A DNA stretch of 58,991 bases, from the NCBI GenBank assembly GCA_021807115.1, contig JAKAPJ010000006.1:1-58991 (forward strand), in the 5' to 3' direction. The position numbers were made by a program, and so were the translations under genes. Position 1 is the first letter of the stretch. The number at the start of each line of letters is the position of its first letter. The notes below the pieces were generated by a model that ran no database searches, was not told where the DNA came from, and saw nothing but the letters and a program-made list of their open reading frames with translations. This document shows, in pieces, positions 1 to 58,991 of the stretch. The stretch comes from Microcaldota archaeon (lineage in GTDB: Archaea; Micrarchaeota; Micrarchaeia; Micrarchaeales; Micrarchaeaceae).

Positions 1-1
1 C

Positions 2-52
2 GGCAACACACCGATGGTCCTGTGGTACAAGATGCGCACAGAGGTTAGATAA
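2..52 (+). CDS. secF: C-terminal end of a membrane protein, probably SecF (partial)
   Basis: The window opens inside a reading frame encoding 16 residues that end MVLWYKMRTEVR, followed by TAA. The stop overlaps the ATG of secD in a TAATG junction, so the two are translationally coupled. SecF is the usual partner immediately upstream of secD in archaea, and a short basic cytoplasmic tail after a last membrane segment fits SecF. The identification rests mainly on position because the body of the gene lies outside the window. Confidence 0.55.
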   Translation, partial: GNTPMVLWYKMRTEVR

Positions 53-1629
53 TGGCAAAAACCATGGAATATCTGAAGGACAGGAGGATAATAACCCTCG
101 TAGTGGTAGTCCTGGCTCTGGGCGTACTGGACCTGCATTACGGGCTGCACTTCGGCATAGAGTTCGTTGGGGGCACGCAGATACCTGTACAGCTGCAGCA
201 CAGCGTTAACATAACAACCATGACCACACTGATATCTGCGCTTGACCAGAGGCTGTCAACCTTCGGGCTGCAGCAGGTCACAATCGAGGGCATAGGGGAC
301 TCAGAACTCTACATAATCATACCAAACGGGACTTCCTCAGAGATAAACCACACAATCAGCCTTATCCAGACGCAGGGAAGGTTCGACGGCATAGTGAACG
401 GCAAGGCTGCGATAAACGGCAGCGGCATAATAAAGAGCAGCATAGGCGCGGTCCCACCGCAGACGTACAACAACACCGTAACGTGGCAGGTGGACTTCTT
501 CATAACGCAGGCGGCAGAGGCACCATTCGAGAAGGCCGTGTTCGGCCAGACCAACCAGCCGCTCTACATGTACCTTGACAGGCCAACAGATGCAGTAATA
601 CTGATAAACTCGTCGGTCCTCGCCTCGCAGCTGAGGGCGAGCAGGCCAGGCGCCGCAATTGCCGCAATGGAGGCGGCACTGAAGTACGGGAACCAGACAA
701 TACCGGTGATGGCGGTTTCTGCCACCGGGGCGTCGGTGAACACCACCGAGAGCTTCTTTGCGGACAACAGCGGCAAGTACAGGAACGTGTTCGCCAGCTA
801 CAACCTGAACCAGACGCTGATAAGCTGGCTGATGGCGCACAACTACACTGTAAGACTTGAAAGCGGAGCCAACATGACCCCGACCTTCACAAGCATCGCA
901 TTCAACGAAAGCGTGGTGAACACATGGCCCATGGTCGGCCTGCTGTCAGCCCCAGTCCTGGCGCCATCCATAACAAACGGCAATGTGAGCAACAGCTACC
1001 AGATAAGCGGCGCCGCGCCGATAAACATGTCGGTAAGACAGCAGCTGGGCTTTGCGACAAACCAGACCAAGTCGATAGCCAGCATATTGAGCGGGGGCGC
1101 TCTTCCGGTTGCCGTAATACCAGGCACCCCGACCACCACCCCGCCTACCCTGGGCAGCCACTTCCTGCTGATAAGCGGGATGACCGCCCTCATCGCAGTC
1201 GTATTCGTGTCCCTGTTCATGGTATTTAGGTACAAGAAGATGTTCCTTGTGGCGCCGATAGTCATAACCACACTGATGGAACTATACATCATAGTGTCCA
1301 TAATAGGGCTCATAGGCACAATCGACCTCTCTGCGGTTGCGGGGATGATAGCCGTAATCGGAACGGGCGTGGACGCGCAGGTCATAATAACAGACGAGAT
1401 AATAGCCAAGAAGGTGAACCTTTCTGCCCAAGCGCTTCTGGGGAAGGCATTCTACATTATATGGGCGGATGCGGCGCTGCTCGTGATAGCCATGATACCG
1501 CTCTTCCTCTCCACCTCTCTGGTGGACGTGATAGGGTTCTCGGAGGCCACGATCTTCGGGGCGCTGCTCAGCGTATTCATAACAAGGCCAGCGTATGGCG
1601 CGATAATAAGCAAGCGCTATGGGGGCTGA
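52..1629 (+). CDS. secD: Protein-export membrane protein SecD
   Basis: SecD, 525 residues, works with SecF next to the SecYE channel and uses the proton or ion gradient to help pull exported proteins out. The first membrane segment is at about residues 13-31 and is followed by the family motif GLHFGIEFVGGTQI. A large extracellular P1 region follows (about 35-365). The last 160 residues hold about five membrane segments with the conserved TGVDAQVIITDEI segment, the SecD equivalent of the RND channel motif. A GAGGTTAG Shine-Dalgarno-like stretch lies just upstream of the ATG. The start overlaps the upstream stop. The extracellular part is rich in Asn-X-Ser/Thr sites. Identification is firm. Confidence 0.93.
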   Translation: MAKTMEYLKDRRIITLVVVVLALGVLDLHYGLHFGIEFVGGTQIPVQLQHSVNITTMTTLISALDQRLSTFGLQQVTIEGIGDSELYIIIPNGTSSEINHTISLIQTQGRFDGIVNGKAAINGSGIIKSSIGAVPPQTYNNTVTWQVDFFITQAAEAPFEKAVFGQTNQPLYMYLDRPTDAVILINSSVLASQLRASRPGAAIAAMEAALKYGNQTIPVMAVSATGASVNTTESFFADNSGKYRNVFASYNLNQTLISWLMAHNYTVRLESGANMTPTFTSIAFNESVVNTWPMVGLLSAPVLAPSITNGNVSNSYQISGAAPINMSVRQQLGFATNQTKSIASILSGGALPVAVIPGTPTTTPPTLGSHFLLISGMTALIAVVFVSLFMVFRYKKMFLVAPIVITTLMELYIIVSIIGLIGTIDLSAVAGMIAVIGTGVDAQVIITDEIIAKKVNLSAQALLGKAFYIIWADAALLVIAMIPLFLSTSLVDVIGFSEATIFGALLSVFITRPAYGAIISKRYGG

Positions 1630-1640
1630 GCATACTTCGG

Positions 1641-2303
1641 GTGATTCGAATCATAAAGTACTGCCCCACCTGCAACAGAAGCAGCGACAAAGTAAGGTTC
1701 GTGGGGGAGATATGTGAGGTGTGCACGGCGGACAGGCTCAGAAAGGACTTCAGGCGCAGGGCCGACGTGGTCCACTGCGAAAGGTGCGGGCGCCTTAAGG
1801 TTCCCGGAGGCTACCTGAAACCAAGCGACCAGTCGATGGCAGCCGCGCTCCAGAAACAGCTATCGGAGAGGAAGTACAAGGTGAGGGTGATATCGTTTGA
1901 CCAGAATGCGGCAAACGTGGAAATTGCGGTAGACGTAGGCGGGGAGGAGGTTAAGTTCGAAATGCGGATCGAGCTTGCTATGACACACCAGATATGCCAG
2001 GACTGCTACAGGAAAAGCTCTGGCTACTTCGAAGCGGTGGTACAAGTACGCGGAGACAGGGAGAGGGTGGAGCGATTCCTTAAGAAATTCGGGACATATG
2101 TAACAAGGAAAGGGGCGTTCATAGGCAAGGTGGACTGGATAGATGGGGGGCTTGACATCTACGTCAGCGACAAGGCGCTGGCGGGAATGTATTTCACGAA
2201 GAACGGAATTTCCTCGGAGAAGTCGTACACGCTTTATGGAGTAAAGAACGGCAGGAAGGTCTACAGGAACACATACCTGATAAGGTATGGCAGAAAGGAC
2301 TGA
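1641..2303 (+). CDS. NMD3-like zinc-binding ribosome-biogenesis protein
   Basis: The product is related to the N-terminal half of NMD3, the adaptor that binds the 60S subunit in eukaryotes and is conserved in archaea. Four CXXC pairs are visible: CPTC near residue 8, CEVC near 29, CERC near 48 and CQDC near 118, spaced as in the NMD3 treble-zinc region. A following VQVRG segment also matches the family. I start at GTG 1641 because the frame upstream lies inside secD and the protein then begins VIRIIKYCPTC. At 220 residues it is much shorter than typical archaeal homologues (about 350), so the C-terminal SH3/OB-like part seems absent. It is 11 bp downstream of secD. Confidence 0.8.
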   Translation: MIRIIKYCPTCNRSSDKVRFVGEICEVCTADRLRKDFRRRADVVHCERCGRLKVPGGYLKPSDQSMAAALQKQLSERKYKVRVISFDQNAANVEIAVDVGGEEVKFEMRIELAMTHQICQDCYRKSSGYFEAVVQVRGDRERVERFLKKFGTYVTRKGAFIGKVDWIDGGLDIYVSDKALAGMYFTKNGISSEKSYTLYGVKNGRKVYRNTYLIRYGRKD

Positions 2304-2305
2304 AC

Positions 2306-2758
2306 TTACGTAGGATAGATGTACACGCAGGGTATTGCCGTGTCGCTCGGGCACGCGTTCTGGGAGCTTACGTTTATGTAATACGACCCTGGCGATGTTA
2401 TGGAGACGAGGTTGCCGCTCACGTTCACGGCGGAATACGCGGTTATATAGCTCGGCCCGGCATTGGTGTTGACCACTATGATGATCTGATGGCCTACGCC
2501 GTTGGAGAGGGTGCCCACGTATATCGCCTTGACGTTGTTGGGCATCTGCAGCGCGGTCAACTGCTTGGCCGGCGGCCCCTGCGAGCCCACGGCCATGGCG
2601 ACGCTTGCCAGCTTGTTCACGACGGCCTGCGCCTCGGTGGTTGACAGCGTGGAGGTGGAGTTTGATATCTGTATGAACGCCAGCACTACGATAGGCAGCA
2701 GTATTATGAGGCCGAATGAGAGCGTTATGAGGAGCTCAAGGCTGGACTGCGCCTTCAT
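2306..2758 (-). CDS. Class III signal peptide (type IV pilin-like) protein
   Basis: A small secreted protein whose N-terminus MKAQSSLELLITLSFG is a textbook archaeal class III signal. Cleavage before the Gln by an EppA-type prepilin peptidase is expected, leaving QSSLE at the head of a hydrophobic assembly helix that runs to about residue 30. The remaining 115 residues are Ser/Thr/Asn rich with glycosylation sequons and two cysteines near the C-terminus. It should assemble into an adhesive or structural filament. I chose the internal ATG at 2758 because it places the QxSxE motif at the usual distance. An ATG at 2794 would add 12 basic residues. It directly follows the CBS protein gene on the same strand. 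Confidence 0.8.
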   Translation of the reverse strand: MKAQSSLELLITLSFGLIILLPIVVLAFIQISNSTSTLSTTEAQAVVNKLASVAMAVGSQGPPAKQLTALQMPNNVKAIYVGTLSNGVGHQIIIVVNTNAGPSYITAYSAVNVSGNLVSITSPGSYYINVSSQNACPSDTAIPCVYIYPT

Positions 2759-2794
2759 AGCCCTGCGACGGATGCAGGAGTGAATGAAACGCAT

Positions 2795-3943
2795 TCATTC
2801 CTCCTCCTCTTCGGCATGGGCGTTGTGGGAAACCCGCCTTATCTCCAGATACAGCTCTTTCTTCTTCTCGACCTCCTTCCTGAGCGTGTCAAGCAGGTCG
2901 CTGAAGGTCCTTTCGAATATGTGCCCGACCACGTGGGCGTCTATGATCCCGCGATTGCCCAGGGACAGCCTGGCGCGCAGCTCATAGGAGTTGGTCTTGA
3001 ACTTCTTTACCTTGATGCTCACAAAGTCCACCTGCGTGTGCCTCATGCCCTCCAAGCGCGACACGAATGACTTGATTGCGCTCCGTATCTCGTCCTCGTA
3101 CTCGTACGTGGTCGAATCTAGGCCGGAGATGAATATCTTGTTCTCCTCTATTCCGGACTTGGCCACGGCGCTTATTATCAGGTCGGACTCCGTCAGTATG
3201 CCCACGGGGCTGCCGCCCTTTGTCACAAGGAGGGAGGATATGTTCCTGTTTATCATCTGCTGGGCGGCTTCCCTGAGCCCCTTGGAATAATCTATGGTCA
3301 CGGGGTTGCGCGTAACTACGCTCTCCACCCTTATGTTGGACGGGTTATACGTGTTGGTCTTCAGTTCCGGTATGCGTTCACTCGACTTTGTGTACTTCTC
3401 GGTGAGGTCGAAGTTCGTCAGCAGCCCGACAAACTTGCCTTTTTCCAGGACAGCCAGACGGTTGATCTTGTTGTGCCTCATGGTTGCCTTGGCCTGTGTC
3501 ACAGTTGCATTGATATCTATTCCTATCAGGGGATTTGTCATCGCTTCCCCTGCAGTGCCGGAGAGTTTGTCAAGAGAGAGCATCGTCTTTATGAGCGTGG
3601 ACCTCTTTAGCACCCCCTTTATCTTCCCGTTCTTTATGTAGGGCAGCGCCTTGGTTCCCGACTTGTAGAAGTAATAGATTACATCGTCTATTGACGCGTT
3701 GTCGGATATGCGCGGCACACGCACCGCGAACCTGCCTGCGGTCTCGTTCTTTGACAGTTTTAGGCTCCTCACATACCTATAGACTGTCTTTGAGTCGATT
3801 ATTCCGGAGTAGCTGTCGTCCCTGTGCACTATGACCGCCTCGTACTTCAGCACGGAGGGTATGACCTTAGTAAGGGGCGTCTTGGAGTCGAAAAGCTCAG
3901 TTTGCGTTATCAGCCCCTCTGGGATACTACTATCGCTAGCCAT
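2795..3943 (-). CDS. Four CBS domains fused to an HPF/RaiA-like domain
   Basis: 382 residues. Residues about 10-265 form four CBS repeats (two Bateman modules, adenine-nucleotide sensors), recognisable from repeated segments such as NRLAVLEKGKFVGLLTNFDL and SSLLVTKGGSPVGILTESDL. Residues about 285-365 resemble the ribosome hibernation factor HPF/RaiA fold: a beta strand beginning VDFVSIKVKK, a second ELRARLSLG, then a helix with DLLDTLRKEVEKKK. The tail is acidic (EEEEE). The inferred role is a ribosome-silencing or ribosome-protecting factor controlled by cellular energy charge. The CBS part is certain. The HPF assignment is from pattern only. A TATA box close to the ATG suggests a nearly leaderless mRNA. 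Confidence 0.82.
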   Translation of the reverse strand: MASDSSIPEGLITQTELFDSKTPLTKVIPSVLKYEAVIVHRDDSYSGIIDSKTVYRYVRSLKLSKNETAGRFAVRVPRISDNASIDDVIYYFYKSGTKALPYIKNGKIKGVLKRSTLIKTMLSLDKLSGTAGEAMTNPLIGIDINATVTQAKATMRHNKINRLAVLEKGKFVGLLTNFDLTEKYTKSSERIPELKTNTYNPSNIRVESVVTRNPVTIDYSKGLREAAQQMINRNISSLLVTKGGSPVGILTESDLIISAVAKSGIEENKIFISGLDSTTYEYEDEIRSAIKSFVSRLEGMRHTQVDFVSIKVKKFKTNSYELRARLSLGNRGIIDAHVVGHIFERTFSDLLDTLRKEVEKKKELYLEIRRVSHNAHAEEEEE

Positions 3944-3967
3944 CTATTGCACCTGCATGATTTAATC

Positions 3968-3977
3968 AATATAATTT
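3968..3977 (-). promoter_or_regulatory. TATA box for the CBS-HPF gene
   Basis: On the minus strand AAATTATATTG lies about 29 bp upstream of the ATG at 3943. Archaeal transcription starts about 25 bp downstream of TATA, so the message would have almost no leader. It is back to back with the tRNA-Cys promoter. Confidence 0.5.
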
Positions 3978-3987
3978 GACAAGAAAA

Positions 3988-3996
3988 CTTTAAATA
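3988..3996 (+). promoter_or_regulatory. TATA box for tRNA-Cys
   Basis: CTTTAAATA is centred about 30 bp before the first base of the tRNA, the usual archaeal spacing for a promoter that starts transcription at or near the mature 5' end. Confidence 0.6.
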
Positions 3997-4021
3997 CTAA
4001 CGAATGCAACTTATAACCCGT

Positions 4022-4123
4022 GCCAGGATGGCAGATAGGCCATGCGTCCGCCTGCAGAGCGGAAAAGAGGGGTTCGATTTGTTTTAACCGCGTCGGTTGG
4101 GCACGATAATCCCCTTCCTGGCT
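4022..4123 (+). tRNA. tRNA-Cys (GCA) with an intron in the T-loop
   Basis: The acceptor arms GCCAGGA (4022-4028) and TCCTGGC (4116-4122) pair perfectly, and the discriminator is T, the identity base of tRNA-Cys. The anticodon stem TCCGC/GCGGA encloses loop CTGCAGA with anticodon GCA (4054-4056). The D-arm has GCA/TGC and the GG pair. T-stem halves AGGGG (4068-4072) and CCCCT (4111-4115) are separated by 38 nt instead of 7, while the 5' side still reads TTCGA as in a T-loop. An insertion of 31 nt therefore sits around positions 59-60. CCA is not encoded. Without allowing for the intron the 3' half looks degenerate and could be missed. Confidence 0.88.
4078..4108 (+). other. 31-nt non-canonical tRNA intron (position about 59/60)
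   Basis: The insertion contains AACCG-CGT-CGGTT (4086-4098), a perfect hairpin that can be lengthened by three U-G pairs, consistent with a bulge-helix-bulge intron cut by the archaeal splicing endonuclease. Splice sites are ambiguous by up to two bases (4078-4108, 4079-4109 or 4080-4110), all leaving a seven-base T-loop beginning TTCGA. Confidence 0.75.
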
Positions 4124-4155
4124 CTTTCGGTAATACAAGGCGGGCCGCGCACGTG

Positions 4156-4608
4156 CTATACGTCGAGCACTACGCTTGCGCTGAAGCCGCCATTGTCACT
4201 TGACAGCTTCATATCGAAGCGCGACACGCCCTTCACGTCGAACTTGGCAAGGTCAGGATCCTTGCCCCTGCACAGTACATATGCGCTGAATCGGTAGCTG
4301 CCGTCCTTCTCCTTTATTGACACTGATTCGACGTCGTACGCGAACATCCCTTCCGCATCGGCATTGGAGAGCGCGTCCTGCAGCACACGCCATAGAAGCT
4401 CCTCCATATCAGGCGCCGCATCGGCTATTTTTATCCTTTTTGTGCGCGATTTTGAAGCTGACAGTTTATCGGTGTCTGAAATCACGTTGAACATGGCAAG
4501 CAGCGAGTTTGCAAATGCCTCCTCCTTGGTCTTCCCGAACGCGACGAACTCTATGTCGGCCGTGTGGTCCAAGTAGCGGTACTTTTTTCCTGATGTGGAG
4601 CTGCTCAT
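4156..4608 (-). CDS. Archease
   Basis: Archease, 150 residues, activates the RtcB RNA ligase that joins tRNA exons after intron removal. The diagnostic N-terminal motif YLDHTADIEFVAFG is at residues 11-24, with a conserved acidic metal site. The C-terminal segment has the expected GVSRFDMKLS pattern, and the protein ends in VVLDV, whose C-terminal Asp is typical of the family metal site. Length matches the family. It lies next to a tRNA gene that needs splicing, which fits the role although co-regulation is not shown. A TATA box about 28 bp from the ATG suggests a leaderless message. Confidence 0.92.
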   Translation of the reverse strand: MSSSTSGKKYRYLDHTADIEFVAFGKTKEEAFANSLLAMFNVISDTDKLSASKSRTKRIKIADAAPDMEELLWRVLQDALSNADAEGMFAYDVESVSIKEKDGSYRFSAYVLCRGKDPDLAKFDVKGVSRFDMKLSSDNGGFSASVVLDV

Positions 4609-4631
4609 AGTTCGAGATTCGCTACGCTAGC

Positions 4632-4641
4632 TTATAAATCT
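4632..4641 (-). promoter_or_regulatory. TATA box for archease
   Basis: GATTTATAAG on the minus strand is centred about 28 bp upstream of the archease ATG at 4608, which predicts leaderless or nearly leaderless transcription. Confidence 0.5.
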
Positions 4642-4749
4642 TAACTAATAATAGGTAACTGTCCTGTGAAGAAGAGAGTAACTACTGACAAATGATGACA
4701 CCCATATCGGCTGAGGACCTTATGCTATGCGCAACGCCGCCGTGATGCA

Positions 4750-5733
4750 GTGAAGTTCGAATTTAGCGCCGGCACCGTGGTGTACCGCTACCGGGGAGGC
4801 AGGCGCATGTTCCTATTCCTCAAGAGGCAGGAGGGCTGGCTTGACGCCCCTAAAGGACATATAGAGAAGGGCGAGAATGCGCTGGAGGCCGCAATAAGGG
4901 AGACGAGAGAAGAGGCAGGCCTGAGGGTGGAACCAGACCCGGATTTCAGGCGTAGGATAGAGTACTGGTTCGTGAGGGACGGGGAGAGGATAAAGAAATC
5001 TGTAACTTTTTTCCTCGCGAAACCTGGCGCAGGCGCGCGAATTAAGGTGTCGCAGGAGCACGTCGGCTACGAATGGCTAGATATGGATGCAGCGATGCGC
5101 AAGATCAGCTTCGCGGACCAGAGAGAGGCTCTGGTGGCCGCAGATTCGTTCATAAGCAGGCGCGAGGCGGTCGATAGGGTAAACAGCGAATACCGCAGGC
5201 TGCCTGGCCGCGGCGCGGGATGGAAGCTCAGCAGGAGGTTCGTACCTGGTGATGGCCCGGTTGACGCGGAGGTCATGATAATAGGGCAGGCACCCGGCGC
5301 CAAGGAGGACCAGACAGGCAAGCCATTCGTCGGCGTATCCGGAAGGCTGCTGGACAAACTCATCGAAAGGGCGGGTCTTCGGCGCGATGATGTTTACATA
5401 ACAAGTGTGGTACAATTCTTCCCGCCAAGGAACAGGGCGCCCACCCCGGCCGAGGTGAGCATGTGCATGCCGTTTCTAGAGCGGCAGGTTCGGATAATAA
5501 GGCCCAAGATTATAGTTACGGTCGGCAACTTCCCTTCGCAGGCAGTGGCAGGGATTGGAAGCGTATTGAAGAGCCACGGCACCGTGATGAAGAGCGAACG
5601 CTTCGGATGCTATGTATTCATAACGCTGCATCCCGCTGCCGCAGTAAGGATGAAGAAGCATCTTCCAGTTATAGAGGGGGACTTCACCCGACTCGCCAGG
5701 GTCTTAAAAGACATTGTCAGGAAAGGAGTATAA
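4750..5733 (+). CDS. Nudix hydrolase fused to a family 4-like uracil-DNA glycosylase
   Basis: The first ~135 residues are a Nudix domain with a full box GHIEKGENALEAAIRE followed by TREEAGL, matching GX5EX7REUXEEXGU, as in dinucleoside-polyphosphate or dNTP-cleaning enzymes. Residues about 160-327 are a UDG superfamily domain (COG1573): GQAPGAKEDQTGKPFVGVSG as motif 1, the ITSVVQFFPPRNRAPTP segment, and LHPAAAVR as the histidine motif. The usual motif 1 GE(A/G)PG is GQAPG here. Of the four iron-sulfur cysteines of family 4 enzymes only the last (in SMCMPF) remains: the N-terminal CXXC is gone and the LKC position is VQF. A combined pool-cleaning and base-excision role is inferred. The start is GTG at 4750. 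Confidence 0.85.
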   Translation: MKFEFSAGTVVYRYRGGRRMFLFLKRQEGWLDAPKGHIEKGENALEAAIRETREEAGLRVEPDPDFRRRIEYWFVRDGERIKKSVTFFLAKPGAGARIKVSQEHVGYEWLDMDAAMRKISFADQREALVAADSFISRREAVDRVNSEYRRLPGRGAGWKLSRRFVPGDGPVDAEVMIIGQAPGAKEDQTGKPFVGVSGRLLDKLIERAGLRRDDVYITSVVQFFPPRNRAPTPAEVSMCMPFLERQVRIIRPKIIVTVGNFPSQAVAGIGSVLKSHGTVMKSERFGCYVFITLHPAAAVRMKKHLPVIEGDFTRLARVLKDIVRKGV

Positions 5734-5758
5734 TCTCGCGCAGCGTGGCGCTTGCAGG

Positions 5759-7186
5759 TCACTTTCTGTCCCTCTTCTCCATAGGGAACAGTATAACCTC
5801 CTTTATGGATGCCTTGTCGGTTACCAGCATCATGAGCCTGTCTATCCCCATCCCTAGCCCACCGGTGGGCGGCATGCCGTACTCCATGGCCTCTATGAAG
5901 TCCATGTCAAGCGGCTCTGCCTCCTTGTCCCCTTCATTGCTCTTAACCGCCTCAGCCTCGAAGTTCCTCCGCTGTATGACGGGATTCTGCAGCTCTGAAT
6001 ACGCGTTGGAGAGCTCGACGCCGTTCACGTATAGCTCGAAGCGCTCCACGAGTTTTGGGGCGCCCCTCTTGGGCCGTGTAAGCGGGGACGTCTCCGCCGG
6101 AAAGTCCACGACGAAGGTCGGCTGCACGAGGCCTGGCTGTACAAGGACCTCGAGGAGCTTGTTGTATGCATGCGCGCGGTTGCGTTTCCCCTTCTCGAAC
6201 CTTATGCCGCACGCTTCGGCGAGCTTGAACAGCTCCTCGTCGTCCAAGGCAAGCACATCCTTCCCTACCTTTTCATTTATGCTGCCGATGAAGCTGATCC
6301 GCCTGAACGGCGGCTTCATGCTTATGTTCTTGCCCTGGTATACCAGCTCTTCCGTGCCGTTCAGTTGGCGTACCACATGTGCGAGCAGTTCCTCGTTAAG
6401 CCGCATCATTTCATTGTAGTCAGCGTACGCCTGGTACCACTCTATCATTGTAAACTCGGGGCTGTGGGTTGTGTCCAGATCCTCATTCCGAAATGCCTTG
6501 TATATCTCATAGACGCGCTCAAGCCCCCCTATGATGAGGCGCTTGAGGTACAGCTCGTTGGATATCCTGAGGTAATCCTCCTCTCCGAGGGTGTTGACGT
6601 GGGTCTTGAAAGGCTCCGCATCTGCGCCGCCGTAGAGCGGCTGTATCACCGGCGTCTCGAACTCTACAAATCCCCTTTCATCAAGGAATCTCTGTATGAG
6701 CCTTATGACTGTGGAGCGTTTCAGAAATATGTCCCTTACCTCTGGATTCATGACCAGATCCAGATGCCTCTTCCTATACCGTATCTCGACGTTCTGCAGG
6801 CCGTGCCACTTGTCTGGAAGTGGGCGCATTGCCTTGGCAAGCTGCACGAACGTTTTCACCTTTACACTTATCTCACCCACCGAGGTCTTGAATATTGTAC
6901 CGCTCACGCCCACCATGTCACCGGGGTTGTACGCCTTTGCCGCCGCGAAGCTGGCCTCGCCAAGTGCCATGTACTCGAAATACGCCTGTATCTTCCCAGT
7001 AGAGTCCAGGATGTCTATGAACACGAGCTTCCCCGCCTTCCTGACGGCTGTGACCCTGCCGGCAACGGAAACCTCCTTCCCCTCCCATTCCGTGTAGCCC
7101 TTCTTTATCTGGGCGGCCTTTGCATTCACCGCGTAAGTGTACGGCATGCCTGCTATGACGTCGCTTATATCGCTAGTTTCTGCCAT
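5759..7186 (-). CDS. lysS: Lysyl-tRNA synthetase, class II
   Basis: 475 residues, charges tRNA-Lys. The N-terminal OB-fold anticodon-binding domain (about 40-145) includes VSVAGRVTAVRKAGKLVFID. The catalytic core shows class II motif 2 as YKAFRNEDLDTTHSPEFTM and motif 3 as GGLGMGIDRLMMLVTD near the C-terminus, followed by the family ending EVILFPM. It is the bacterial/eukaryal/crenarchaeal class II form rather than the class I LysRS found in many euryarchaea. Length is normal. It is convergent with the Nudix-UDG gene (25 bp apart). Confidence 0.95.
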   Translation of the reverse strand: MAETSDISDVIAGMPYTYAVNAKAAQIKKGYTEWEGKEVSVAGRVTAVRKAGKLVFIDILDSTGKIQAYFEYMALGEASFAAAKAYNPGDMVGVSGTIFKTSVGEISVKVKTFVQLAKAMRPLPDKWHGLQNVEIRYRKRHLDLVMNPEVRDIFLKRSTVIRLIQRFLDERGFVEFETPVIQPLYGGADAEPFKTHVNTLGEEDYLRISNELYLKRLIIGGLERVYEIYKAFRNEDLDTTHSPEFTMIEWYQAYADYNEMMRLNEELLAHVVRQLNGTEELVYQGKNISMKPPFRRISFIGSINEKVGKDVLALDDEELFKLAEACGIRFEKGKRNRAHAYNKLLEVLVQPGLVQPTFVVDFPAETSPLTRPKRGAPKLVERFELYVNGVELSNAYSELQNPVIQRRNFEAEAVKSNEGDKEAEPLDMDFIEAMEYGMPPTGGLGMGIDRLMMLVTDKASIKEVILFPMEKRDRK

Positions 7187-7226
7187 CTTTATACCCTTGT
7201 GGTTAGGTATAGCTTATTTGGAAATG

Positions 7227-7234
7227 TATATATA
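7227..7234 (-). promoter_or_regulatory. TATA box for lysS
   Basis: TATATATA lies about 44 bp upstream of the lysS ATG at 7186, giving an expected short leader of about 15-20 nt. Confidence 0.5.
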
Positions 7235-7274
7235 GGATTTGTACCGCAGCGGCTGGGCTGGCATGGTAAAGGTA

Positions 7275-7313
7275 GAGGGCCTGCCAAACGGGGAAGGTTT
7301 TGTGCAGGCCCTC
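7275..7313 (-). terminator. Long inverted repeat, possible terminator or leader hairpin
   Basis: GAGGGCCTGC (7275-7284) and GCAGGCCCTC (7304-7313) form a perfect 10-bp stem with a 19-nt loop that can pair further (CAAA with TTTG). It follows the stop of the winged-helix gene and precedes the lysS promoter. There is no strong T-run after it, so termination is only a guess. Confidence 0.4.
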
Positions 7314-7339
7314 AGTTTCTTGCTGTGGGGGTGATACAA

Positions 7340-7948
7340 TCAGTGTAATTCCGACTCCGGCGGGCTTACCAGGTGTATCTGCTTTACCGCGTTGCCGGCG
7401 CTGTACTTGTAGTATACCTTGTGGCCAAGCTGCTTGCGCTCCAGTACTTCCTCCTTGTAGAGCCTGTTCAGCCTGGTGGATGCAGCATTTCGGCCTCTGT
7501 AGCCCATGAGTTTCTTTATGTCGTCCGCGCATGTCCAGCCATTGCGGTCTATGAACTGCACGATCTTTGTATCCAACTGGGACAGGGGCACTTCCTTGTG
7601 TTCAGGGTAACTGCCAGCCGCAGCACCATGGGTAGCTTGCGGCAGATCCTCTTCTGGATCTGCCTCTTGCACCCCCACCTCTAGCCTTGCAAACTGGTCG
7701 CTCAGTTTGTTTACGGCATCGCGGGTTTTCTTGTTCTCGTCCATGACGAGCTGTAGGATTTTCAAAAGAGCGGAGCTGGTCTGCACCGCACTTTCGTCTT
7801 CCTCTGTAGGTCGTGTACTGGTTTCCTTGCCCTTGCGAGCCTTTATCCTCTTCAACTTGGAAGAGAGCCGCTCGCTGTTCGTCTTAAGTATCTCTAGCTC
7901 CTTCTTCATGGAAAGCAGCTCATTAGCCTTGTTGTCCTTCATAAACAT
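7340..7948 (-). CDS. Coiled-coil winged-helix DNA-binding protein
   Basis: About 200 residues. The N-terminal ~55 residues are a charged heptad-like coiled coil, followed by an acidic linker. Residues about 125-200 form a winged helix-turn-helix: LDTKIVQFIDRNGWTCADDI, then a recognition helix with RGRNAASTRLNRLYKEEV, then a wing with KQLGHKVYYKYS. It is probably a dimeric transcription regulator, target unknown. ATGs at 7948 or 7942 or GTG at 7960 could be the start. Its own upstream region carries three evenly spaced TCATG repeats, suggesting autoregulation. Confidence 0.75.
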   Translation of the reverse strand: MFMKDNKANELLSMKKELEILKTNSERLSSKLKRIKARKGKETSTRPTEEDESAVQTSSALLKILQLVMDENKKTRDAVNKLSDQFARLEVGVQEADPEEDLPQATHGAAAGSYPEHKEVPLSQLDTKIVQFIDRNGWTCADDIKKLMGYRGRNAASTRLNRLYKEEVLERKQLGHKVYYKYSAGNAVKQIHLVSPPESELH

Positions 7949-7966
7949 CAACAGGTTCACAATCCT

Positions 7967-7996
7967 ATCATGAAGCAGTCATGCAACAATCATGAC
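7967..7996. promoter_or_regulatory. Three TCATG repeats at exact 11-bp spacing (putative operator)
   Basis: TCATG occurs at 7968, 7979 and 7990. The first and last extend to the palindrome TCATGA. The regular one-helical-turn spacing puts the sites on one face of the DNA. They lie between the TATA elements and the start of the winged-helix gene, where a bound repressor would block transcription. Confidence 0.5.
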
Positions 7997-8011
7997 CAAA
8001 TCACGATAATT

Positions 8012-8037
8012 GTATAAATGAGTAGGTATTTAAAGGT
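8012..8037. promoter_or_regulatory. Divergent promoter region with two TATA-like elements
   Basis: TATTTAAAG (8028-8037) and TTGTATAAATG (8012-8021) sit between the divergent genes at 7948 and 8115. The first is nearly symmetrical and could serve either direction. The second suits the minus-strand gene, with initiation near the TCATG repeats. Confidence 0.4.
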
Positions 8038-8114
8038 TTGTTATTTGCGGAATTGGCACCCGCGGCAAAAGAAGGCAGTATGAAATGGTTCCGACGTAAA
8101 AATATTGGCGCAGA

Positions 8115-8669
8115 ATGAATAAATATGTTAGTGCGCAATCTTTCGGATTGACAAGTGGTGTATTGGTGGATAAACAGTCACACAAAGTGGACAACACTTT
8201 CAGTGCGCTTGCTGACCTGCAGAGGCACGTGGAATCGCGGCTCAGGGCAATTGGACTGCGGCATAGAGGCAGCACAGGAATGGCAGACGATGCTAATGCG
8301 GCCAAGGAGGCCCTGGAGGTTCTTGAGATGTATGTGGCGGGGAGCGACAAGCTCCTCGAATCGAGGAGCGACAGGGACATTGCACTGCACGCGCAGACGG
8401 AGACGGAGCTGGTGGGAAAAATAATATCATTCGCCGAAAAGCAGGACAAGCAGACGCTAAGAGATGGGGATTCCGTGGCACTCGTCCTCTCGAGCGCGGA
8501 GTTCACTTTGCAGGAGAAGCGGTTGATAAAGGCACTTGTAGACGACGAGGTACTGCGCAAGAAGCACAGGGAATGTTCGAGCGTGTACGAAGGGCTCCTC
8601 CTGGGCATGACAATAAAGGGGCCTGCAGACATTGATGGCGCATCGGGGCTGCGAAGGGGCGAGAGGTGA
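8115..8669 (+). CDS. Hypothetical charged helical protein
   Basis: 184 residues, not recognised. The composition is soluble, charged and strongly helical (long Ala/Glu/Leu/Lys stretches), with no signal peptide or membrane segment. A heptad-like segment spans about residues 60-95. The coding strand is preferred over the 277-residue antisense frame, because the latter is rich in Cys/Ser/Leu and would overlap the KH-protein gene. It is 102 bp upstream of the KH gene and on the same strand. Confidence 0.6.
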   Translation: MNKYVSAQSFGLTSGVLVDKQSHKVDNTFSALADLQRHVESRLRAIGLRHRGSTGMADDANAAKEALEVLEMYVAGSDKLLESRSDRDIALHAQTETELVGKIISFAEKQDKQTLRDGDSVALVLSSAEFTLQEKRLIKALVDDEVLRKKHRECSSVYEGLLLGMTIKGPADIDGASGLRRGER

Positions 8670-8737
8670 CGAGGCGTCGGCAGGGCCGTTGTGCCATGGG
8701 ACTTATCCGTGCACACGCCGCACGTATACGTGCAAAA

Positions 8738-8748
8738 AAGCATATAAG
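8738..8748 (+). promoter_or_regulatory. TATA box for the KH-domain gene
   Basis: AAGCATATAAG is centred about 28 bp before the ATG at 8772. Initiation about 25 bp downstream would give a nearly leaderless message, even though AGGGGT immediately precedes the start. Confidence 0.5.
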
Positions 8749-8771
8749 CGTTAACTGTGTAAAGGGGTTTG

Positions 8772-9320
8772 ATGGAGCAGGTGTACATAACATCCGAAAG
8801 GCTCAAGCGCCTGAAGAAGGAACCCGAATCCGTGCATGCACTAGAAGGCATGTGCAGGTGCAAGCTTAGGATAGAGGAAGGGGAGCCGGTGGAGATATCC
8901 GGGAAAGACGCCTACGGGGAATTTGTGGCCAAGAACATACTGCAAGCCTACGGCAGGGGTTTTGAGATGAAGACCGCAATGCTGCTTGTGAACGAGGATT
9001 ACTACTTCAGCAGCATAGACCTTGGGGTATCGTTCGGCAGCGAGAAGAGGATACACCAGATGAAATCGCGCATAATAGGGGAGGATGGCAGGACCAAGAA
9101 TTACATTGAAAGCGTAAGCGGTGCAAGGCTGAGCGTGTACGGGGACACTGTAAGCTTTATAGGCACGCATTCGCAGATAAATGAGGCTGAAACTGCTGTG
9201 AATACCCTGGTAGAGGGGGGGACGCACAAACTGGCATACCTGAAGATGGAGGCCGCGCACAGGAAGAACAAGGCGTCGTCCATAGACTTCGGCAAGGGGC
9301 CGGTTGTGGGCTGGAAGTGA
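8772..9320 (+). CDS. KH-domain ribosome biogenesis protein (Dim2/Pno1 family)
   Basis: 182 residues with two KH-like repeats. The first is about residues 5-85. The second has the GxxG loop in RIIGEDGRTKNYIE followed by GARLSVYGDTVSFIG. This is the archaeal homologue of Pno1/Dim2, which binds the 3' end of small-subunit rRNA during maturation. The start is the ATG at 8772 rather than the TTG three bases earlier. The gene ends 6 bp before top6B, and neighbourhood with topoisomerase VI is common in archaea. Confidence 0.85.
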   Translation: MEQVYITSERLKRLKKEPESVHALEGMCRCKLRIEEGEPVEISGKDAYGEFVAKNILQAYGRGFEMKTAMLLVNEDYYFSSIDLGVSFGSEKRIHQMKSRIIGEDGRTKNYIESVSGARLSVYGDTVSFIGTHSQINEAETAVNTLVEGGTHKLAYLKMEAAHRKNKASSIDFGKGPVVGWK

Positions 9321-9326
9321 TTTTGC

Positions 9327-10988
9327 ATGGCAAACGAGGTAAAGAGCGCAGACACGATATTCAAGGAGTTTAAGGAGCACTCGATTGCGGAGTTCTTCAA
9401 GAAGAACAGGCAGATGCTGGGGTACTCAGGGATGGTGCGATCCCTGGTTACGGTCGTGCATGAACTGGTGACCAACGGCCTTGACGCATGTGAGGAGGCA
9501 AACATACTCCCTGAGATAGAGGTATCCGTTAGGGAGGCCGGCGAGAACCGCTACAAGGTAAGGGTCAAGGACAATGGGCCGGGCATACCTAAAAAATTCA
9601 TAGGAAAGACGCTGGCCACCATGCTGGCGGGCACGAAATTCCACCGCTATGTACAGCAGAGAGGGCAGCAGGGGATAGGGGCAGCGGGGGTGACGCTCTT
9701 CGCGCAGGTGACGACAGGGAAGCCATTGCTTGTGGAGTCGTCAACAGGAAAGGAACCATTTACCTGCAAGGTAGCTGTAGACACCGCCAAGAACAGCGCA
9801 ATAATAACTGACTACAATGATCTGCTTAACCAGAACTTCACAGGGCTCATGCTGGAGGGCGAATTCGCCGATGTGAAGTACGAGAACAGCGAGCACGGCG
9901 TGTACGAGTACCTAAAGAGAACCGCGCTTTCAAATCCGCACGCGCAGATAAAGTTCATCGACCCGACAGGCAAGGAATCTGTCTTCATGAGGGCGGTGAA
10001 CGCCATGCCTGAGAAGTCGAGGGCCACCAAACCCCACCCAATGGGGCTGTCGGTAAACGACCTGCTGGAGTTCTCACATGTGAGCCAGAGCAGGAAGCTT
10101 TCATCTTTCTTTGTTGACACATACGCGAGGGTAACATCAAACAAGGTGAACGAGCTCAAGGCCATAGCCACATCAGTGGATTTCGAGATGCAGCCCAAGG
10201 AGCTGGACTGGCCAAACGCCGAGGAGCTTATAAAAGCCATCAAGCAGGTAAAATGGATATCACCCGACGCGAGCTCTATAATACCGATAGGCAGGGATCA
10301 AGTCCAGATTGCGATAAAGAACATACTTAACCCTGACTTCATGAGTGTTGTGGAAAGGAGGCCGAGGGTCTTCAGGGGAGGTGTGCCGTTCGTCATAGAG
10401 GCGGCGGTGGCATACGGGGGCAACGCGGGATACCCATCGGACAATGGCGCGTCAGGAACGGTGCTTAGGTTCGCCAACAGGGTGCCGCTGCTCTTCGATG
10501 CAGGGAACTGCGCGATAACCGATGCAGTGCGGGACATAGACTGGAAGAGGTACAACATAGACATGGACAGCCAGCCCGTCAGCGTGTTCGTGAACATCTC
10601 ATCGGTATTCGTACCGTACGCAGGGGTAGGCAAGGAGGCGGTTTCCAAGGAGGACGAGATAATAGACGAGATAAAGCTGGCCGTAATGGAGGCGGCCAGG
10701 GGGGTCCAGGGCTTCATCAGAGGCAAGGAGCATGTTGCATTCGAGGCCAACAGGTACAAGGCGACGATGAGGTACGTCAAGCAGCTGTCTGCAGATCTGG
10801 GGGACCTTACCGGGGCGGACAAGCAGGCCTTGGAGAAGGAGCTTGAGGCAATAGTAGCCAAGCATTACCCGAAGTTCACCCAGGCTAAGGCGGATATGGC
10901 CGCTGAGACTGCGGAGGGGAAGGCGGCACAGAAAAAGAAAGGGAAGGGCGACGGGGAGGAGGACGGCGAAGGGGAGGAGGGTGCCTAG
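9327..10988 (+). CDS. top6B: DNA topoisomerase VI subunit B
   Basis: 553 residues, the ATP-binding subunit of the type IIB topoisomerase that relaxes and decatenates DNA. GHKL ATPase motifs are clear: HELVTNGLDACEEA (catalytic Glu and Mg-binding Asn), DNGPGIP, and GQQGIGAAG for the ATP lid. An H2TH and transducer region follow to about residue 510. The last ~45 residues are a Lys/Glu/Gly-rich tail. The catalytic A subunit gene, usually adjacent, is not next to it: the following gene is convergent and unrelated. It is co-oriented with the KH gene. Confidence 0.95.
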   Translation: MANEVKSADTIFKEFKEHSIAEFFKKNRQMLGYSGMVRSLVTVVHELVTNGLDACEEANILPEIEVSVREAGENRYKVRVKDNGPGIPKKFIGKTLATMLAGTKFHRYVQQRGQQGIGAAGVTLFAQVTTGKPLLVESSTGKEPFTCKVAVDTAKNSAIITDYNDLLNQNFTGLMLEGEFADVKYENSEHGVYEYLKRTALSNPHAQIKFIDPTGKESVFMRAVNAMPEKSRATKPHPMGLSVNDLLEFSHVSQSRKLSSFFVDTYARVTSNKVNELKAIATSVDFEMQPKELDWPNAEELIKAIKQVKWISPDASSIIPIGRDQVQIAIKNILNPDFMSVVERRPRVFRGGVPFVIEAAVAYGGNAGYPSDNGASGTVLRFANRVPLLFDAGNCAITDAVRDIDWKRYNIDMDSQPVSVFVNISSVFVPYAGVGKEAVSKEDEIIDEIKLAVMEAARGVQGFIRGKEHVAFEANRYKATMRYVKQLSADLGDLTGADKQALEKELEAIVAKHYPKFTQAKADMAAETAEGKAAQKKKGKGDGEEDGEGEEGA

Positions 10989-10992
10989 TGCA

Positions 10993-13407
10993 CTATGTCA
11001 GTATGCCCTCTGGCGAATCGGCGTCTATTAGCACCACGCTGCCAACGGATACGTACATCTTTAGCTCCTCAGCGGCCCTGGAGTTGGAACTGTAGAGCCA
11101 CTTTGTGAATTCCCCGAGCTTGTCCGAGTTCAGGAACACGATGTATGTCTTGGAGTTTGCGTACACAGGCACCTTCTGGAACCTGCTGGTCTTCGAACTT
11201 ATAACTATGTAGGCTCTCTCGCTGTGTATCGTCGTGACTATGTCCGCCGCGTCGCTCTTGTCCAAGTCCGTGAACACGTGCCCGTGGCTGACCAGGCTTA
11301 TCCTGAGCTTCTTGAACGTCGCAAGGTACTCTACGTCGTGCTTGCTCTGCTCTATCCAGGTGGCGGGGGCGTACAGGTCGTCGGCCGAGACCAGCAGCCC
11401 CTTGTTCACCATGGCATCGAGTATGGCATCTATGTTCTTGTACGTCAGTGTCACTGACATCGCATTGTAGTGGATGTTGTTGGAAACACCGAACCTGAAG
11501 TCGGCCTTTGACAGCGGCATATAACGCCAGTGGTAGTGGATGTTGAGCTTGTCGAACACCCCGAGTATCTCGGTGTACTTTATCTTGATGCTCTGCGAGA
11601 CTGGCCGCGGCATGCTCGACACGTCCACGTAGAAGTCGTCCCTGGCAGGGGCCTTTATAACGGTTATCTCTATGACCACTATGAGCAGCGCGACCATGAA
11701 CTCTATGTACTGCCTGTTTATCGTGAACGCTATGGCGTTTGGCACTATGGTGTATGTGTAGTTGCGCGACAGTACCGTGGCCTGGAAGTTAAGGTCCTGG
11801 TTGGGGGGCACTGATGTGCCAAGAGGCAGTTGGTACTTAACCGTGCCGTTGTAGAGCGTGACGTTCTGCTTGTACTGTCCGTTCATCGTGATTGTGGCGT
11901 TGAAGTTAGACAGTGGCGTGCCGGAGTCCAGCACGGAGAATATGAATGTGCCGCTGGTGGTGTTATAGCTCAGGATGTTCAGGCTTATGTTCGGGACCGT
12001 GAATGTGGCGTAGCCATACGACTCTTCGGAGAACCCTACAAGTTGCGCTATGTACCTGCCGGGAGGGAGCTTGAGGTTGATTACCTGGAGGAATGAGTAG
12101 TAGGGAGGCGAAACGTTCTTGGAGAAGAACGGCGCAAGGCTCCCCGCGGTGCGGAAACTGCTGTCGTATATGTTTATGTGCGGCTCTATCTGCTCGGTCC
12201 TGTTTACGAAAATCCGCATGGTTGCATTGAATGGGTAGCCGGGGGTTACGTTTTGCGGCATGGAGAAGAAACCGTTAAGCGCCATGTTGGGCCTGAATGT
12301 CAGGAAGCTGTATACTGTGTTGTGGGTTGGGCTTGTGGCGGCTATGGTGGCTAGGGGATAGGCTGAATTTAGGTTGGCAAGTATTGTCCCTATGCCGGTA
12401 GCGTTGTTCCCTAGAGGTATGCTTATGTTGCTCATGAAGACAGGGAGCGTGCCGGAGCCGGAAGAGGACGGGTTGGTGGTGACCGTGAAGTTTGCGCCAG
12501 TATAAGAGGGCATCCAGAACATTAGGTAAAGCGCTCTAGCTATGTCATGGCCCGCATCGCCCGGCGTGGGCCACGTGCTTAGGTAGTTTGAGAATGCCAG
12601 GACCGTGCCGTTGTACATGTTGGTGTACGTTATGGGGCCGTATGGCCTTGAGTTAGGGAATGCGAAGGATGTCTGGTTGAAATAAAACCCTGTGGAACGG
12701 AATGTCATGTTTGTCTGGGGCCCGGTTGGGCTGGTTGTTAGGGGGAACCTGGAGTTGGAGTTGGGGACTATGACGGACTGGGATGTTAGAAGGTGGGAGA
12801 AGTTCTGGCCCACGTATATTATGGTGACACCACGGTATGTCAGGTAGCTGATTAGGTCCTGGGTGCCCACGTAACTGTTTGCCATGTAGTCCGGGAGCAG
12901 GCCGTTGAGCACGATAAGCGTTGAATTGGGCTGTATCTGACCGAGCTGCGACGATGTTATAATCTGAGGGCTGAAGGACACGTTCTCGACGCCGTATGCT
13001 ATGAGGTTGGACGCCATGGACCGCACTACCTCCGGCACATTGGGGCAGTTGCGGCACTCGTTGGACCAGTTCAATATGTATATATTGCGCGGCACTGGGC
13101 GCGCTAGGTACCTGACGTGCACGGTGAGATTCGATGCGTTCACGGCATTGTAGTCGAAGAGTGCGTACGGCACGAGCGTGGTGTTGTAGTTGTACGACAT
13201 CAGCGCCTGCATTGCAAAAATGCTGCTGAGATGGGGTACGGCGTATGTGCTGACAGGCCCGGATGGCCCCGATGCGCCCGACACTAGTGAGTGTATGTAG
13301 AATCCCATGACGGCGAAAATCAGTGCGAGCACTAGCATGCCTATGAGCATAAGCCGCAGCTTTGTGTTTGGCGGTTTTTTTTCAGGAGCGGATGTGGATT
13401 CTGCCAT
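10993..13407 (-). CDS. Large bitopic membrane protein of the secretion-like locus
   Basis: 804 residues from the ATG at 13407 (GTG 13416 is possible). A cytoplasmic N-terminus of about 17 residues leads into a membrane segment (about 18-42). Then comes a ~545-residue extracellular region with many Asn-X-Ser/Thr sequons and two nearby cysteines (ECRNCP). A second membrane segment (about 589-609, YIEFMVALLIVVIEI) follows, and finally a ~195-residue cytoplasmic domain with helix-turn-helix-like and alpha/beta segments. No family recognised. Being last in the run of minus-strand genes after the ATPase cluster, it may be a structural or sensory part of the machine. It converges on top6B, 4 bp away. 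Confidence 0.8.
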   Translation of the reverse strand: MAESTSAPEKKPPNTKLRLMLIGMLVLALIFAVMGFYIHSLVSGASGPSGPVSTYAVPHLSSIFAMQALMSYNYNTTLVPYALFDYNAVNASNLTVHVRYLARPVPRNIYILNWSNECRNCPNVPEVVRSMASNLIAYGVENVSFSPQIITSSQLGQIQPNSTLIVLNGLLPDYMANSYVGTQDLISYLTYRGVTIIYVGQNFSHLLTSQSVIVPNSNSRFPLTTSPTGPQTNMTFRSTGFYFNQTSFAFPNSRPYGPITYTNMYNGTVLAFSNYLSTWPTPGDAGHDIARALYLMFWMPSYTGANFTVTTNPSSSGSGTLPVFMSNISIPLGNNATGIGTILANLNSAYPLATIAATSPTHNTVYSFLTFRPNMALNGFFSMPQNVTPGYPFNATMRIFVNRTEQIEPHINIYDSSFRTAGSLAPFFSKNVSPPYYSFLQVINLKLPPGRYIAQLVGFSEESYGYATFTVPNISLNILSYNTTSGTFIFSVLDSGTPLSNFNATITMNGQYKQNVTLYNGTVKYQLPLGTSVPPNQDLNFQATVLSRNYTYTIVPNAIAFTINRQYIEFMVALLIVVIEITVIKAPARDDFYVDVSSMPRPVSQSIKIKYTEILGVFDKLNIHYHWRYMPLSKADFRFGVSNNIHYNAMSVTLTYKNIDAILDAMVNKGLLVSADDLYAPATWIEQSKHDVEYLATFKKLRISLVSHGHVFTDLDKSDAADIVTTIHSERAYIVISSKTSRFQKVPVYANSKTYIVFLNSDKLGEFTKWLYSSNSRAAEELKMYVSVGSVVLIDADSPEGILT

Positions 13408-13421
13408 TGTCAGCACTCACC

Positions 13422-13571
13422 CTAAATCTTGAGCTTTTCCTCCTTCTTGACCCCCGCAAAGACGCGCATGAACAGCTTGGTCAGGAAATTAACGTTGCCG
13501 CTTGTCTTCTTTAGTATGCTGTATATGCGTACATTCCTTACCCTTGTGTTTATCCTGATGAGGTATTTCAT
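13422..13571 (-). CDS. Short basic protein, 49 residues
   Basis: A small open frame begins with ATG at 13571, directly after the stop of the coiled-coil gene, and ends with TAG 14 bp before the next start. It fills the gap exactly. The product MKYLIRINTRVRNVRIYSIL and onward is very basic (about 16 Lys/Arg), with no cysteines or membrane segment. Its fit between two co-oriented genes is the main evidence. It could be a nucleic-acid or membrane-surface binding accessory. It was not recognised. Confidence 0.55.
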   Translation of the reverse strand: MKYLIRINTRVRNVRIYSILKKTSGNVNFLTKLFMRVFAGVKKEEKLKI

Positions 13572-13572
13572 C

Positions 13573-14310
13573 CTATTGCCCCTTTAGCTCTATGAAGCCA
13601 CGCGAGACCATTATGTTCAGTATCTGCTCCACGCGCGGTGGAGTTATCCTGTAGTTGCCGGCGAATTCGTTTATGTCTATTGCGCCGTCGTGCGACTCTA
13701 TCCACTCCTCGACCAGTGCCATGAGCGACTCGTCGGAGTACGTCTCTAGCTGCTTTAGCCTGTTCTTGAGCTCGGTGTTTTCCTGGCTAAGCATGGTAGC
13801 CTGCACGGAGAGGTTCTTGTTGGAGTTTGCCAGTTCCTTGTTGAGCTTGCGCAACTCCACGTACTTGCTGTAGAGCGTCTCGAGCTGCTGCACTACGGAG
13901 CTATAGTTGGGCGATAGTGTGGTAAGCGCGTTGTCTATTGACGAATCCACCTGGGGGTAGAGCATGGAGTCGTCCACGCGGTACTGGTCTATAACAAGCG
14001 AGAGGATAATTATTGTGTTCTTGAGGACAAAGAGGCGACGGAGGCTTGCGCTGGACAGCTGGTTAGGCACTACGTCCGGAGGGACCGAGTAGTCAATTTC
14101 CATGTGGTCAGGAAGGAACTTGAAAATCATGAAAAGAAAGGGCTTCTTCTGCACCGTCGTCGTCTCCACGCGCACCAGCGTGAGGTCGGTTGCAGTGGAC
14201 TTTATGGAGAACATCTGCAGCGTTGCCAGCCTGCGCGCCATGTCGGCGAAGTTCCCGGTCAGCGACCCGTTTAGCTTTATGCTTTCTATCTTGGGTTCCA
14301 ATACAGCCAT
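13573..14310 (-). CDS. Coiled-coil protein with C-terminal winged helix
   Basis: 245 residues from the ATG at 14310 (GTG 14331 would add seven). An N-terminal mixed alpha/beta domain (about 1-140) is unrecognised. Residues about 140-190 form a long coiled coil (LETLYSKYVELRKLNKELAN and onward). The last ~50 residues look like a winged helix: DGAIDINEFAGNYRITPPRV, then VEQILNIMVSRGFIE. It has its own TATA box and heads a transcription unit of three genes (this, the 49-residue ORF and the 807-residue membrane protein). A regulatory or DNA-handling function for the secretion-like locus is a guess. Confidence 0.72.
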   Translation of the reverse strand: MAVLEPKIESIKLNGSLTGNFADMARRLATLQMFSIKSTATDLTLVRVETTTVQKKPFLFMIFKFLPDHMEIDYSVPPDVVPNQLSSASLRRLFVLKNTIIILSLVIDQYRVDDSMLYPQVDSSIDNALTTLSPNYSSVVQQLETLYSKYVELRKLNKELANSNKNLSVQATMLSQENTELKNRLKQLETYSDESLMALVEEWIESHDGAIDINEFAGNYRITPPRVEQILNIMVSRGFIELKGQ

Positions 14311-14383
14311 CTCGCCTGCCACGCCTATCACTCACTATCCAACGACCGTGGACTGGGCCGTATATTAAGGATACCAAATAACC

Positions 14384-14393
14384 CTATAAATAC
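14384..14393 (-). promoter_or_regulatory. TATA box for the 13.5-14.3 kb unit
   Basis: GGTATTTATAG on the minus strand lies about 75 bp before ATG 14310 and 55 bp before GTG 14331, in the 90-bp gap after the zinc-ribbon gene. It splits the locus into at least two transcription units. Confidence 0.45.
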
Positions 14394-14422
14394 CTTTTGC
14401 ACGCTGGAGGACTAGGATTGGG

Positions 14423-14776
14423 CTATTTCACCGCTTTTCCAGGGATGCTTACCCTTGGCACATATGTGAGCAGGGAGATGAAGTACATGAACACCACTAT
14501 CATCGACCCGAACACCACGCCGGACAGGGGGTTTATCGTTATTAGCAGTATCGCCATCAGTACACCCAGCGCAAGGTAGAGCTTGAGCCTGCCCTCGAAC
14601 TTCTTCCTGGCCTTGCGGTAGTTGGCATAGCACTCCTTGCAGACTACGAGGCGGAAGCCGGTCTTGCGGCCCAGTTTTTCTTTGACCCACCTTATGCCCC
14701 TTATGACATTGTCGTCGATAACCTCTAGGCCGTTCTTGTGCTCCCCGCACATTATGCATCGATTCTCCCTCATCAT
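14423..14776 (-). CDS. Zinc-ribbon protein with two membrane segments
   Basis: 117 residues. Cysteine pairs CIMC (about 7-10) and CKEC (about 46-49) form a small zinc ribbon on the cytoplasmic side, followed by a basic stretch (KARKKFEGRLK). Two membrane helices span about 67-82 and 87-108. No named family. It is one base after the 102-residue gene and belongs to the ATPase operon. The frame shift relative to the overlapping frame at 14412 was settled by the CXXC motifs. Confidence 0.75.
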   Translation of the reverse strand: MMRENRCIMCGEHKNGLEVIDDNVIRGIRWVKEKLGRKTGFRLVVCKECYANYRKARKKFEGRLKLYLALGVLMAILLITINPLSGVVFGSMIVVFMYFISLLTYVPRVSIPGKAVK

Positions 14777-14777
14777 A

Positions 14778-15086
14778 TCATCCGAAGTCTATGCTGACAT
14801 TGAACAGCCTGCCTGACTCTGACAGCACCCTCTGTTCATCCGCAGAGTCCAGGATGTCGCGTATTGTCACGTCGTCCATGCCTATCCTGCGGAACATATT
14901 GATTATCTGGTCCCTGTTCAGCCCCGCCTTCTCCAGCAACCCGGATAACGCTATGGCGTTTATGTGCCTGTGCGCCTTCTCCACCGCGCTCAGCAGCTGT
15001 TCCATGTTCTTGTCAGGTATGTTATAGGCTATCAAGACCCTGCGTATCTCCTGCCTGCTTATTATGAATGTCTCGGTCTTGGCCAT
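14778..15086 (-). CDS. Small helical protein resembling the ATPase C-terminal tail
   Basis: 102 residues, soluble and helical. The segment LEKAGLNRDQIINMFRRIGM followed by DDVTIRDILD aligns by eye with the last ~30 residues of the neighbouring ATPase (LKLNDVSTNN, then GIGLDDVIITRIIS). It appears to be a free-standing copy of that tail module, perhaps a regulator or assembly partner of the ATPase hexamer. Its ATG overlaps the ATPase stop in TAATG, so translation is coupled. Confidence 0.75.
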   Translation of the reverse strand: MAKTETFIISRQEIRRVLIAYNIPDKNMEQLLSAVEKAHRHINAIALSGLLEKAGLNRDQIINMFRRIGMDDVTIRDILDSADEQRVLSESGRLFNVSIDFG

Positions 15087-16594
15087 TATGCCCCTACCCT
15101 GGATATTATTCTGGTTATTATCACGTCGTCAAGGCCTATCCCCTTGAGGAAGAGGACGATGTTGTTAGTCGATACGTCATTGAGCTTGAGATCCTGCACG
15201 AAATCCAGTATCTTCATCTTCCTTCCGGACTGGTTCAGCTTTGAGAACACCTCATCGACGCCGATCTTGTTCATGTTGAGCTCTATCAGCTTGTTCTGCA
15301 GCTCGCCCTGCTCAAACTGGAACTCGTTCTCTATTATCTTTGCGGAAACCTCACCCTGCGTGAGTATGTCGCTCAGGGTTATGACGTAGACGTGCAGCGG
15401 CTCCTCCCCCTCTATGCGCTCCAGTATGAAGGTGCCGGGGAACCTTATTGCACTCTGGAACGCCATCTCTACGGCAGCCTGGCCTACGCCGAAGCGAGAT
15501 ATCTCCGTCCTTATGAATTGCGAGAAGTTGAGCGAACTCTGCAGGAAGTTGAGGAAGTTCTCGAACTTTACCTTGAGCATGAACGTGGTGCCTACGTTGG
15601 AGAATATAGCCTCGTTTATGTCTGTCGGATTTTGCGACGCCACAATCAGCGCGAACCCGTACTTCCTGCCCTCCCTGATTATAGTTATGACCGCGCTCTT
15701 GTCGTCCTTTGCCAGCTTCCACGCCTCGTCCAACACCAGGATCGTCTTGAGCCCCTTAACCGACAGCCAGCCCTCCGCGCGCATCTTCTCGGTGACCGTC
15801 TGGACTATGAAAAGCCCGGCAAGCGCCCTGAAACGCTCGTCGGGGAGACCTGAAACGTCGACATCAACAAGCCCCGAGTTCGCCAGCTTGCCCAAGTCCA
15901 GCGTGCTTTTCCTGGCAAAGAAGTCCTCCCCCTCCCGTGCGAACTGCCTCAGCCGGTATATGGCGTTCTCAAGCTCTGCAGGGTACTCGTATGTACCCTC
16001 CTGGAGCTTCTCGTCGAGCAGGGCTATCACATCCTTGAGCGTTGGGGCGTCCTTGCCCTCTGGCGGCTTCTCGTAGGGTATGAAGCCGAAGTTTGTGTAC
16101 GACTGCTCTAGTGCCTCTTCGGTAAGGCGCTTCTGCTCAGGGTACTGCCCGATGTCCGTCAGCAGGTCGAACGCGTTTATTATCTGCTTTACCCTGTCCA
16201 GCGGTTTCATGCTTGAAAGGTCCATGATGTTGAGGTAGTCGCCCTTCGCCAGCGCCACCACCACCCCCCCGCTCTGCTTCACCCAGTCCCTGTACTCGCC
16301 TGCCCAGTCTATTATTATCGCGTTGCTGTTCCATACGTAGCTTGCGCGTATGAGCAGCGTCTTGATGAAGTAGCTCTTCCCGGATCCGGTTATACCGACT
16401 ATGGACATGTGCGGATTTGCCAAGTTTGTGTAAGTCCATGAGAATGGCATCTTGAATATCTTGGTCGTGCCTATGAATATCGACCCGAATGGGTCGTTTA
16501 TGAGCACGTCAGAAGGCGGCTCTGGTGGACGGGACAGGAATGCCCTCTTTGCTATCTCGTTGCTCATTATGTGCTGCAGGCGTATAAGGGTCAT
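15086..16594 (-). CDS. VirB4/HerA-superfamily secretion ATPase
   Basis: 502 residues. It has Walker A GITGSGKS (about 69-76), an early acidic strand NAIIIDWAGEY, Walker B TILVLDEAW (about 287-295), and an ASQNP motif with a following arginine-rich region, as in VirB4, CedB and HerA motors of the FtsK-HerA class. The VirB4 N-terminal membrane-proximal domain is absent. It seems to be supplied by the two upstream genes. The C-terminal ~60 residues form an extra helical module duplicated in the next gene. It probably powers pilin handling or substrate transport across the membrane. The start is ATG 16594; ATG 16567 (MSNEIAKRAFL) is an alternative. Confidence 0.88.
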   Translation of the reverse strand: MTLIRLQHIMSNEIAKRAFLSRPPEPPSDVLINDPFGSIFIGTTKIFKMPFSWTYTNLANPHMSIVGITGSGKSYFIKTLLIRASYVWNSNAIIIDWAGEYRDWVKQSGGVVVALAKGDYLNIMDLSSMKPLDRVKQIINAFDLLTDIGQYPEQKRLTEEALEQSYTNFGFIPYEKPPEGKDAPTLKDVIALLDEKLQEGTYEYPAELENAIYRLRQFAREGEDFFARKSTLDLGKLANSGLVDVDVSGLPDERFRALAGLFIVQTVTEKMRAEGWLSVKGLKTILVLDEAWKLAKDDKSAVITIIREGRKYGFALIVASQNPTDINEAIFSNVGTTFMLKVKFENFLNFLQSSLNFSQFIRTEISRFGVGQAAVEMAFQSAIRFPGTFILERIEGEEPLHVYVITLSDILTQGEVSAKIIENEFQFEQGELQNKLIELNMNKIGVDEVFSKLNQSGRKMKILDFVQDLKLNDVSTNNIVLFLKGIGLDDVIITRIISRVGA

Positions 16595-16627
16595 TCGGAC
16601 TCACACGGTCTTTGTTGTCTCTTTGGC

Positions 16628-16635
16628 TTTATAAG
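16628..16635 (-). promoter_or_regulatory. TATA box for the ATPase operon
   Basis: CTTATAAA on the minus strand lies about 37 bp upstream of the ATG at 16594 in the 58-bp gap between genes. Confidence 0.45.
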
Positions 16636-16652
16636 CGTTCCCGGCATTTGCA

Positions 16653-17486
16653 TCACTGCTGTATGTCGAAGTTTGATGAGAGTTCCTCATAAGTGGTAGG
16701 TAGCGCGAAGCTGAACTTGAACAGGGTGTAGAGCTCCCTGCCGACCACGCGAAGTATCTGCACGTCGAGCACCCCCATCGCTATGGAAAGCTGCTTGAGC
16801 TGGGCGGAGAGGTTGTCCAATGCCGCCTTCTCGCTCACGCCCACCGCGGTTGTCTCTATATACATCAGGTTTGCTATCGGTTTCTCCTCCTGCGATATCC
16901 TGTCCATCTTCGCCTGTATCACGTTTATGTTCCTCTGCAAATCTGCCATTATAACCTCGGTGGTGTTCTTGCTCTGCATTGCACGCGACATCTGGAACTC
17001 CTGGTACGACCTCTTGCCCTCCAGCTCGTCCCTGACCTGCTGCACGTCCAGGGCGGAGGACATCACGTGGAACTTGAAAGGGAAGTCCAGGCTCATGACC
17101 GCCTTCTCCCAGTTCTCCGGTGCCACCATGCGCCGCTCATCCTCGCCCTCCGGGGCGGCCTCGGCCTTGAACGTGTGGGCGAACAGGTTCGCGGTAAGGT
17201 AGCCTGTGGCGTAGTAGAGCCCGTTTACGTTCTTTATCACCGCCTCCTGGCCCCTGGTTATCTTGTAGTTCCTTGATGGCTGGAACGTTATTCCAAACAA
17301 TCCCGTCATCAAAGGGAACACGATAAAGTCGGCGAACGTCATCATGAGCAGAAAGACCACGCCCAGTATGCATATCAGTATCACGCCGTACCCGTATATG
17401 CCGCCTCCGAACGTGCCGAAGTTGGCGGCCACTATGAATATTATGACCATGGACATTCCGAAGTACATCATGGTTGTATCGTCCAT
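16653..17486 (-). CDS. VirB3-like membrane hairpin plus VirB4 N-domain-like protein (copy 2)
   Basis: 277 residues. Two to three membrane helices lie in residues 8-65, followed by a cytoplasmic domain of about 200 residues. Segments such as GQEAVIKNVNGLYYATGYL and EKAVMSLDFPFKFHVMSSAL resemble the N-terminal domain of VirB4/TraC ATPases that contacts the membrane complex. A helical stretch with KRSYQEFQ follows. In bacteria VirB3 is often fused to VirB4, and here the VirB3-like hairpin and VirB4 N-domain appear fused while the motor is separate. Its ATG overlaps the previous stop in TAATG. The assignment is structural inference. Confidence 0.68.
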   Translation of the reverse strand: MDDTTMMYFGMSMVIIFIVAANFGTFGGGIYGYGVILICILGVVFLLMMTFADFIVFPLMTGLFGITFQPSRNYKITRGQEAVIKNVNGLYYATGYLTANLFAHTFKAEAAPEGEDERRMVAPENWEKAVMSLDFPFKFHVMSSALDVQQVRDELEGKRSYQEFQMSRAMQSKNTTEVIMADLQRNINVIQAKMDRISQEEKPIANLMYIETTAVGVSEKAALDNLSAQLKQLSIAMGVLDVQILRVVGRELYTLFKFSFALPTTYEELSSNFDIQQ

Positions 17487-18322
17487 TATGACACCTGCTC
17501 CCTTATCTGCTTGGTTATCTGCTCGCTTATTGTGGAATACGGTATTAGGTACTCAGGCTCCACGAACTTTAGCAGCGCCTCGCCCGTCACGATGCTTGGA
17601 GGCACCCCAAATATCGACCCTATTGCGGACATGGCGTCCCTGGACCTGGCCTGCGCCGCGCTTATTGCCTCGAACTCCTTGCTCCCCTTGCCTGACACCG
17701 AGGCGTATGTTATCATCTCGAATGACGCGGTGCCGCTTATCCTGTCGAACATATGGTGCCACATGCTTGCCTTGCCCTTCACCCGATCCTCGCTTTCGTC
17801 CGTCTTCACTCCGCTCGCTATCAGCGCCTCCTTGTTCTCTACCTCCCCTATAGTGTCACGGATGGTCTTTAGGTAGTCGTCCTTGTTCATAACGTTCATC
17901 TGGGACGTGAACCGTATGGGATCGTGGCTCATGCATACCACCCTGGCGCATTGCCTTGTGAACTCCATCTTCTCAGTCTCGCCCATCTCAGTGGCGGAGA
18001 TGTAGAGGGGTATCTTTATGTATATTGTTGATGTAAACATGTCGCCCTCCTTGTGCAGTATCGAGTCGCCGGTGGTAGACAGCCAATATGCGTCCTCGTT
18101 GCTGAGCACTATGTGCCTCTTCCTCTGCTTGAGCACTGGCAGGAACAGGTAGCCGTAGAACCTTGACGAGAACGCCATAAGGTCGAAGAAGAACGCCACG
18201 GCAAGTATCACCAGCCGGTACGATGGGTCTATCACTCCCTGTGGTATGGTTATCTCGACAAGCACCATGAATATCGCTATCATCAGCAACCCGATGAATA
18301 CGAATATACCTGCGTTTTCCAT
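17486..18322 (-). CDS. VirB3-like membrane hairpin plus VirB4 N-domain-like protein (copy 1)
   Basis: 278 residues from ATG 18322 (GTG 18349 would add nine). The layout matches the next gene: two membrane helices (about 4-24 and 34-60) and then a ~200-residue cytoplasmic domain with a beta-rich start (KRHIVLSNEDAYWLSTTGDS, IYIKIPLYIS), a conserved VCMSHDPIRFTSQM strand and a long helical part. The two proteins probably form a heteromeric collar between the VirB6-like channel proteins and the ATPase. Coupled to the next gene by TAATG. Confidence 0.68.
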   Translation of the reverse strand: MENAGIFVFIGLLMIAIFMVLVEITIPQGVIDPSYRLVILAVAFFFDLMAFSSRFYGYLFLPVLKQRKRHIVLSNEDAYWLSTTGDSILHKEGDMFTSTIYIKIPLYISATEMGETEKMEFTRQCARVVCMSHDPIRFTSQMNVMNKDDYLKTIRDTIGEVENKEALIASGVKTDESEDRVKGKASMWHHMFDRISGTASFEMITYASVSGKGSKEFEAISAAQARSRDAMSAIGSIFGVPPSIVTGEALLKFVEPEYLIPYSTISEQITKQIREQVS

Positions 18323-18384
18323 TCTTACATCACTGTGGACATCTCGCACATGGCGAAGCTACAGACTTGATATTGAGCGGCAAA

Positions 18385-18393
18385 TTCTTAAAG
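18385..18393 (-). promoter_or_regulatory. TATA-like element before the VirB3/VirB4N pair
   Basis: CTTTAAGAA on the minus strand lies in the 66-93 bp gap after the VirB6-like genes, about 40 bp before GTG 18349 and 67 bp before ATG 18322. Confidence 0.35.
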
Positions 18394-18415
18394 CCATTCT
18401 CTTGTTGCATTGCAA

Positions 18416-19591
18416 TCATATGAACCCCGCCCTCAGCCTCCCCCCCATCTGCGTGCTGGCCCCTATGAAATTGGCGACTTGTGTTATGAATGCGTAAGTT
18501 ACGGATATTACGAGGACAGGGTAGAATAGAACAAACAGCCACAAGGGCTGCATTGGCGCAAACACTGATGTGTATAATGGGCCGGGCAGGCCGTTCAGGT
18601 CTATGCAGCCCGATGTATTAGGTGTGCACTGCGAGAACACGAAGGCGAACAGGGTCGGCATTACCACGTAGAACCCCATGCCTATTGCAATAAGCATTCC
18701 CCCAAACGCGCGGGTCGGGAAGAACGCCCTGAACACCACTCCAGTAGCAACGAGTATGGGCGACATGAAGGAGAAGAACACCAGCAGGTAGTACTCGGAC
18801 CACAGGACAGCCATAAGATCGGTGATTAGTGGTGCCAGGGTGATTATCGGAAGCATGTACTGTACATAATCACTCAGCTTTATCGCAGCGACCGAACCGG
18901 CCACAAACGACTGGAGGTATGACTCGAATTCTCCAAGTATAGGCAGCTCTATTGTGTAATCAACTGTCAATGCCATGGCGAGCTGGGCGTATCCTGTGCA
19001 GCACCCATTCACATTCAAAAGCCATGGCGCGGATACTGATATGTCGAACATGTTCTGGTCGAATATGTACTCCAGGTTGCCTATCGTATTGCATATGCCT
19101 CCGATAGCAAAAACATACGGATCCGTAAGGGCGGCGGTGGGCTTCCCGCCCTGGAACAGCACAAGGGAGTTGGTGGTCGACAGGGAGGATGTGCTGCCTA
19201 TGAGCACGGATGGCACCGTGTTTATAACCAAGCCGGCTATGAACAGGAAGAACCCAACTATTATTGCAGTCGTTATTGCCTCGTATATCTCGCCTAGCCC
19301 GAAGTTCCTTATCCTGTCGCTCTTCGCCGCCGCCCCCACCATGAATATTATAGTGGCAATCAGGAACGATATCAGCACCGCTATAAGGGCAATGTTGAAG
19401 TCAGGGCCCCATGATGCGTCTATGTTGCTTTGTACCTGCGTTGAGGATGGGCAGGCGGGGTATGTGGTGTACTGGGCGGCAGGGGACAGCGACAACAAGC
19501 TAGTTACCATTATCAGCGCCATGGCTGCAAGTGCGGCCAACTTCCGCGCCGATGGGACATCCCCGCTTCGTGAAATGCTTTTTCTCGGCAC
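18416..19591 (-). CDS. VirB6/CedA-like polytopic membrane protein (copy 6 of 6)
   Basis: 391 residues starting at GTG. It has a signal-like first helix (about 17-38), helices near 66-88 and 100-125, an extracellular loop with paired cysteines (CNTIG, NGCCTG), then four or more helices. The family signature of this locus is RAFFPTRAFGGMLIAIGMGF followed by a Pro in the next helix. A second shared element is the post-helix segment LGEIYEAITTAII. VirB6 and CedA proteins form the inner-membrane part of type IV systems and of the crenarchaeal DNA importer. Last of six tandem paralogues transcribed in the minus direction. Confidence 0.75.
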   Translation of the reverse strand: MPRKSISRSGDVPSARKLAALAAMALIMVTSLLSLSPAAQYTTYPACPSSTQVQSNIDASWGPDFNIALIAVLISFLIATIIFMVGAAAKSDRIRNFGLGEIYEAITTAIIVGFFLFIAGLVINTVPSVLIGSTSSLSTTNSLVLFQGGKPTAALTDPYVFAIGGICNTIGNLEYIFDQNMFDISVSAPWLLNVNGCCTGYAQLAMALTVDYTIELPILGEFESYLQSFVAGSVAAIKLSDYVQYMLPIITLAPLITDLMAVLWSEYYLLVFFSFMSPILVATGVVFRAFFPTRAFGGMLIAIGMGFYVVMPTLFAFVFSQCTPNTSGCIDLNGLPGPLYTSVFAPMQPLWLFVLFYPVLVISVTYAFITQVANFIGASTQMGGRLRAGFI

Positions 19592-19593
19592 GT

Positions 19594-20727
19594 CTACACC
19601 AGCCCCGCCAGTAGAGTCATGAAGTCCATCCTCTCGCCTACCGCCTGCGAGAAGTCAACTATGAAGGCGTCAAGTATCGTGAAGTTAAGGAAAGGTATGA
19701 ACGTCATCCCGGCAAGTGCCATCGCAACCTCATATACCCATGACCCGGTTGGCAGGCCAAGTCCCACAGCGATGCCGAGTATCGCACCCATCAGGTTGCC
19801 GCCCAGGCTCGCTACCGTGCAGCCAGACCCGCAGTTTGAGGAGGTACTCAGCTGGTAGTCAACAAATCCATACGTCAGGCTTGTCAGAAGGGGGTATACT
19901 AGGCCCAGCCCAAGGCCGAATGCGATCATTGCGCCCCCGAATGTCCTCATAAATCCGAAGGTCCTTGCAATGAGGCCTACTGTCATGAAAAATGACAGCC
20001 ATAGCATGGAAGCCGACACTATGAGTAGCTGCAGCTGGTTAAGGAACAGCAGCCCCAGTATCACAGAAAAGACGCTGTCGAATATCTCAAGAACCCCTAC
20101 TGGCAGGAAGCTGGACAGGCTATCTGACACTGAAAACCATATGTTCTGCACGGTAACCGTGCCGCTTATGTTTATACCCGGAGTTATGCCACCGTAGAAT
20201 GTTACATAGTACAGCACTTGGAACAGGCCGAAGGCGAATATATTGAACTGCGCTATGTCGCATGTCGCAAGTTCGAACAGGCTCTGCGCGCCGGAGCACG
20301 AGTATGTGCTGCCTGGCGGCGCTACAAGGTTCGCCTGGGCAAGGGAGCCCTCGGGGTTCACCGTAAGAAGGAAAATGAATGATACAAAAATTATTATTAG
20401 TGCTATGGAGAACAGCGCTTCGTACGCCTGGAACTTTGCCCAAGCGCGGGCGGTCGGACTGTCTATCAGGAAGCCGATCTGGTACACGACCGCAGCGACC
20501 ATTGTAACCACAAGGACGGCGAGGAAGGCTATACCTATCCATATCTCAGGAGTCACGGGAAACGAAACCTGCAGAACCTGCGTTAGTGCGCGATAAGGGG
20601 CGAACGGCCCTGCGCCATAGGCCGCCGCTGCAAATGGTGAGGCGATGATTGCAATCATGGCGATGGCAAGCGCCTTTGCCCGGAGCGGCGTGCCCGATGT
20701 TTCTTGATCCATGTTTCGCATCTTCAT
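19594..20727 (-). CDS. VirB6/CedA-like polytopic membrane protein (copy 5 of 6)
   Basis: 377 residues. There is a signal-like N-terminus with AIIASPFAAAAYG, helices at about 62-88 and 100-125, and a cysteine-bearing extracellular loop (TYSCSGAQ, LATCDIAQ). A C-terminal helix cluster carries the shared signature RTFGFMRTFGGAMIAFGLGL then YPLL, and the extracellular loop after it has SNCGSGC. The post-helix element is AKFQAYEALFSIALII. It ends two bases before the next start, so translation is coupled. Confidence 0.75.
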   Translation of the reverse strand: MKMRNMDQETSGTPLRAKALAIAMIAIIASPFAAAAYGAGPFAPYRALTQVLQVSFPVTPEIWIGIAFLAVLVVTMVAAVVYQIGFLIDSPTARAWAKFQAYEALFSIALIIIFVSFIFLLTVNPEGSLAQANLVAPPGSTYSCSGAQSLFELATCDIAQFNIFAFGLFQVLYYVTFYGGITPGINISGTVTVQNIWFSVSDSLSSFLPVGVLEIFDSVFSVILGLLFLNQLQLLIVSASMLWLSFFMTVGLIARTFGFMRTFGGAMIAFGLGLGLVYPLLTSLTYGFVDYQLSTSSNCGSGCTVASLGGNLMGAILGIAVGLGLPTGSWVYEVAMALAGMTFIPFLNFTILDAFIVDFSQAVGERMDFMTLLAGLV

Positions 20728-20746
20728 TGTTATCAGTATATTTTGT

Positions 20747-21838
20747 TCATACTATGTTCTTTAGCGCTTGCGAAGACCGCAGGCTCGGCGCACCCAGCAG
20801 GTCTCCCATCACTTCCATGAAGTCGAACGCTATCATGAATGATATCACTATGCCAAACAGTATATAGATTACGGGGGATGCGTCGTTCTCTATGAAGTTG
20901 CCAACTATACCGAACCCAAGCGACTGAAACCCCGGGAATGCGGTGGATGTGGGGTTTATGCTCTGCAGTACCGTGGTGGTCTGCGACTGGGCGGTTATTA
21001 CGGCGACGTTCAGCTGCGTAACCATGAGATACAGCAGCAGCGGAAATACTATGTAGAAGCCTATGAACAGGCCTAGGAACGCCCCGCCCGCGGCTCTGGT
21101 CCACGGTATGGTCCTCAGTATTATGCCGGCGAAGAAGAATATCGGGAACAGGGAGAATATCACAGACAGGATTATGGTGGATGCCAGGGGCAGCGCTATC
21201 AGGACTATAGCAATGTTGAGGACCGTGCCGATAAACACGCTCTGCATCAGCAGCCCAGAAAGGGGAGACATGGAGGCGCTTATCATGCCGGCGTACCCGA
21301 AACTGAAAGTCATGTTAGATATAAGGGCTATAACCTGTTGGTTGAACAGTATTCCGGCCAGGTCCCCTATTATCGTGTTTACTGCGGTGGAAAGGCTCTC
21401 ACAATCGGTGGTGAATACGTTGGGACCCATTGTGCCCGGGCTCAGCGCGAGGAAGTTCCCAGGCGGCAGGCCGGAGGGGCCGGTCCACGAAAGCGCCTGG
21501 AATGTCCCCAAGAACACCAACACTATGGCAACGGTTACTGCAATCTCACCCAGCTCCGCCTTGGCCATGGATGATACAGACTGTATATTGAAAGCGTAGC
21601 CGATAAGGAACAGGAACACCGCCACGTTTATCATGAGCAGCATTATGAGCATTGATACCAATATTATGCTGTTGAATGGGCCGGCGCCTGACATGCCTAG
21701 CACGGACGTGCCGGGGTTTATAAGGGAGCTGCAGTAGTCGGCATTGGCTAGCGATGGCAGCACGGCCAGAATCAGCGCGGCAAGTGCAATTGTGCGCAGT
21801 GCACGTATGCCAATCCCATCCCGCAAGTACCTACGCAT
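20747..21838 (-). CDS. VirB6/CedA-like polytopic membrane protein (copy 4 of 6)
   Basis: 363 residues, the shortest of the six. It has a signal-like first helix (TIALAALILAVLPSLANA), a helix at about 58-85, the shared post-helix element MAKAELGEIAVTVAIVLV, and the signature RTIPWTRAAGGAFLGLFIGF followed by YIVFPLL. The loop between the early and late helices is short and has one cysteine (TTDCESL). The protein ends in a cytoplasmic tail. It is 19 bp before the next gene. Confidence 0.75.
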   Translation of the reverse strand: MRRYLRDGIGIRALRTIALAALILAVLPSLANADYCSSLINPGTSVLGMSGAGPFNSIILVSMLIMLLMINVAVFLFLIGYAFNIQSVSSMAKAELGEIAVTVAIVLVFLGTFQALSWTGPSGLPPGNFLALSPGTMGPNVFTTDCESLSTAVNTIIGDLAGILFNQQVIALISNMTFSFGYAGMISASMSPLSGLLMQSVFIGTVLNIAIVLIALPLASTIILSVIFSLFPIFFFAGIILRTIPWTRAAGGAFLGLFIGFYIVFPLLLYLMVTQLNVAVITAQSQTTTVLQSINPTSTAFPGFQSLGFGIVGNFIENDASPVIYILFGIVISFMIAFDFMEVMGDLLGAPSLRSSQALKNIV

Positions 21839-21852
21839 GCCCTACACCATAT

Positions 21853-23373
21853 TCACACGAATCTCGACAGTCCCAGCACATTAGTCTCGCCGCCCATTAA
21901 TCCCGACATGCCGAATATCGCAGACAGGGTGACCATTATGTTGAGTATGGGCAGAAAGTACGAAACCACGCCCGTCACGCCGTAAGTCTGCACTATGGCG
22001 AACAGCATTCCCTCTGCTCCGCTATTCTCGCCGCCCAGCGGACACACTGCCCCGCCCAGCGAGGACAGCTGCGAGGCAAAGTTGCTGGGAAATATCGGGG
22101 CTGCGCCCACTATTGCGCCCTCGAACGAACTGGGTATGCCACCCCAGTTCTGGCTCGTTATGTCCTTGAATATGCCGAGGAATATGTTGACCACCGCGCT
22201 ACCTATGGCTGCACCCCAGAACACTATGGAGCCTATGCCAAGTATGAGGAAGTCTGTCCCTTCACTGTTTATCAGGCCTCCTGAAGGCCAGCAGCCACAG
22301 TCCTGCGCTATGCCCTTGACCTGGGGTGCGACGAAAAAGTTCTCCGTGTACTGGTACTGGGACCCCCCGCAATAGTAGAATGTGTTAGGGGAAGTTATCT
22401 GCGGGTTGTTTGCGGCGAGGTATTCTATGGAGAATATTGCGGGGTAGAAAAGTATGCCGCCCACGGCGAATGCTATCAGCAACCCGCCCACCTTCCTGGT
22501 GAAGAATGTGGCTCTAAGCACCATGCCGCCGAATATGAGGTACGGCCATATGTAAAGGAAGAAGTTTACGAACAGCAGCTGTGTTATGAACGAGAACAGC
22601 GATGTGTAGAGGAGTGTAGCGTAGGTGGCCAGGGATCTGGTTATCATCTCAAGGCCCGCCATTGGTGCGGCGCTGAACACTACCATGAACAGCTGTGGGG
22701 GGGCGCCCGGTAGTGGGACATAGCAGGAGAACGAGTCAGGCAGCTGTACGCAGAACGAAGCGGTTATGCTGAGGTGCTGCAGGAAGTTCAGGAACGCGTC
22801 CTCAACGAATGTGGAGTTGAGATTCGCAGATGTCTGGTTCGTGAGGTTGGCCAGCACGACGCCGGTGGCGGCCAGCGGGTACTCCATGGCCTGCATGCCG
22901 GTTGGTGACTGCGTGGAACCTGATACTATGGTGCATATACCGGGCTGGAGATTCTCAAGCAGGGAGTTGACTATCTCGAACGAGGTGCTGGAACTGGTAG
23001 AGGTGGATAGGGAGTTGCATAGCTGCACCATGCAGGTCTGCGAAAGCGCGGTCTGGCCAGTGGCGGAAGAGCCAGTGCAGGTGAAGCCTTCAGCCATTGG
23101 GGCATTTATTATCGACAGGAACAGCTGTCCGAACACGAGTAGCAGCCCCAACACCAGGCCGGCTATTATGGCAGTCTCCACTATTTGGTAGAACTCGCCC
23201 TTTGCCGAAGTCTTGACCCTCTGGTTGTTCAGGACGAAGCCTGCCATGTACCATATGGCAACTATGCCGCTGTCGATCAGCAGCGCGATTATGACAAGCG
23301 GCCATATACTGACCTGTGCAGGGCCGAATGGGGGTGCGGAAAGGAGCGCTGAATTGGTTAGTATTGGTATCAT
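21853..23373 (-). CDS. VirB6/CedA-like polytopic membrane protein (copy 3 of 6)
   Basis: 506 residues, the largest of the six because of two long extracellular loops: one with several cysteines at about residues 85-225 (GFTCTGSSA, TCMVQLCN, FSCYVPLP) and one near 330-370 (YYCGGSQYQY, DCGCWPSGG). The conserved helices carry the post-helix element SAKGEFYQIVETAIIAG and the signature RATFFTRKVGGLLIAFAVGG then YPAIF. No cleavable signal peptide is obvious. The size of the loops suggests a surface-exposed or substrate-contacting subunit. Confidence 0.75.
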   Translation of the reverse strand: MIPILTNSALLSAPPFGPAQVSIWPLVIIALLIDSGIVAIWYMAGFVLNNQRVKTSAKGEFYQIVETAIIAGLVLGLLLVFGQLFLSIINAPMAEGFTCTGSSATGQTALSQTCMVQLCNSLSTSTSSSTSFEIVNSLLENLQPGICTIVSGSTQSPTGMQAMEYPLAATGVVLANLTNQTSANLNSTFVEDAFLNFLQHLSITASFCVQLPDSFSCYVPLPGAPPQLFMVVFSAAPMAGLEMITRSLATYATLLYTSLFSFITQLLFVNFFLYIWPYLIFGGMVLRATFFTRKVGGLLIAFAVGGILFYPAIFSIEYLAANNPQITSPNTFYYCGGSQYQYTENFFVAPQVKGIAQDCGCWPSGGLINSEGTDFLILGIGSIVFWGAAIGSAVVNIFLGIFKDITSQNWGGIPSSFEGAIVGAAPIFPSNFASQLSSLGGAVCPLGGENSGAEGMLFAIVQTYGVTGVVSYFLPILNIMVTLSAIFGMSGLMGGETNVLGLSRFV

Positions 23374-23381
23374 ATTTGCAC

Positions 23382-24686
23382 CTACACGTTAGCCCAGAAT
23401 GATGCTGTGCCCTCGATGCCGGTGTCGAGGGCGCGTGCGAGGCCCATGGCGAACCCTATTGTTATAGACATGTCTATGGCAAACATAAACACGGCGGAGA
23501 ACAGGTACTCAGCCACGGAGTTTAGCACCGTCTGCGTCTCCTGCACTGCCGAAGACCCACCCGCGCCCAGCAGCTGCGGGAAAGCATTGAGCCCGGTAAA
23601 TACGCCGTTGATCATATCGGCCGTGACCTGGAGGAGGGGGATCTGCAGGGTGGTGACCCCGAGGTTTATGCTCAGGGGGGGCTGGGATCCTATATTCTGG
23701 AATATCGCAGTGCTGAAGTCCTCGTAGCTGTACGTGCCGCATAAGTACGGCTGGGCTGGATTGCACCCGGAATTTGGCATTGGGTTGCCGAACTTGTCGA
23801 CAGGGCAGGCGGTGAACATCCACGTCACAGCATAGTAATCGAACGCTATGGTTAGCGGGTATATTAAATAGCCAGCTATGGACAGGGAGAGTAGCGCGTT
23901 AGCTGAACTGCGTATTCCAGGACCGGTGAATGCGAATGACCGCAGTATGAACGCGGCGGGCAGCAGTATGACGAAGGCGGAGTTCTGCACTATTATCAGC
24001 ACAAGGTACTGCAGGAACATTAGGCTTATCCCCACCAGCAGCACGGGTATGAAGAAATCCACATACACGCTGCTGAGTATGTAGAATGGCGTACTGAGAT
24101 CCACCCCTATAGGAAGGCTGTAATCTGCCCTGAAGTTGGATGTGGGCGGGCCCATGGTGAAGTTGCCAGACAGCCCGGGCACCTCTGCGAGTATGCTTGT
24201 CATTATCGAACCTACCACCGGCCATTCGCCGCTCTGTATCGCATAGTTGTATGAGTCACCGTAGATTTCAGTTGCTAGGTACGGGCCGCGGTCCAGCGCC
24301 ATGAAGCCTACGTAGTTCTCGGCGTACGTAAAAGGGTCGCTGGCGGGGAGCATTATCACATTGGTCGGGCAAGGTATGGCTGTGTATAGCGTGACGGCAT
24401 TAGGCACGGAAGCGAGATCCGCCCCAAGTGAGGCCACGAAGTAGCATGCAAGTGAAGTCGACGCAATGAGCATGAAAAGTATAATTGCGCTCAGGACCGC
24501 CTGACTTGTCTCTATCTTAACTATCCCAAGCAGGCGCGCCTTGGGATTTGCGGACAATGAGCGGCTGAACAGGTATAGCACAGCTATGGCCCCGAAAGTT
24601 ATCAGCAGCACGAGTAGATTTATGTTCAACCATGTGTTGACACCTCCGTACAAGGTACATGTTGGCGGTGGCCAAACTCCTGCCAT
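23382..24686 (-). CDS. VirB6/CedA-like polytopic membrane protein (copy 2 of 6)
   Basis: 434 residues. The N-terminus has a short extracellular segment with CTLYGG, a helix at about 21-42, the post-helix element GIVKIETSQAVLSAIILFM, and helices through about 270. The diverged signature RSFAFTGPGIRSSANALLSL then LIYPL lacks the GG pair seen in its paralogues. A cysteine-rich loop (CPVDKFG, GCNPAQPYLCG) follows, then two C-terminal helices. It begins 8 bp after the preceding gene and ends 8 bp before the next. Confidence 0.73.
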   Translation of the reverse strand: MAGVWPPPTCTLYGGVNTWLNINLLVLLITFGAIAVLYLFSRSLSANPKARLLGIVKIETSQAVLSAIILFMLIASTSLACYFVASLGADLASVPNAVTLYTAIPCPTNVIMLPASDPFTYAENYVGFMALDRGPYLATEIYGDSYNYAIQSGEWPVVGSIMTSILAEVPGLSGNFTMGPPTSNFRADYSLPIGVDLSTPFYILSSVYVDFFIPVLLVGISLMFLQYLVLIIVQNSAFVILLPAAFILRSFAFTGPGIRSSANALLSLSIAGYLIYPLTIAFDYYAVTWMFTACPVDKFGNPMPNSGCNPAQPYLCGTYSYEDFSTAIFQNIGSQPPLSINLGVTTLQIPLLQVTADMINGVFTGLNAFPQLLGAGGSSAVQETQTVLNSVAEYLFSAVFMFAIDMSITIGFAMGLARALDTGIEGTASFWANV

Positions 24687-24694
24687 TTGAAAAC

Positions 24695-26017
24695 CTATGC
24701 AAGTTTCATCTTACCTATGCTGAGCCGCAGGTTGCCGCCCAGCATCTTTGCCATGTTCTGTGTAAGTGTGAGCACGACCATCAAGTCGAGAATAAATAGT
24801 ATGAATTGCACCATCATTGGCAGATCGGCGAAGATGAATACCGTTGTAAGCCCAGGCATGACATTTCCTGAGAGCATGGCGCCTGCTGCGGCATTGTAGC
24901 TGTTGAAGAATGCGCTCTGCACCTGGCCGTTGGATATGCCAAGGAAGAGCGTCTGGAAGGGCGTTGCGAATAGGTAGAGTATGCTGCCTATTACCGTGCA
25001 CAGCGCGCCGCCGCCGTTGCATGGAAATCCTGAAAGTGCACTGGTTGGGCCGGGCTGTATGGCGAGGTAGACGGACTGGAAATATTCAGTCATCGGTATG
25101 TTGAAAAACACCAATGTTGCAGGGTATATTAGGGACGCACCTATGGCAAGCGCCAGAAATGTGCCGCCTATGGGCCGTAGGAATGGAAATGCCCTAAGTA
25201 TCACGCCAAGCGGCATGAATACGCCCAGGCCAATGGCCATGAACGTGAGCAGCAAATAGTATTGGGCGTCTATCGCAAGCATTAGCGGCATTATGAGTAT
25301 GGTGAGCGTGTCCTGCACTATCCCGCCCGGCCAACCTATCGGGTTGTACCTGAAGACATTACTCTGATAGAACTCTATGCTTGATATGCCGAAATTTATG
25401 GAGCCTACAACGGGAAATGGTGGGATTGGCACTATGAGGGGTATCTGGCTGAGTCCCGGAGTTATCCACATTATGTTAAGGCTTCCCACATAGAGCAGTG
25501 CCATGGTGGTGCCCAGTATGGCCATGTATGACGCATTCACGGCTACCGTTTCCTGCAGGAGATAGTCATTGGCGCACAGGTACAGCAGCGTTATGTTGGT
25601 AGTCGAAGAGCCGAAGCCGCTGGTAGGACAGCCATTGAACCCAGTCGCGGATGCAGTGGCGAATGATGCGAACGATCCCACTATCATTATGAGAGCGAAC
25701 ACTATGCCCACTATCGCTATGCTCTTCGCAGCCTCCCAAAGCTCGTTCTTGTACCAGCCCTTGAAAGACTGCACGTTCAGGACTTCGCCCAGCAGGTATG
25801 CAACCGCAACAATCTGGAACGCAAGAAGCAGCCCCACAGCCACGTATACCAGCGATGAGTTTATGCATGCATTTATGTCGTTAGTGTTGGCGTTCAGCGG
25901 CGCACAGAAGAAGTTAGTGAAGGTGCCCCCGCCCGCATACGCTACTGCCTCTAGCGAGGCTAACGCTCCAAGCGCCAAAAGCAATATGGGAGCGCGCCCC
26001 ACTGCATATCCTCTCAT
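24695..26017 (-). CDS. VirB6/CedA-like polytopic membrane protein (copy 1 of 6)
   Basis: 440 residues, first gene of the six-gene array. It has a signal-like start (LLLALGALASLEAVAYAGG), an extracellular segment with CAPLNANTNDINACIN, helices at about 52-75 and 88-118, and the post-helix element WYKNELWEAAKSIAIVG. The signature RAFPFLRPIGGTFLALAIGA then LIYPA is clear, and the loop FPCNGGGALCTVIG follows. A TATA box about 31 bp before its ATG makes it the likely promoter-proximal gene of the array, with a nearly leaderless start. Confidence 0.75.
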   Translation of the reverse strand: MRGYAVGRAPILLLALGALASLEAVAYAGGGTFTNFFCAPLNANTNDINACINSSLVYVAVGLLLAFQIVAVAYLLGEVLNVQSFKGWYKNELWEAAKSIAIVGIVFALIMIVGSFASFATASATGFNGCPTSGFGSSTTNITLLYLCANDYLLQETVAVNASYMAILGTTMALLYVGSLNIMWITPGLSQIPLIVPIPPFPVVGSINFGISSIEFYQSNVFRYNPIGWPGGIVQDTLTILIMPLMLAIDAQYYLLLTFMAIGLGVFMPLGVILRAFPFLRPIGGTFLALAIGASLIYPATLVFFNIPMTEYFQSVYLAIQPGPTSALSGFPCNGGGALCTVIGSILYLFATPFQTLFLGISNGQVQSAFFNSYNAAAGAMLSGNVMPGLTTVFIFADLPMMVQFILFILDLMVVLTLTQNMAKMLGGNLRLSIGKMKLA

Positions 26018-26042
26018 GCCCTCATAAAGAAAGGAATAAGAA

Positions 26043-26053
26043 ATTATTTATAG
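26043..26053 (-). promoter_or_regulatory. TATA box for the six-gene VirB6-like array
   Basis: CTATAAATAAT on the minus strand is centred about 31 bp upstream of the ATG at 26017 and fills the short gap after the previous gene. Confidence 0.5.
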
Positions 26054-26060
26054 GGTTTCA

Positions 26061-26792
26061 TCAGAGCTTCAGCATTGGGAACCGGCGCATGTATGCTTGG
26101 CTCTGCAGCACTACCAGGAACGGGATTATGAAAAGAGAGTTGAATATGAGCAGCAGGAATCTGGACCCTGACGTACCGCCGATAGCTATGAATATGAAGT
26201 CGAACACCGTTATTAGCGCTATGGCTGCCACAACCCACAGCAGTGGGTACTTTATCTCCCTCACGAAGAAGGCTGCGCTTGCCGCCATGGAACGCTCTAT
26301 GCTGCGCTCGTCTATGACTATCGATGCGGGGGCATAGAAGAAGAATGGAGTGAGTATAAGGCCGACTATCGCAGTAACTGCCGCAGGGACACCCACGGCG
26401 TAGTCGAACACGCTTACCACACCCATCAGCAGCGTGAAGAACACAAGCACGCTGAACACGCTTGATGTGTATCGCTCAAGGCCTTCGAGGACCTCGCGCT
26501 TTATCTTTGTATGCGTCCTGCTGTGCTTCACTATGACGTTTATTGCCACTATCGCGAAACTCAGGAACAGGAGGGAGAACAGTGTGGAGAATATTATGAC
26601 TGCTGTGCTGAAAAGGGTGAGGTTGTGGAACACACTGGCCTGCCTTATGAATATCGCGCCTGCATCGTTATATGCAGGTAGCGAGGCAAACAGTGGGATA
26701 AGGAATGCAATGACGAATGAGACTGAGAACAGAAGTATGAGGGGCATATGCGACAGGTAGAAGTCAACTGAATAGCGTATTATGCTGGCCAT
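26061..26792 (-). CDS. Six-helix membrane protein, unknown
   Basis: About 243 residues from ATG 26792 (TTG 26813 would add seven). Roughly six hydrophobic helices are spread evenly, with a basic cytoplasmic loop (HSRTHTKIKRE) after the second or third. The pattern resembles archaeal membrane proteins of unknown function with a six-helix domain rather than the VirB6-like array. It lacks the GG...P signature. Placed between the pilins and the VirB6-like genes on the same strand, it may belong to the machine. Confidence 0.68.
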   Translation of the reverse strand: MASIIRYSVDFYLSHMPLILLFSVSFVIAFLIPLFASLPAYNDAGAIFIRQASVFHNLTLFSTAVIIFSTLFSLLFLSFAIVAINVIVKHSRTHTKIKREVLEGLERYTSSVFSVLVFFTLLMGVVSVFDYAVGVPAAVTAIVGLILTPFFFYAPASIVIDERSIERSMAASAAFFVREIKYPLLWVVAAIALITVFDFIFIAIGGTSGSRFLLLIFNSLFIIPFLVVLQSQAYMRRFPMLKL

Positions 26793-26844
26793 TTCGTACC
26801 ACTGCGCATCCAAGGCATCCTGGCAAGAACAGATTGCAAATCTA

Positions 26845-26856
26845 GGTTTATAAGCC
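26845..26856 (-). promoter_or_regulatory. TATA box for the six-helix protein gene
   Basis: GGCTTATAAACC, nearly palindromic, lies about 58 bp before ATG 26792 and just after the pilin gene end. Confidence 0.45.
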
Positions 26857-26888
26857 TTTCCAGGGCTGCAACCCGGTATCCGTGCGCC

Positions 26889-27257
26889 TTACTTGCACAG
26901 TTTTGCCACAGCCGCGATGTTCGTGGCCGCCGAGCCGCCGGATGCCACCCCTAGGATCCACGGGGACAGTATAGCGATTATGACCCCTGCTATGCCGCCC
27001 ATGACCATGCCCATTCCGTATCCTTGTATCTGGCCCCTGGACTGGCCGGGCATCAGCTGAGAGCCCGCGTAAAGCGTTGCGCCCAGTATCATTAGCATTA
27101 TACCGAGAACAAAAATTATTGTCTGTACGGTGCTGTATATGCTGTAGACTGCGCACTCGGCATTGGTTATGGTCTGCGCATAAGGCGAGACAGCCACTAG
27201 CCCAAGCAGCGCCAGTACTATTGTAGCAATCCTTGAGTACCTCAGCGCCGTTGCCAT
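26889..27257 (-). CDS. VirB2/TrbC-like pilin (A)
   Basis: 122 residues. A signal peptide (about 1-28) is cleavable near SPYAQ. The mature part begins with ITNAECAVYSIYSTVQTIIF, has two membrane helices separated by the cytoplasmic turn MPGQSRGQIQGYGMGMV, and ends KLCK. The two cysteines, near the mature N-terminus and at the C-terminus, could form an extracellular disulfide. This is the layout of VirB2/TrbC pilins and of the VirB2-like pilins of archaeal Ced/Ted DNA importers, which polymerise into hollow filaments. It is very similar to the pilin at 27900-28292, indicating recent duplication. Confidence 0.82.
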   Translation of the reverse strand: MATALRYSRIATIVLALLGLVAVSPYAQTITNAECAVYSIYSTVQTIIFVLGIMLMILGATLYAGSQLMPGQSRGQIQGYGMGMVMGGIAGVIIAILSPWILGVASGGSAATNIAAVAKLCK

Positions 27258-27367
27258 GACTTTGTATCGCTCTGTCGTAAAATCACTTGCTAGGCATTTT
27301 GCCTGTGTATATGATTATCAATTACTGGTCAGCATCGGCCTTTGACGGTATGGCATGCTTGGAGACA

Positions 27368-27733
27368 TCATCCGCACACCTGTGCCACTGCGGCGATGTT
27401 CGCCGAGGATGCACCACCAGATATTATGTCAAGCAAGTACGGCGCTATTGATGCTATTATGACTCCGGACACCCCGCCTATCACCATCCCCATTCCATAT
27501 CCTTGGATGTTGCCCCTGGACTGCTGCGGCATGATGTTTGCAGCTGCGTATACCGCGGCGCCGAGTACGATGAGCATTATTGCAACTATGTATATGGCGG
27601 TCCTTACCGTATTGTATATCAGGTATATGTTGCACTCTATGCTGTTGCCTATGGAATTGGAAAACTGCGCCGGCGCAGTGCCTGTCCAGAAATTGAGCAG
27701 GAACAGGATTGTTGTAATTAGCCTTAGTGCCAT
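27368..27733 (-). CDS. VirB2/TrbC-like pilin (B)
   Basis: 121 residues from ATG 27733 (TTG 27766 is possible). The signal helix ends near GTAPAQ. The mature protein has the N-terminal cysteine in NSIECNIYLIYNTVRTA, two helices around the turn MPQQSRGNIQGYGMGMV, and a C-terminal QVCG. It is more diverged than the other two small pilins: the second helix reads GVIIASIAPYLLDIISG. It probably mixes with, or replaces, the other pilins in the filament. Confidence 0.82.
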   Translation of the reverse strand: MALRLITTILFLLNFWTGTAPAQFSNSIGNSIECNIYLIYNTVRTAIYIVAIMLIVLGAAVYAAANIMPQQSRGNIQGYGMGMVIGGVSGVIIASIAPYLLDIISGGASSANIAAVAQVCG

Positions 27734-27846
27734 TGACAGGCGCGGTGCGCTTATATTTGCATCCAATTTCCCACCCTTTTGTCAGATGTAGGATAAGGGC
27801 GGCATAACGCCCAGACCCCTATCCCCTGACATGTGTAAAAGGAAAT

Positions 27847-27871
27847 GCTTTAGGGCATCGCGCCCTAAAGC
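27847..27871 (-). terminator. Hairpin terminator or attenuator after pilin C
   Basis: GCTTTAGGGC (27847-27856) and GCCCTAAAGC (27862-27871) form a perfect 10-bp stem with a 5-nt loop. On the minus strand it lies 29 bp after the pilin stop and is followed by ATTTCCTTTT. It could end most transcripts so that the pilin is made in excess over downstream genes. Confidence 0.55.
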
Positions 27872-27899
27872 TCTTTTCAGCTTGCAGACCCTTATGCGC

Positions 27900-28292
27900 T
27901 TATGCGCATAGGGACTGGACCGCGGCGATGTTCGACGCAGCTGTGCCTCCGGAAACTATTCCGAGGATCCACGGGGACAGTATGGCGATTATTACGCCTA
28001 TAATACCGCCCATGACCATGCCCATTCCGTATCCTTGGATGTTACCCCTGGACTGGCCGGGCATCATGTGGGATCCGGCATACAGTGCTGCGCCCAGTAT
28101 CATGAGCATTATGCCAAGTACGAATATAACTGTCTGGACAGTGGTATACACGTTGTATATGGCGCACTCCGCGTTGTTCACCGACTGCGCAGAGGAAACC
28201 ATCGCCCCTAGCACGCCGAACAGCGTAAGCATCAGCATGGATAGCCTAGAATACCTGTTCATTACCCTTACCAGATTATACTGTAGGTTCAT
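27900..28292 (-). CDS. VirB2/TrbC-like pilin (C)
   Basis: 130 residues from ATG 28292 (GTG 28301 and ATG 28262 are alternatives; the last best matches pilin A). The signal peptide ends near VSSAQ. The mature sequence VNNAECAIYNVYTTVQTVIF, the turn MPGQSRGNIQGYGMGMV and the end SLCA are almost the same as in pilin A. It has its own promoter with an inverted repeat round the TATA box and a strong hairpin after it, suggesting it is the major, separately regulated pilin. Confidence 0.82.
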   Translation of the reverse strand: MNLQYNLVRVMNRYSRLSMLMLTLFGVLGAMVSSAQSVNNAECAIYNVYTTVQTVIFVLGIMLMILGAALYAGSHMMPGQSRGNIQGYGMGMVMGGIIGVIIAILSPWILGIVSGGTAASNIAAVQSLCA

Positions 28293-28326
28293 GGAAACCA
28301 CATTTTTGTATTTTTACTATTGATAT

Positions 28327-28346
28327 GCAAGGCTTTTAAACCTTGC
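28327..28346 (-). promoter_or_regulatory. TATA box inside an inverted repeat before pilin C
   Basis: GCAAGG-N8-CCTTGC (28327-28332 and 28341-28346) brackets TTTAAAAG, the TATA element, about 40-45 bp upstream of ATG 28292. A dimeric regulator bound here would compete with TBP. A similar arrangement precedes the 30345-33542 gene. Confidence 0.5.
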
Positions 28347-28604
28347 TACACACGTGCAACATTGTGCAATACCGGCAGGTCCGCCCACCAACCTATCATC
28401 ATTTGGTAATAACCGGATGCATCGCAGATTACGGTCAGGGCGCCCATTTGTCGCGCGGGTAGCATAAGGAGTTGCCGCGATGCGTGAACATAAAGGAAAT
28501 GCGCCACGACGGTGATTAGATTATTATGTTTTCGGTGTGATAACCTATCGGGGACTTGCTGTGTGCATTTTAGCCAGCATTGCACGGGCGGCCATTGGGA
28601 ATGT
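28347..28604. other. Divergent intergenic region, no gene seen
   Basis: About 260 bp between the pilin C promoter and the plus-strand gene at 28605. No open frame of credible composition and no RNA gene was recognised. A weak AT-rich element (about 28520-28540) may be the promoter of the plus-strand gene. Confidence 0.4.
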
Positions 28605-29366
28605 ATGAAACAGAGGAGACACCATAAAGATGGCAAGTGGTTTGCACTCGTAACGCTAGTGATTGTGATAGCCTTGATTGCATTCGTTTTCGCCCCGACC
28701 CACAAGACCAATACCAAAAACGTGGCTGGTGCAAATGTGCCGGCTTCATCAGGCAATGCAATCAGAAATGGCGCAGGCATGGGCTTCAACGCCACAAATT
28801 CCATAGTTTTGAGCCAGGATCCGATACTGGAGAACGCCACAAGCTTGTCCACAGTAAGGTATGGGATGGGTCAGAATCTGAACATAAGTTTGTGGTGCTA
28901 TAACGGCACTGGGTGCGGCTTGATGCAGGATGGGGAGCTGGGCGACTTTTTCTATTACCAGCGGACTATGGACTATGCCGCCCCGTTTGTGCCAGAATAC
29001 AAGAACGTTAGCCCTACAAATCTTTCCGTACCGTCAGAATACTCGACATACAATGCCCCTGTATTTTTTATGGTGTCGGTGGCTTACGCATCAGGGGACG
29101 GACCGCAGTGGATTATGAAAAATTTGACCTCCAGCATAAACGCGACAATAACGAAGGTCCCCGGCACAAGCATAGGCAATTACTCTGCCTGGTACGAAAC
29201 GGAACAGCGCGGACTGCAGGATTACATACTTTTCTTTTACGTAAACAATTATGTGGTGGCTGACGTGGTGGCGGGCAACAGGGGCTATCTGGATCCTGTC
29301 TACCTCGGCTCGCTGGGCGCCAAACAGTACGAAATTTTGAAAAATGCAAGCCAAGGCGCCGCATAG
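28605..29366 (+). CDS. Membrane-anchored secreted protein, paralogue of the next gene
   Basis: 253 residues from ATG 28605. A basic N-terminus (MKQRRHHKDGKWF) precedes one membrane helix (about 13-32), and the rest is extracellular with many Asn-X-Ser/Thr sites and two cysteines (WCYNGTGCG). The C-terminal 90 residues share with the neighbouring minus-strand protein the pattern NNYVVADVVAGNRGYLDPVY, then QYEILK. No known family. It is the only plus-strand gene inside the locus. Upstream in-frame codons were not used because they are Cys-rich and lack the basic N-terminus. Confidence 0.68.
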   Translation: MKQRRHHKDGKWFALVTLVIVIALIAFVFAPTHKTNTKNVAGANVPASSGNAIRNGAGMGFNATNSIVLSQDPILENATSLSTVRYGMGQNLNISLWCYNGTGCGLMQDGELGDFFYYQRTMDYAAPFVPEYKNVSPTNLSVPSEYSTYNAPVFFMVSVAYASGDGPQWIMKNLTSSINATITKVPGTSIGNYSAWYETEQRGLQDYILFFYVNNYVVADVVAGNRGYLDPVYLGSLGAKQYEILKNASQGAA

Positions 29367-29408
29367 GCATGCGCGTTACCCACTTTAGCCGTGCGTGGCC
29401 GATGCTGC

Positions 29409-30185
29409 TTAATTAAGGCCTTTCAAAAGCCCGTATTGCCGTTGTGAGATATTTACCAGGTAGGAAGGGCTTAGGTATCCTATATTGCCCTCCGCAATGT
29501 CTTCCACCACGAAGTTGTCGTAATGGAATATTGACATATACTGCTGCCCGTGTAGGTACTGCGATGCGAAAATCCGTGTTGAGTTGCCCATGGTGGCACT
29601 AGGGGAAATCGCTGTGCCATTGGGGTTAAAAGACAGCCATCCCGATATGATGGAGTTATACAGGCTCGTTGTCGCATTTGCATGCACATACGCCACAAAG
29701 AACTGCATTGCGGTTGGGGCGGTGTCAGTATCGTACTTGGTTGTGTAGTTGCGCGGGTAGTCTACGGTGAAATTCGTCGCGTACCCTGCCTGTATGTAAT
29801 AATAGAGCTGACCTGCCGCAAAGCTCTGCAACCCTGTTTGGTAGTAGCATGACCCCCCGCTACAGATGGGGAATATTTTAGGCTGGGCAGGCAGGCCAGG
29901 CAACACCATAGATGGGCTGACAAGCTGTTCCAACACGAGCTTATTGGCTGCGAGGCTGTTGTTAAAAGTTTGGATCTCTTGTGTGAAGTTTACATGCATG
30001 GCTATTGTTGTCGTGGCGGACAGGTTTGGTATGGATGTCAGGTTGGCTGGTATGGTGACTGTGAGGAAGGACGTACTTGATGTGTTTTGGGAGGCCGAGC
30101 TGGTAGTGGTGTGTTTCTGCGCCATGGGTTGGAACAAGAACAGAAACGCAAGGGAAGCTATAATGAGCAACACTAAAAATGCCAC
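29409..30185 (-). CDS. Membrane-anchored secreted protein, paralogue of the previous gene
   Basis: 258 residues from GTG 30185. An N-terminal membrane helix is followed by a Ser/Thr linker and an extracellular domain with ICSGGSCYYQ and a C-terminal segment DNFVVEDIAEGNIGYLSPSY, then QRQYGLLKG, matching its convergent neighbour. The frame stays open upstream to 30320 and would give a cytoplasmic tail, including KNPSHTHVPRSAF, but has no ATG, GTG or TTG. A rare start codon is possible. Function unknown. Confidence 0.65.
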   Translation of the reverse strand: MAFLVLLIIASLAFLFLFQPMAQKHTTTSSASQNTSSTSFLTVTIPANLTSIPNLSATTTIAMHVNFTQEIQTFNNSLAANKLVLEQLVSPSMVLPGLPAQPKIFPICSGGSCYYQTGLQSFAAGQLYYYIQAGYATNFTVDYPRNYTTKYDTDTAPTAMQFFVAYVHANATTSLYNSIISGWLSFNPNGTAISPSATMGNSTRIFASQYLHGQQYMSIFHYDNFVVEDIAEGNIGYLSPSYLVNISQRQYGLLKGLN

Positions 30186-30344
30186 AACGAAGGCGGATCT
30201 TGGAACGTGCGTGTGTGATGGGTTTTTGGCGGCAGGCGCAGCTGCAGAGGATGTGGCAGGGTGTTCTGCCGCAGTTGTGGAGCCTGTTGTATCTGCTGCT
30301 ATTTTTTCACCTTGTGCTGATTAAGCGTAGTTTGCTTTACGGCG

Positions 30345-33300
30345 TCATGGAGAAACGGGGGGGGTGGTACTCCACCTGAGCATGGTGATTGCGCCGTTGC
30401 CGCCGTATCCGCTGCCGCCGCTGGCGGGAATGAGGTATGGATTGCTGCCGCATGTTGTGCCGCTGCCTCCCGCGCCGCCGTTCACGGAAAGGTGGAGCGC
30501 AGCTGAAACTGACACATCATACGCGATTACTATTGCGCCGCCGCCGCCTCCTCCGCCGCCGGCGCCCCCTGTGGCGGACCCGCCGTTGCAGTTTCCTGGC
30601 GTGCCAGACGCACCATTAGAATACACATAGCCGCTTCCTTTGATTGTGTTTGCCTGTATGTATATCCCGTATGCGCCGTTGCCGCCCGGCGAGCCTTGGC
30701 TCTCCTGCCCGCTTATGGCACCGTCGCCGCCGCCTCCTCCGCCGCTGCCTGTGAATGCAGGGGCTATGTTATCATTTCCAGGATTGGGCCATAGCGATGA
30801 TATAGCGCTTAGGGAGGGGGTAGCATATGGGCTTCCGGTGGAGCCAGAGCCGCCGGGGTACGCGGTCTGCGATCCGGTGCCGGTGGTCGTTCCGCAGTAT
30901 GCACCGCCGCCGCCGCTCTGCGCGCCTTGGCCAGTACCTGCGTTGCCGCCGCCGCCGGAATTGCCCAATGCAACAGGGGAGCCACCGCATCCCGAATTTG
31001 GGTTCCGGCAGGTGGTGGACGTATCGCATATGCCACAATCGGAGCTGCCGCAGCTATTAAACGTCCCGCACGCCCCATCGCACCACGGCCCTGCCTGTGA
31101 CGTGGCGGCGCCGTTGTACCCGCCACCGTTGCCGCCAGCGGTAGTTGCCGCGCCGCACTCGGGACTTGCGGTGTCGTTTGCTGCACCTCCGCCTCCTCCT
31201 CCGCCGGGGCCGCCGTATTCGCCGCCGCCTGTGCCGGCTTGGCCGCCCGTTCCAATATTCTGGTTGTTGCCGTTGCAGCACAAGTGGCCGGTCCACGACC
31301 AACTGCACCAGCTGCAGCTCTGGCAGCTTACGCCTGAGCCGTATCCCCCTCCGCCGCCAGGCACATTCGCAACAGCAGTGGAGTAGGAGCCCCACTGGCT
31401 TGCCCCTTCGACGGTACCGTTTCCCGTAACAACCGTCCCGTCAAGCGTGATAGTGTTGCCCGCCACAAGGTTGAAGCCGTTCGTGTACAGCGTATAGCTG
31501 CTGTCCACCTGTATGTTGCAGTCCGAAACTGCGTCACCTGACAGATAGCAGTTGTTCCCGGTACATGATATCACCGATGCCACGCCTCCGGCCTGTATGG
31601 GAGGGTTTGTTACCTCGTACATCTGGCATATCGTTGACGTTGTGGACGTTGTGGATGTGGAGGACGATGTTGAGGATGTGGAGGTGCTTGAGGTGGTGGT
31701 GGATGTGGAGGATGTAGTGGTCGTAAGGTTGGCGTTGTATGTGCCTGCGCATGATGAGAGTATCTGGCTTACTGGGGTGTTAGTGGCCATGGAGATTATC
31801 CACAGTGCCGAGGTTGATATTATAGCTCCGACCACTCCGGCCAAGAACATGCCGATGCCGTATCCCTGTATCACTCCTCGGTCTGCAGCAGGCAGCACAT
31901 GGGAGCCTTCGTACATGATTGCGCCAAGCAGCAGCAGGACGATTGTGAGGAGTACGAGCGCAGTATTTACCTGATTGTATATGTAGCAAACCGCCTGTAG
32001 GAACGGCGCGGTGTTGTTTGGGCCATAGCTCTGTATTGGCGGGGGCGGCGCGGGCTGATAGACCTGGAAAAAGCCCAGGGCATCGTATATGGGCGCCGCG
32101 GTGGGCGAGGGCTGGAACACGCCGCAGTATATGTAGTTGCCAACCGGAAGAGTGCCGGTAGGGTTAGCGGAATCTGCGGTAGGCGTAACGCTGTTTACAT
32201 TGCAGTCCAGAACGCTGCTGTCCACCGATGCCAGTGAAGATGCTTGACATGAGCATGGCGGGCTTGGATCGTATGCGCTTGAACCGCTTCCTGACGCGTA
32301 TCCACAGGATACGCCTGCGCCCGTGTCTGTGAGCTCGTATTGCTGGTAGCACCCGCTGGCCGCACTATGGGAGGCGCCGTTGCACTGGCTTGAGCCGCTT
32401 ATGGAGCTCACTATAGGCCCACACAGGGCCGCGTAGTTGTTAGATATTGCGGTCCCGGGGGGCAGTGAATTCGCATACAGGAACAGGGGTGAATATGATT
32501 GGCCAGGCCCTGGCGGGACCACACCGTCAATTACGAAGTTAGCGGATATCATGTTGCCCGCTATAGTGGTGGGGGTGTTGAATGCGAACGAGCCGAAGCT
32601 TATGGTGGATACGTGCTGCCCTGAGCCGGAGGGGACGTGGTATGGTCCGCCTTCCACGCAGTTTCCTGAGCCACCAGCACCGCTGCACACTACATTTGCT
32701 GACGCGAATTGCGTGGAAATGTACATACTGCAGCTGCTGGCGCACGGAATTGGCTGCGAGCTATAGTCGTAACCGCAGACCATGTAGTTGCCCTTTGGAA
32801 GCGAATCTGGATTGAACGTGCCGCTGGAGCTGCCTGATGACACCAGGCAGGGTGCCTCACTGGCCGTTAGTGTGCCAGTACACGCCGACAGCTGCGGCGA
32901 GGTGCTGCCCTTTGGGATGGGCGACACGCATCCCTGCCCGGATGCTCCACCTGCAAACTCAAGATAGCATGAACCGCTTGTGCACCATGGTAGTGACGCT
33001 AACCCCCCACTGAATACTACATCGTCACCGCTGCTGGATATGCCAAGGGTATTTGTATTTGTAACGTTCAGGCCTACGGCATAGCCCGGGAACCAGCCGC
33101 CGTTGTAATTGTAAAATGTGCATATGTTATACTGCCCCTGCAGGACGGAGTGGTTTGTGTACGATACAGCCTTGCATGTGGTTCCAGACAGCGAAACGGC
33201 TTCATCAAGGAGGCACGCCGGAGGAGGGTATGTGTTCGCCTGACTGCCGGAAGGCTGATTGGTGTAATACAGATCGCAATAGCCGCCGCTTAGAAGGGAG

Positions 33301-33542
33301 ATTGCGTTTGTGGCACATGGCTCGCCGGGGGAGGAAAGCTCAGTGATAATATGGTTGGAGTCGCACGTTACGCCTACGCCGTTCAGGTACGTTACTGCAA
33401 CGGACGCCCCGGGCGTTATGTTGGTTGCGGTAGTAGCCAGGCTATCCGCGCCCGTGCACTGTAGCAGTACATACATGAATAAGATTGCTGCGATTGGCAA
33501 AAGCCTGCGTATCTGTTGCATGATTTCATGTTGGTCTGCCAT
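30345..33542 (-). CDS. Giant surface protein with internal VirB2-like hairpin and glycine-rich C-terminus
   Basis: 1065 residues. A signal peptide (about 1-32) precedes an extracellular region to about 500 with cysteine-bearing repeats of the type GNYMVCGYDY. Residues about 511-600 are a VirB2-like unit: CYIYNQVNTALVLLTIVLLL, the turn LPAADRGVIQGYGIGMFLAG, a second helix and SSC. A Thr/Ser linker (about 603-640) follows. From about 700 to the end the chain is polyglycine-rich (runs of 5-9 Gly) with many cysteines (CQSCSWC, CCNGN). Both ends of a VirB2 hairpin face outward, so both large domains should be surface-exposed. A role as a pilus tip or adhesin is inferred. Confidence 0.75.
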   Translation of the reverse strand: MADQHEIMQQIRRLLPIAAILFMYVLLQCTGADSLATTATNITPGASVAVTYLNGVGVTCDSNHIITELSSPGEPCATNAISLLSGGYCDLYYTNQPSGSQANTYPPPACLLDEAVSLSGTTCKAVSYTNHSVLQGQYNICTFYNYNGGWFPGYAVGLNVTNTNTLGISSSGDDVVFSGGLASLPWCTSGSCYLEFAGGASGQGCVSPIPKGSTSPQLSACTGTLTASEAPCLVSSGSSSGTFNPDSLPKGNYMVCGYDYSSQPIPCASSCSMYISTQFASANVVCSGAGGSGNCVEGGPYHVPSGSGQHVSTISFGSFAFNTPTTIAGNMISANFVIDGVVPPGPGQSYSPLFLYANSLPPGTAISNNYAALCGPIVSSISGSSQCNGASHSAASGCYQQYELTDTGAGVSCGYASGSGSSAYDPSPPCSCQASSLASVDSSVLDCNVNSVTPTADSANPTGTLPVGNYIYCGVFQPSPTAAPIYDALGFFQVYQPAPPPPIQSYGPNNTAPFLQAVCYIYNQVNTALVLLTIVLLLLGAIMYEGSHVLPAADRGVIQGYGIGMFLAGVVGAIISTSALWIISMATNTPVSQILSSCAGTYNANLTTTTSSTSTTTSSTSTSSTSSSTSTTSTTSTICQMYEVTNPPIQAGGVASVISCTGNNCYLSGDAVSDCNIQVDSSYTLYTNGFNLVAGNTITLDGTVVTGNGTVEGASQWGSYSTAVANVPGGGGGYGSGVSCQSCSWCSWSWTGHLCCNGNNQNIGTGGQAGTGGGEYGGPGGGGGGGAANDTASPECGAATTAGGNGGGYNGAATSQAGPWCDGACGTFNSCGSSDCGICDTSTTCRNPNSGCGGSPVALGNSGGGGNAGTGQGAQSGGGGAYCGTTTGTGSQTAYPGGSGSTGSPYATPSLSAISSLWPNPGNDNIAPAFTGSGGGGGGDGAISGQESQGSPGGNGAYGIYIQANTIKGSGYVYSNGASGTPGNCNGGSATGGAGGGGGGGGAIVIAYDVSVSAALHLSVNGGAGGSGTTCGSNPYLIPASGGSGYGGNGAITMLRWSTTPPVSP

Positions 33543-33599
33543 GGTCGCAAGCCCCCGTAGCTGCGCAGTTCCTGCCGTGCTACGGTTTTATAATATGAA

Positions 33600-33618
33600 A
33601 GCGCACTTTTAAATCGCT
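33600..33618 (-). promoter_or_regulatory. TATA box inside an inverted repeat before the 30.3-33.5 kb gene
   Basis: AGCG (33600-33603) and CGCT (33615-33618) bracket TTTTAAA about 65-70 bp before the ATG at 33542. A second TATA-like element (TTATAA, about 33588-33593) lies closer to the start. Nothing else was recognised in the 207 bp gap. Confidence 0.4.
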
Positions 33619-33749
33619 TATGTGGCAGCTGCCGGCAGGCATAATGGATCGGTGGCTCGACCATTTTGCATTGGCAACATCAAAGGGTAAACTACGGCCG
33701 TTATGGATGCCGGGCATGGATTATGTCTGCAATGCCGCGGCTTTGTGCT

Positions 33750-36700
33750 TCATGAACATCTATAGAACGGGCCTTTAACGTGGCAGCTGCTGGAGCAGCA
33801 GTACGCACCGTATGGAACCGTGCATGTTTCGCCACTGGGGCACGTGGCAGTTTTAGTGCCGCATGCGCTACACACCAATATTGATGTCGTGGTTGACACG
33901 CTGGTGGTCGTGGTAGTTAGCAGCACGACATTTGCCGGGAATGCGCCGCAGTACCCGCCGCCTGCGCCCGAAATCCCGATCACGTTGAGGACCTCATCTG
34001 TGCTGGTGGTTATGTCATTGACTGCAGGAGTGCCGCAAATACTGGAAGTGAATACGCTGGTATCGTACACAGGTGAAGTGGACTGCGCCTCTACTATGTC
34101 CTTGATAAACCCTGAGTCCCCGGAATTGTCGTATATCACATACTTAGTCTGGAAACCCGTATAACACAGCTGCGACGCCTGCTGGCCCCCTCCGGGACAT
34201 GGCGGAGACGCAGTAAAATCGCCGTTGCAGTACGATATCTGTAGGGTGAGGTCAGAGCATGGCGGCACCGACTCGAATGCCGCTGATTCAGTGACGGGTG
34301 AAGACATGTCAAGGCTGCTGGTGTACGGGTTGGTGGTCCCGCTGTAGCTGTTGGTCCCGATACCAGACCAGCGCGCAAAGGCGTTGTATGTGGAGGGAGT
34401 GGCCGTTATCTTTGGTATCAGCGTGCCTGCCTGCAGCCACTCGCTCGATGGGGATACAGTGCCACCGGCGCCTGCTATCATGGTAAGCGCATACCACCTC
34501 TCGTATGTGGCGGTGATTGTGCATGCCGAGTAGCCGGGGTTAACGGTGCCGGATGCCGCATCTGGCGCTCCGCAGCCTGATGTGCTGTACCACAGCCACT
34601 GGTCCTCGCCTGAGGTTACTGTCTCGGGGTTCGTCCATGCGAATGTGAGGGGCACGTTTGCGGGCACTGTTACCTGCACGGGCAGCTGCGACTCGGTGTA
34701 TGGCCCTAAACCGGTTACGACCAGAACAGTGTTGCCTCCGGATATGCCAGAGAGGGAACTGGGCGACGTGGCAAACGTGACCTTGATCGTAACGCCGAAT
34801 TGGGCCGTCTCCGATATACCGTTGCTGTTTACGGTAAGCGTATTGGGGTTCACGGTGCCGCTGTAGCTGCCGGTGCCGGTGCCGTCCCATGCCACAAAGG
34901 CGTTGTTTGGATCCGCGGTTGCGGTAATCGTGTGCACTGAGTCCGCAAGGACCCATTCAGATGTCGGGGTAACTGACCCACCGAAGCCCGCATTCATCTG
35001 CAGATAGTACCACTCCTTGTAAGTCGCGGTTATTGTGCATGTTGAGCTGGCCTTGAACGAGCCGCTCTGCGCGGACTGGCCGCATCCTGAAAGGCTATTG
35101 AATATCCATTGGTCGCCAGACCCCACCGTGACTGGCGAGCTATACGAGTAGCCCACATATACCCCGTTCGCAACCGTGATCGTGACAGGCATCTGGGCTT
35201 CGGTGTATTGGATGTGCTGTACAAAGACAGTATCTGCGCTCGTCTTTGTGCCAGTTAATGGGGAGGGGGACAGCGCAAAGGTTATGGAGTAAGTTGGGGT
35301 GAACTCTGCATTTTCTGTGACTGGCCCAGACATGGTGACACAGCTGGTGCAAGGGTTCGTTGTTCCGCTGTAGCTGCCTGAGCCTGTGCCGGTCCACGAC
35401 GTGAATATGTAGGACGCCCCCGCAGATGCTGATATCGAAACCCCAGTTGATGCAGGTTCCCACCCGCTTGATGGCGTCACCGTGCCGCCTGGGCCTGGGT
35501 TCATCGTGAGGTAATAGTATTCTATGTAGTTGCCCTGCTCATTGCAGGCTCCGCTCACTATGAACGAGCCGCTTTGGGACGTTCCCCCGCATGTGCCGGC
35601 AACAGAGCTGAATCCCCATTCATCCGCACCGGCAGTGAGGACAAATGGGGAATCCCATGAGTATGTGACGGTGCTGCCGCCATTGACCACTATGGTTTCC
35701 GGCAACTGGGATTCCTTGTAGTTTACGCCATCTACCGTCACAATGACCGTGGTGCCTGATACTCCCGTGAGTGAGGAGGGCGATGTGCCGAAGACTATAT
35801 CGTAATGCACAGGGAGGATTACAGTCGTTGTGGTTGTTACGGAGGTTGTGGTAGATGTGGTTACCCCGCTTGTTGCGGGGGCCGAGGCTACGGAAGTGGC
35901 GATGGTTGGAAACGATGCCGCCTGGGAGGCCAGATTTGTAATGTATGGGGGGGGATTTATGTTCACAGGGACGGCTGGGCATGCTTGTCCCAATATGGAG
36001 CCGACCGAAGTGCCTGTTGCGACCGAAAGGAGCCATGCGGCCCCGACCGATATCAGAGCGCTTACGACACCGGCTATCATCATGCCTACCGCATATCCCT
36101 GCACAGTGCCGCGCATCGCGCCAGGCATTGAATGTGATGCCATGAAGAGCACGGCGCCTATTATCAGGACCACCAGCGCGAGCAACAGGAAGATGGTGTT
36201 TACCTGGTTATAGGTACCGCATATCACGTCGCTTATCGAGTTGAGTGTCACGGCGTTTGAGTTCACATGCGTCTCGCAGTTGTACGCGCCGCCTATGCAC
36301 GGGGTTATGAACAGCTCCGTGGCGGTAGCCTGCGAAGGGAAGTTTGTTGCATCCTGCTGCAGTGGCTGTGCGCCCTCGTACCCACATATGTCGTATGTGA
36401 CCGGAGGCTGGGCGGATGATGGGAGGGTGTATGTGCTCCAGCCGACGGTGAGAGTGTTTACGCCCGTGGTTGCGGAGGTGTTGGCCAGTATGCAGTCCCC
36501 TGCTATCGTAAGGCTTGTCAGCGGATTTGCCCAGCTAGTTGTTCCCCCGCTGCAGTACGGCAGGCGAGATGGCGGCGTTGTGGGGGGGTACCACGATGGA
36601 GGCCCTATGCCAACGCAATGCCCGTAAACCCCTGTAGCTGCGCCGTTAGGTGAACCGACACTGTTTGCCAGCTCTATCCAAAGCTGGTTTGCCGACCCTG

Positions 36701-37295
36701 ATGGCGCAGTTGAGTTGAGCGTTATGTATATGAGCGTACCCTGCTTTACTACGTCGCTGGCCGCACCGCTGGAGGTGCTGAGCTGTATGGGCAATAGATC
36801 GGGGGATGTTGGAGCGACGCCAACCGGGTAGTTTGCCACGTCGGCCCCCCCTCCGGTGCTCCACCATCCGAAGAGGTAGCCGCTTGAGGAGACCTTAAGG
36901 CAGCCAGTATAAGGGCCTGGCCCGCCCGCGAGCGCTGGTGAATATCCGCTGAATGTCCCGCTGCTGGACGTGAGTGTTCCGGATGCCATGATGCAATTTA
37001 CTGGATATGGCGATGTTTGGTTGCAGGAGGGCGCGCTGATGTCCGGACAACTGTCCGTAGCGTTAGACCATATGAGCTGCCAGCTGCATGATGGCAGCTG
37101 ACCCGCCCACCATTGTCCGTTGCCGCACGAGAAACCCGAAACGCTTACCGTCAGTGGATCGTATGTGCCTGGCGCCACGGTGGCGTTGTTGTTCCACCAG
37201 GAACCGCTGACGCTCTGTGCCCGGTAGGACACCGCAAGGAACGTGAGGGCTATTGCAATAGCGATAATAGCCGTGACTGCTTTTCTGTAGCCCAT
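33750..37295 (-). CDS. Giant surface protein with internal VirB2-like hairpin and three InlB-like repeats
   Basis: 1181 residues. There is a signal peptide (about 1-27), then an extracellular domain to about 345. A VirB2-like unit spans about 347-442 (ICGTYNQVNTIFLLLALVVL, turn MPGAMRGTVQGYAVGMMIAG, then QACP). A Thr-rich linker leads to three ~170-residue repeats (about 496-1008). Each contains a YYLTMNPGPGGTVTPSSGW-like strand and a WTGTGSGSYSGTTNP-like turn, as in InlB/Flg_new-type beta-grasp repeats. A second Thr-rich linker precedes a C-terminal ~35-residue cysteine knot-like tail with ten cysteines. A GGAGGT Shine-Dalgarno sits 7 bp before the ATG. Probably an adhesin displayed on, or anchoring, the pilus. 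Confidence 0.76.
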   Translation of the reverse strand: MGYRKAVTAIIAIAIALTFLAVSYRAQSVSGSWWNNNATVAPGTYDPLTVSVSGFSCGNGQWWAGQLPSCSWQLIWSNATDSCPDISAPSCNQTSPYPVNCIMASGTLTSSSGTFSGYSPALAGGPGPYTGCLKVSSSGYLFGWWSTGGGADVANYPVGVAPTSPDLLPIQLSTSSGAASDVVKQGTLIYITLNSTAPSGSANQLWIELANSVGSPNGAATGVYGHCVGIGPPSWYPPTTPPSRLPYCSGGTTSWANPLTSLTIAGDCILANTSATTGVNTLTVGWSTYTLPSSAQPPVTYDICGYEGAQPLQQDATNFPSQATATELFITPCIGGAYNCETHVNSNAVTLNSISDVICGTYNQVNTIFLLLALVVLIIGAVLFMASHSMPGAMRGTVQGYAVGMMIAGVVSALISVGAAWLLSVATGTSVGSILGQACPAVPVNINPPPYITNLASQAASFPTIATSVASAPATSGVTTSTTTSVTTTTTVILPVHYDIVFGTSPSSLTGVSGTTVIVTVDGVNYKESQLPETIVVNGGSTVTYSWDSPFVLTAGADEWGFSSVAGTCGGTSQSGSFIVSGACNEQGNYIEYYYLTMNPGPGGTVTPSSGWEPASTGVSISASAGASYIFTSWTGTGSGSYSGTTNPCTSCVTMSGPVTENAEFTPTYSITFALSPSPLTGTKTSADTVFVQHIQYTEAQMPVTITVANGVYVGYSYSSPVTVGSGDQWIFNSLSGCGQSAQSGSFKASSTCTITATYKEWYYLQMNAGFGGSVTPTSEWVLADSVHTITATADPNNAFVAWDGTGTGSYSGTVNPNTLTVNSNGISETAQFGVTIKVTFATSPSSLSGISGGNTVLVVTGLGPYTESQLPVQVTVPANVPLTFAWTNPETVTSGEDQWLWYSTSGCGAPDAASGTVNPGYSACTITATYERWYALTMIAGAGGTVSPSSEWLQAGTLIPKITATPSTYNAFARWSGIGTNSYSGTTNPYTSSLDMSSPVTESAAFESVPPCSDLTLQISYCNGDFTASPPCPGGGQQASQLCYTGFQTKYVIYDNSGDSGFIKDIVEAQSTSPVYDTSVFTSSICGTPAVNDITTSTDEVLNVIGISGAGGGYCGAFPANVVLLTTTTTSVSTTTSILVCSACGTKTATCPSGETCTVPYGAYCCSSSCHVKGPFYRCS
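34272..35808 (-). repeat. Three tandem InlB-like protein repeats encoded in the giant surface gene
   Basis: Units occupy about 35305-35808, 34797-35302 and 34272-34796. Each begins with a strand like IVFGTSPSSLTGVSG, has ESQLPxxxxV, then a CTITATYxxWYxLTM link and ends with a TExAxF strand. They differ enough to be old duplications rather than recent slippage. Confidence 0.7.
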
Positions 37296-37301
37296 AGCAC
37301 T

Positions 37302-37307
37302 ACCTCC
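37302..37307 (-). promoter_or_regulatory. Strong Shine-Dalgarno before the 1181-residue gene
   Basis: GGAGGT on the minus strand is 7 bp from the ATG at 37295, an unusually perfect site for this window and a firm support for the start. Confidence 0.65.
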
Positions 37308-37405
37308 AAGTTTGACCTGCCCTCTCGTATATAGTCGCCTCTGCCCTTATTATCTGGATAAAAAGGTTTAACTATGTGTCGATAGAAAGGCGGCCTGAGC
37401 CGAAG

Positions 37406-39154
37406 CTATGCGCAAAGGGACATCACTCCCGCCACAGTGTTGCCCGTGGCCACAGCTATCAGCCATATCGATAGGGAGGATACCACTGTGGCCACTACAC
37501 CCACAAGCAGGAAACCTACCGCATAGCCCCTGACCGTACCCCTGAACGCGCCGGGCAGTGCAGATGAGCCGGCATACATAACTGCGCCAAGCAACATGAT
37601 TACCAGGGCGAGAAGCAGAAACGCCACGTTTATGCTCGTGTATAGGTTGCACGTTATTGATGCCAGGGCGCCGAACGGGATATTTGCGGTGGCTATCAGG
37701 GCATTGCTTACAGTGGGGGGCGGCGGAGGGGGGATTACCGAGGCTGGCGGATAGAGCGAATAGCTGTCGCATGCAATAGAATTGCATGAAAACACTATTG
37801 TGGAGAAGAATGGCGACACCACGTTGACCGCGGGCACCTGCGCGGACGAAGGGCCGCTGAACGTCTGCATATAGTCGTAGCCGCACACCAAGTAGTTGCC
37901 GGATGCGAGGTACTGGGTATTGAGGGGCTGCTGGTAAAAAAGCCCGCCATTGCTGCCGTATGGGAGTGGAGGGTAAGCATCAAGGATGCACGGCGGGGAG
38001 ACGGGCGCCGAGGTGCCGCAAGACGGGGGAGGTATGGAGTTTTCCGGAGATACGCAGCCGCTTGACTGGGTGGAAAACTCTAGGATGCAGGTAGCGCCTG
38101 ATGTGCAGACATTCGTATTGCCGGTAAAAGAGTAGAAGTTGCTGCCTCCCTGGAAGCTGGCGATAGGGGCATCGCCAAGGGAGAATGTGGTGGGGGTGAA
38201 ATATGACACCAGGCCATAGCTTGATCCTATCGCATTGACGGAGAATTCGGTGGAGCCCACAAATGTGGCGGATGCGCCGGACGAGGATGTCGAATAGTAG
38301 CCGCATGCCTCGTACGGGTTTGCGCTGGGCGGTATGGTGTTTGGTGTCAGGTACACCAAGACATTGACAGGGGTCTGCTGCACAGTGGTGCTGAGCGGAA
38401 GCGTGTTTGGGGTCAGGAAGCATGGGAGGGTGGTTGGCGCGGTTGCGCTGCACAGGGGCAGGGTGCTTATGCTCCCGGGGCATTCCGCATAAACCGGCTG
38501 TTGGAGCAGGACCATGCAGAATCCGTATGCGCAATTCTGTGTTGGGGACTGCCCCTGACTCTGTATGACATTCTGCACAGTGAACGTTATGTTTGTGGAT
38601 GCGCCCGGTATTACCTGCGCGGCGCCGGTAGTTACGGTGCCCACCGTGGTGCCGAAGTTCACTGTCACTGTGTTTATGGCGCCGCTGGACGGGGGGGAGC
38701 CTTGGAGATTTGCGCTGAATGTGACACCGGACACTATGACATTGTAGCCGCAATATTCGTAAAAGCCCGGAGAGTTGAGGTACTGTGTACCAGAGGTTAG
38801 GGGGTTGGCCCCGGATGTGGAATAGGAAACTGCACAGAAGGTCGTGTCCTGCGACGAGCACAGGGGGATAGAGAGCGAACCATCCGGATTTATGGGATAT
38901 TGGCATGCTGATGATCCGGTAGCTGAAACCGGATCCATTTCTATAAGCGTGTTGCACTGGCCGCAGGGGCTTGCGCCGTACGAGACCGTGAACGGCTGGC
39001 CCTGCAGGGCGATCATGTTAGGGGCTATTGACGGGCCGGAGCTGGCGGTGACAGTTATGTACTGCGCGTTGGCAGCTAGCGCGGCTATGGAGCATAATGC
39101 AAGAAGGAGAAGCGCTATGTACCTTGCGCGCGCGAAGGCGCCCAATCTGGACAT
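37406..39154 (-). CDS. Surface protein with C-terminal VirB2-like hairpin
   Basis: 582 residues from ATG 39154 (GTG 39166 is possible). The signal peptide ends near LAANAQ. The long extracellular region (about 35-480) repeats the cysteine motif seen in the other giants: GFYEYCGYNV, YEACGYYSTS and GNYLVCGYDY. The last ~90 residues are the VirB2-like unit: CNLYTSINVAFLLLALVIML, turn LPGAFRGTVRGYAVGFLLVG, then SLCA as the terminus. Unlike the other two giants nothing follows the hairpin. It is probably a pilin-related subunit carrying an N-terminal surface domain. Confidence 0.76.
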   Translation of the reverse strand: MSRLGAFARARYIALLLLALCSIAALAANAQYITVTASSGPSIAPNMIALQGQPFTVSYGASPCGQCNTLIEMDPVSATGSSACQYPINPDGSLSIPLCSSQDTTFCAVSYSTSGANPLTSGTQYLNSPGFYEYCGYNVIVSGVTFSANLQGSPPSSGAINTVTVNFGTTVGTVTTGAAQVIPGASTNITFTVQNVIQSQGQSPTQNCAYGFCMVLLQQPVYAECPGSISTLPLCSATAPTTLPCFLTPNTLPLSTTVQQTPVNVLVYLTPNTIPPSANPYEACGYYSTSSSGASATFVGSTEFSVNAIGSSYGLVSYFTPTTFSLGDAPIASFQGGSNFYSFTGNTNVCTSGATCILEFSTQSSGCVSPENSIPPPSCGTSAPVSPPCILDAYPPLPYGSNGGLFYQQPLNTQYLASGNYLVCGYDYMQTFSGPSSAQVPAVNVVSPFFSTIVFSCNSIACDSYSLYPPASVIPPPPPPTVSNALIATANIPFGALASITCNLYTSINVAFLLLALVIMLLGAVMYAGSSALPGAFRGTVRGYAVGFLLVGVVATVVSSLSIWLIAVATGNTVAGVMSLCA

Positions 39155-39257
39155 TTTGCACCACACATGCTTGACTTGCGGCGGCCGCGCGTGCCGCGGC
39201 GCACCCAGATAGTCTTGTGCGGCGCAGCTTAAAAATCCTACCTTGGGCGAGGCGGTC

Positions 39258-39647
39258 TCAGGAGAGCGGGCTTGGGCAAATCGCTATTATGTCCGCAACA
39301 GTGTTACCGGTTATGACCTGCAGTATCCATGGCGCAGCCATGCCTATTATCGCGCCGGCGGTGCCGCCTATGACCAGCCCCATGGCATACGCCTGCACTG
39401 CGCCTCTGGTCTGACCCGGCAGAAGGTTTGCCCCGGCATATAGGGCGCCGCCGAGTATCATGAGCATTAGGGCAAGCACGAACATTATTGTGTTTACGAC
39501 GAAATAGATGCTGCACAGGCTATTGGTTATGGCGCCCTGCAGCACAATGGCGCCTGCCTGGGCATGTGAGGTGCCGAAAACCGCGGGCAATAGGAGCATT
39601 GCTAGCTGCGCTATCCTGACCCATGAGCCACTGATTCGCATGCCCAT
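39258..39647 (-). CDS. VirB2/TrbC-like pilin (D)
   Basis: 129 residues from ATG 39647 (ATG 39641 is equally possible; the TTG/ATG-rich extension up to 39725 overlaps the promoter). The signal peptide ends near TSHAQ. The mature part has SLCSIYFVVNTIMFVLALML, the turn LPGQTRGAVQAYAMGLVIGG, a second helix with AAPWILQVITG, and ends ICPSPLS. It is the first gene of the minus-strand run and lies 92 bp before the giant pilin-fusion gene. Confidence 0.8.
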   Translation of the reverse strand: MGMRISGSWVRIAQLAMLLLPAVFGTSHAQAGAIVLQGAITNSLCSIYFVVNTIMFVLALMLMILGGALYAGANLLPGQTRGAVQAYAMGLVIGGTAGAIIGMAAPWILQVITGNTVADIIAICPSPLS

Positions 39648-39700
39648 ATAAACCACATCAGGCGGCTGGCGCGCCTGTGCATTTCTGTTTTGGCTTGAAC

Positions 39701-39710
39701 TATTTAAATA
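39701..39710 (-). promoter_or_regulatory. TATA box for pilin D
   Basis: TATTTAAATA, palindromic, lies about 55-60 bp before ATG 39647, giving an expected leader of about 30 nt. It marks the head of the secretion-like locus. Confidence 0.5.
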
Positions 39711-39723
39711 CCTTTTTGGTAGC

Positions 39724-39732
39724 AATATATAG
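39724..39732 (+). promoter_or_regulatory. TATA box for the 39.8 kb gene
   Basis: AATATATAG on the plus strand lies about 60 bp before ATG 39790. Initiation near 39755 would fall after the upstream TTG at 39745 and so supports the ATG at 39790. Confidence 0.45.
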
Positions 39733-39789
39733 TGCGTTAGGCACTTGGTGCCGACGTATATTGGTGCTCTGTTGGGGCCAAACTACAAT

Positions 39790-40638
39790 ATGCGCATTGT
39801 CATAGCTCTCTGCACCGGGGCGCTGCTGCTTGCCGTTCCGGCGGCCGGAACCGTAACCCTTACCGGAGGGTGTTCGGGCAGCGGAAGGGTTAACTCTAGC
39901 TACATATCATTCGACTTGGCTAACAGCGGAAACGACACTGCGGCGAACATGACGGTCGTACCGGACTTCCCGGGCCTGAGCCCGTACAACTCTGTGGAGA
40001 CAGTTGCGGCCCTGGGCCCGTCCAATTCCACGCTCTTGACTTTCTACTTCGCGGCGGCCCCATATCCGGGGGGATACGCAGGGGCGTTCTTCGTCACCTA
40101 TATGGAAGGGATACAGACGTTTTCAGCCACATTCCCATGCAGCGGGATGTCCGTGGGGCACGTGGCGCAGAGCAGGGTATTCGTGGCCAATGTGACAAGG
40201 AACCCCTCGGGCACGATACAGGCGCTTGTGCTGAATCCATACGCATCGAGGATGAACGTGACGGTATACCCATTCCTGCCGCTGGAATTCAACGTAAGCC
40301 CGATGAACCAGACGGTGAGCGTGCCAGCGCTGAGCAGGAGCTATGTGACATTCAACATGAGCGGCAGGCAGGCTAAGGACACGTCCTTCTCCGCAGGTAT
40401 TGGCGTGTCGTACGTCTTGAACGACACGCACTACAGCATGGTATCGATATTCAAGCTAAACTACCAGCCCACATTACTTGGGGCCGTGACGCCTTACGTG
40501 CCGTACGTTATCGTCGGAGTGGCGGTATTGGTAATCGTGGCGCTGGTAGTCGCATCTGTGGTGCATAGCCACGGCAAGAAAGAGGATGGCAAGCATGAGA
40601 AGACCGTACATAACGATGGTAATACCAACCCTCAATGA
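39790..40638 (+). CDS. Secreted protein with C-terminal membrane anchor
   Basis: 282 residues from ATG 39790. A signal peptide (MRIVIALCTGALLLAVPAAG) is followed by a ~215-residue extracellular beta-rich region. This has about a dozen Asn-X-Ser/Thr sites and two cysteines (GGCSGSG, FPCSGMS). One membrane helix (about 236-260) and a basic/acidic cytoplasmic tail with KKEDGKHEK complete it. It is similar in layout to archaeal S-layer-associated or CARDB-like proteins. The family is not identified. Its 3' end overlaps the glycosyltransferase gene by 44 bp, so the two are co-transcribed. Confidence 0.72.
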   Translation: MRIVIALCTGALLLAVPAAGTVTLTGGCSGSGRVNSSYISFDLANSGNDTAANMTVVPDFPGLSPYNSVETVAALGPSNSTLLTFYFAAAPYPGGYAGAFFVTYMEGIQTFSATFPCSGMSVGHVAQSRVFVANVTRNPSGTIQALVLNPYASRMNVTVYPFLPLEFNVSPMNQTVSVPALSRSYVTFNMSGRQAKDTSFSAGIGVSYVLNDTHYSMVSIFKLNYQPTLLGAVTPYVPYVIVGVAVLVIVALVVASVVHSHGKKEDGKHEKTVHNDGNTNPQ

Positions 40639-41278
40639 GGAGCGGAACATAGGCAAACTGCTCGGCAGCGTTAAGGGCGAGCTTAGGAAGTACGACTACG
40701 AGATAATAGTAGTTGACGGCGGGGCGGGCGGCCCGTCAACGGACAGGACCGTGGACATAGCGAGAAAGGATGGGGCTAGGATAATTTACGACGACAAAGG
40801 AAAGGGCTCGGCCCTGATACGCGGCTTCGCCGCCGCGAGGGGCGACATCATAATATCAATGGACGCGGACCTGTCAAACAGGCCAAACGAGCTCAGGCTA
40901 CTGATAGCAGGGATAGAGGCGGGCTACGACATATGCGTCGGGTCAAGGTTCCTCACGGGAGGCGGGTCATCGGACATGCCGCTGCTCAGGGTAATCGGCA
41001 ACAAGGCATTTGTGATGCTGGTTAACCTAATATACCGCGCAGAGTACACGGACATGTGCTATGGGTACAGGAGCTTCTCAAGGAAGGCGATAAGGAGGAT
41101 AAGGCTTACCGAAAGGGGGTTCGGGATAGAGACGGAGATCAACATAAAGGCGAAAAAGTCTGGGCTGCGGGTGCTGGAGGTGCCCAGCTTCGAGAAGAAG
41201 CGCGCCGCGGGGGAGGCGAAGCTCAGGACGCTAAGCGACGGCTGGCAGATACTGAAGACGATAGCCAAGAACATGTGA
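40595..41278 (+). CDS. Family 2 glycosyltransferase (dolichyl-phosphate sugar synthase-like)
   Basis: 227 residues from ATG 40595. It is a GT-A fold: MVIPTLNEERNIGKLL at the start, then the nucleotide-sugar strand EIIVVDGG with an unusual short insert (AGGPS) before TDRTVD. The metal-binding DAD lies in ISMDADLSNRP, and there is a CYGYRSFSRKA segment late in the domain. Dolichol-phosphate mannose/glucose synthases have this size and pattern. It should load sugar onto a lipid carrier on the cytoplasmic face for the GT-C enzyme nearby. No membrane anchor is seen. Confidence 0.85.
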   Translation: MRRPYITMVIPTLNEERNIGKLLGSVKGELRKYDYEIIVVDGGAGGPSTDRTVDIARKDGARIIYDDKGKGSALIRGFAAARGDIIISMDADLSNRPNELRLLIAGIEAGYDICVGSRFLTGGGSSDMPLLRVIGNKAFVMLVNLIYRAEYTDMCYGYRSFSRKAIRRIRLTERGFGIETEINIKAKKSGLRVLEVPSFEKKRAAGEAKLRTLSDGWQILKTIAKNM

Positions 41279-41286
41279 GGCTGGCC

Positions 41287-43050
41287 TCACTGCGGCTTGG
41301 GCCCGTTTATGTAGTAAAACCCGTATGTCTGGTTCTGGGAGTCGGTCTCGAGCTTTATCTGGGTCAGGTTGTAGTCCTTGAACACGGCGGTGCAGAGGTT
41401 GTTCGGTGTGTGGCACCAATATCCGTAGTCGAGGACCATGCAGCTGTATGACGCCTTGTTGCCCGCATAGGTGGACGTAGGGAAAAGGTCGCCTATCTGC
41501 GCCGCGGGGCGCCCGTTGATGTTGTAGAGCGTAGGGTCGTACGTGAACACCAGGCAGTTTGACGGTATGACGTACGAAGAGTTGAAGACCATGTTCTCGT
41601 AGAACCTGGCGCCGTATGCCTGCGTTATGTTCCACGGGGCTATGGAGATGGCCGGCAGCGCAGTGTATTCCGAGTACGATATGCACAGCAGTATCACCAG
41701 CGCGGCCGCGGCGGCGACATGGCCGTACTGCCTAGCATGGCGGTGCGCGTGGTGGCGAAGCTCGTCGGCAAGCGAGCCGAATGCGCCTATTACCCTCGCG
41801 CAGCCGTAGCCGCCCAGCATGCTTACCTGCGCTATGAGCGCAAGCTGGAACCTCCAATCCACGCCGTATAGCACCGAGCCGGCATAGAAGAAGGTGTACA
41901 TCAGGAAGAAGGTAATGAACCACAGCATGATGCCCGCAAAGAGGTTGCGGTCGCTGAAGAACAGGTATCCTGCGCCCACCACCGCAAGAAGCGTGAAGAA
42001 GACAGGCTGCGTCACGGGATAGCCAGGCTGGGACTGGTACGCATTGAACCAGAAAAGCACATTGGCGCACACGTTGTATTCGAAGTTCTGGAGGTTGAAG
42101 TTGCCCTTCACGGTGCCCGGGCTGAACGGGGAGGTGCACGTGTTCTGTATGCCGCCCACGGCGCCGTAGTTGCCGTTAAGCGTCTCGTTGAACGCGTAGA
42201 AGAACTCAGGGGTTATTGCTATCACGAAGAAAAGTACCACGAGCAGGAACTTGGTGTTCAGCAGGTTCTCGAAGAGCGTGACGAACGCCTTCCTCGCGGA
42301 TGCAACAAGGTTCCTTTCCTCAAGCAGCAGGTACATCACGAGGACTATGACCGTCAGGGGGAAGGCGTTGACCTTCATGTACGTGGCGAGAGTTACCGAC
42401 AGCAGCAGCATGGAGAAGGTCCACATGCTCTTCCTGCGCACGAATATGCCAAGGCATAGTATGGCCAGGACTGAATACGGCAGCAGGTGGGTGTCCGATG
42501 TCGTCGGGGCGGCCCAGGACAGGACCATCGGGGACAGAGCCATCAGCAGGCCGGAGAAGAACGCGGCAGTGGAGTCGCGGAAGAGCACGAGCGCGGCAAG
42601 GAACGTTAGGACCACGGCGGCTGCCGTGACCGCTATGCCCACCATGAATGTTGTGCCCAGGCTCATCCCGAAGAGCAGGAAACCTGCGGCTATGTCAAAT
42701 GAAGTGCCTATGGGCTCGTGGTATATCTCCCCGCTTATGCAGCCCATCGGCGTGCCGTAGTCGCACATCCATGCCTGGCCCTGCAGCAGCAGGTCCTGCG
42801 CCATCCCCTGGTATATCGCGTCGTCGAAGAACAGCTGCTGGGACGGCTTCACGAAATAGATCTCCATGAAGAGGAATACGACAAGGACGGCCGCGGCGTA
42901 GAGCAGGTGCCTCCTGCCGAACCCCAGGCGCCTGAACACTTCGGCTATGTCCCTCCTTGCCATGTACGCCGACACTAGGAATCCGACGAACGAAAGTATG
43001 ATCCCGGCTGTGAGCGCGTACTCCTCTATGCCGCTGGCTGTTGGCACCAT
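41287..43050 (-). CDS. GT-C membrane glycosyltransferase (PMT/ArnT-like)
   Basis: 587 residues with about eleven membrane helices. The first extracellular loop has FFDDAIYQGMAQDLLLQG, the acidic motif of GT-C enzymes that use a polyprenyl-phosphate sugar (GT39/GT83 type). A cytoplasmic basic loop, FVRRKSMWTF, lies mid-protein. The last ~120 residues form an extracellular domain with paired cysteines (NCLVF, YSCMV, YWCHTPNNLC). It would transfer sugar to proteins or lipids at the cell surface. It starts at ATG 43050, directly abutting the stop of the carbamoyltransferase gene, so they are an operon. It converges on the family 2 glycosyltransferase. Confidence 0.8.
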   Translation of the reverse strand: MVPTASGIEEYALTAGIILSFVGFLVSAYMARRDIAEVFRRLGFGRRHLLYAAAVLVVFLFMEIYFVKPSQQLFFDDAIYQGMAQDLLLQGQAWMCDYGTPMGCISGEIYHEPIGTSFDIAAGFLLFGMSLGTTFMVGIAVTAAAVVLTFLAALVLFRDSTAAFFSGLLMALSPMVLSWAAPTTSDTHLLPYSVLAILCLGIFVRRKSMWTFSMLLLSVTLATYMKVNAFPLTVIVLVMYLLLEERNLVASARKAFVTLFENLLNTKFLLVVLFFVIAITPEFFYAFNETLNGNYGAVGGIQNTCTSPFSPGTVKGNFNLQNFEYNVCANVLFWFNAYQSQPGYPVTQPVFFTLLAVVGAGYLFFSDRNLFAGIMLWFITFFLMYTFFYAGSVLYGVDWRFQLALIAQVSMLGGYGCARVIGAFGSLADELRHHAHRHARQYGHVAAAAALVILLCISYSEYTALPAISIAPWNITQAYGARFYENMVFNSSYVIPSNCLVFTYDPTLYNINGRPAAQIGDLFPTSTYAGNKASYSCMVLDYGYWCHTPNNLCTAVFKDYNLTQIKLETDSQNQTYGFYYINGPKPQ

Positions 43051-44757
43051 CTACACACCACCCTTGTTGGTGATGAACAGACCATTGATGAACATGTGCC
43101 TTGTCCGGGTGGCCTTGAGTGTCTCTAGCGCGTCCTTCGGGTCCATGACTATCGGCTGGCCGTGGATATTGAAGCTAGTGTTCATTATAATGCCCGTACC
43201 TGACTTCCTCCTGACCTTCTTGAGCAGCTGTGCGTACAGCGGGTTCTCGCTGCCGACCATCTGCGGGCGGGCGGACCCGTCTATGTGCCTTACGGACACG
43301 GTGGATGCGAGCATGCCGCGCCTTACTAGGTACGCCATGGTCATGTACCTGTCGTAGCCCTTGCCGTCGTACTCCAGGACCGAGGGCACGTCTTCCTCGA
43401 GTATGGAGGGGCAGAAAGGCTGGAACCACTCCCTCTTCTTCACGTACATGTTGAGCCTGTCCTTCACCTCCTCAGAGTCGCTCCTTGCGATTATGCTTCT
43501 GTTCCCAAGGGCCCTGGGGCCGAACTCCATGCGGCCCTGGAACCACAGCATGTACTCGCCCTTCGCTATCAGCTCGGCGGCGTGGGATGCCTGGTCGTTG
43601 GGGGTCTCCCTCTCGTACTGCAGGCTCTTGTCGCGCCGGACCGCCTGCTCAGTCTCATCCTGGGTATAGCCGCTGCCCAGGTAGGCGCCGAACCCGTACG
43701 AGCTCCTGCCGGTCCGGGAATAGCTGCTGTACAGCGCGCTGCCCAGCGCTATGCCGCCGTCGCCCATGTGCGGGAAGACGTACCAGTGCCTGAGCCCGTC
43801 GAGGTTGCGAATCACCATGTTGGCCTTGACGTTTGCGAATATGCCGCCGGCTAGTACAAGGTCGCGCATGCCGTACGCGTCCAGGCAGTTGGCCGCGAAC
43901 TCGCCCAGGATGTGCTCCAGCAGCTGCTGGGCCATGTAGGCGAACTGCTCGCGGGGCATTGACCATGCGATCCGCTGGAGCATGCCGTACTGCGCCATAG
44001 GGCCGTACTTGGCACGAATGGATGTGCCGGATACGCTGAAGAAGTCCTTGAGCTGGTTTTCCGAGTACTGGAATGGGTAGGAGTAGCATGACATCGCCAT
44101 CACCTTGCCCTCGTCCTCCAGCTCCCTCATCCCGAGGAGGTTGGTGACCTGCTCGTAGAATATCCCTATGGAGTCCCTGACGCCTATGCTCTGCTTGCGC
44201 TGCAGGCTGCCCTTGTTCAGTATCCCCACGCTGCCGCATAGGCCGTCCCCGACGCCGTCCAGCGTTATGACAAGCGCACGGGGCATGCCGGATGTGAATG
44301 CCGCGGTGGCGGCGTGGGCGTCGTGATGCTCCACGACATCGAGCTTGAAGCCGGAGAACCCCATAGCGCGCAGCTGGCGCGCCACGATGGACCTGCTTGC
44401 TGCGGCTGTGCCCGGCAGCATGCCTATCGACGTCATGGCGTACTTGAGGTTGTGCCGGAGGTTCTCGAAGCGGGGCCTGAGCATCTTCCTGCGCCTGAAC
44501 GTGTAGTAGTTCTCCTTCATGAACGGCAGCAGCCGCTCGAGCGTCTTCGTGAACTCTGTTGTGGTGAACGCTACGTTCTCCACGTCCGTGGGCTTGAGCC
44601 CCGCATGGCCCAGCGCGGCCATTATGGAGTTGGACGGGAACTTTACCTCCAGCTTGCGCTTGGTGAAGCGCTCCTCGTTCGCGGCGAACACCACGTTGCC
44701 GTCCTCCACCAGCGCTGCGCCAGAATCGTGCCCGTCCCATACGCCAAGTGTGTACAT
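43051..44757 (-). CDS. NodU/TobZ-type O-carbamoyltransferase
   Basis: 568 residues, the usual family length. The N-terminal ASKHA-like domain has VWDGHDSGAALVEDG and the metal/carbamoyl-adenylate motif EHHDAHAATAAF. The C-terminal YrdC-like-partner region has GGIFANVKANMVI, MEFGPRALGNRSIIA and NTSFNIHGQPIV, all family hallmarks. It transfers a carbamoyl group from carbamoyl phosphate, via ATP, to a sugar hydroxyl. In an operon with a GT-C glycosyltransferase its likely substrate is a surface glycan or lipid-linked sugar. Confidence 0.9.
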   Translation of the reverse strand: MYTLGVWDGHDSGAALVEDGNVVFAANEERFTKRKLEVKFPSNSIMAALGHAGLKPTDVENVAFTTTEFTKTLERLLPFMKENYYTFRRRKMLRPRFENLRHNLKYAMTSIGMLPGTAAASRSIVARQLRAMGFSGFKLDVVEHHDAHAATAAFTSGMPRALVITLDGVGDGLCGSVGILNKGSLQRKQSIGVRDSIGIFYEQVTNLLGMRELEDEGKVMAMSCYSYPFQYSENQLKDFFSVSGTSIRAKYGPMAQYGMLQRIAWSMPREQFAYMAQQLLEHILGEFAANCLDAYGMRDLVLAGGIFANVKANMVIRNLDGLRHWYVFPHMGDGGIALGSALYSSYSRTGRSSYGFGAYLGSGYTQDETEQAVRRDKSLQYERETPNDQASHAAELIAKGEYMLWFQGRMEFGPRALGNRSIIARSDSEEVKDRLNMYVKKREWFQPFCPSILEEDVPSVLEYDGKGYDRYMTMAYLVRRGMLASTVSVRHIDGSARPQMVGSENPLYAQLLKKVRRKSGTGIIMNTSFNIHGQPIVMDPKDALETLKATRTRHMFINGLFITNKGGV

Positions 44758-44874
44758 TGCAAGACCGTGCCCGGAATGAAGCTTGCTGACAGACCGGGGT
44801 CAGAATTATTTGTTCGTAACATAATAAAAAGCTATCAGAATTGCGCAAAGGTTGGGCGGCAGATGGCGGACGAG

Positions 44875-45738
44875 CTATGCGAACAGAAGTGTCAGCCCCA
44901 GTATCATGAATATGGCTATGTGCCCATACAGGCCAAGCCTAAGGGTGCTGATCGCCTTTTCGTCCAGCTCGTTCCTCCGGTAGCTGGCCACTGCGCCACG
45001 ATAGATGGACAGGTAGACGCCAAGGAACAGGGCGGCAAATGCGACTAGGGAGTAGAAGATTGAGGAGAGGTTCAATTGCACCTGGGCGGGTGGGATATTG
45101 GATATATTCACCATGATGAATATGATGGCGATCTGCAATACGCCCTGCACACCTGCGAGGCGTATGTTTATGCCGTTGAGCTTCGCTATCTCCTCCTTGC
45201 GGGGGTTGGGCTTTGCAAGCTCTATGAATATCTTCATGCTGTTGGGCATTAGTATGACAAACCCCTGGATTGTCAGTATGGCAACTATCGCCAGAGCCGC
45301 CACTATCCAGAGATAGGAAAAATTGAAGACGCCTAGCTCCATGGCCAAGTATATGCCGGCAGTTATGGTAGTTGCGGCAAGCGAGGGCAGTATGAAGAAT
45401 GTAGAGGGGGTAAGCCGCTTTGCAACCTCAACCCTGCCCGCTATGTCCAGCGATTTGAGCACCCTGCCGAGTATTATGGCCATGAACAGGTCAAATCCAG
45501 TCCACATCACGGCGGACATGACGTGTGTGTACGTCAGCAGGGTCAGGTCCTTAAGGGCGATCGCCGCCAGCAGGACAATGGGCGGGACTAGTCCCAGCAG
45601 GAAGCTCTGGAGCAGGAGCCTGTTAGAATAAGGGGGAAAGCTGCTGTGCACACTCCCCGCAGTCCGCTGCGCGTTGCGCGCGGCCCCATGGGGCGGGGTC
45701 TCGCCGTGCATTGGGCGACGGCGCTTTTTCTCAGTCAT
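44875..45738 (-). CDS. Seven-helix membrane protein, unknown
   Basis: About 287 residues from ATG 45738 (ATGs at 45750, 45771 and 45834 also exist; those upstream of 45786 would overlap the previous gene). A basic cytoplasmic N-terminus, MTEKKRRRPM, leads into seven helices. A YTHVMSAVMWTGFDLFMA segment with His and Trp in helix 2 resembles CopD/DUF2269-type membrane proteins that sometimes bind heme or copper. That link is weak. It is 47 bp downstream of the dienelactone-hydrolase-like gene on the same strand. Confidence 0.65.
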   Translation of the reverse strand: MTEKKRRRPMHGETPPHGAARNAQRTAGSVHSSFPPYSNRLLLQSFLLGLVPPIVLLAAIALKDLTLLTYTHVMSAVMWTGFDLFMAIILGRVLKSLDIAGRVEVAKRLTPSTFFILPSLAATTITAGIYLAMELGVFNFSYLWIVAALAIVAILTIQGFVILMPNSMKIFIELAKPNPRKEEIAKLNGINIRLAGVQGVLQIAIIFIMVNISNIPPAQVQLNLSSIFYSLVAFAALFLGVYLSIYRGAVASYRRNELDEKAISTLRLGLYGHIAIFMILGLTLLFA

Positions 45739-45785
45739 ATGATGGCCCATTCCTGGATGTTTTGCGCGCATGGGGTTTGCGCCGC

Positions 45786-46598
45786 CTATGCCCCCTGCAG
45801 GTTGATCCTGTAAAAGTCCAGCAGCATCCCCCATGATGCCTCTGCGGCTTGCTTGTTATACGTCTGGGGCCGCGTATTGTTGAAAAACGCGTGGTGCGCC
45901 CCTGGGAATACACGCATTGTGAACGATTTGTGATGCTCCACCATCGTTTTTACAAGCTCCCCGAGTCCGGAGTTTATCCTGTGGTCTTCGCCGCCGTACA
46001 GGCCCATGATGCTGCCGTTGACGTTCTTTATCTTTTCTATGGGGCGGGGGTTCTCGCCGTAGAATATGACGCATGCGGCAATCTTGCCCGTGCATCCGAG
46101 GTTTATCGACATGCCGCCGCCGAAGCAAAAGCCCACACTGCCTATTTTGCCGCCGACATTCCCCCGTGTCTTGAGGTAGTCCACACCATAAGACAGGTAT
46201 TCCGTAAGCAGGTCTGTGGGCCTGTTTACAAAAAGCAGCTCGTTTACGCTTGATACCGCATCCCTCTCCCGGCCGTCTAGTTTTGCAAGCGCATCCGCCC
46301 TGTACCCCTCGTCCCTCTGCTTCTCCACGGGTATGGACATCATGAATTTCATTGCCGCGGCAATGTTCTGCCGCGTGAGTACGCCGGATAGCGCCTTGCT
46401 GGAAAAGAGGTGCGGCGCCAGGACCACATACCCCTCCGCCGCGAGCCTGTCGGCCACACTCCTGATGTGGTCATCGAGCCCGAATATTTCGTGTATCAGC
46501 ACCACCCCCGGATGCCTTTCCGCATCGTCGGGGTATGCGAGGTATGCCTCGATTGAGTCGCTGCCTGCCGCATAGCGCACATCCTCTGATTTCACCAT
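45786..46598 (-). CDS. Dienelactone hydrolase family protein
   Basis: 270 residues with an alpha/beta-hydrolase fold. The early strand PGVVLIHEIFGLDDHIR is typical, the nucleophile elbow GFCFGGG has the cysteine characteristic of dienelactone hydrolases, the acid lies in YGGEDHRI and the base in PGAHHAFFN. It probably hydrolyses a small ester or lactone; the substrate cannot be told from sequence. No signal peptide, so cytoplasmic. An AT-rich element (about 46635-46645, TTTAAAG on the minus strand) may be its promoter. Confidence 0.87.
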   Translation of the reverse strand: MVKSEDVRYAAGSDSIEAYLAYPDDAERHPGVVLIHEIFGLDDHIRSVADRLAAEGYVVLAPHLFSSKALSGVLTRQNIAAAMKFMMSIPVEKQRDEGYRADALAKLDGRERDAVSSVNELLFVNRPTDLLTEYLSYGVDYLKTRGNVGGKIGSVGFCFGGGMSINLGCTGKIAACVIFYGENPRPIEKIKNVNGSIMGLYGGEDHRINSGLGELVKTMVEHHKSFTMRVFPGAHHAFFNNTRPQTYNKQAAEASWGMLLDFYRINLQGA

Positions 46599-46963
46599 AT
46601 CGCCTCGCCGCAGATAGTAGTAATTCCAACTATAGCTTTAAATTCCTTGGCTAGGTAGCCATATTTCACACCGAAAACAACATAAATTTCTAAGCCTAAG
46701 CGGATTCATCTGAACCGTAGCTATTAGCCATTATCATTACTTCACTTTTCTATTTTTAAACACAGTTTCATAATCGTATTATCCACATCAGAGTGTTAAA
46801 TCGTTCCTAGGTAACCCTAGCCCTTTAGACCACGCCAGCGCATTCAGAGCTACGCTCCTCACGTGGGCTAGCGTCCCAACGGACTGCAAGCTGGCAACCC
46901 AGCAAGCAGCTGATTTTGCGTGGGGTCAAAATCAGCCTCGACGGCCGCCATGTCCTACAAGAT

Positions 46964-47032
46964 AGCCGTAGCAGCCGAGCCCGCCGGTCATCGCCGAAGG
47001 CGATTCTGGGGCGGGCGAAGGCTGCGGAGGCT
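46964..47032. ncRNA. Possible structured RNA or long imperfect hairpin
   Basis: Four consecutive stems nest with small internal loops: AGCC/GGCT, GCAGCC/GGCTGC, CCCGCC/GGCGGG and ATCGCC/GGCGAT closed by GAA. That gives 22 base pairs in 69 bp. The regular 3-5 nt internal loops recall a structured RNA or protein-binding DNA cruciform. No known RNA family was recognised. Confidence 0.3.
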
Positions 47033-47036
47033 TGAG

Positions 47037-47187
47037 TTTCTCTACATGAAACTCTACATGGCAGGCTCTAATATTGCTGTGCAGTAGTGTAGAGGGAAAA
47101 AGGCTATTTACGAGGGGTTCCCTCGTGGGTTTTCTCTACATCAATTGGGCTAGGCGTGTAGAGAAACACGAACCGTGTAGAGAGAAA
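47037..47187. promoter_or_regulatory. Five TTTCTCTACA/TGTAGAGAAA-type sites (putative operators)
   Basis: The motif occurs as TTTCTCTACA (47037-47046), ACTCTACA (47051-47058), TGTAGAGGG (47088-47096), TTTCTCTACA (47131-47140), TGTAGAGAAA (47157-47166) and TGTAGAGAGAAA (47176-47187). The pair at 47131-47140 and 47157-47166 is an inverted repeat. The last is immediately upstream of the TATA box of the winged-helix/toxin pair, where autoregulation is expected. Confidence 0.6.
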
Positions 47188-47189
47188 GA

Positions 47190-47198
47190 CTTATATAT
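47190..47198 (+). promoter_or_regulatory. TATA box of the toxin-antitoxin-like pair
   Basis: CTTATATAT is centred about 38 bp before ATG 47232 and directly follows the last TGTAGAG site. AGGTG at 47220-47224 serves as the ribosome-binding site. Confidence 0.55.
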
Positions 47199-47231
47199 CT
47201 ATTAGGGTATATACTTATTAGGTGTTAGATT

Positions 47232-47498
47232 ATGCAGATGCAGAAGGAAGTAGTCCATTATCCTACGCTCAAGACTATACTTGCTATTGAAGACGCGGTA
47301 AAGTCGGCCAACAACCCTGTAAGCAGGAACCAGATACTTGCCAGAATGCCGACAAAGGTGATGCGTTCCACGCTAAACCTTGCTCTTGCTTATATGGAGA
47401 GGCATGGCCTTGTGCTTGAGACCAAGAGGGGCTTCATCTGGACTTTCAATCCTAGCAAGAAGCTAGAGAAGGCAGAAGAGGAAGGCTTGGAGGTGTAG
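47232..47498 (+). CDS. Winged-helix regulator, probable antitoxin
   Basis: 88 residues. A winged helix-turn-helix spans nearly the whole protein: LKTILAIEDAVKSANNPVSR, then the recognition helix with KVMRSTLNLALAYMERHGLV, then a wing with TKRGFIWTF. The tail is acidic and could wrap the toxin. Position two bases before the RelE-like gene, and the repeated operator-like sites upstream, suggest a type II antitoxin that represses its own operon. A plain plasmid-type regulator is the alternative. Confidence 0.68.
   Translation: MQMQKEVVHYPTLKTILAIEDAVKSANNPVSRNQILARMPTKVMRSTLNLALAYMERHGLVLETKRGFIWTFNPSKKLEKAEEEGLEV
47489..47495 (+). promoter_or_regulatory. Shine-Dalgarno deciding the TTG start of the toxin gene
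   Basis: GGAGGTG lies 5 bp before TTG 47501, at the end of the antitoxin frame, and supports a non-ATG start with coupled translation. Confidence 0.65.
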
Positions 47499-47500
47499 GC

Positions 47501-47899
47501 TTGACCGATAAGCATGTTTCGATAAAGCTCCTTGGAGACGCAAAGGAAGCTTACCTTGTGCTCAAGAAGATAGTTGAAGATGAGCGTAAGAAAGGCGTGG
47601 AAAGCTCATTCAACCAGACATTGTTTAGGTCAATAGAGGATAAAATAGCCATACTCAAGCGTGATTATGACTTCGGAATACACATACCTAAGAACAGGAT
47701 TGGAAGAAAGTACATCGTTGAATATGACGTAACGAACCTTTGGAAAGTAAACCTTTCTGGAGGCTGGCGAATGATATACACGCTAAAACAACCACAGCGT
47801 GAGAATACTGAAGTAGAGATACTTTCAATATGGCTGGACGTGCTAGACATAATAAGCCATGAAGACTACGATAAAATATTCGACTACCGAGGCAGATGA
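47501..47899 (+). CDS. RelE/ParE-like toxin
   Basis: 132 residues starting at TTG. The C-terminal half has the RelE-type strand pattern KYIVEYDVTNLWKVNLSGG, followed by WRMIYTLKQ, VEILSIWLDVLDIISHEDYD and a Tyr/Arg-rich end KIFDYRGR. Such proteins cleave mRNA in the ribosome when not bound by antitoxin. The N-terminal ~45 residues are helical and longer than usual. Converges with and overlaps the integrase gene by 16 bp. Confidence 0.75.
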   Translation: MTDKHVSIKLLGDAKEAYLVLKKIVEDERKKGVESSFNQTLFRSIEDKIAILKRDYDFGIHIPKNRIGRKYIVEYDVTNLWKVNLSGGWRMIYTLKQPQRENTEVEILSIWLDVLDIISHEDYDKIFDYRGR

Positions 47900-48663
47900 T
47901 TATCTGCCAGTAACGATTTCTTGAGGCTTGCAGCCTGAGATAGGCCAAATGCGTTGTCTATCTCCTTGTAAAGCTCCTCTTTCCTAGTGCTTATGTAGGT
48001 CATAGTGGTGCTGGGATCGCTATGCCTTGCAAACCGGCTTGTTAGCACCAGATTGCCATTGGTTTGCTTGGCGAAGGCGGTTATAGCGTAATGTCTTAGG
48101 CTGTGCGTGGTCAGCCTGTGCAACTGCCTTACGCTCCTGTCTTGGCTTGATTCATCTGAGGTGTCGTACACCTCGTCCAAGCCAGACATTTGCACGTATT
48201 CCCTGAAAATACGCCTTACGTAGTTCTGCTCCAAGTAAGGCTCCGGCCTCTTGGTTCTATGCTTGTCAGCGTAGAACAGGTATCCCTGCGCCTTCTCAAC
48301 CTCGACTTTGTGCTTCGAGATGAAGGCTATGGTTTCCTTGAACAGAGGCATGGGAATAAGTAACGAGTCCATTACTTGAGCCTTCTCGGTCTTCAAGGTC
48401 AATTCCCTCGTTTCTAGATCTATTGAGCTGATATTGACTCTGACCGCCTCGCCTATTCTAAGCCCAAGCTGCGCTTGGTAGCTGAATAGCAGGCGGAACT
48501 TGTCAGAGTCTATTACGTGGAGGAACCTTTGAAGCTGCGAATCGGAAAACGCCTTTGAGATTGAGCCATATTTTGGCGTCTTCCTCTTGCCTGCAAACCT
48601 CTTGGTTTGCGTCTTATGCAATACTGATTGAAGCTTTTGTAATTGGTGCCATGAAATATTCAT
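47884..48663 (-). CDS. Tyrosine recombinase (integrase)
   Basis: 259 residues from ATG 48663. All catalytic residues are visible: the first Arg in LGLRIGEAV, HSLRH (about residues 204-208), the last His in FARHSDPS and the nucleophile Tyr in MTYIS. The N-terminal SAM-like domain is short. The frame stays open upstream through the tRNA 3' end to 48834, which recalls archaeal integrases whose att site overlaps the 5' end of the gene. Intact, so it may still be active. It could excise the element at tRNA-Leu. Confidence 0.85.
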   Translation of the reverse strand: MNISWHQLQKLQSVLHKTQTKRFAGKRKTPKYGSISKAFSDSQLQRFLHVIDSDKFRLLFSYQAQLGLRIGEAVRVNISSIDLETRELTLKTEKAQVMDSLLIPMPLFKETIAFISKHKVEVEKAQGYLFYADKHRTKRPEPYLEQNYVRRIFREYVQMSGLDEVYDTSDESSQDRSVRQLHRLTTHSLRHYAITAFAKQTNGNLVLTSRFARHSDPSTTMTYISTRKEELYKEIDNAFGLSQAASLKKSLLADNHLPR

Positions 48664-48765
48664 GGACACATGCTTGAGGGTTTCGGAGAAATCCTTGAAA
48701 TCTTCGGCCTTTGAAGATTTACTTACCGGATTTCCGAACCCAGCTCTGACGTCGTAATTTGAAAA

Positions 48766-48850
48766 TGCAGGGGGAGAGATTTGAACTCTCGCAGCCCTAA
48801 GGCAACAGGTCCTAAGCCTGTCACGTTTGACCAAGCTCCGCCACCCCTGC
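48766..48850 (-). tRNA. tRNA-Leu (UAG)
   Basis: On the minus strand: acceptor GCAGGGG/CCCCTGC with discriminator A, anticodon stem ACAGG/CCTGT around CTTAGGA (anticodon TAG), a long variable arm (TGCCTTAGGGCTGC) as in class II tRNAs, and T-loop TTCAAAT. It has 85 nt and no intron. CCA is not encoded. Its 3' end abuts the integrase frame. Confidence 0.93.
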
Positions 48851-48877
48851 TTTTACGATACAAGATTCGCCACACAA

Positions 48878-48886
48878 TACTTAAAA
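48878..48886 (-). promoter_or_regulatory. TATA box for tRNA-Leu
   Basis: TTTTAAGTA on the minus strand is centred about 32 bp before the tRNA 5' end at 48850. The 88-bp gap to serS also holds a CTTTTTATTC element (about 48893-48902) that may serve serS. Confidence 0.5.
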
Positions 48887-48938
48887 CATATTCTTTTTAT
48901 TCTTTTAGGGGTTATAGCTTTAGTGTAGCGCTGGTTTC

Positions 48939-50234
48939 ATGATAACTACCAGGTATGTCAGGGAGCACGTGGATGAGATACGGCAGTCGCTGCAGAAGCG
49001 CAAGAGCGACTATCCCCTCGACGGCCTGCTCAAGCTGGATGAGGAGTGGAGGGGGCTGAGGACGAGGCTGCAGGAGCTGCAGGCGCGTCGGAACAAGGAG
49101 AGCCTGGACATATCAAAGGCCAAGAAGGCGGGGGAGGCCATAGATGAGCGCGTTGCCGCACTTGGGAAGGTGAAGTCGGAGATTGATGCCATAGAGGGGG
49201 AACTGCCCAGCTACGAGGCCAGGATTGACGAGATGCTGTGGAACATGCCAAACGTGCTGCACAAATCCGTTCCGTACGGTGAGAGCGGGGAGCAGAACGT
49301 CACGATAAGGACATGGGGGGAGGTTGGCAGGAAGTCATCCGGGAGCCACGAGGAGATACTTGCAAGGCTTGGGATGCTTGACGTGGAGAGGGCCGCCAAG
49401 GTGGCGGGGGCAAGGTTCTACTACCTGAAGGGCGATCTTGCGCTCATGGAGCAGGCGCTGGTGCGGTTCGCGCTGGACATGCTGGCCAAAAGGGGCTACA
49501 CCGTTGTGTCGCCGCCGTACATGATTAGGAAGAAGTACTACAGGGGGGTTACGGCCCTGGGCGACTTCGAGGATGCGCTTTACAGGATAGGCGACCCGAG
49601 GGAGGTGGAGGGCAAGAGGGGGTACGAGAGGGTGGAGGACGACCTGTTCCTCATATCCACGTCCGAACACGCCATAGCCGCCATGCACGCCGAGGAGACA
49701 TTCTCGGGCGGCCAGCTGCCGCTGAGGTACGCCGGCTACAGCATGTGCTTCAGGAGGGAGGCCGGGGCCCACGGCAAGGACACGAAGGGCATGTTCAGGG
49801 TCCACCAGTTCTACAAGGTGGAGCAGTTCATATTCGCCAGGCAGGATGACTCGTGGAAGTACTTCGACGAGCTGCTGCGCAACGCCGAAGACATCTTCCA
49901 GGCGCTCAAGATCCCGTACCGGGTCGTAGACATATGCACCGGGGACATAGGAACAGTCGCGGCCAAGAAGAACGACATAGAGGCGTGGATGCCTAGCCAG
50001 GGCGCATACCGCGAGGTGGTGTCCTGCTCCAACTGCACGGACTGGCAGGGCCTCAGGCTCGACATAAAGTACGACGACAAGGGCGAAAGGAGGTACGTGC
50101 ACACCCTCAACAGCACTGCCGTTGCCACCACCAGGGCGCTGGTGGCCATAGTTGAGAACTACTCAAACAGCGACGGGAGCATAACCGTGCCCGACGCGCT
50201 GGTCCCTTACATGGGGAAGGACAGGATAGGATAG
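48939..50234 (+). CDS. serS: Seryl-tRNA synthetase
   Basis: 431 residues, charges tRNA-Ser (and selenocysteine tRNA where present). The N-terminal helical hairpin that contacts the tRNA long arm spans about residues 30-105. The catalytic domain has TSEHAIAAMHAEETF, motif 2 as FRREAGAHGKDTKGMFRVHQ, EVVSCSNCTDWQ, and motif 3 as LNSTAVATTRALVAIVENY. It is the standard bacterial-like SerRS, not the rare methanogen type with a zinc site. Length is normal. Confidence 0.95.
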   Translation: MITTRYVREHVDEIRQSLQKRKSDYPLDGLLKLDEEWRGLRTRLQELQARRNKESLDISKAKKAGEAIDERVAALGKVKSEIDAIEGELPSYEARIDEMLWNMPNVLHKSVPYGESGEQNVTIRTWGEVGRKSSGSHEEILARLGMLDVERAAKVAGARFYYLKGDLALMEQALVRFALDMLAKRGYTVVSPPYMIRKKYYRGVTALGDFEDALYRIGDPREVEGKRGYERVEDDLFLISTSEHAIAAMHAEETFSGGQLPLRYAGYSMCFRREAGAHGKDTKGMFRVHQFYKVEQFIFARQDDSWKYFDELLRNAEDIFQALKIPYRVVDICTGDIGTVAAKKNDIEAWMPSQGAYREVVSCSNCTDWQGLRLDIKYDDKGERRYVHTLNSTAVATTRALVAIVENYSNSDGSITVPDALVPYMGKDRIG

Positions 50235-50268
50235 GCGGGATGTTCGGCGCGGCGGTGCTGCGCCGCGG

Positions 50269-51477
50269 ATGGTTTCGATGAAAAAGGAGTACCAGACTAT
50301 GAGGGAGCTGAAGAGGCTCAGGTCCATACGCGGCTCGGGGACAGAGCTGATAAGCATCTACGTGCCGCCGGGGTCGTCGATCTCCGACGCGACTGGCAAG
50401 CTGAAGGACGAGAGGGGGCAGGCGTCTAACATAAAGTCCAAGACCACCCGCACAAACGTGCAGTCCGCGATAGACAAGATCGTGCAGTACCTCAAGCTCT
50501 ACAAGCAGCCGCCAGTGAACGGGCTGGTGATATTCTGCGGCAACATATCCAGCGAGCAGGCAAAGCCTGACATAGAGCTCTTCTCCATAGAGCCGCCCGC
50601 GCCCATAAAGACCAACATCTACCGCTGCGACTCCACGTTCCTGCTCGAGCCCATAGAGGTCATGATGGAGACTACGGAGCTGTACGCCCTGGTGGTCCTG
50701 GACGGCAGGGAGGCCACGCTTGCGCTGCTCAAGGGCACCCACGTGATAGTGGACAAGAAGATACGCTCGTTCGCGCACGCGAAGATAAAGAAGGGCGGGC
50801 AGTCCGCCAACAGATACTCCAGGCTCATAGAGGAGAGCACCGAGGACTACTACAAGCGGGTGGCCTACGCGGTGAACGAGCTGTACGCGAAGAACGGCTT
50901 CAAGATCAAGGGCCTGCTCGTGGGGGGCCCGGGCCCGAGCAAGGAGAACTTCGTCAAGGCTGGCGCCCTGAACTACCAGATAAAGGTGCTTGGCACGTTC
51001 GACACCGGCTACACCGACGAGAACGAGGGCATAAACGAGCTGCTCGAGAAGTCGAAGGAGGTGCTCGAGGAGCAGGCTGCGATACAGGAGAGGAAGGTGA
51101 TGGAGCGGTTCATGAACGAGGTGGCGCGAGGTGGGCTGGCGGTCTACGGGTACGAGAAGGTGAAGGATGCGCTGCTTGCGAACAACGTGGCAAGGCTGAT
51201 CCTCAGCGAGGGCCTTGACCTATACGAGGTAAGCTACAAGTGCTCAAACTGCGGCGCGGAGTTCTCCGCGATAGAGAGGCCCGGCGAGGGCCGCACAAAG
51301 CACGAGGACGGCGGAACGCTTGACGTGACCGGGCGCAAGGACGCGGTGGAGGAGCTGATAGACCTTGCGGACCAGAGGGGCATAGAGATAACCTTCATAT
51401 CCGACGAGAGCCAGTACGGCAAGCAGCTGATAATGGGGTTCGGGGGAGCCGCCGCCATGCTCAAGTACAAGCAGTAA
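50269..51477 (+). CDS. Peptide chain release factor aRF1
   Basis: 402 residues, ends translation at all three stop codons. The N-domain has the NIKS motif (in ASNIKSKTTR) that reads stop codons. The middle domain has GGQSANRYSRLIEE with the catalytic GGQ. The C-domain includes GPGPSKENF and a CSNCGAEF pair in the small inserted domain. It is 34 bp after serS and likely co-transcribed. ATG 50278 is an alternative start. Confidence 0.95.
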   Translation: MVSMKKEYQTMRELKRLRSIRGSGTELISIYVPPGSSISDATGKLKDERGQASNIKSKTTRTNVQSAIDKIVQYLKLYKQPPVNGLVIFCGNISSEQAKPDIELFSIEPPAPIKTNIYRCDSTFLLEPIEVMMETTELYALVVLDGREATLALLKGTHVIVDKKIRSFAHAKIKKGGQSANRYSRLIEESTEDYYKRVAYAVNELYAKNGFKIKGLLVGGPGPSKENFVKAGALNYQIKVLGTFDTGYTDENEGINELLEKSKEVLEEQAAIQERKVMERFMNEVARGGLAVYGYEKVKDALLANNVARLILSEGLDLYEVSYKCSNCGAEFSAIERPGEGRTKHEDGGTLDVTGRKDAVEELIDLADQRGIEITFISDESQYGKQLIMGFGGAAAMLKYKQ

Positions 51478-51525
51478 AAGCCCTGGGCGGCGGAGTGTTT
51501 GGCGCCAGGTCGAGGCAACGGCGTC

Positions 51526-52122
51526 CTATTTGGTAGTAATCTCCGATGCTATGCCGCACTGCTGCAGGTACGCCGATGTGCCGCGCACGTAGAGCGCCTC
51601 CGGGGTTATCTGGGTGCTGTTGGTCCTGCTGTTGTTTATGGATATGGTGGGCTCCTGCTGGCTCATGTCCAGGCACACCGCAGCGGATGTGGTGTTGTAA
51701 GAGTGCACGCCGCCGCTGAGCCCCTTTGGGGTGTACACGCAGCCGGTCTGGTTGACTACGTAGAAGTCAAGCGTGCTGGAGTTGCGGTGTACCTGGGGGC
51801 TGGCCTCTATCTGTTCTATCAGTGATGTGGCGCAGCCTATTGCGGAGGCGAACCCTGTGCCGTTGTTGTACATGACCAGGATGCCGGCCCTCGGCGCGGA
51901 CACGAAGTTGTTCCTGAATGTGGAGAAGCTGGTCGGGGGCGCGGTGGACGGCACGTACACGAAGTATATGAACACTATGATTATGACGACAGCTATCGCC
52001 GCCGCGGCTATGGCGTGCTTCTTCTTTAGAGTCCAGGATCGCCTGCGCTCCGCGGATTTTGCCTTTACGGAGCCCTCAGACTGGGCCTTTACTGAACCCC
52101 CGGCCTTGGTCTTGCGCTGCAT
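51526..52122 (-). CDS. Membrane-anchored extracellular protein related to its neighbour's C-terminus
   Basis: 198 residues. The cytoplasmic N-terminus is basic with a duplicated GSVKAQSE/GSVKAKSA element. One membrane helix (about 36-56) follows, then an extracellular domain with four cysteines (IGCATSL, TGCVYTP, AVCLDMS, QQCGIAS) and several sequons. The spacing of these cysteines and hydrophobic strands resembles the last ~120 residues of the 724-frame neighbour. It starts one base after that gene's stop. No known family. Confidence 0.7.
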   Translation of the reverse strand: MQRKTKAGGSVKAQSEGSVKAKSAERRRSWTLKKKHAIAAAAIAVVIIIVFIYFVYVPSTAPPTSFSTFRNNFVSAPRAGILVMYNNGTGFASAIGCATSLIEQIEASPQVHRNSSTLDFYVVNQTGCVYTPKGLSGGVHSYNTTSAAVCLDMSQQEPTISINNSRTNSTQITPEALYVRGTSAYLQQCGIASEITTK

Positions 52123-52123
52123 G

Positions 52124-54229
52124 CTAGCCCACCCTCAGTATTGCCGCTACAGGGCAGGAGGGGCCGTACGCCGCCTGGCCGTACGCGAAGAGCGTGTAGC
52201 CGTACAGCCCGCCGTATGTTATAGAGCCGTTTGACCCGGGCCCCATGACCACCACAGGTGCGCCTGAGTAGAGCAGCTTGTTTATGCACAGCTGCCCGGT
52301 TGTCGTCGAATTGAGCGTGCAGGAATAGCCGGCCGTGAAGTTTACTGTGTAGAACGACTTGTTCGTGAAGCCGGAGATCGACTTTATGGACTTTATGCAC
52401 TGCTGGACCGACGCGTTGGACGCTATGCTCTTGTTGACCAGCACGTAGACGTTCTGGCTCCCTGCCACCAGGTTGGTGAAGCCGTCCGCAGGCAGGAACG
52501 AGTTGGCGCCCTGCGCCACTGAGTATGTCACCGCGGAAAGCACGATGACTATTAGGAATATCACAGCAAAGAGCATGAGCCATGCGCGCCTGACCCTTGG
52601 GGTGAGGTTGAGCTTCCTGTTGCGGCTGAGCCTGAAGTATGTCCCGAAATACACCACCACAAGCACTATCAGCCCTATTACCAGCGTTATCACGGCGGAG
52701 TATGATGGAGCGCTGGCGAGGGAGGCGTCCATGGTTGCGGTAGGGGAGTAGAGCATTGACGCAAGCATGCCGCCGTAAAGCGACTTGACGGCCGCGCCTG
52801 CGCTCATCGGGGTGGATACCGCGGATGCCTGGGCGCTTATGTTCTTCATCTGCGCGGACAGCGCCGCAAGCGCAGTGGCGTTAACCTGCCCGGAAAGGGC
52901 GGTGTTTATCTTTGCCTGCTGCAGCGCCAAGGCTGCCACGTTTGGCTGGACCACCTTGTAGTTCAGCTGCTTTGACAGAAGCAGCGCGGTGGTGTTGCCG
53001 GCCATGACATACGCGGCGAGGTATGCCGGGGCGATGCGGTTGTACAGCGCGATGGAGTTAGCCATCTCGACGGCCAATGTGGCGTTTGCCTTGGTGACGT
53101 TCTGCTGGGCCCCTGCCGCCTGTATGCCCGCATATGCGGCCTTGAGCGCGTTTAGCTGCACGGACAGGCTGGAGTTCTGGTATCCGCTTACGATGAAGGT
53201 CATGTTTGCCACAAGCGCGGTGTATCTCGGGGTTGCTGAGTTTATGAACGCCGTGAACGCCGCAAGGTTGGTCCTGTTGAAGACCGGCAGGTAGTAGTCG
53301 TTGGCCAGCGTGACGGATGATGCCGCCAGGGCGCTTATGCTGGAGTTGCTCAGCGGCAGCGCGGACAGCGCGGACAGCTGGCTCTGTACTGAGCTTATCA
53401 GGGTGCGGTTGAATGTGACGGGGTTGCAGAAGCCCACGGCGGTGCAGTACCACGGGCCCGTGCCGGAGGTGTACTGCGTGCAGATGGTGGACAGCTGCGA
53501 TGTGGATATGTTTGTAGGCGGCGGGAAGACCGGGTTATGGAGCATGAATGAGGTAAGTGCGGATATGTTGGCGCTTATGGTGGACAGCTGCGATATCGAT
53601 GCGCCGGCATTGGACTTGCTCATGGATGCGAGAGTGGAGAAGAACTTGCCGTAGCTGGTGTTAAGGTCGTCGTACTGCACAGAGAAGTTGAACAGCCCGT
53701 AGCCGAAGGTGCTGCCTGAGCCGAAGTTGCTGAGCACTTTGGTGCACACCGGCACGCTCTGGCAGGTGTACTGCAGGCACGATACGTAGGGGGTGGATGC
53801 TGTGCACTGGTACAGCGCGGAGCCGGTCTCTGTCCTGCAGTCGTTCAGGGAGGACTGCGAGGTGTTCCTGAACTTCGCCATGGTGGAGTTCAGCGACTGC
53901 AGCGCAATCGAATTTGGGTAGTACTTTGCGGTTATGTAAGGCGACAGGGCCTTCGCGGCCAGTGTCTTGTTGAACACGAAAGAGTATGCGGACGAGGTGG
54001 TGTTGACGACTATGGTGCTGCTGGCGTTCATCGCGACCACCGCGTATGTGCCGCCGCCCACCGGCTCGCTGGCGTACGTCGCGGCCGCAAGCGCGGAGTT
54101 CGCTACATACGTGGACAGGAATGAGCTCAGCTGAGGGGTAAGTGCGGATGCAGCCGCAGACACCTGCATCGTGGCCGCCCATGCCAGGACAGCCAGCATG
54201 ACAAGCCTATAAGCGCCATTATAGCCCAA
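52124..54229 (-). CDS. Large secreted/membrane protein with helical ectodomain
   Basis: About 701 residues from TTG 54229. ATG 54199 is also possible. The frame extends to ATG 54298, but a TATA box at 54271-54280 lies inside that extension, so the true start must be downstream. A signal peptide (AWAATMQVSAAAS) precedes a ~490-residue Ala/Ser/Thr-rich, helix-forming extracellular region with a cysteine cluster (DCRTETG, YQCTAST, SCLQYTCQSVPVC). Two membrane helices (about 520-545 and 557-578) with a basic loop (RLSRNRKLNLTPRVRR) then lead to a C-terminal cysteine-bearing domain shared with the next gene. Function unknown. Confidence 0.72.
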   Translation of the reverse strand: MGYNGAYRLVMLAVLAWAATMQVSAAASALTPQLSSFLSTYVANSALAAATYASEPVGGGTYAVVAMNASSTIVVNTTSSAYSFVFNKTLAAKALSPYITAKYYPNSIALQSLNSTMAKFRNTSQSSLNDCRTETGSALYQCTASTPYVSCLQYTCQSVPVCTKVLSNFGSGSTFGYGLFNFSVQYDDLNTSYGKFFSTLASMSKSNAGASISQLSTISANISALTSFMLHNPVFPPPTNISTSQLSTICTQYTSGTGPWYCTAVGFCNPVTFNRTLISSVQSQLSALSALPLSNSSISALAASSVTLANDYYLPVFNRTNLAAFTAFINSATPRYTALVANMTFIVSGYQNSSLSVQLNALKAAYAGIQAAGAQQNVTKANATLAVEMANSIALYNRIAPAYLAAYVMAGNTTALLLSKQLNYKVVQPNVAALALQQAKINTALSGQVNATALAALSAQMKNISAQASAVSTPMSAGAAVKSLYGGMLASMLYSPTATMDASLASAPSYSAVITLVIGLIVLVVVYFGTYFRLSRNRKLNLTPRVRRAWLMLFAVIFLIVIVLSAVTYSVAQGANSFLPADGFTNLVAGSQNVYVLVNKSIASNASVQQCIKSIKSISGFTNKSFYTVNFTAGYSCTLNSTTTGQLCINKLLYSGAPVVVMGPGSNGSITYGGLYGYTLFAYGQAAYGPSCPVAAILRVG

Positions 54230-54270
54230 AGAGCCACCCGAAAAATTTCCAATAAGTATTGTACGATAAT

Positions 54271-54280
54271 ATTTATAAAC
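54271..54280 (-). promoter_or_regulatory. TATA box for the 52.1-54.2 kb gene
   Basis: GTTTATAAAT on the minus strand places initiation near 54248, which rules out the longest upstream start and favours TTG 54229 or ATG 54199. Confidence 0.5.
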
Positions 54281-54383
54281 ATGCACTAGCCCGCGCACGT
54301 TGCTTCAGACGGCAGAATGCTTCAATGGCAGGAATGTGGTGCGCACGGGCGCGCATGGCTCGCGCTGGTCTGGAGCAGGAAAA

Positions 54384-54459
54384 CAAAAGAAGGAAAAGAA
54401 AGGAAAAATAAAAATTAAAAATAAAAAAAGAAATGAAGCACCGTTATTAAACGGTGCTT
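54384..54459 (-). terminator. Hairpin plus T-tract terminator of the S-layer gene
   Basis: AAGCACCGTT (54436-54445) and AACGGTGCTT (54450-54459) form a perfect 10-bp stem with an ATTA loop, overlapping the tandem TAA stops. On the minus strand it is followed by about 45 nt that are almost entirely T and A, with runs of T up to seven. It is the clearest terminator in the window, matching a highly expressed gene. Confidence 0.75.
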
Positions 54460-57400
54460 GCCTGCGAGTACAGCTGCTGTATGAACGAGTCGGCGGCGGC
54501 CTGCGTCTGGTTCTTCGTGTAACCAGCTATCAGGATCCTGTTGGTCCCATAGGCCTGCATTATCTGCGTCGACGGAGTCATACTTATGTTGTACGAGCTC
54601 TGGAGCTGCTCAGACAGCGTGTTGACGAACCCGGATCCTATCAGGATCAGGTTGCTCTGCGGGTTTGCCTGCGAGTCAAGCACCACGAGTGGCGATGTCC
54701 CTCCAAGCCCGTTCAGGAGCACAGGCTGGTCGGCCTGAGACACAGACGGAACTGCCTGTATCTGGCTTATGCCTGTCACTGTCGCGCCGCCGGTGCTGCC
54801 ACCAACGGTCACATTCGCAGTCACTGAGCCGATGCTCACGTTCGGCAGGTTCGTTGCCTGGCCCACGCTGTACGGTCCCCACAGCTTGAAGTTGTGGGTT
54901 ATCGTTGTGGCATTTGCCGGCCCTACCGCGAACTGCAGCTCGTCAACAGCCTTGGCGAAGCTTATAGTCACGCTTCCCGGGGTTATAGAGGTGACCTTGC
55001 TGCCGCCCTCTGACCTGAAGCCCTGCATCACAGAAATCAGGTGGCCCTGCGTGGAGTCGTACGTGACGTTGTTGTGGTTCCCGCCGCTCGACGTAGCCGA
55101 GTAGTTCAGCTGGAATAGGTTCGATGCACCTACGCCTGCCGTGGTGTTGTCCAGCCCGACTATGAACCCGTCCTGGTACTGCGTACCGGAGTTAGGCACA
55201 GCAATCTCGTTCATAGTGAACGTGAAGTACTGTCCCTCAGTGGTAGGCGCGTACGACGGAGTCTGCGCATTCAGGTAGAAGTTCGTCAGAGAACCGCTGC
55301 CGCCATCATTGTACAGCGTGTTTGTCGCTGCAGTCTGGCTGAAGCCCTCCTGCCACAGGTTCGTGTTGCCCGTTGGCGTGTACAGCACACCAGGAGCAGC
55401 ATTCGACAGCTTACCTAGCGCCACCATGTTCGCGGGGTCGAAGTTCGACAGACCGTTGTATGTAATCACATTGACAGTCAGCGTACCAGGCAGAGCCTTG
55501 CTCAGCTTTATTCCACCAGTGCTCGATGTCCCGACAAGTTCAGATATTGGGATAGGCAGAACTATATTCGCCGAGTTGGACGTGAACGACACCTGTTGTG
55601 TCTGGTTCGTGTACGTGCCAGCTGTGCCAGTGAACTCGTGCCCATTGACAACCACCTGCAACGGATATGTAGATGTTATCCAGTTGGCGGCGTTAGGCCC
55701 AGTGTACGACAATGTGACCACTGTGTTCATGTCCGCAGATGTCTCCTGCGCAGGGTTGAAGAAGCCCTGTGTGGTCAGTGAATTGCCCGAGCTCGCGACC
55801 GTGTAAGGCGTGAGGTCGTAGAGCACTGACGAGGTAGTCGGCCCAATCGTGGTGAACGCGTTCGGGATCTGGCTTGCCACTGTCAGCAGCTGCGCCGGCT
55901 CTGTCACATTCTGTATTGTGAACAGTCCGGAAGCCACTGTACCGAGGTTCTGGTAGTTCTCGGTAGACTGTGACGATGTCGTCAATGTCACGGGGTCGAA
56001 GTTCGCGTTCGAGAGCGTGTCGCCCACGAATGTGAACTTGTACGCCACCGGGTTCTGTATGAAGGCTATGCTCTTGCCCGGTGTTATCGTCTCAGGCGAT
56101 GAGTTGTACATTATTATAGAGTACAGCTCGTTTGCCGTCCCGCTCGATGATGTCGCATTAGTCCACCAGAGCTTCACGTTCCAGCCCTTGTCCAGTGTGC
56201 TGTTGAACTGGTTGCCGTCCCTGAGGTTGTAGACGTTCGAGTAGACCTGCATCTTTGCCCACTTCTGGTATGCATACAGACCAGCGAATGTCTGGTTGAC
56301 CTTCACGTCAAGGATGTGGCCGGTAACGTTGAACTTCACTATGTTACCAGGGTACACGGATGTCGTGTTTGTCAGCTGGCCGTTGTAGTATACAGCCAAC
56401 GAGGCAGGGCTTACTCCTGCAGAGTTGGACTGACCAAGGTCCTCAAGCGACACAACGAATGAACCCGATGTCAGGTTGTGGCCCACGTATACGGTTGTGA
56501 GCGGAGTGAGTGACGATGCGAGTGTCACGTTTCCGCCAGCCACCGCGTAGTTCTGCCCCACGCTGCTGCTTGGGTACCTGCCGCCGAGCAGTGTCCAGTT
56601 CTGGCCAAGCAGTGTGAACTCTGCGTTGTTCGCGCCACCGTTGGAGGTGGTGAGAGCGAGAGGCTTGGCGAATGTAACCTGGTATGCGCCGCCTGCAGAA
56701 AGCAGTGCGAAGCCACCAGCCTGGCTCGAGGTCTGCTGCACGAATACAGGGAACCCGGTTACCCATAGGTATTCAGATTCTCCGTTATTTCCAGCGTTGT
56801 TCATCAGGCCGGGCAGCTCTGTCGAGTCTACCCTGAGTATGTTGTCCCCATTGGACGAGCCGGTGAATGTAGCACCGCTTGAAGGTATGCTCACACCTCC
56901 GCCGTTTATATTATAATTAGGCGTTGTGTTTATTGGCACACCAACTCCAGTGTACGGGCTCTGCGCCGGTGTCAGCGTCGTAGATATGGACGTTGCGGAC
57001 GAGTACGCGTACTGGCTGCCACCTGCCTGCAGGGACTTTGTCGAGTACGGAACGTTGAGCTGCAGCGCCCTGTTCAGCACAGATCCTATCAGAGCAGTGA
57101 ACGAATACGAGCCGCTCACGGATGTGGTGCCGGTCTCATTCAGCCATACCTGCTGGTTGGCCAGTGAGTATGTGGCGCCTGTGCCGAGCGTTGCGTGTAG
57201 CACGCTTGCGGCCTGCGTCTGGTTTACGCTCGCGGTAACCGGCACGCTTGTGTATGCCAGGTTGCCTATCGCAGCGGCGATGTTTGCCGCAGATACACCG
57301 TCCAGTGGCTGGGCGGTGGAACCTATCACAATCTGCACAACGGGCTGCCCGCTATTGCTTATTATGGGTACGTTCTGGAAGGTTATTGGCCCAGCGAACG

Positions 57401-57470
57401 CAAGCCCCACTCCTAGCAACGCTGCGCCTGCAGCTATTGCTGATATCCTCTTCACATTTAGAGTCCTCAT
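54447..57470 (-). CDS. S-layer protein
   Basis: 1007 residues from ATG 57470. The longer frame from 57527 crosses the TATA box and is rejected. The N-terminus MRTLNVKRISAIAAGAALLG is a signal peptide of the methanogen-type S-layer family, and a following segment with QPVVQIVIGSTAQPLDGVSA matches the S-layer N-domain. The C-terminal ~90 residues match the S-layer C-domain: NLILIGSGFVNTLSEQLQ, then AYGTNRILIAGYTKNQTQAA. The centre is beta-rich, Thr/Ser/Asn rich, with many sequons and almost no cysteine. It should form the cell's outer lattice. The codon use is strongly G/C-ending and regular, as expected for high expression. Confidence 0.9.
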   Translation of the reverse strand: MRTLNVKRISAIAAGAALLGVGLAFAGPITFQNVPIISNSGQPVVQIVIGSTAQPLDGVSAANIAAAIGNLAYTSVPVTASVNQTQAASVLHATLGTGATYSLANQQVWLNETGTTSVSGSYSFTALIGSVLNRALQLNVPYSTKSLQAGGSQYAYSSATSISTTLTPAQSPYTGVGVPINTTPNYNINGGGVSIPSSGATFTGSSNGDNILRVDSTELPGLMNNAGNNGESEYLWVTGFPVFVQQTSSQAGGFALLSAGGAYQVTFAKPLALTTSNGGANNAEFTLLGQNWTLLGGRYPSSSVGQNYAVAGGNVTLASSLTPLTTVYVGHNLTSGSFVVSLEDLGQSNSAGVSPASLAVYYNGQLTNTTSVYPGNIVKFNVTGHILDVKVNQTFAGLYAYQKWAKMQVYSNVYNLRDGNQFNSTLDKGWNVKLWWTNATSSSGTANELYSIIMYNSSPETITPGKSIAFIQNPVAYKFTFVGDTLSNANFDPVTLTTSSQSTENYQNLGTVASGLFTIQNVTEPAQLLTVASQIPNAFTTIGPTTSSVLYDLTPYTVASSGNSLTTQGFFNPAQETSADMNTVVTLSYTGPNAANWITSTYPLQVVVNGHEFTGTAGTYTNQTQQVSFTSNSANIVLPIPISELVGTSSTGGIKLSKALPGTLTVNVITYNGLSNFDPANMVALGKLSNAAPGVLYTPTGNTNLWQEGFSQTAATNTLYNDGGSGSLTNFYLNAQTPSYAPTTEGQYFTFTMNEIAVPNSGTQYQDGFIVGLDNTTAGVGASNLFQLNYSATSSGGNHNNVTYDSTQGHLISVMQGFRSEGGSKVTSITPGSVTISFAKAVDELQFAVGPANATTITHNFKLWGPYSVGQATNLPNVSIGSVTANVTVGGSTGGATVTGISQIQAVPSVSQADQPVLLNGLGGTSPLVVLDSQANPQSNLILIGSGFVNTLSEQLQSSYNISMTPSTQIMQAYGTNRILIAGYTKNQTQAAADSFIQQLYSQASTV

Positions 57471-57513
57471 GGTCTCACTTAAACATTTTGTTTGTGTGTA
57501 TCTAGTATGGAAG

Positions 57514-57523
57514 GTATTTAAAC
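57514..57523 (-). promoter_or_regulatory. TATA box for the S-layer gene
   Basis: GTTTAAATAC on the minus strand lies about 49 bp before ATG 57470, giving an expected leader near 22 nt. Confidence 0.55.
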
Positions 57524-57628
57524 CCATACTACATCTTTAATCTTTTTTTTGTATATGATGGTTTATACTTCGTCTTTTGTCCAACTTCTTTTCTATTATC
57601 GCCGCATGCCTCCGACGGCAGACCATTC

Positions 57629-58849
57629 TCACCGCCCAGATAGGTATTCTGACACGGCGTATGAAATGCCAGGGGCAGCCCATCCCCAGCCATCCACCAT
57701 GCCGGAGCTTGCCGAGGTGGGTATCAGCAACGTTGCCCTGGTCTTATTAACGCTGTAGTAGTATTTGCCGCTGATTTTGGCTGTGCCGCTTTGTCTTGAC
57801 AGTACTACAATATATATACATTGGACCCCGCCCAGTTTAACTGCAGAAGATCCTGCTTTAGAATTCGCACCTAAGATGTGGCCATACACGGGAAACGTGC
57901 TGTTGAAGTATGCATAGTCGAAAGGGCCGGCGGCGCCCGCAGTGGCAGAAGATATGTTGTCTATGCTGCCGAAGAGGTAGTAGTTGGCACTGGTATTGGA
58001 CTGCCAGGTTAATGACATAGTGCCGTTAGGTGCCGAGCCGCACATGGCGGCGTAGTAGTAGCCGCCGGCCGTAACTTGTGCGGCTACCGCAGTAACGTTA
58101 TGTGTGCTGTTGGTGATGTCGTATATTGGTATGACGGCATGCGCTGTGGCGTACGCCTGCTGGTGCACCGGCCATATAGGAGCCACTACGATTAGCAATG
58201 CCGCGGCCAGCAGTAAGAAGGCAGGCTGTGTATTTATGATGGCTTTTTTGGCAGGTGCGAGTAGTGGGATGCGAATTATGGCAGTTGCAAGGCCCCGCAT
58301 ATGCCTACTTTGCAATAAGAGCCGTGACACAACAGACGATGACACTGCGTAGTAGCCCAGTATGGCGATGAGGGTAGCAAATGGCGCGGCGTGCTGCATG
58401 TTGCTTGCTATGTTCACTGTACCAATTAGGATAATGAGAGATAGCGCTATTACCGTGTATTGTGGCGCAAACCTACCGGAATTGGCTGGAGAGGTACTGC
58501 CGGAATCGTATGGGATACCTACGTATCTTAGGTATAGGGCCAGAGCCAAAATGTCTATCGATATAAACAGCACGGTGTACTGCAGCACATAGCTGGTAGC
58601 TATGGATGACACCATACCTACTGCAATAAGCGAAACGCCAAGATAGAGCAGGTGGTGCGCTATGAGGGGGCGCGAAAGGGAGATAAGTAGCACGCATACA
58701 AATGGCACGACAAGCCATGGAGTTATGGATCGTACTGCATCGCCCAGCAGTGACACGGCAAACAGGTAAGTTAATACAGTGAACGCTAGCACAAACAGCG
58801 TCGCTGTTGGCAATCTCAACAGGGGGGATTTATTTGCTATGTATTTCAC
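57629..58849 (-). CDS. Polytopic membrane protein with C-terminal extracellular domain
   Basis: About 406 residues. GTG 58849 is chosen over TTG 58867 because it reduces overlap with the preceding gene to 20 bp. About eight hydrophobic helices occupy residues 15-235, followed by a ~170-residue extracellular beta-rich domain (AGGYYYAAMCG, YLFGSIDNISSAT, SGKYYYSVNKT). No family recognised. The extracellular part resembles small-molecule or peptide-binding beta sandwiches only loosely. It is translationally coupled to the gene at the window edge. Confidence 0.65.
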   Translation of the reverse strand: MKYIANKSPLLRLPTATLFVLAFTVLTYLFAVSLLGDAVRSITPWLVVPFVCVLLISLSRPLIAHHLLYLGVSLIAVGMVSSIATSYVLQYTVLFISIDILALALYLRYVGIPYDSGSTSPANSGRFAPQYTVIALSLIILIGTVNIASNMQHAAPFATLIAILGYYAVSSSVVSRLLLQSRHMRGLATAIIRIPLLAPAKKAIINTQPAFLLLAAALLIVVAPIWPVHQQAYATAHAVIPIYDITNSTHNVTAVAAQVTAGGYYYAAMCGSAPNGTMSLTWQSNTSANYYLFGSIDNISSATAGAAGPFDYAYFNSTFPVYGHILGANSKAGSSAVKLGGVQCIYIVVLSRQSGTAKISGKYYYSVNKTRATLLIPTSASSGMVDGWGWAAPGISYAVSEYLSGR

Positions 58850-58991
58850 CTGAATGTCCCAGCACAAATTTCCAATTCCCTATCTTGTACCCCGCAGCGA
58901 TGGTGACTAGCACGCCTGCCAGCGCAACAATCCATGCTACATAAGCATATGTCTGGGGTGAGTAGTAGAGGGCCAATGAGTAGTTAGATCG
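58830..58991 (-). CDS. C-terminal end of a membrane protein (partial)
   Basis: Fifty-three codons enter from the right edge and end at TAA (58830-58832). They encode a final membrane helix (AYVAWIVALAGVLVTIAAGY) and a cytoplasmic tail KIGNWKFVLGHSGEIHSK. The overlap with the next gene suggests an operon. The protein cannot be identified from this piece. Confidence 0.6.
   Translation of the reverse strand, partial: RSNYSLALYYSPQTYAYVAWIVALAGVLVTIAAGYKIGNWKFVLGHSGEIHSK

Follow-up and report, generated by a model that had tools for sequence, protein, structure and literature searches.

It has long been asked how Micrarchaeota (ARMAN) and their hosts exchange material. Synapse-like bridges and pili have been described in ARMAN by cryo-EM, the genes not being known (PMC4110969). 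A chromosomal VirB-type (T4SS-like) locus of ~28.7 kb, located at 10993-39725 of the window (here, the whole stretch of 58,991 nucleotides analysed from a Micrarchaeota MAG), raises the question of whether such a junction is encoded there. According to the best explanation, the locus is probably a domesticated VirB/Ced-type machine with decorated pili, which serves host contact and macromolecule transfer; its direction and cargo are unknown, and expression or functional data are lacking. The source archaeon is tiny and probably host-dependent, and a T4SS relative that combines a split motor, six channel-like proteins and pilus subunits with large domains is thus a prime candidate for a host-linking device. 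No earlier report of a micrarchaeal six-channel machine was found in the literature searched, and a large T4SS relative in Micrarchaeota is apparently unreported so far.

All genes of the locus are open frames (Table 1), and the almost uniform orientation described in the initial annotation was confirmed, every gene lying on the minus strand with the sole exception of 28512-29366. The gene order was kept in 19 of the 20 relatives fetched and was also found in public MAGs, and thus the arrangement is not due to chance. Public-locus counts refer to blastp homologues over 46 public loci, while genome-wide absences refer to a MAG that is 86% complete. The conserved gene run ends with the 807-aa protein, which adjoins topoisomerase VI B and whose homologues occupy this position in 36 of the 46 loci (blastp).

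Table 1. Features of the micrarchaeal VirB-type locus (positions in the window) and the evidence for each.
Position	Strand	Feature	Evidence
10993..13416	-	807-aa membrane-anchored protein, large predicted ectodomain and C-terminal domain	blastp
13573..14331	-	252-aa cytoplasmic coiled-coil protein, winged-helix-like C-terminus, core ATPase partner	blastp, Pfam
14423..14776	-	117-aa CxxC two-TM protein, core ATPase partner	41/46 public loci
14778..15086	-	102-aa protein resembling ATPase C-terminal tail	ATPase-profile cross-hit
15086..16594	-	HerA/VirB4-class motor ATPase without VirB4 N-terminal domain, 502 aa	Pfam, PDB profile
16653..17486	-	4Na, membrane-anchored free-standing VirB4 N-terminal-domain-like protein	AF2, Foldseek
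17486..18349	-	4Nb, second, paralogous VirB4-NTD-like membrane protein	hhalign
18416..19591	-	VirB6-like polytopic protein, array position 6	Family profile; positional clade SH-aLRT 100
19594..20727	-	VirB6-like polytopic protein, array position 5	Family profile, positional clade
20747..21838	-	VirB6-like polytopic protein, array position 4	AF2, Foldseek
21853..23373	-	VirB6-like polytopic protein, array position 3, longest	Family profile, positional clade
23382..24686	-	VirB6-like polytopic protein, array position 2	Family profile, positional clade
24695..26017	-	VirB6-like polytopic protein, array position 1	Family profile, positional clade
26061..26813	-	250-aa six-TM protein between pilins and VirB6-like array	Orthologues in 19/20 relatives
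26889..27257	-	VirB2-like pilin, signal peptide and two-helix hairpin	Pfam, family profile
27368..27766	-	VirB2-like pilin	Pfam, family profile
27900..28301	-	VirB2-like pilin, best family-profile match	E 9e-42
28512..29366	+	Membrane-anchored extracellular protein, role unknown	Homologue of 29409-30185: blastp 27%, E 1e-14
29409..30185	-	Membrane-anchored extracellular protein, role unknown	blastp
30345..33542	-	1065-aa exoprotein, pilin hairpin at residues ~517-599 (nt 31746-32030) between two large ectodomains	Profile
33750..37295	-	1181-aa exoprotein, pilin hairpin (~356-435), C-terminal InlB-type adhesin repeats	Profile, Pfam
37406..39166	-	586-aa exoprotein with pilin hairpin at its end	blastp, family profile
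39258..39725	-	VirB2-like pilin	Family profile E 4e-37

The class of the motor was established by Pfam matches, all above cut-off, to DUF87/HerA (5.8e-16), AAA_10 (6.7e-12) and the TraG P-loop (6.5e-10), in agreement with its initial assignment as a VirB4-class ATPase. Its profile matched HerA and the Thermoanaerobacter VirB4 4ag5 in the PDB (residues 59-330), and the P-loop and DEAW residues are invariant; as HerA outscored VirB4, the subfamily is not settled. Homologues of the coiled-coil partner adjoin the ATPase in 42 of the 46 public loci, and its Pfam matches, of the EAP30/E2F winged-helix type, were below threshold. The CxxC protein had no Pfam match, while homologues of the tail-like protein were present in 23 of the 46 loci.

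Structure prediction, proposed earlier as a check of the two VirB4N-like membrane proteins, supported that assignment for the one modelled, 4Na. The AF2 model of 4Na (pLDDT 85, pTM 0.74) has the VirB4 N-terminal fold, here encoded apart from the motor: in a Foldseek search of 350,542 PDB chains, ranks 1 to 5 were all R388 TrwK/VirB4 (E 0.005-0.02), and these five chains alone reached prob 1.00. Its paralogue 4Nb (hhalign 99.9%, E 3e-37) was found in 83 of 100 relatives. The alignment profiles of 4Na and 4Nb retrieved nothing relevant from PDB sequences, and the Pfam scan of 4Na gave scattered chance matches only; these PDB-sequence nulls, like those of the VirB6-like and pilin profiles, are explained by proteins too diverged for sequence alone.

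The locus would work like Ced/T4SS and fails full membership, since no VirD4 was found and VirB4 is split; no direct comparison with CedA/CedA1 was made. With Ced/Ted of Thermoproteota (CedA, CedA1, CedB, CedD; PMC9905601, PMC11868833) it shares a HerA/VirB4-class motor, a putative VirB6-like channel, a putative VirB2-like pilin, the lack of any recognised VirD4, relaxase and VirB8-10, and a VirB4 N-terminal domain divided between proteins, there CedB and CedD (PMC11868833). In contrast to Ced/Ted, the micrarchaeal N-terminal domains are free-standing membrane proteins beside a motor without any, the VirB6-like proteins are six instead of one or two, the pilin units are seven, three of them within large exoproteins, many extra conserved genes are present, and NurA was not found in the MAG. 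The earlier statement that VirD4, relaxase and VirB8-10 are missing stands within its scope: the VirD4-type coupling protein (PF02534) is absent from the 86%-complete genome, and relaxase and VirB8-10 gave no Pfam match among the window genes scanned, remote homologues not being excluded. As NurA and ComEC were not found in this 86%-complete MAG either, a classical DNA route is not evident.

A Ced/Ted-type DNA importer that acts between Micrarchaeota cells in recombination repair, and not in host interaction, remains a real if lesser possibility. The VirB2/VirB4/VirB6 set without VirD4 or relaxase is that of Ced/Ted, the genome is without ComEC, and six relatives carry a second, minimal cassette (pilin, VirB6-like, VirB4N-like, ATPase) that is nearest to Ced in size; however, this separate cassette could itself fill the DNA-import role, the MAG lacks NurA, for which a part in making the substrate of Ced has been proposed, and adhesin-bearing pilins and many accessory genes are not described for Ced/Ted.

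Profile search found exactly seven pilin units in the MAG, all inside the window, as the initial annotation had counted, and their VirB2-like character is supported by Pfam matches that are preferential and individually weak (best E 6.6e-4). T4SS_pilin (12 of 38 members) and TrbC/VirB2 (11 of 38) were the two most-matched of 24,736 families, whereas the same two matched 1/29 and 0/29 of the VirB6-like membrane proteins. The pilin loop carries R/K in 38/38 members, and Cys occurs near each end (36/38 and 38/38). No solved CedA1, TedC or VirB2 chain was retrieved from the PDB with the pilin profiles. Comparison of the pilin and VirB6-like alignments by profile gave only 9.6%; the N-terminus of some VirB6-like members matches the pilin profile, and in deep lineages two pilin domains are fused to one VirB6-like domain, both being in line with the reported VirB2/VirB6 N-terminal homology (PMC9905601). 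Archaellum-like archaeal type IV pili, which call for a class III prepilin N-terminus and a GspE/PilT-type ATPase, did not fit, as Pilin_N was not among the pilin Pfam matches and the ATPase is HerA/VirB4.

Three of the seven pilin units sit within large exoproteins, one of them with adhesin repeats (PF18998, E 6.5e-11, three stretches). The nanohaloarchaeal SPEARE giant proteins with a VirB4/TraG domain (PMC10266531) are likewise DPANN host-contact candidates that join adhesins and a T4SS ATPase; however, they are single giant fusions with Ig-like repeats, without a described pilin or VirB6 array, whereas the micrarchaeal ATPase is a free protein. Host-directed secretion of effector proteins or adhesins, as proposed for nanohaloarchaeal SPEARE/VirB4 proteins, appears rather unlikely here: the giant adhesins fused to VirB4/TraG ATPases (PMC10266531) and the repeats on the pilin protein 33750..37295 point towards it, but the genome holds no coupling ATPase and no effector-like gene was recognised at the locus, in the absence of a systematic search.

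The six polytopic proteins at 18416-26017 are indeed six members of one family, as first proposed, while their assignment as VirB6/CedA-like is less firm and rests on a weak rank-1 structural match together with context. For the AF2 model of array position 4 (pLDDT 80), TrwI/VirB6 7o3v ranked first of 350,542 chains with weak support (prob 0.60, E 0.19, TM 0.24-0.30). The Pfam scan of the VirB6-like set (n=29) gave no TrbL match and scattered chance matches only, and the alignment profile found nothing relevant among PDB sequences. The protein at 26061..26813 is a seventh polytopic protein, outside this family. Across the phylum, the VirB6-like genes come in blocks of six in which each position keeps its identity, and this implies six non-interchangeable subunits; in deep lineages, six-gene arrays are found apart from the ATPase locus. 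It is quite improbable that the array is another membrane complex (e.g. a transporter) and a mere neighbour of the VirB4/VirB2 system: weak Foldseek support and the detached arrays would allow this, but VirB6 took the first Foldseek rank, in the minimal cassette a family member is flanked by pilin and VirB4N, fusions with pilin domains occur, and gene order is kept in 19/20 relatives. A 'core without channel' in deep lineages was rejected, because plain BLASTP had missed VirB6-like and pilin genes that profile search located elsewhere in the genome.

Known VirB6 is a homopentamer matching a five-start pilus, so that a ring with six dedicated positions to match a hexameric split VirB4 would be an architecture new to the superfamily. 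A tentative idea is that the six VirB6-like proteins assemble into a single, fixed hetero-hexamer acting as channel or pilus base, with one gene per ring position; if true, deep Micrarchaeota would have two such blocks per genome, serving the host junction of an archaeal ectosymbiont. The R388 VirB/D4 conjugation system (PMC9259494) shares the TrwK/VirB4 N-terminal fold of 4Na and, weakly, TrwI as the best VirB6-like match, but has a homopentameric VirB6, single-chain VirB4, VirB3, VirB5, VirB7-11, VirD4 and relaxase. A parallel is seen in the Rickettsiales rvh T4SS (PMC2653234), with its four to five tandem divergent VirB6 paralogues from ancestral duplications and its obligate host association; it differs in having at most five VirB6 copies, VirB8-VirB11 and VirD4, an unsplit VirB4 and an unrelated lineage.

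For the domesticated host-contact machine, an assembly order can be inferred, in which the free HerA/VirB4-type motor would dock onto the membrane-anchored 4Na/4Nb, and these would hold it beneath a channel of six non-interchangeable VirB6-like subunits. VirB2-type hairpin pilins, predicted to have both termini outside and the basic loop inside, would be driven by the motor out of the membrane and onto the VirB6-like base, and such a pilus could, by inference, display on its surface the large adhesin-like domains that three of the seven pilin units carry as fusions. Attachment to a host archaeon would be the most likely use, together with the transfer of macromolecules where the cells touch; uptake of DNA, nucleotides or proteins is the most plausible form of it, host contact, cargo and direction being likewise inferred. 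An uptake role is also suggested for the Patescibacteria T4SS, which has pilin arrays and is essential in an epibiont (PMC12102498, PMC12857230). Both systems occur in ultrasmall, probably host-dependent cells, are chromosomal and widespread, and most patescibacterial clusters also lack a relaxase; theirs, however, is bacterial, has single-chain VirB4, VirB3, VirB8 and VirD4/TrsD-like proteins, and no six-gene VirB6 block is described, so that the micrarchaeal locus, with a split VirB4 and no VirD4 in the genome, is not of that type. It would be an archaeal counterpart, a hint that the ultrasmall symbionts of both domains depend on one machine class.

In co-cultured Ca. Micrarchaeum harzensis, contact filaments did not pass through its S-layer, and the host was tentatively named as their source, an observation that counts against the reading as a host-contact pilus (PMC8975820).

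The VirB4N-like family is present in 151 of 164 genomes of the phylum, and the locus adjoins topoisomerase VI B at the same place in 15 public loci. The public loci that match come from Micrarchaeota records or from related bins labelled 'ainarchaeum', Burarchaeum or archaeon, and thus the initial guess of a DPANN/Micrarchaeota origin was right; in the synteny check proposed, the gene set proved conserved phylum-wide, and neither a lack of VirB4/VirB2 resemblance nor a lack of conservation, either of which would have refuted the proposal, was encountered. A chromosomally integrated, mobile conjugative element, of which T4SS genes are typical, is hardly tenable and was rejected because of this fixed place and phylum-wide presence, with no coupling protein in the genome and, among the genes scanned, neither a relaxase nor an integrase recognised. 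A phylum-wide T4SS-like locus provides named candidate genes for the host junction and predicts its parts, and the split VirB4 and six-gene VirB6-like block are natural experiments in building T4SS motors and channels. The six-gene rule, the pilin-VirB6 fusions and the second, minimal cassette, which offers a small test system, go beyond the initial annotation.

Open reading frame calls recovered the gene map of the initial annotation; the observation of a T4SS/Ced-like locus was confirmed, and its interpretation as such a machine was supported. The source MAG of the window (C32, one contig) comprised 1.18 Mb and was 85.75% complete, and the closest public relatives were Micrarchaeota MAGs. 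The topoisomerase VI B neighbour was retained at 15 public loci, and we therefore infer that the locus is fixed on the chromosome and is not a mobile element. The family of 4Na, the first of two VirB4-N-terminal-domain-like proteins (4Na and 4Nb), was present in 151/164 genomes of the phylum (at least 85% completeness) and in 88/96 good ones, while some deep families are without it.

Locations of the features discussed (window positions, or fetched stretch of a relative followed by positions)
Feature	Location	Remark
Topoisomerase VI B	9327-10988	flanks locus
Motor ATPase	15086-16594	
4Na	16653-17486	
4Nb	17486-18349	
Six VirB6-like genes	18416-26017	
Homologous membrane-anchored exoproteins	28512-29366 (+), 29409-30185 (-)	
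Pilin-containing exoproteins	30345-33542, 33750-37295, 37406-39166	
PMT_2 and carbamoyltransferase genes	41287-44757	
Two pilin domains + VirB6-like domain, single protein	L129:5224-6801, L131:10023-11633, L135:1688-3604, L138:9311 onwards	array position 2
1292-1373-aa proteins	L127:2989-6867, L128:4028-8095, L130:14373-18494	end of deep arrays
Four tandem pilin units	L080:1-1509	genome G013
Minimal cassettes	L119-L124 (G042, G021, G063, G006, G020, G037), L148 (deep)	

The motor ATPase passed the Pfam cut-offs for DUF87/HerA, AAA_10 and TraG. When its profile was compared with the PDB, HerA structures ranked first and the VirB4 of Thermoanaerobacter was matched over residues 59-330. The P-loop domain starts near the N-terminus; the VirB4 N-terminal domain (NTD) is absent from the motor chain and, judging from the structural model, is encoded by the adjoining gene, 4Na. 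AlphaFold2 prediction of 4Na on 40 homologues reached a pLDDT of 85 and a pTM of 0.74, and a Foldseek search of 350,542 PDB chains placed TrwK/VirB4 of R388 at ranks 1-5, the sole hits at probability 1.00, with all later hits at 0.44 or below. The E-values were modest (0.005-0.02) and the TM-scores low (0.36), which a match to only part of a large chain may explain; the specificity for TrwK/VirB4 is nevertheless striking. 4Nb is a paralogue of 4Na (hhalign 99.9%, E 3e-37). In the crenarchaeal Ced system, the VirB4 NTD is divided between CedB and CedD, with each portion joined to an ATPase in the same chain (PMC11868833). The window locus is split further: the motor is a protein on its own, next to two NTD proteins anchored in the membrane.

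The six polytopic proteins form one family. AlphaFold2 modelling of one member (pLDDT 80) gave TrwI/VirB6 as a weak top PDB hit (probability 0.60, E 0.19), and genomic context is the stronger evidence for VirB6 identity. In a second, minimal cassette, the gene flanked by pilin and VirB4N is a member of this family, and in deep lineages two pilin domains are fused to one VirB6-like domain, in agreement with the homology to pilin that has been reported for the N-terminus of VirB6/CedA (PMC9905601). This cassette was found in six relatives, elsewhere in the genome and unlinked to the main locus, and also in one deep lineage. It consists of a pilin, one VirB6-like protein, a VirB4N-like protein (~240-270 aa), an ATPase (~360-450 aa) and one or two small partners, so that the same four parts occur together a second time, independent of the locus in the window, and is the closest in size to Ced/Ted. 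VirB6-like and pilin searches did not find it in the window's own incomplete MAG.

Within the window's taxonomic order, all six VirB6-like orthologues occurred in identical sequence in the window and in 19 of 20 relatives, the exception being G037, where six VirB6-like genes form a separate array. This genome, contained in one contig, has its 4Na/4Nb pair, its six-gene array and its main pilin at different sites (L090, L125, L126), and no ATPase was found within the 20 kb fetched around the pair. Ten deep-lineage genomes gave 11-22 VirB6-like profile matches each, grouped in arrays; these are not gene counts, as some genes yield two matches. Most arrays uncut by a contig end had exactly six called genes, and in those of L127, L128, L135 and L145 five were called and the sixth was backed by a translated-search hit. 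The arrays used for the tree (n=21) were selected as uncut and six-gene, so that 21/21 is no independent statistic. On the tree, which held 132 VirB6-like proteins, the array position label required 11 changes, compared to 87.5 when shuffled (0/200 as low). Every position was a clade in arrays from the window's taxonomic order (SH-aLRT 97-100), and in deep lineages each position grouped together across arrays, except position 4 of L134; a common origin of the two sets of six is left unresolved. Since six-gene blocks were kept, and duplicated as blocks, we infer that the six proteins are non-interchangeable parts of one complex, of which a hetero-hexameric ring could be one simple form. Known VirB6 is a pentamer (PMC9259494) and Rickettsiales retain divergent VirB6 genes in four to five copies (PMC2653234), and therefore the six could also reflect functional specialisation without a ring. 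The six-gene arrays of deep lineages can end in a very large protein that has a TM segment, a candidate tip or adhesin protein.

Each of the seven pilin units of the window combines a pair of hydrophobic helices with a basic loop, and follows either a signal peptide or an ectodomain at the N-terminus. Among 38 units from the window and related genomes, R/K was present in the loop in 38/38, and cysteine near the N-terminal end in 36/38 and near the C-terminal end in 38/38. Compared singly with Pfam, these units most often matched T4SS_pilin (12) and TrbC/VirB2 (11), with individually weak scores (best E 6.6e-4); control VirB6-like membrane proteins of similar composition gave 1/29 and 0/29, respectively. 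Sequence search against solved structures retrieved no solved pilin. Three of the seven units are located inside exoproteins of 586-1181 aa, one with InlB-type repeats (PF18998, 6.5e-11), and relatives also place pilin units in large proteins (402-1284 aa). A VirB2-like topology would place the two flanks outside, and it is therefore inferred that, in this case, the exoprotein domains would decorate the filament. In G013, a 502-aa open frame extending past the start of the fetched stretch is a possible pilin polyprotein or concatemer. Two further exoproteins, homologous and in opposite orientation, lie within the pilin region.

No PF02534 coupling ATPase, NurA or ComEC was found in searches of the MAG, and VirB8-10 and relaxase had no Pfam match among the scanned genes, absences bounded by 86% completeness and remote homology. 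Published accounts of Mia14 and of Micrarchaeota genomes report type IV pili and Sec and no T4SS, and a T4SS review from 2025, which treats archaeal conjugative plasmids and Patescibacteria, leaves DPANN unmentioned. Our literature search, which left most subscription papers and preprints outside its coverage, retrieved no earlier report of a T4SS-like locus in Micrarchaeota, and the locus is provisionally considered unreported; the combination of split VirB4, six-position VirB6-like block and decorated pilins was described for no system found.

In the proposed mechanism, the NTD proteins would hold the motor beneath the six-part VirB6-like base, and the motor would power the assembly of pilins into a filament of the VirB2 type; the large pilin fusions may bind the host surface, and the channel would then pass macromolecules. 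The nearest functional precedent is the T4SS of Patescibacteria, in which epibiotic growth requires the pilin array (PMC12857230). Microscopy of ARMAN revealed pili and synapse-like bridges to Thermoplasmatales, some penetrating structures seeming host-derived (PMC4110969), and in Ca. M. harzensis co-culture filaments did not cross the S-layer (PMC8975820); any tie between the locus and these contact structures is an inference. Mannosyltransferase-like (PMT_2) and carbamoyltransferase genes adjoin the pilin end, with homologues near pilins in several relatives, and surface glycosylation is a possible role.

What the first reader, a model, noticed from the sequence alone, without database searches (positions are those of the whole stretch)
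18416..26017. Six tandem VirB6/CedA-like paralogues
Six neighbouring genes share a late signature R(A/T)(F/I)xxxRxxGG followed by a helix with a conserved Pro, and an early post-helix element with KxExxE-type residues. They differ mainly in cysteine-rich extracellular loops (largest in the gene at 21853-23373). Known type IV systems usually have one to a few VirB6 copies. A hetero-hexameric or multi-ring channel is an attractive inference.
Basis: partly seen in the sequence, partly recalled or inferred. Interest (0 to 1): 0.72.

Follow-up and report, generated by a model that had tools for sequence, protein, structure and literature searches.

The report
Six-part VirB6-like membrane platform, Micrarchaeota
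Tiny symbiotic archaea (Micrarchaeota) carry a DNA- or protein-transfer-like machine whose membrane core, normally built from copies of one protein, is encoded here by exactly six different related proteins in every complete gene cluster examined, which suggests a ring with six distinct, fixed positions.

Summary
Six tandem genes (M1-M6, 18416-26017, minus strand) are ancient paralogues: all 15 profile pairs match (93.5-99.5%), while reversed profiles and a neighbouring 6-TM family do not. Five carry R-x5-R-x2-GG; M2 has a diverged form. They sit in one operon-like block with pilin-like genes, two VirB4-N-terminus-like proteins and a VirB4/CedB-type motor in a Micrarchaeota chromosome.

The new result is the number. 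All 53 complete clusters I assembled (40 genomes, 13 families) hold exactly six, and so do 38 further loci. None has five or seven. Lineages with two clusters have six plus six. Gene order matches orthology. In the same cells a second locus has one pilin, one M-like, one VirB4N-like and one motor gene; its single M protein is homologous to all six.

Foldseek put R388 VirB6 chains at ranks 2, 5, 6 and 10 for M5 (weak) and R388 VirB4 at the top five for p277. Sequence profiles do not reach known VirB6.

Most likely this is a domesticated, Ced/Ted-like T4SS with an obligate hetero-oligomeric VirB6-like platform, favoured as a pseudo-hexamer. Five-plus-one remains possible. Solved VirB6 rings are pentamers; Rickettsiales (four or five copies) are the nearest precedent.

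The parts
24695..26017 (-). M1, VirB6-like paralogue 1 (440 aa, about 7 TM)
   Evidence: one-to-one orthologues at the same position in all 20 relatives
23382..24686 (-). M2, VirB6-like paralogue 2 (434 aa, about 6 TM), divergent signature without GG
21853..23373 (-). M3, VirB6-like paralogue 3 (506 aa), long Cys-bearing extracellular loops
20747..21838 (-). M4, VirB6-like paralogue 4 (363 aa)
19594..20727 (-). M5, VirB6-like paralogue 5 (377 aa); AlphaFold model pLDDT 77.0, pTM 0.70; R388 VirB6 chains among the best PDB matches
18416..19591 (-). M6, VirB6-like paralogue 6 (391 aa)
17486..18349 (-). p287: two TM plus soluble domain, paralogue of p277; inferred VirB4-N-terminus-like
   Evidence: hhalign with p277 96.2% over 257 columns; conserved neighbour
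16653..17486 (-). p277: two TM plus VirB4-N-terminus-like domain
   Evidence: Foldseek top 5 of 350,542 chains are all R388 VirB4 (E 0.026, probability 0.99 for the first four)
15086..16594 (-). VirB4/CedB/HerA-type motor ATPase (502 aa), without a VirB4 N-terminal domain
   Evidence: Pfam DUF87 59.7 bits; NCBIfam CD1110 VirB4 and CedB about 72 bits, below cut-off; 60-74% identical in the order's genomes that have it
14778..15086 (-). s102: stand-alone copy of the motor's C-terminal 80-residue domain
   Evidence: hhalign 97.4%
14423..14776 (-). s117: small two-TM conserved neighbour
13573..14331 (-). c252: conserved neighbour, coiled coil with winged-helix-like C-terminus
   Evidence: conserved in position; weak Pfam only
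26061..26813 (-). m250: conserved 6-TM gene just upstream of M1, not homologous to M
26889..27257 (-). pilA: VirB2/CedA1-like two-TM pilin candidate
   Evidence: homologous pilin in the one-copy system (95.9%)
27368..27766 (-). pilB: pilin-like
   Evidence: same signature as pilA and pilC
27900..28301 (-). pilC: pilin-like
30345..33542 (-). bigA: large surface protein with an embedded pilin-like hairpin
33750..37295 (-). bigB: large surface protein with an embedded pilin-like hairpin
37406..39166 (-). bigC: large surface protein with a C-terminal pilin-like hairpin

Best explanation
The six genes encode the membrane platform of a chromosomal, domesticated type-IV-secretion-like machine of Micrarchaeota. 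An ancestral single VirB6-like protein, still encoded by a separate one-copy locus in some of the same genomes, was duplicated into six specialised paralogues before the sampled families diverged. Each now fills one fixed position of an obligate hetero-oligomer, most likely a pseudo-hexameric ring. The shared cytoplasmic elements (K-x-E-x-x-E loop, R-x5-R-x2-GG turn, C-terminal tail) would face the VirB4-type motor, which is split into two membrane-anchored N-terminal-domain proteins (p287, p277) and one ATPase. The diversified extracellular loops would face the pilin and the partner cell. Shown here: paralogy, colinear orthology, strict number six, synteny with pilin and motor genes. Inferred: VirB6-like role, hetero-oligomer, ring of six, host contact. 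Substrate and direction are unknown; import of DNA or nucleotides from the host, as in Ced, is a guess.
For: All-against-all profiles with controls. Exactly six in 53 of 53 complete clusters, 40 genomes, 13 families, and in 38 further loci. Two-cluster families carry 6+6 with position-specific orthology; the colinear assignment is the best of 720 permutations for three of four comparisons and third for the fourth. The one-copy system pilin-M-VirB4N-motor occurs in A_DKE and four other genomes, and its M is homologous to all six (97.2-99.5%). Foldseek: p277 to VirB4, M5 to VirB6. Motor relatives CedB and VirB4. Near-universal: 87 of 96 near-complete genomes have M, 88 of 96 have p277. Ig and CARDB adhesion domains sit in extended M proteins.
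Against: No complex was modelled or measured. Known VirB6 rings are pentamers (PMC9259494, PMC12857230). M2 and its position-2 equivalents lack the GG, so five-plus-one is possible. The VirB6 fold match is weak (E 0.13, TM 0.25-0.27) and sequence profiles do not reach known VirB6, though that test also failed between two annotated VirB6 families. Some families show no M hit.
Confidence: 0.55

Rival explanations
1. Five-plus-one: M1, M3, M4, M5 and M6 form a hetero-pentameric ring like the solved VirB6 and DotA pentamers, and M2 is a homologous accessory subunit (plug, pilin adaptor or VirB5-like role).
For: M2 lacks R-x5-R-x2-GG in 21 of 21 members and position 2 never ends in GG in the other cluster types. 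M2 shows the strongest, though weak, similarity to the pilin (36%). VirB6 of R388 and DotA are pentamers (PMC9259494, PMC12857230).
Against: M2 is homologous over its core to the other five (93.5-98.8%), has a similar topology and keeps an aligned version of the element. It is as strictly retained as the others.
Confidence: 0.2
2. Six separate homo-oligomeric platforms, or a modular set used for different partners, pili or substrates; the constant number reflects six specialised functions rather than one ring.
For: Large, lineage-specific loop insertions (proteins up to about 1,100 aa, Ig or CARDB domains) show strong specialisation. Bartonella trw duplications are an example of repertoire-type duplication (PMC2653234).
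Against: A repertoire should vary in number, and here it never does. In the window's order there is one motor gene per genome.
Confidence: 0.17
3. Not a T4SS relative: an archaeal secretion or adhesion complex that uses a HerA/VirB4-like ATPase, with the fold resemblance to VirB6 being generic helical packing.
For: No Pfam, NCBIfam or PDB sequence match for M. The M5 to VirB6 fold match is weak and shares its rank with designed helical repeats.
Against: p277 independently matches VirB4, the motor matches VirB4/CedB, and the order pilin, 7-TM protein, VirB4N, motor in the one-copy system parallels the small membrane protein, VirB6/TrbL, PrgI, VirB4 order of monoderm plasmids.
Confidence: 0.08

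Closest known systems
Ced (Sulfolobales) and Ted (Thermoproteales) DNA-exchange systems (PMC9905601)
   Same: Chromosomal, VirB2-like pilin, 6-7 TM CedA/TedA-type protein, VirB4/HerA-type motor; motor related to CedB
   Different: Ced and Ted have one CedA/TedA; here there are six paralogues, two VirB4N-like proteins, a split motor and pilin-fused surface proteins. CedA itself could not be compared because no CedA sequence was obtained.
Rickettsiales vir homologue T4SS: five rvhB6 in Rickettsia (PMC2653234), four tandem virB6 in Anaplasma (PMC7648143)
   Same: Very divergent VirB6 paralogues with large extra domains in a host-dependent organism; individual paralogues conserved across genomes
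   Different: Four or five copies depending on family, recognisable TrbL/VirB6 domain, diderm envelope. Here always six, monoderm archaeon, no recognisable TrbL domain.
Patescibacteria T4SS (PMC12102498)
   Same: Near-ubiquitous chromosomal T4SS, mostly without relaxase, in ultra-small epibionts; separate VirB4-N-like protein (TrsD) beside VirB4; T4SS genes essential for epibiotic growth in one species
   Different: Bacterial, MPF-FATA class; VirB6 sparsely detected and no six-fold VirB6 set described in the parts read.
R388/Trw T4SS stalk and inner-membrane complex (PMC9259494; PDB 7o3v, 8rt9, 8rtd)
   Same: Best structural hits for p277 (VirB4) and among the best for M5 (VirB6)
   Different: VirB6 is a homo-pentamer of one gene product; VirB4 N-terminal and motor domains are in one chain.

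Membership tests
VirB6/TrbL family | sequence match to TrbL/VirB6 profiles | tested here: not met
   No Pfam or NCBIfam match; hhalign to seven TrwI-type and two CD1112-type VirB6 proteins at most 1.2%. The same test also gives only 2% between TrwI and CD1112, so it is insensitive.
VirB6/TrbL family | VirB6 fold | tested here: inconclusive
   M5 model: VirB6 chains at ranks 2, 5, 6 and 10 of 350,542, E 0.13-0.48, probability 0.63-0.35, TM about 0.25
VirB6/TrbL family | polytopic membrane protein encoded with VirB2-like pilin and VirB4 | tested here: met
VirB6/TrbL family | homo-pentameric central ring | not testable with these tools
   no complex prediction available; the gene count argues for six different subunits
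Type IV secretion system | VirB4-family ATPase | tested here: met
   motor matches DUF87, CD1110 VirB4 and CedB (below curated NCBIfam cut-offs); N-terminal part supplied by p277
Type IV secretion system | relaxase and coupling protein (conjugative systems) | not tested
   none noticed among the ORFs next to the cluster; no dedicated search was run
Ced/Ted | one CedA/TedA, pilin CedA1/TedC, motor CedB/TedB | tested here: not met
   six M genes instead of one; motor only distantly CedB-like (72 of 700 bits). The one-copy loci L123 and L212-L215 do have this kind of layout.
Ced/Ted | DNA import function | not testable with these tools
   experimental question

The most novel reading that the evidence does not exclude
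An obligate hetero-hexameric VirB6-like ring made of six colinear paralogues (comparable in logic to MCM2-7 or CCT), replacing a homo-oligomeric ancestor that still exists in the same cells; it would be, as far as I know, the first VirB6-type assembly that is not a homo-pentamer, and would match the six-fold symmetry of VirB4.
Probability: 0.45. Interest if true: 0.87.

Novelty: new variant of a known kind. Interest (0 to 1): 0.74.

Why it matters
How DPANN archaea connect to their hosts is an open question, and this is a near-universal, operon-encoded candidate machine in the phylum Micrarchaeota, including the co-cultured Ca. Micrarchaeum A_DKE. An invariant six-paralogue platform beside a one-copy homologue in the same genome is a natural experiment on how a symmetric ring becomes asymmetric. 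It also bears on whether VirB6 pentamers or VirB4 hexamers set the symmetry of a T4SS.

Tried and rejected
A first scan of genome contigs with M1 alone found nothing; p277 worked. Sequence links M to VirB6 and p277 to VirB4N/PrgI/TrsD-like proteins: not detected, insensitive because few plasmid sequences were used. Pilin to M homology (as reported for CedA1 and CedA): only weak, 36% for M2, 7.3% or less for the others. PDB sequence search: nothing. A VirB4 tblastn in plasmids listed only bacterial VirB4/DUF87 records among the best, no archaeal conjugative plasmid. Apparent deviations from six were checked and rejected: L192, L194, L203 and L205 are cut by the fetched ends because of extra DNA between M6 and p287; L199 is frameshifted; L224 has an in-frame stop in its M4; L131, L141 and G050 have the cluster elsewhere in the genome. 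My own slip: the scratch file B4.aln was overwritten, so the last line (B4 against s102) is void; the valid value is. Co-evolution between M subunits was not attempted (too few sequences). Structure jobs were limited to two monomers and no multimer tool was available. Nothing outside the phylum was searched with the M profiles.
Full report
What is there. The window is a 59-kb contig of a Micrarchaeota genome (G000:C32, 1.18 Mb, 86% complete; the best-matching named records are nearly all Micrarchaeota MAGs, and include the complete chromosome of Ca. Micrarchaeum sp. A_DKE, NZ_CP060530.1). On the minus strand, in transcription order, lie three large surface proteins with embedded pilin-like hairpins (bigC, bigB, bigA), three small pilins, m250, the six M genes, p287, p277, a VirB4-type motor, s102, s117 and c252. 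M1-M6 are separated by 2-19 bp and the p287-p277 and motor-s102 junctions overlap, so one operon is likely.

The six are paralogues. Pfam and NCBIfam give no significant family for any of them. I collected orthologues from 20 relatives and compared family profiles. All 15 M-M pairs match at 93.5-99.5% probability (scores 63-174). M against the neighbouring 6-TM family m250 never exceeds 3.2%, and reversed profiles never exceed 19.4%. The motif R-x5-R-x2-GG occurs in 97 of 105 members of five families, 0 of 21 of M2 and 1 of 231 other ORFs. M2 and its position-2 equivalents keep the region in a diverged form without GG. By hydropathy most members have five to eight TM segments, with a charged loop after an early TM, the R...R..GG turn between two late TMs, and a charged C-terminal tail. 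The loops with cysteines and acidic bias are on the other side, presumably extracellular.

The number is fixed. In all 20 relatives the gene order M1 to M6, p287, p277, motor is identical, apart from an occasional extra ORF called between M6 and p287, and each M gene's best match is the window gene at the same position. In another family (f11) the same order appears. Other families carry M clusters away from the motor, usually two per genome. Counting with the M profiles, every complete cluster has exactly six: 43 (including L091, whose M2 was hidden by an overlapping frame and is visible) and ten, together 53 clusters from 40 genomes in 13 families. Of 45 further named loci with at least 9.5 kb upstream of p277, 38 show the six in order. 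The seven others are cut by the fetched end (four), frameshifted (one) or have the cluster elsewhere (two). No unbroken cluster with five or seven was seen. One genome (G039) has three cluster copies, all running off contig ends.

Orthology follows position. Profiles of positions 1-6 in the duplicated cluster types A and B match each other on the diagonal, and the colinear assignment is the best of 720 permutations for M-B, M-C and A-B and third for M-A. So the six-gene set is older than the sampled families and was duplicated as a unit.

A one-copy sister system. A_DKE (L212) and four other genomes (L123, L213-L215) hold a separate four-gene locus: a pilin (homologous to the window pilins, 95.9%), one M-like protein with about seven TM segments, one p277-like protein and one small motor. 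Its M protein is homologous to all six M families (97.2-99.5%), best to M6 and M4, worst to M5. This resembles the layout of Ced/Ted (PMC9905601) and parallels the order small membrane protein, VirB6/TrbL, PrgI, VirB4 on monoderm plasmids. The six-gene system therefore reads as an expansion of a one-gene system: M 1 to 6, VirB4N 1 to 2, motor still 1 in the window's order. In several two-cluster families there are two motors, in others only one strong match.

Is it VirB6-like? The p277 model (pLDDT 77.6) has R388 VirB4 as its five best PDB matches (E 0.026-0.032 and probability 0.99 for the first four). With the motor's VirB4/CedB similarity this suggests that VirB4 is split here into two membrane-anchored N-terminal parts and one ATPase, similar to TrsD beside VirB4 in Patescibacteria (PMC12102498). 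The M5 model (pLDDT 77.0, pTM 0.70) has VirB6 chains at ranks 2, 5, 6 and 10, but with E of 0.13-0.48 and TM about 0.25. Sequence profiles do not connect M to TrwI or CD1112 VirB6; that test is weak because it does not connect those two to each other either. I call M VirB6-like by context and weakly by fold, not a proven family member.

Mechanism. A homo-oligomeric ring that duplicates into subunit-specific paralogues ends with as many genes as positions and can neither gain nor lose one. A strictly invariant six, kept also after whole-cluster duplication, is what such a ring of six predicts, and it is hard to explain by a repertoire of interchangeable channels. Six also equals the order of the VirB4 hexamer. 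Against this stand the pentamers of R388 VirB6 and DotA (PMC9259494, PMC12857230) and the oddness of M2, so a five-plus-one arrangement is the main rival. Extended M proteins in some genomes carry Ig-like or CARDB domains (L038 M5, L112 M4 and M5), and in the type-A clusters examined a long one-TM protein, roughly 960 to 1,640 aa as far as seen, follows M6 (some run off the fetched sequence). Micrarchaeota grow with Thermoplasmatales hosts (PMC8975820), so a host-contact machine is plausible. Cargo and direction cannot be told from sequence.

Comparison and novelty. Rickettsia has five (PMC2653234) and Anaplasma four (PMC7648143) VirB6 paralogues, so VirB6 multiplication in host-dependent organisms is known; six, invariant across a phylum, in archaea, beside a one-copy homologue, was not found in the literature searched (open-licence papers only). 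I rate this a new variant of a known kind.

Noticed in passing
window 30345-33542, 33750-37295, 37406-39166: Three large surface proteins each carry a pilin-like two-TM hairpin homologous to the small pilins, as if adhesins were displayed on or built into a VirB2-like pilus; relatives have zero to about four such fusions.
   Followed up: partly
window 16653-18349: VirB4 appears split: two paralogous membrane-anchored N-terminal-domain-like proteins (p287, p277) and a separate motor; the two could be the inner and outer positions of a VirB4 hexamer of dimers.
   Followed up: partly
window 14778-15086: s102 is a stand-alone copy of the C-terminal 80-residue domain of the motor ATPase (97.4%), present next to it in many relatives.
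   Followed up: no
L212:6982-10236; L123:4152-7371; L213:8307-11479; L214:6967-9983; L215:7213-10796: A second, compact system pilin, one M-like protein, VirB4N-like, motor in Micrarchaeota genomes, including A_DKE; a likely Ced/Ted-type minimal system.
   Followed up: partly
L112:16332-20000, L120:14750-18850, L107:10673-15595 and other type-A clusters: A one-TM protein of roughly 1,000-1,640 aa follows M6 in the type-A clusters; no Pfam domain in the one tested (L120).
   Followed up: no
L038:5971-8499 (M5), L112:9827-15255 (M4, M5): Ig-like and CARDB adhesion domains in extended VirB6-like proteins.
   Followed up: partly
G039: L218, L219, L220: One genome of the order has three six-gene cluster copies, all cut by contig ends.
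   Followed up: partly
L224:4245-6700: M4 of this cluster has an in-frame stop codon; pseudogene or assembly error.
   Followed up: no
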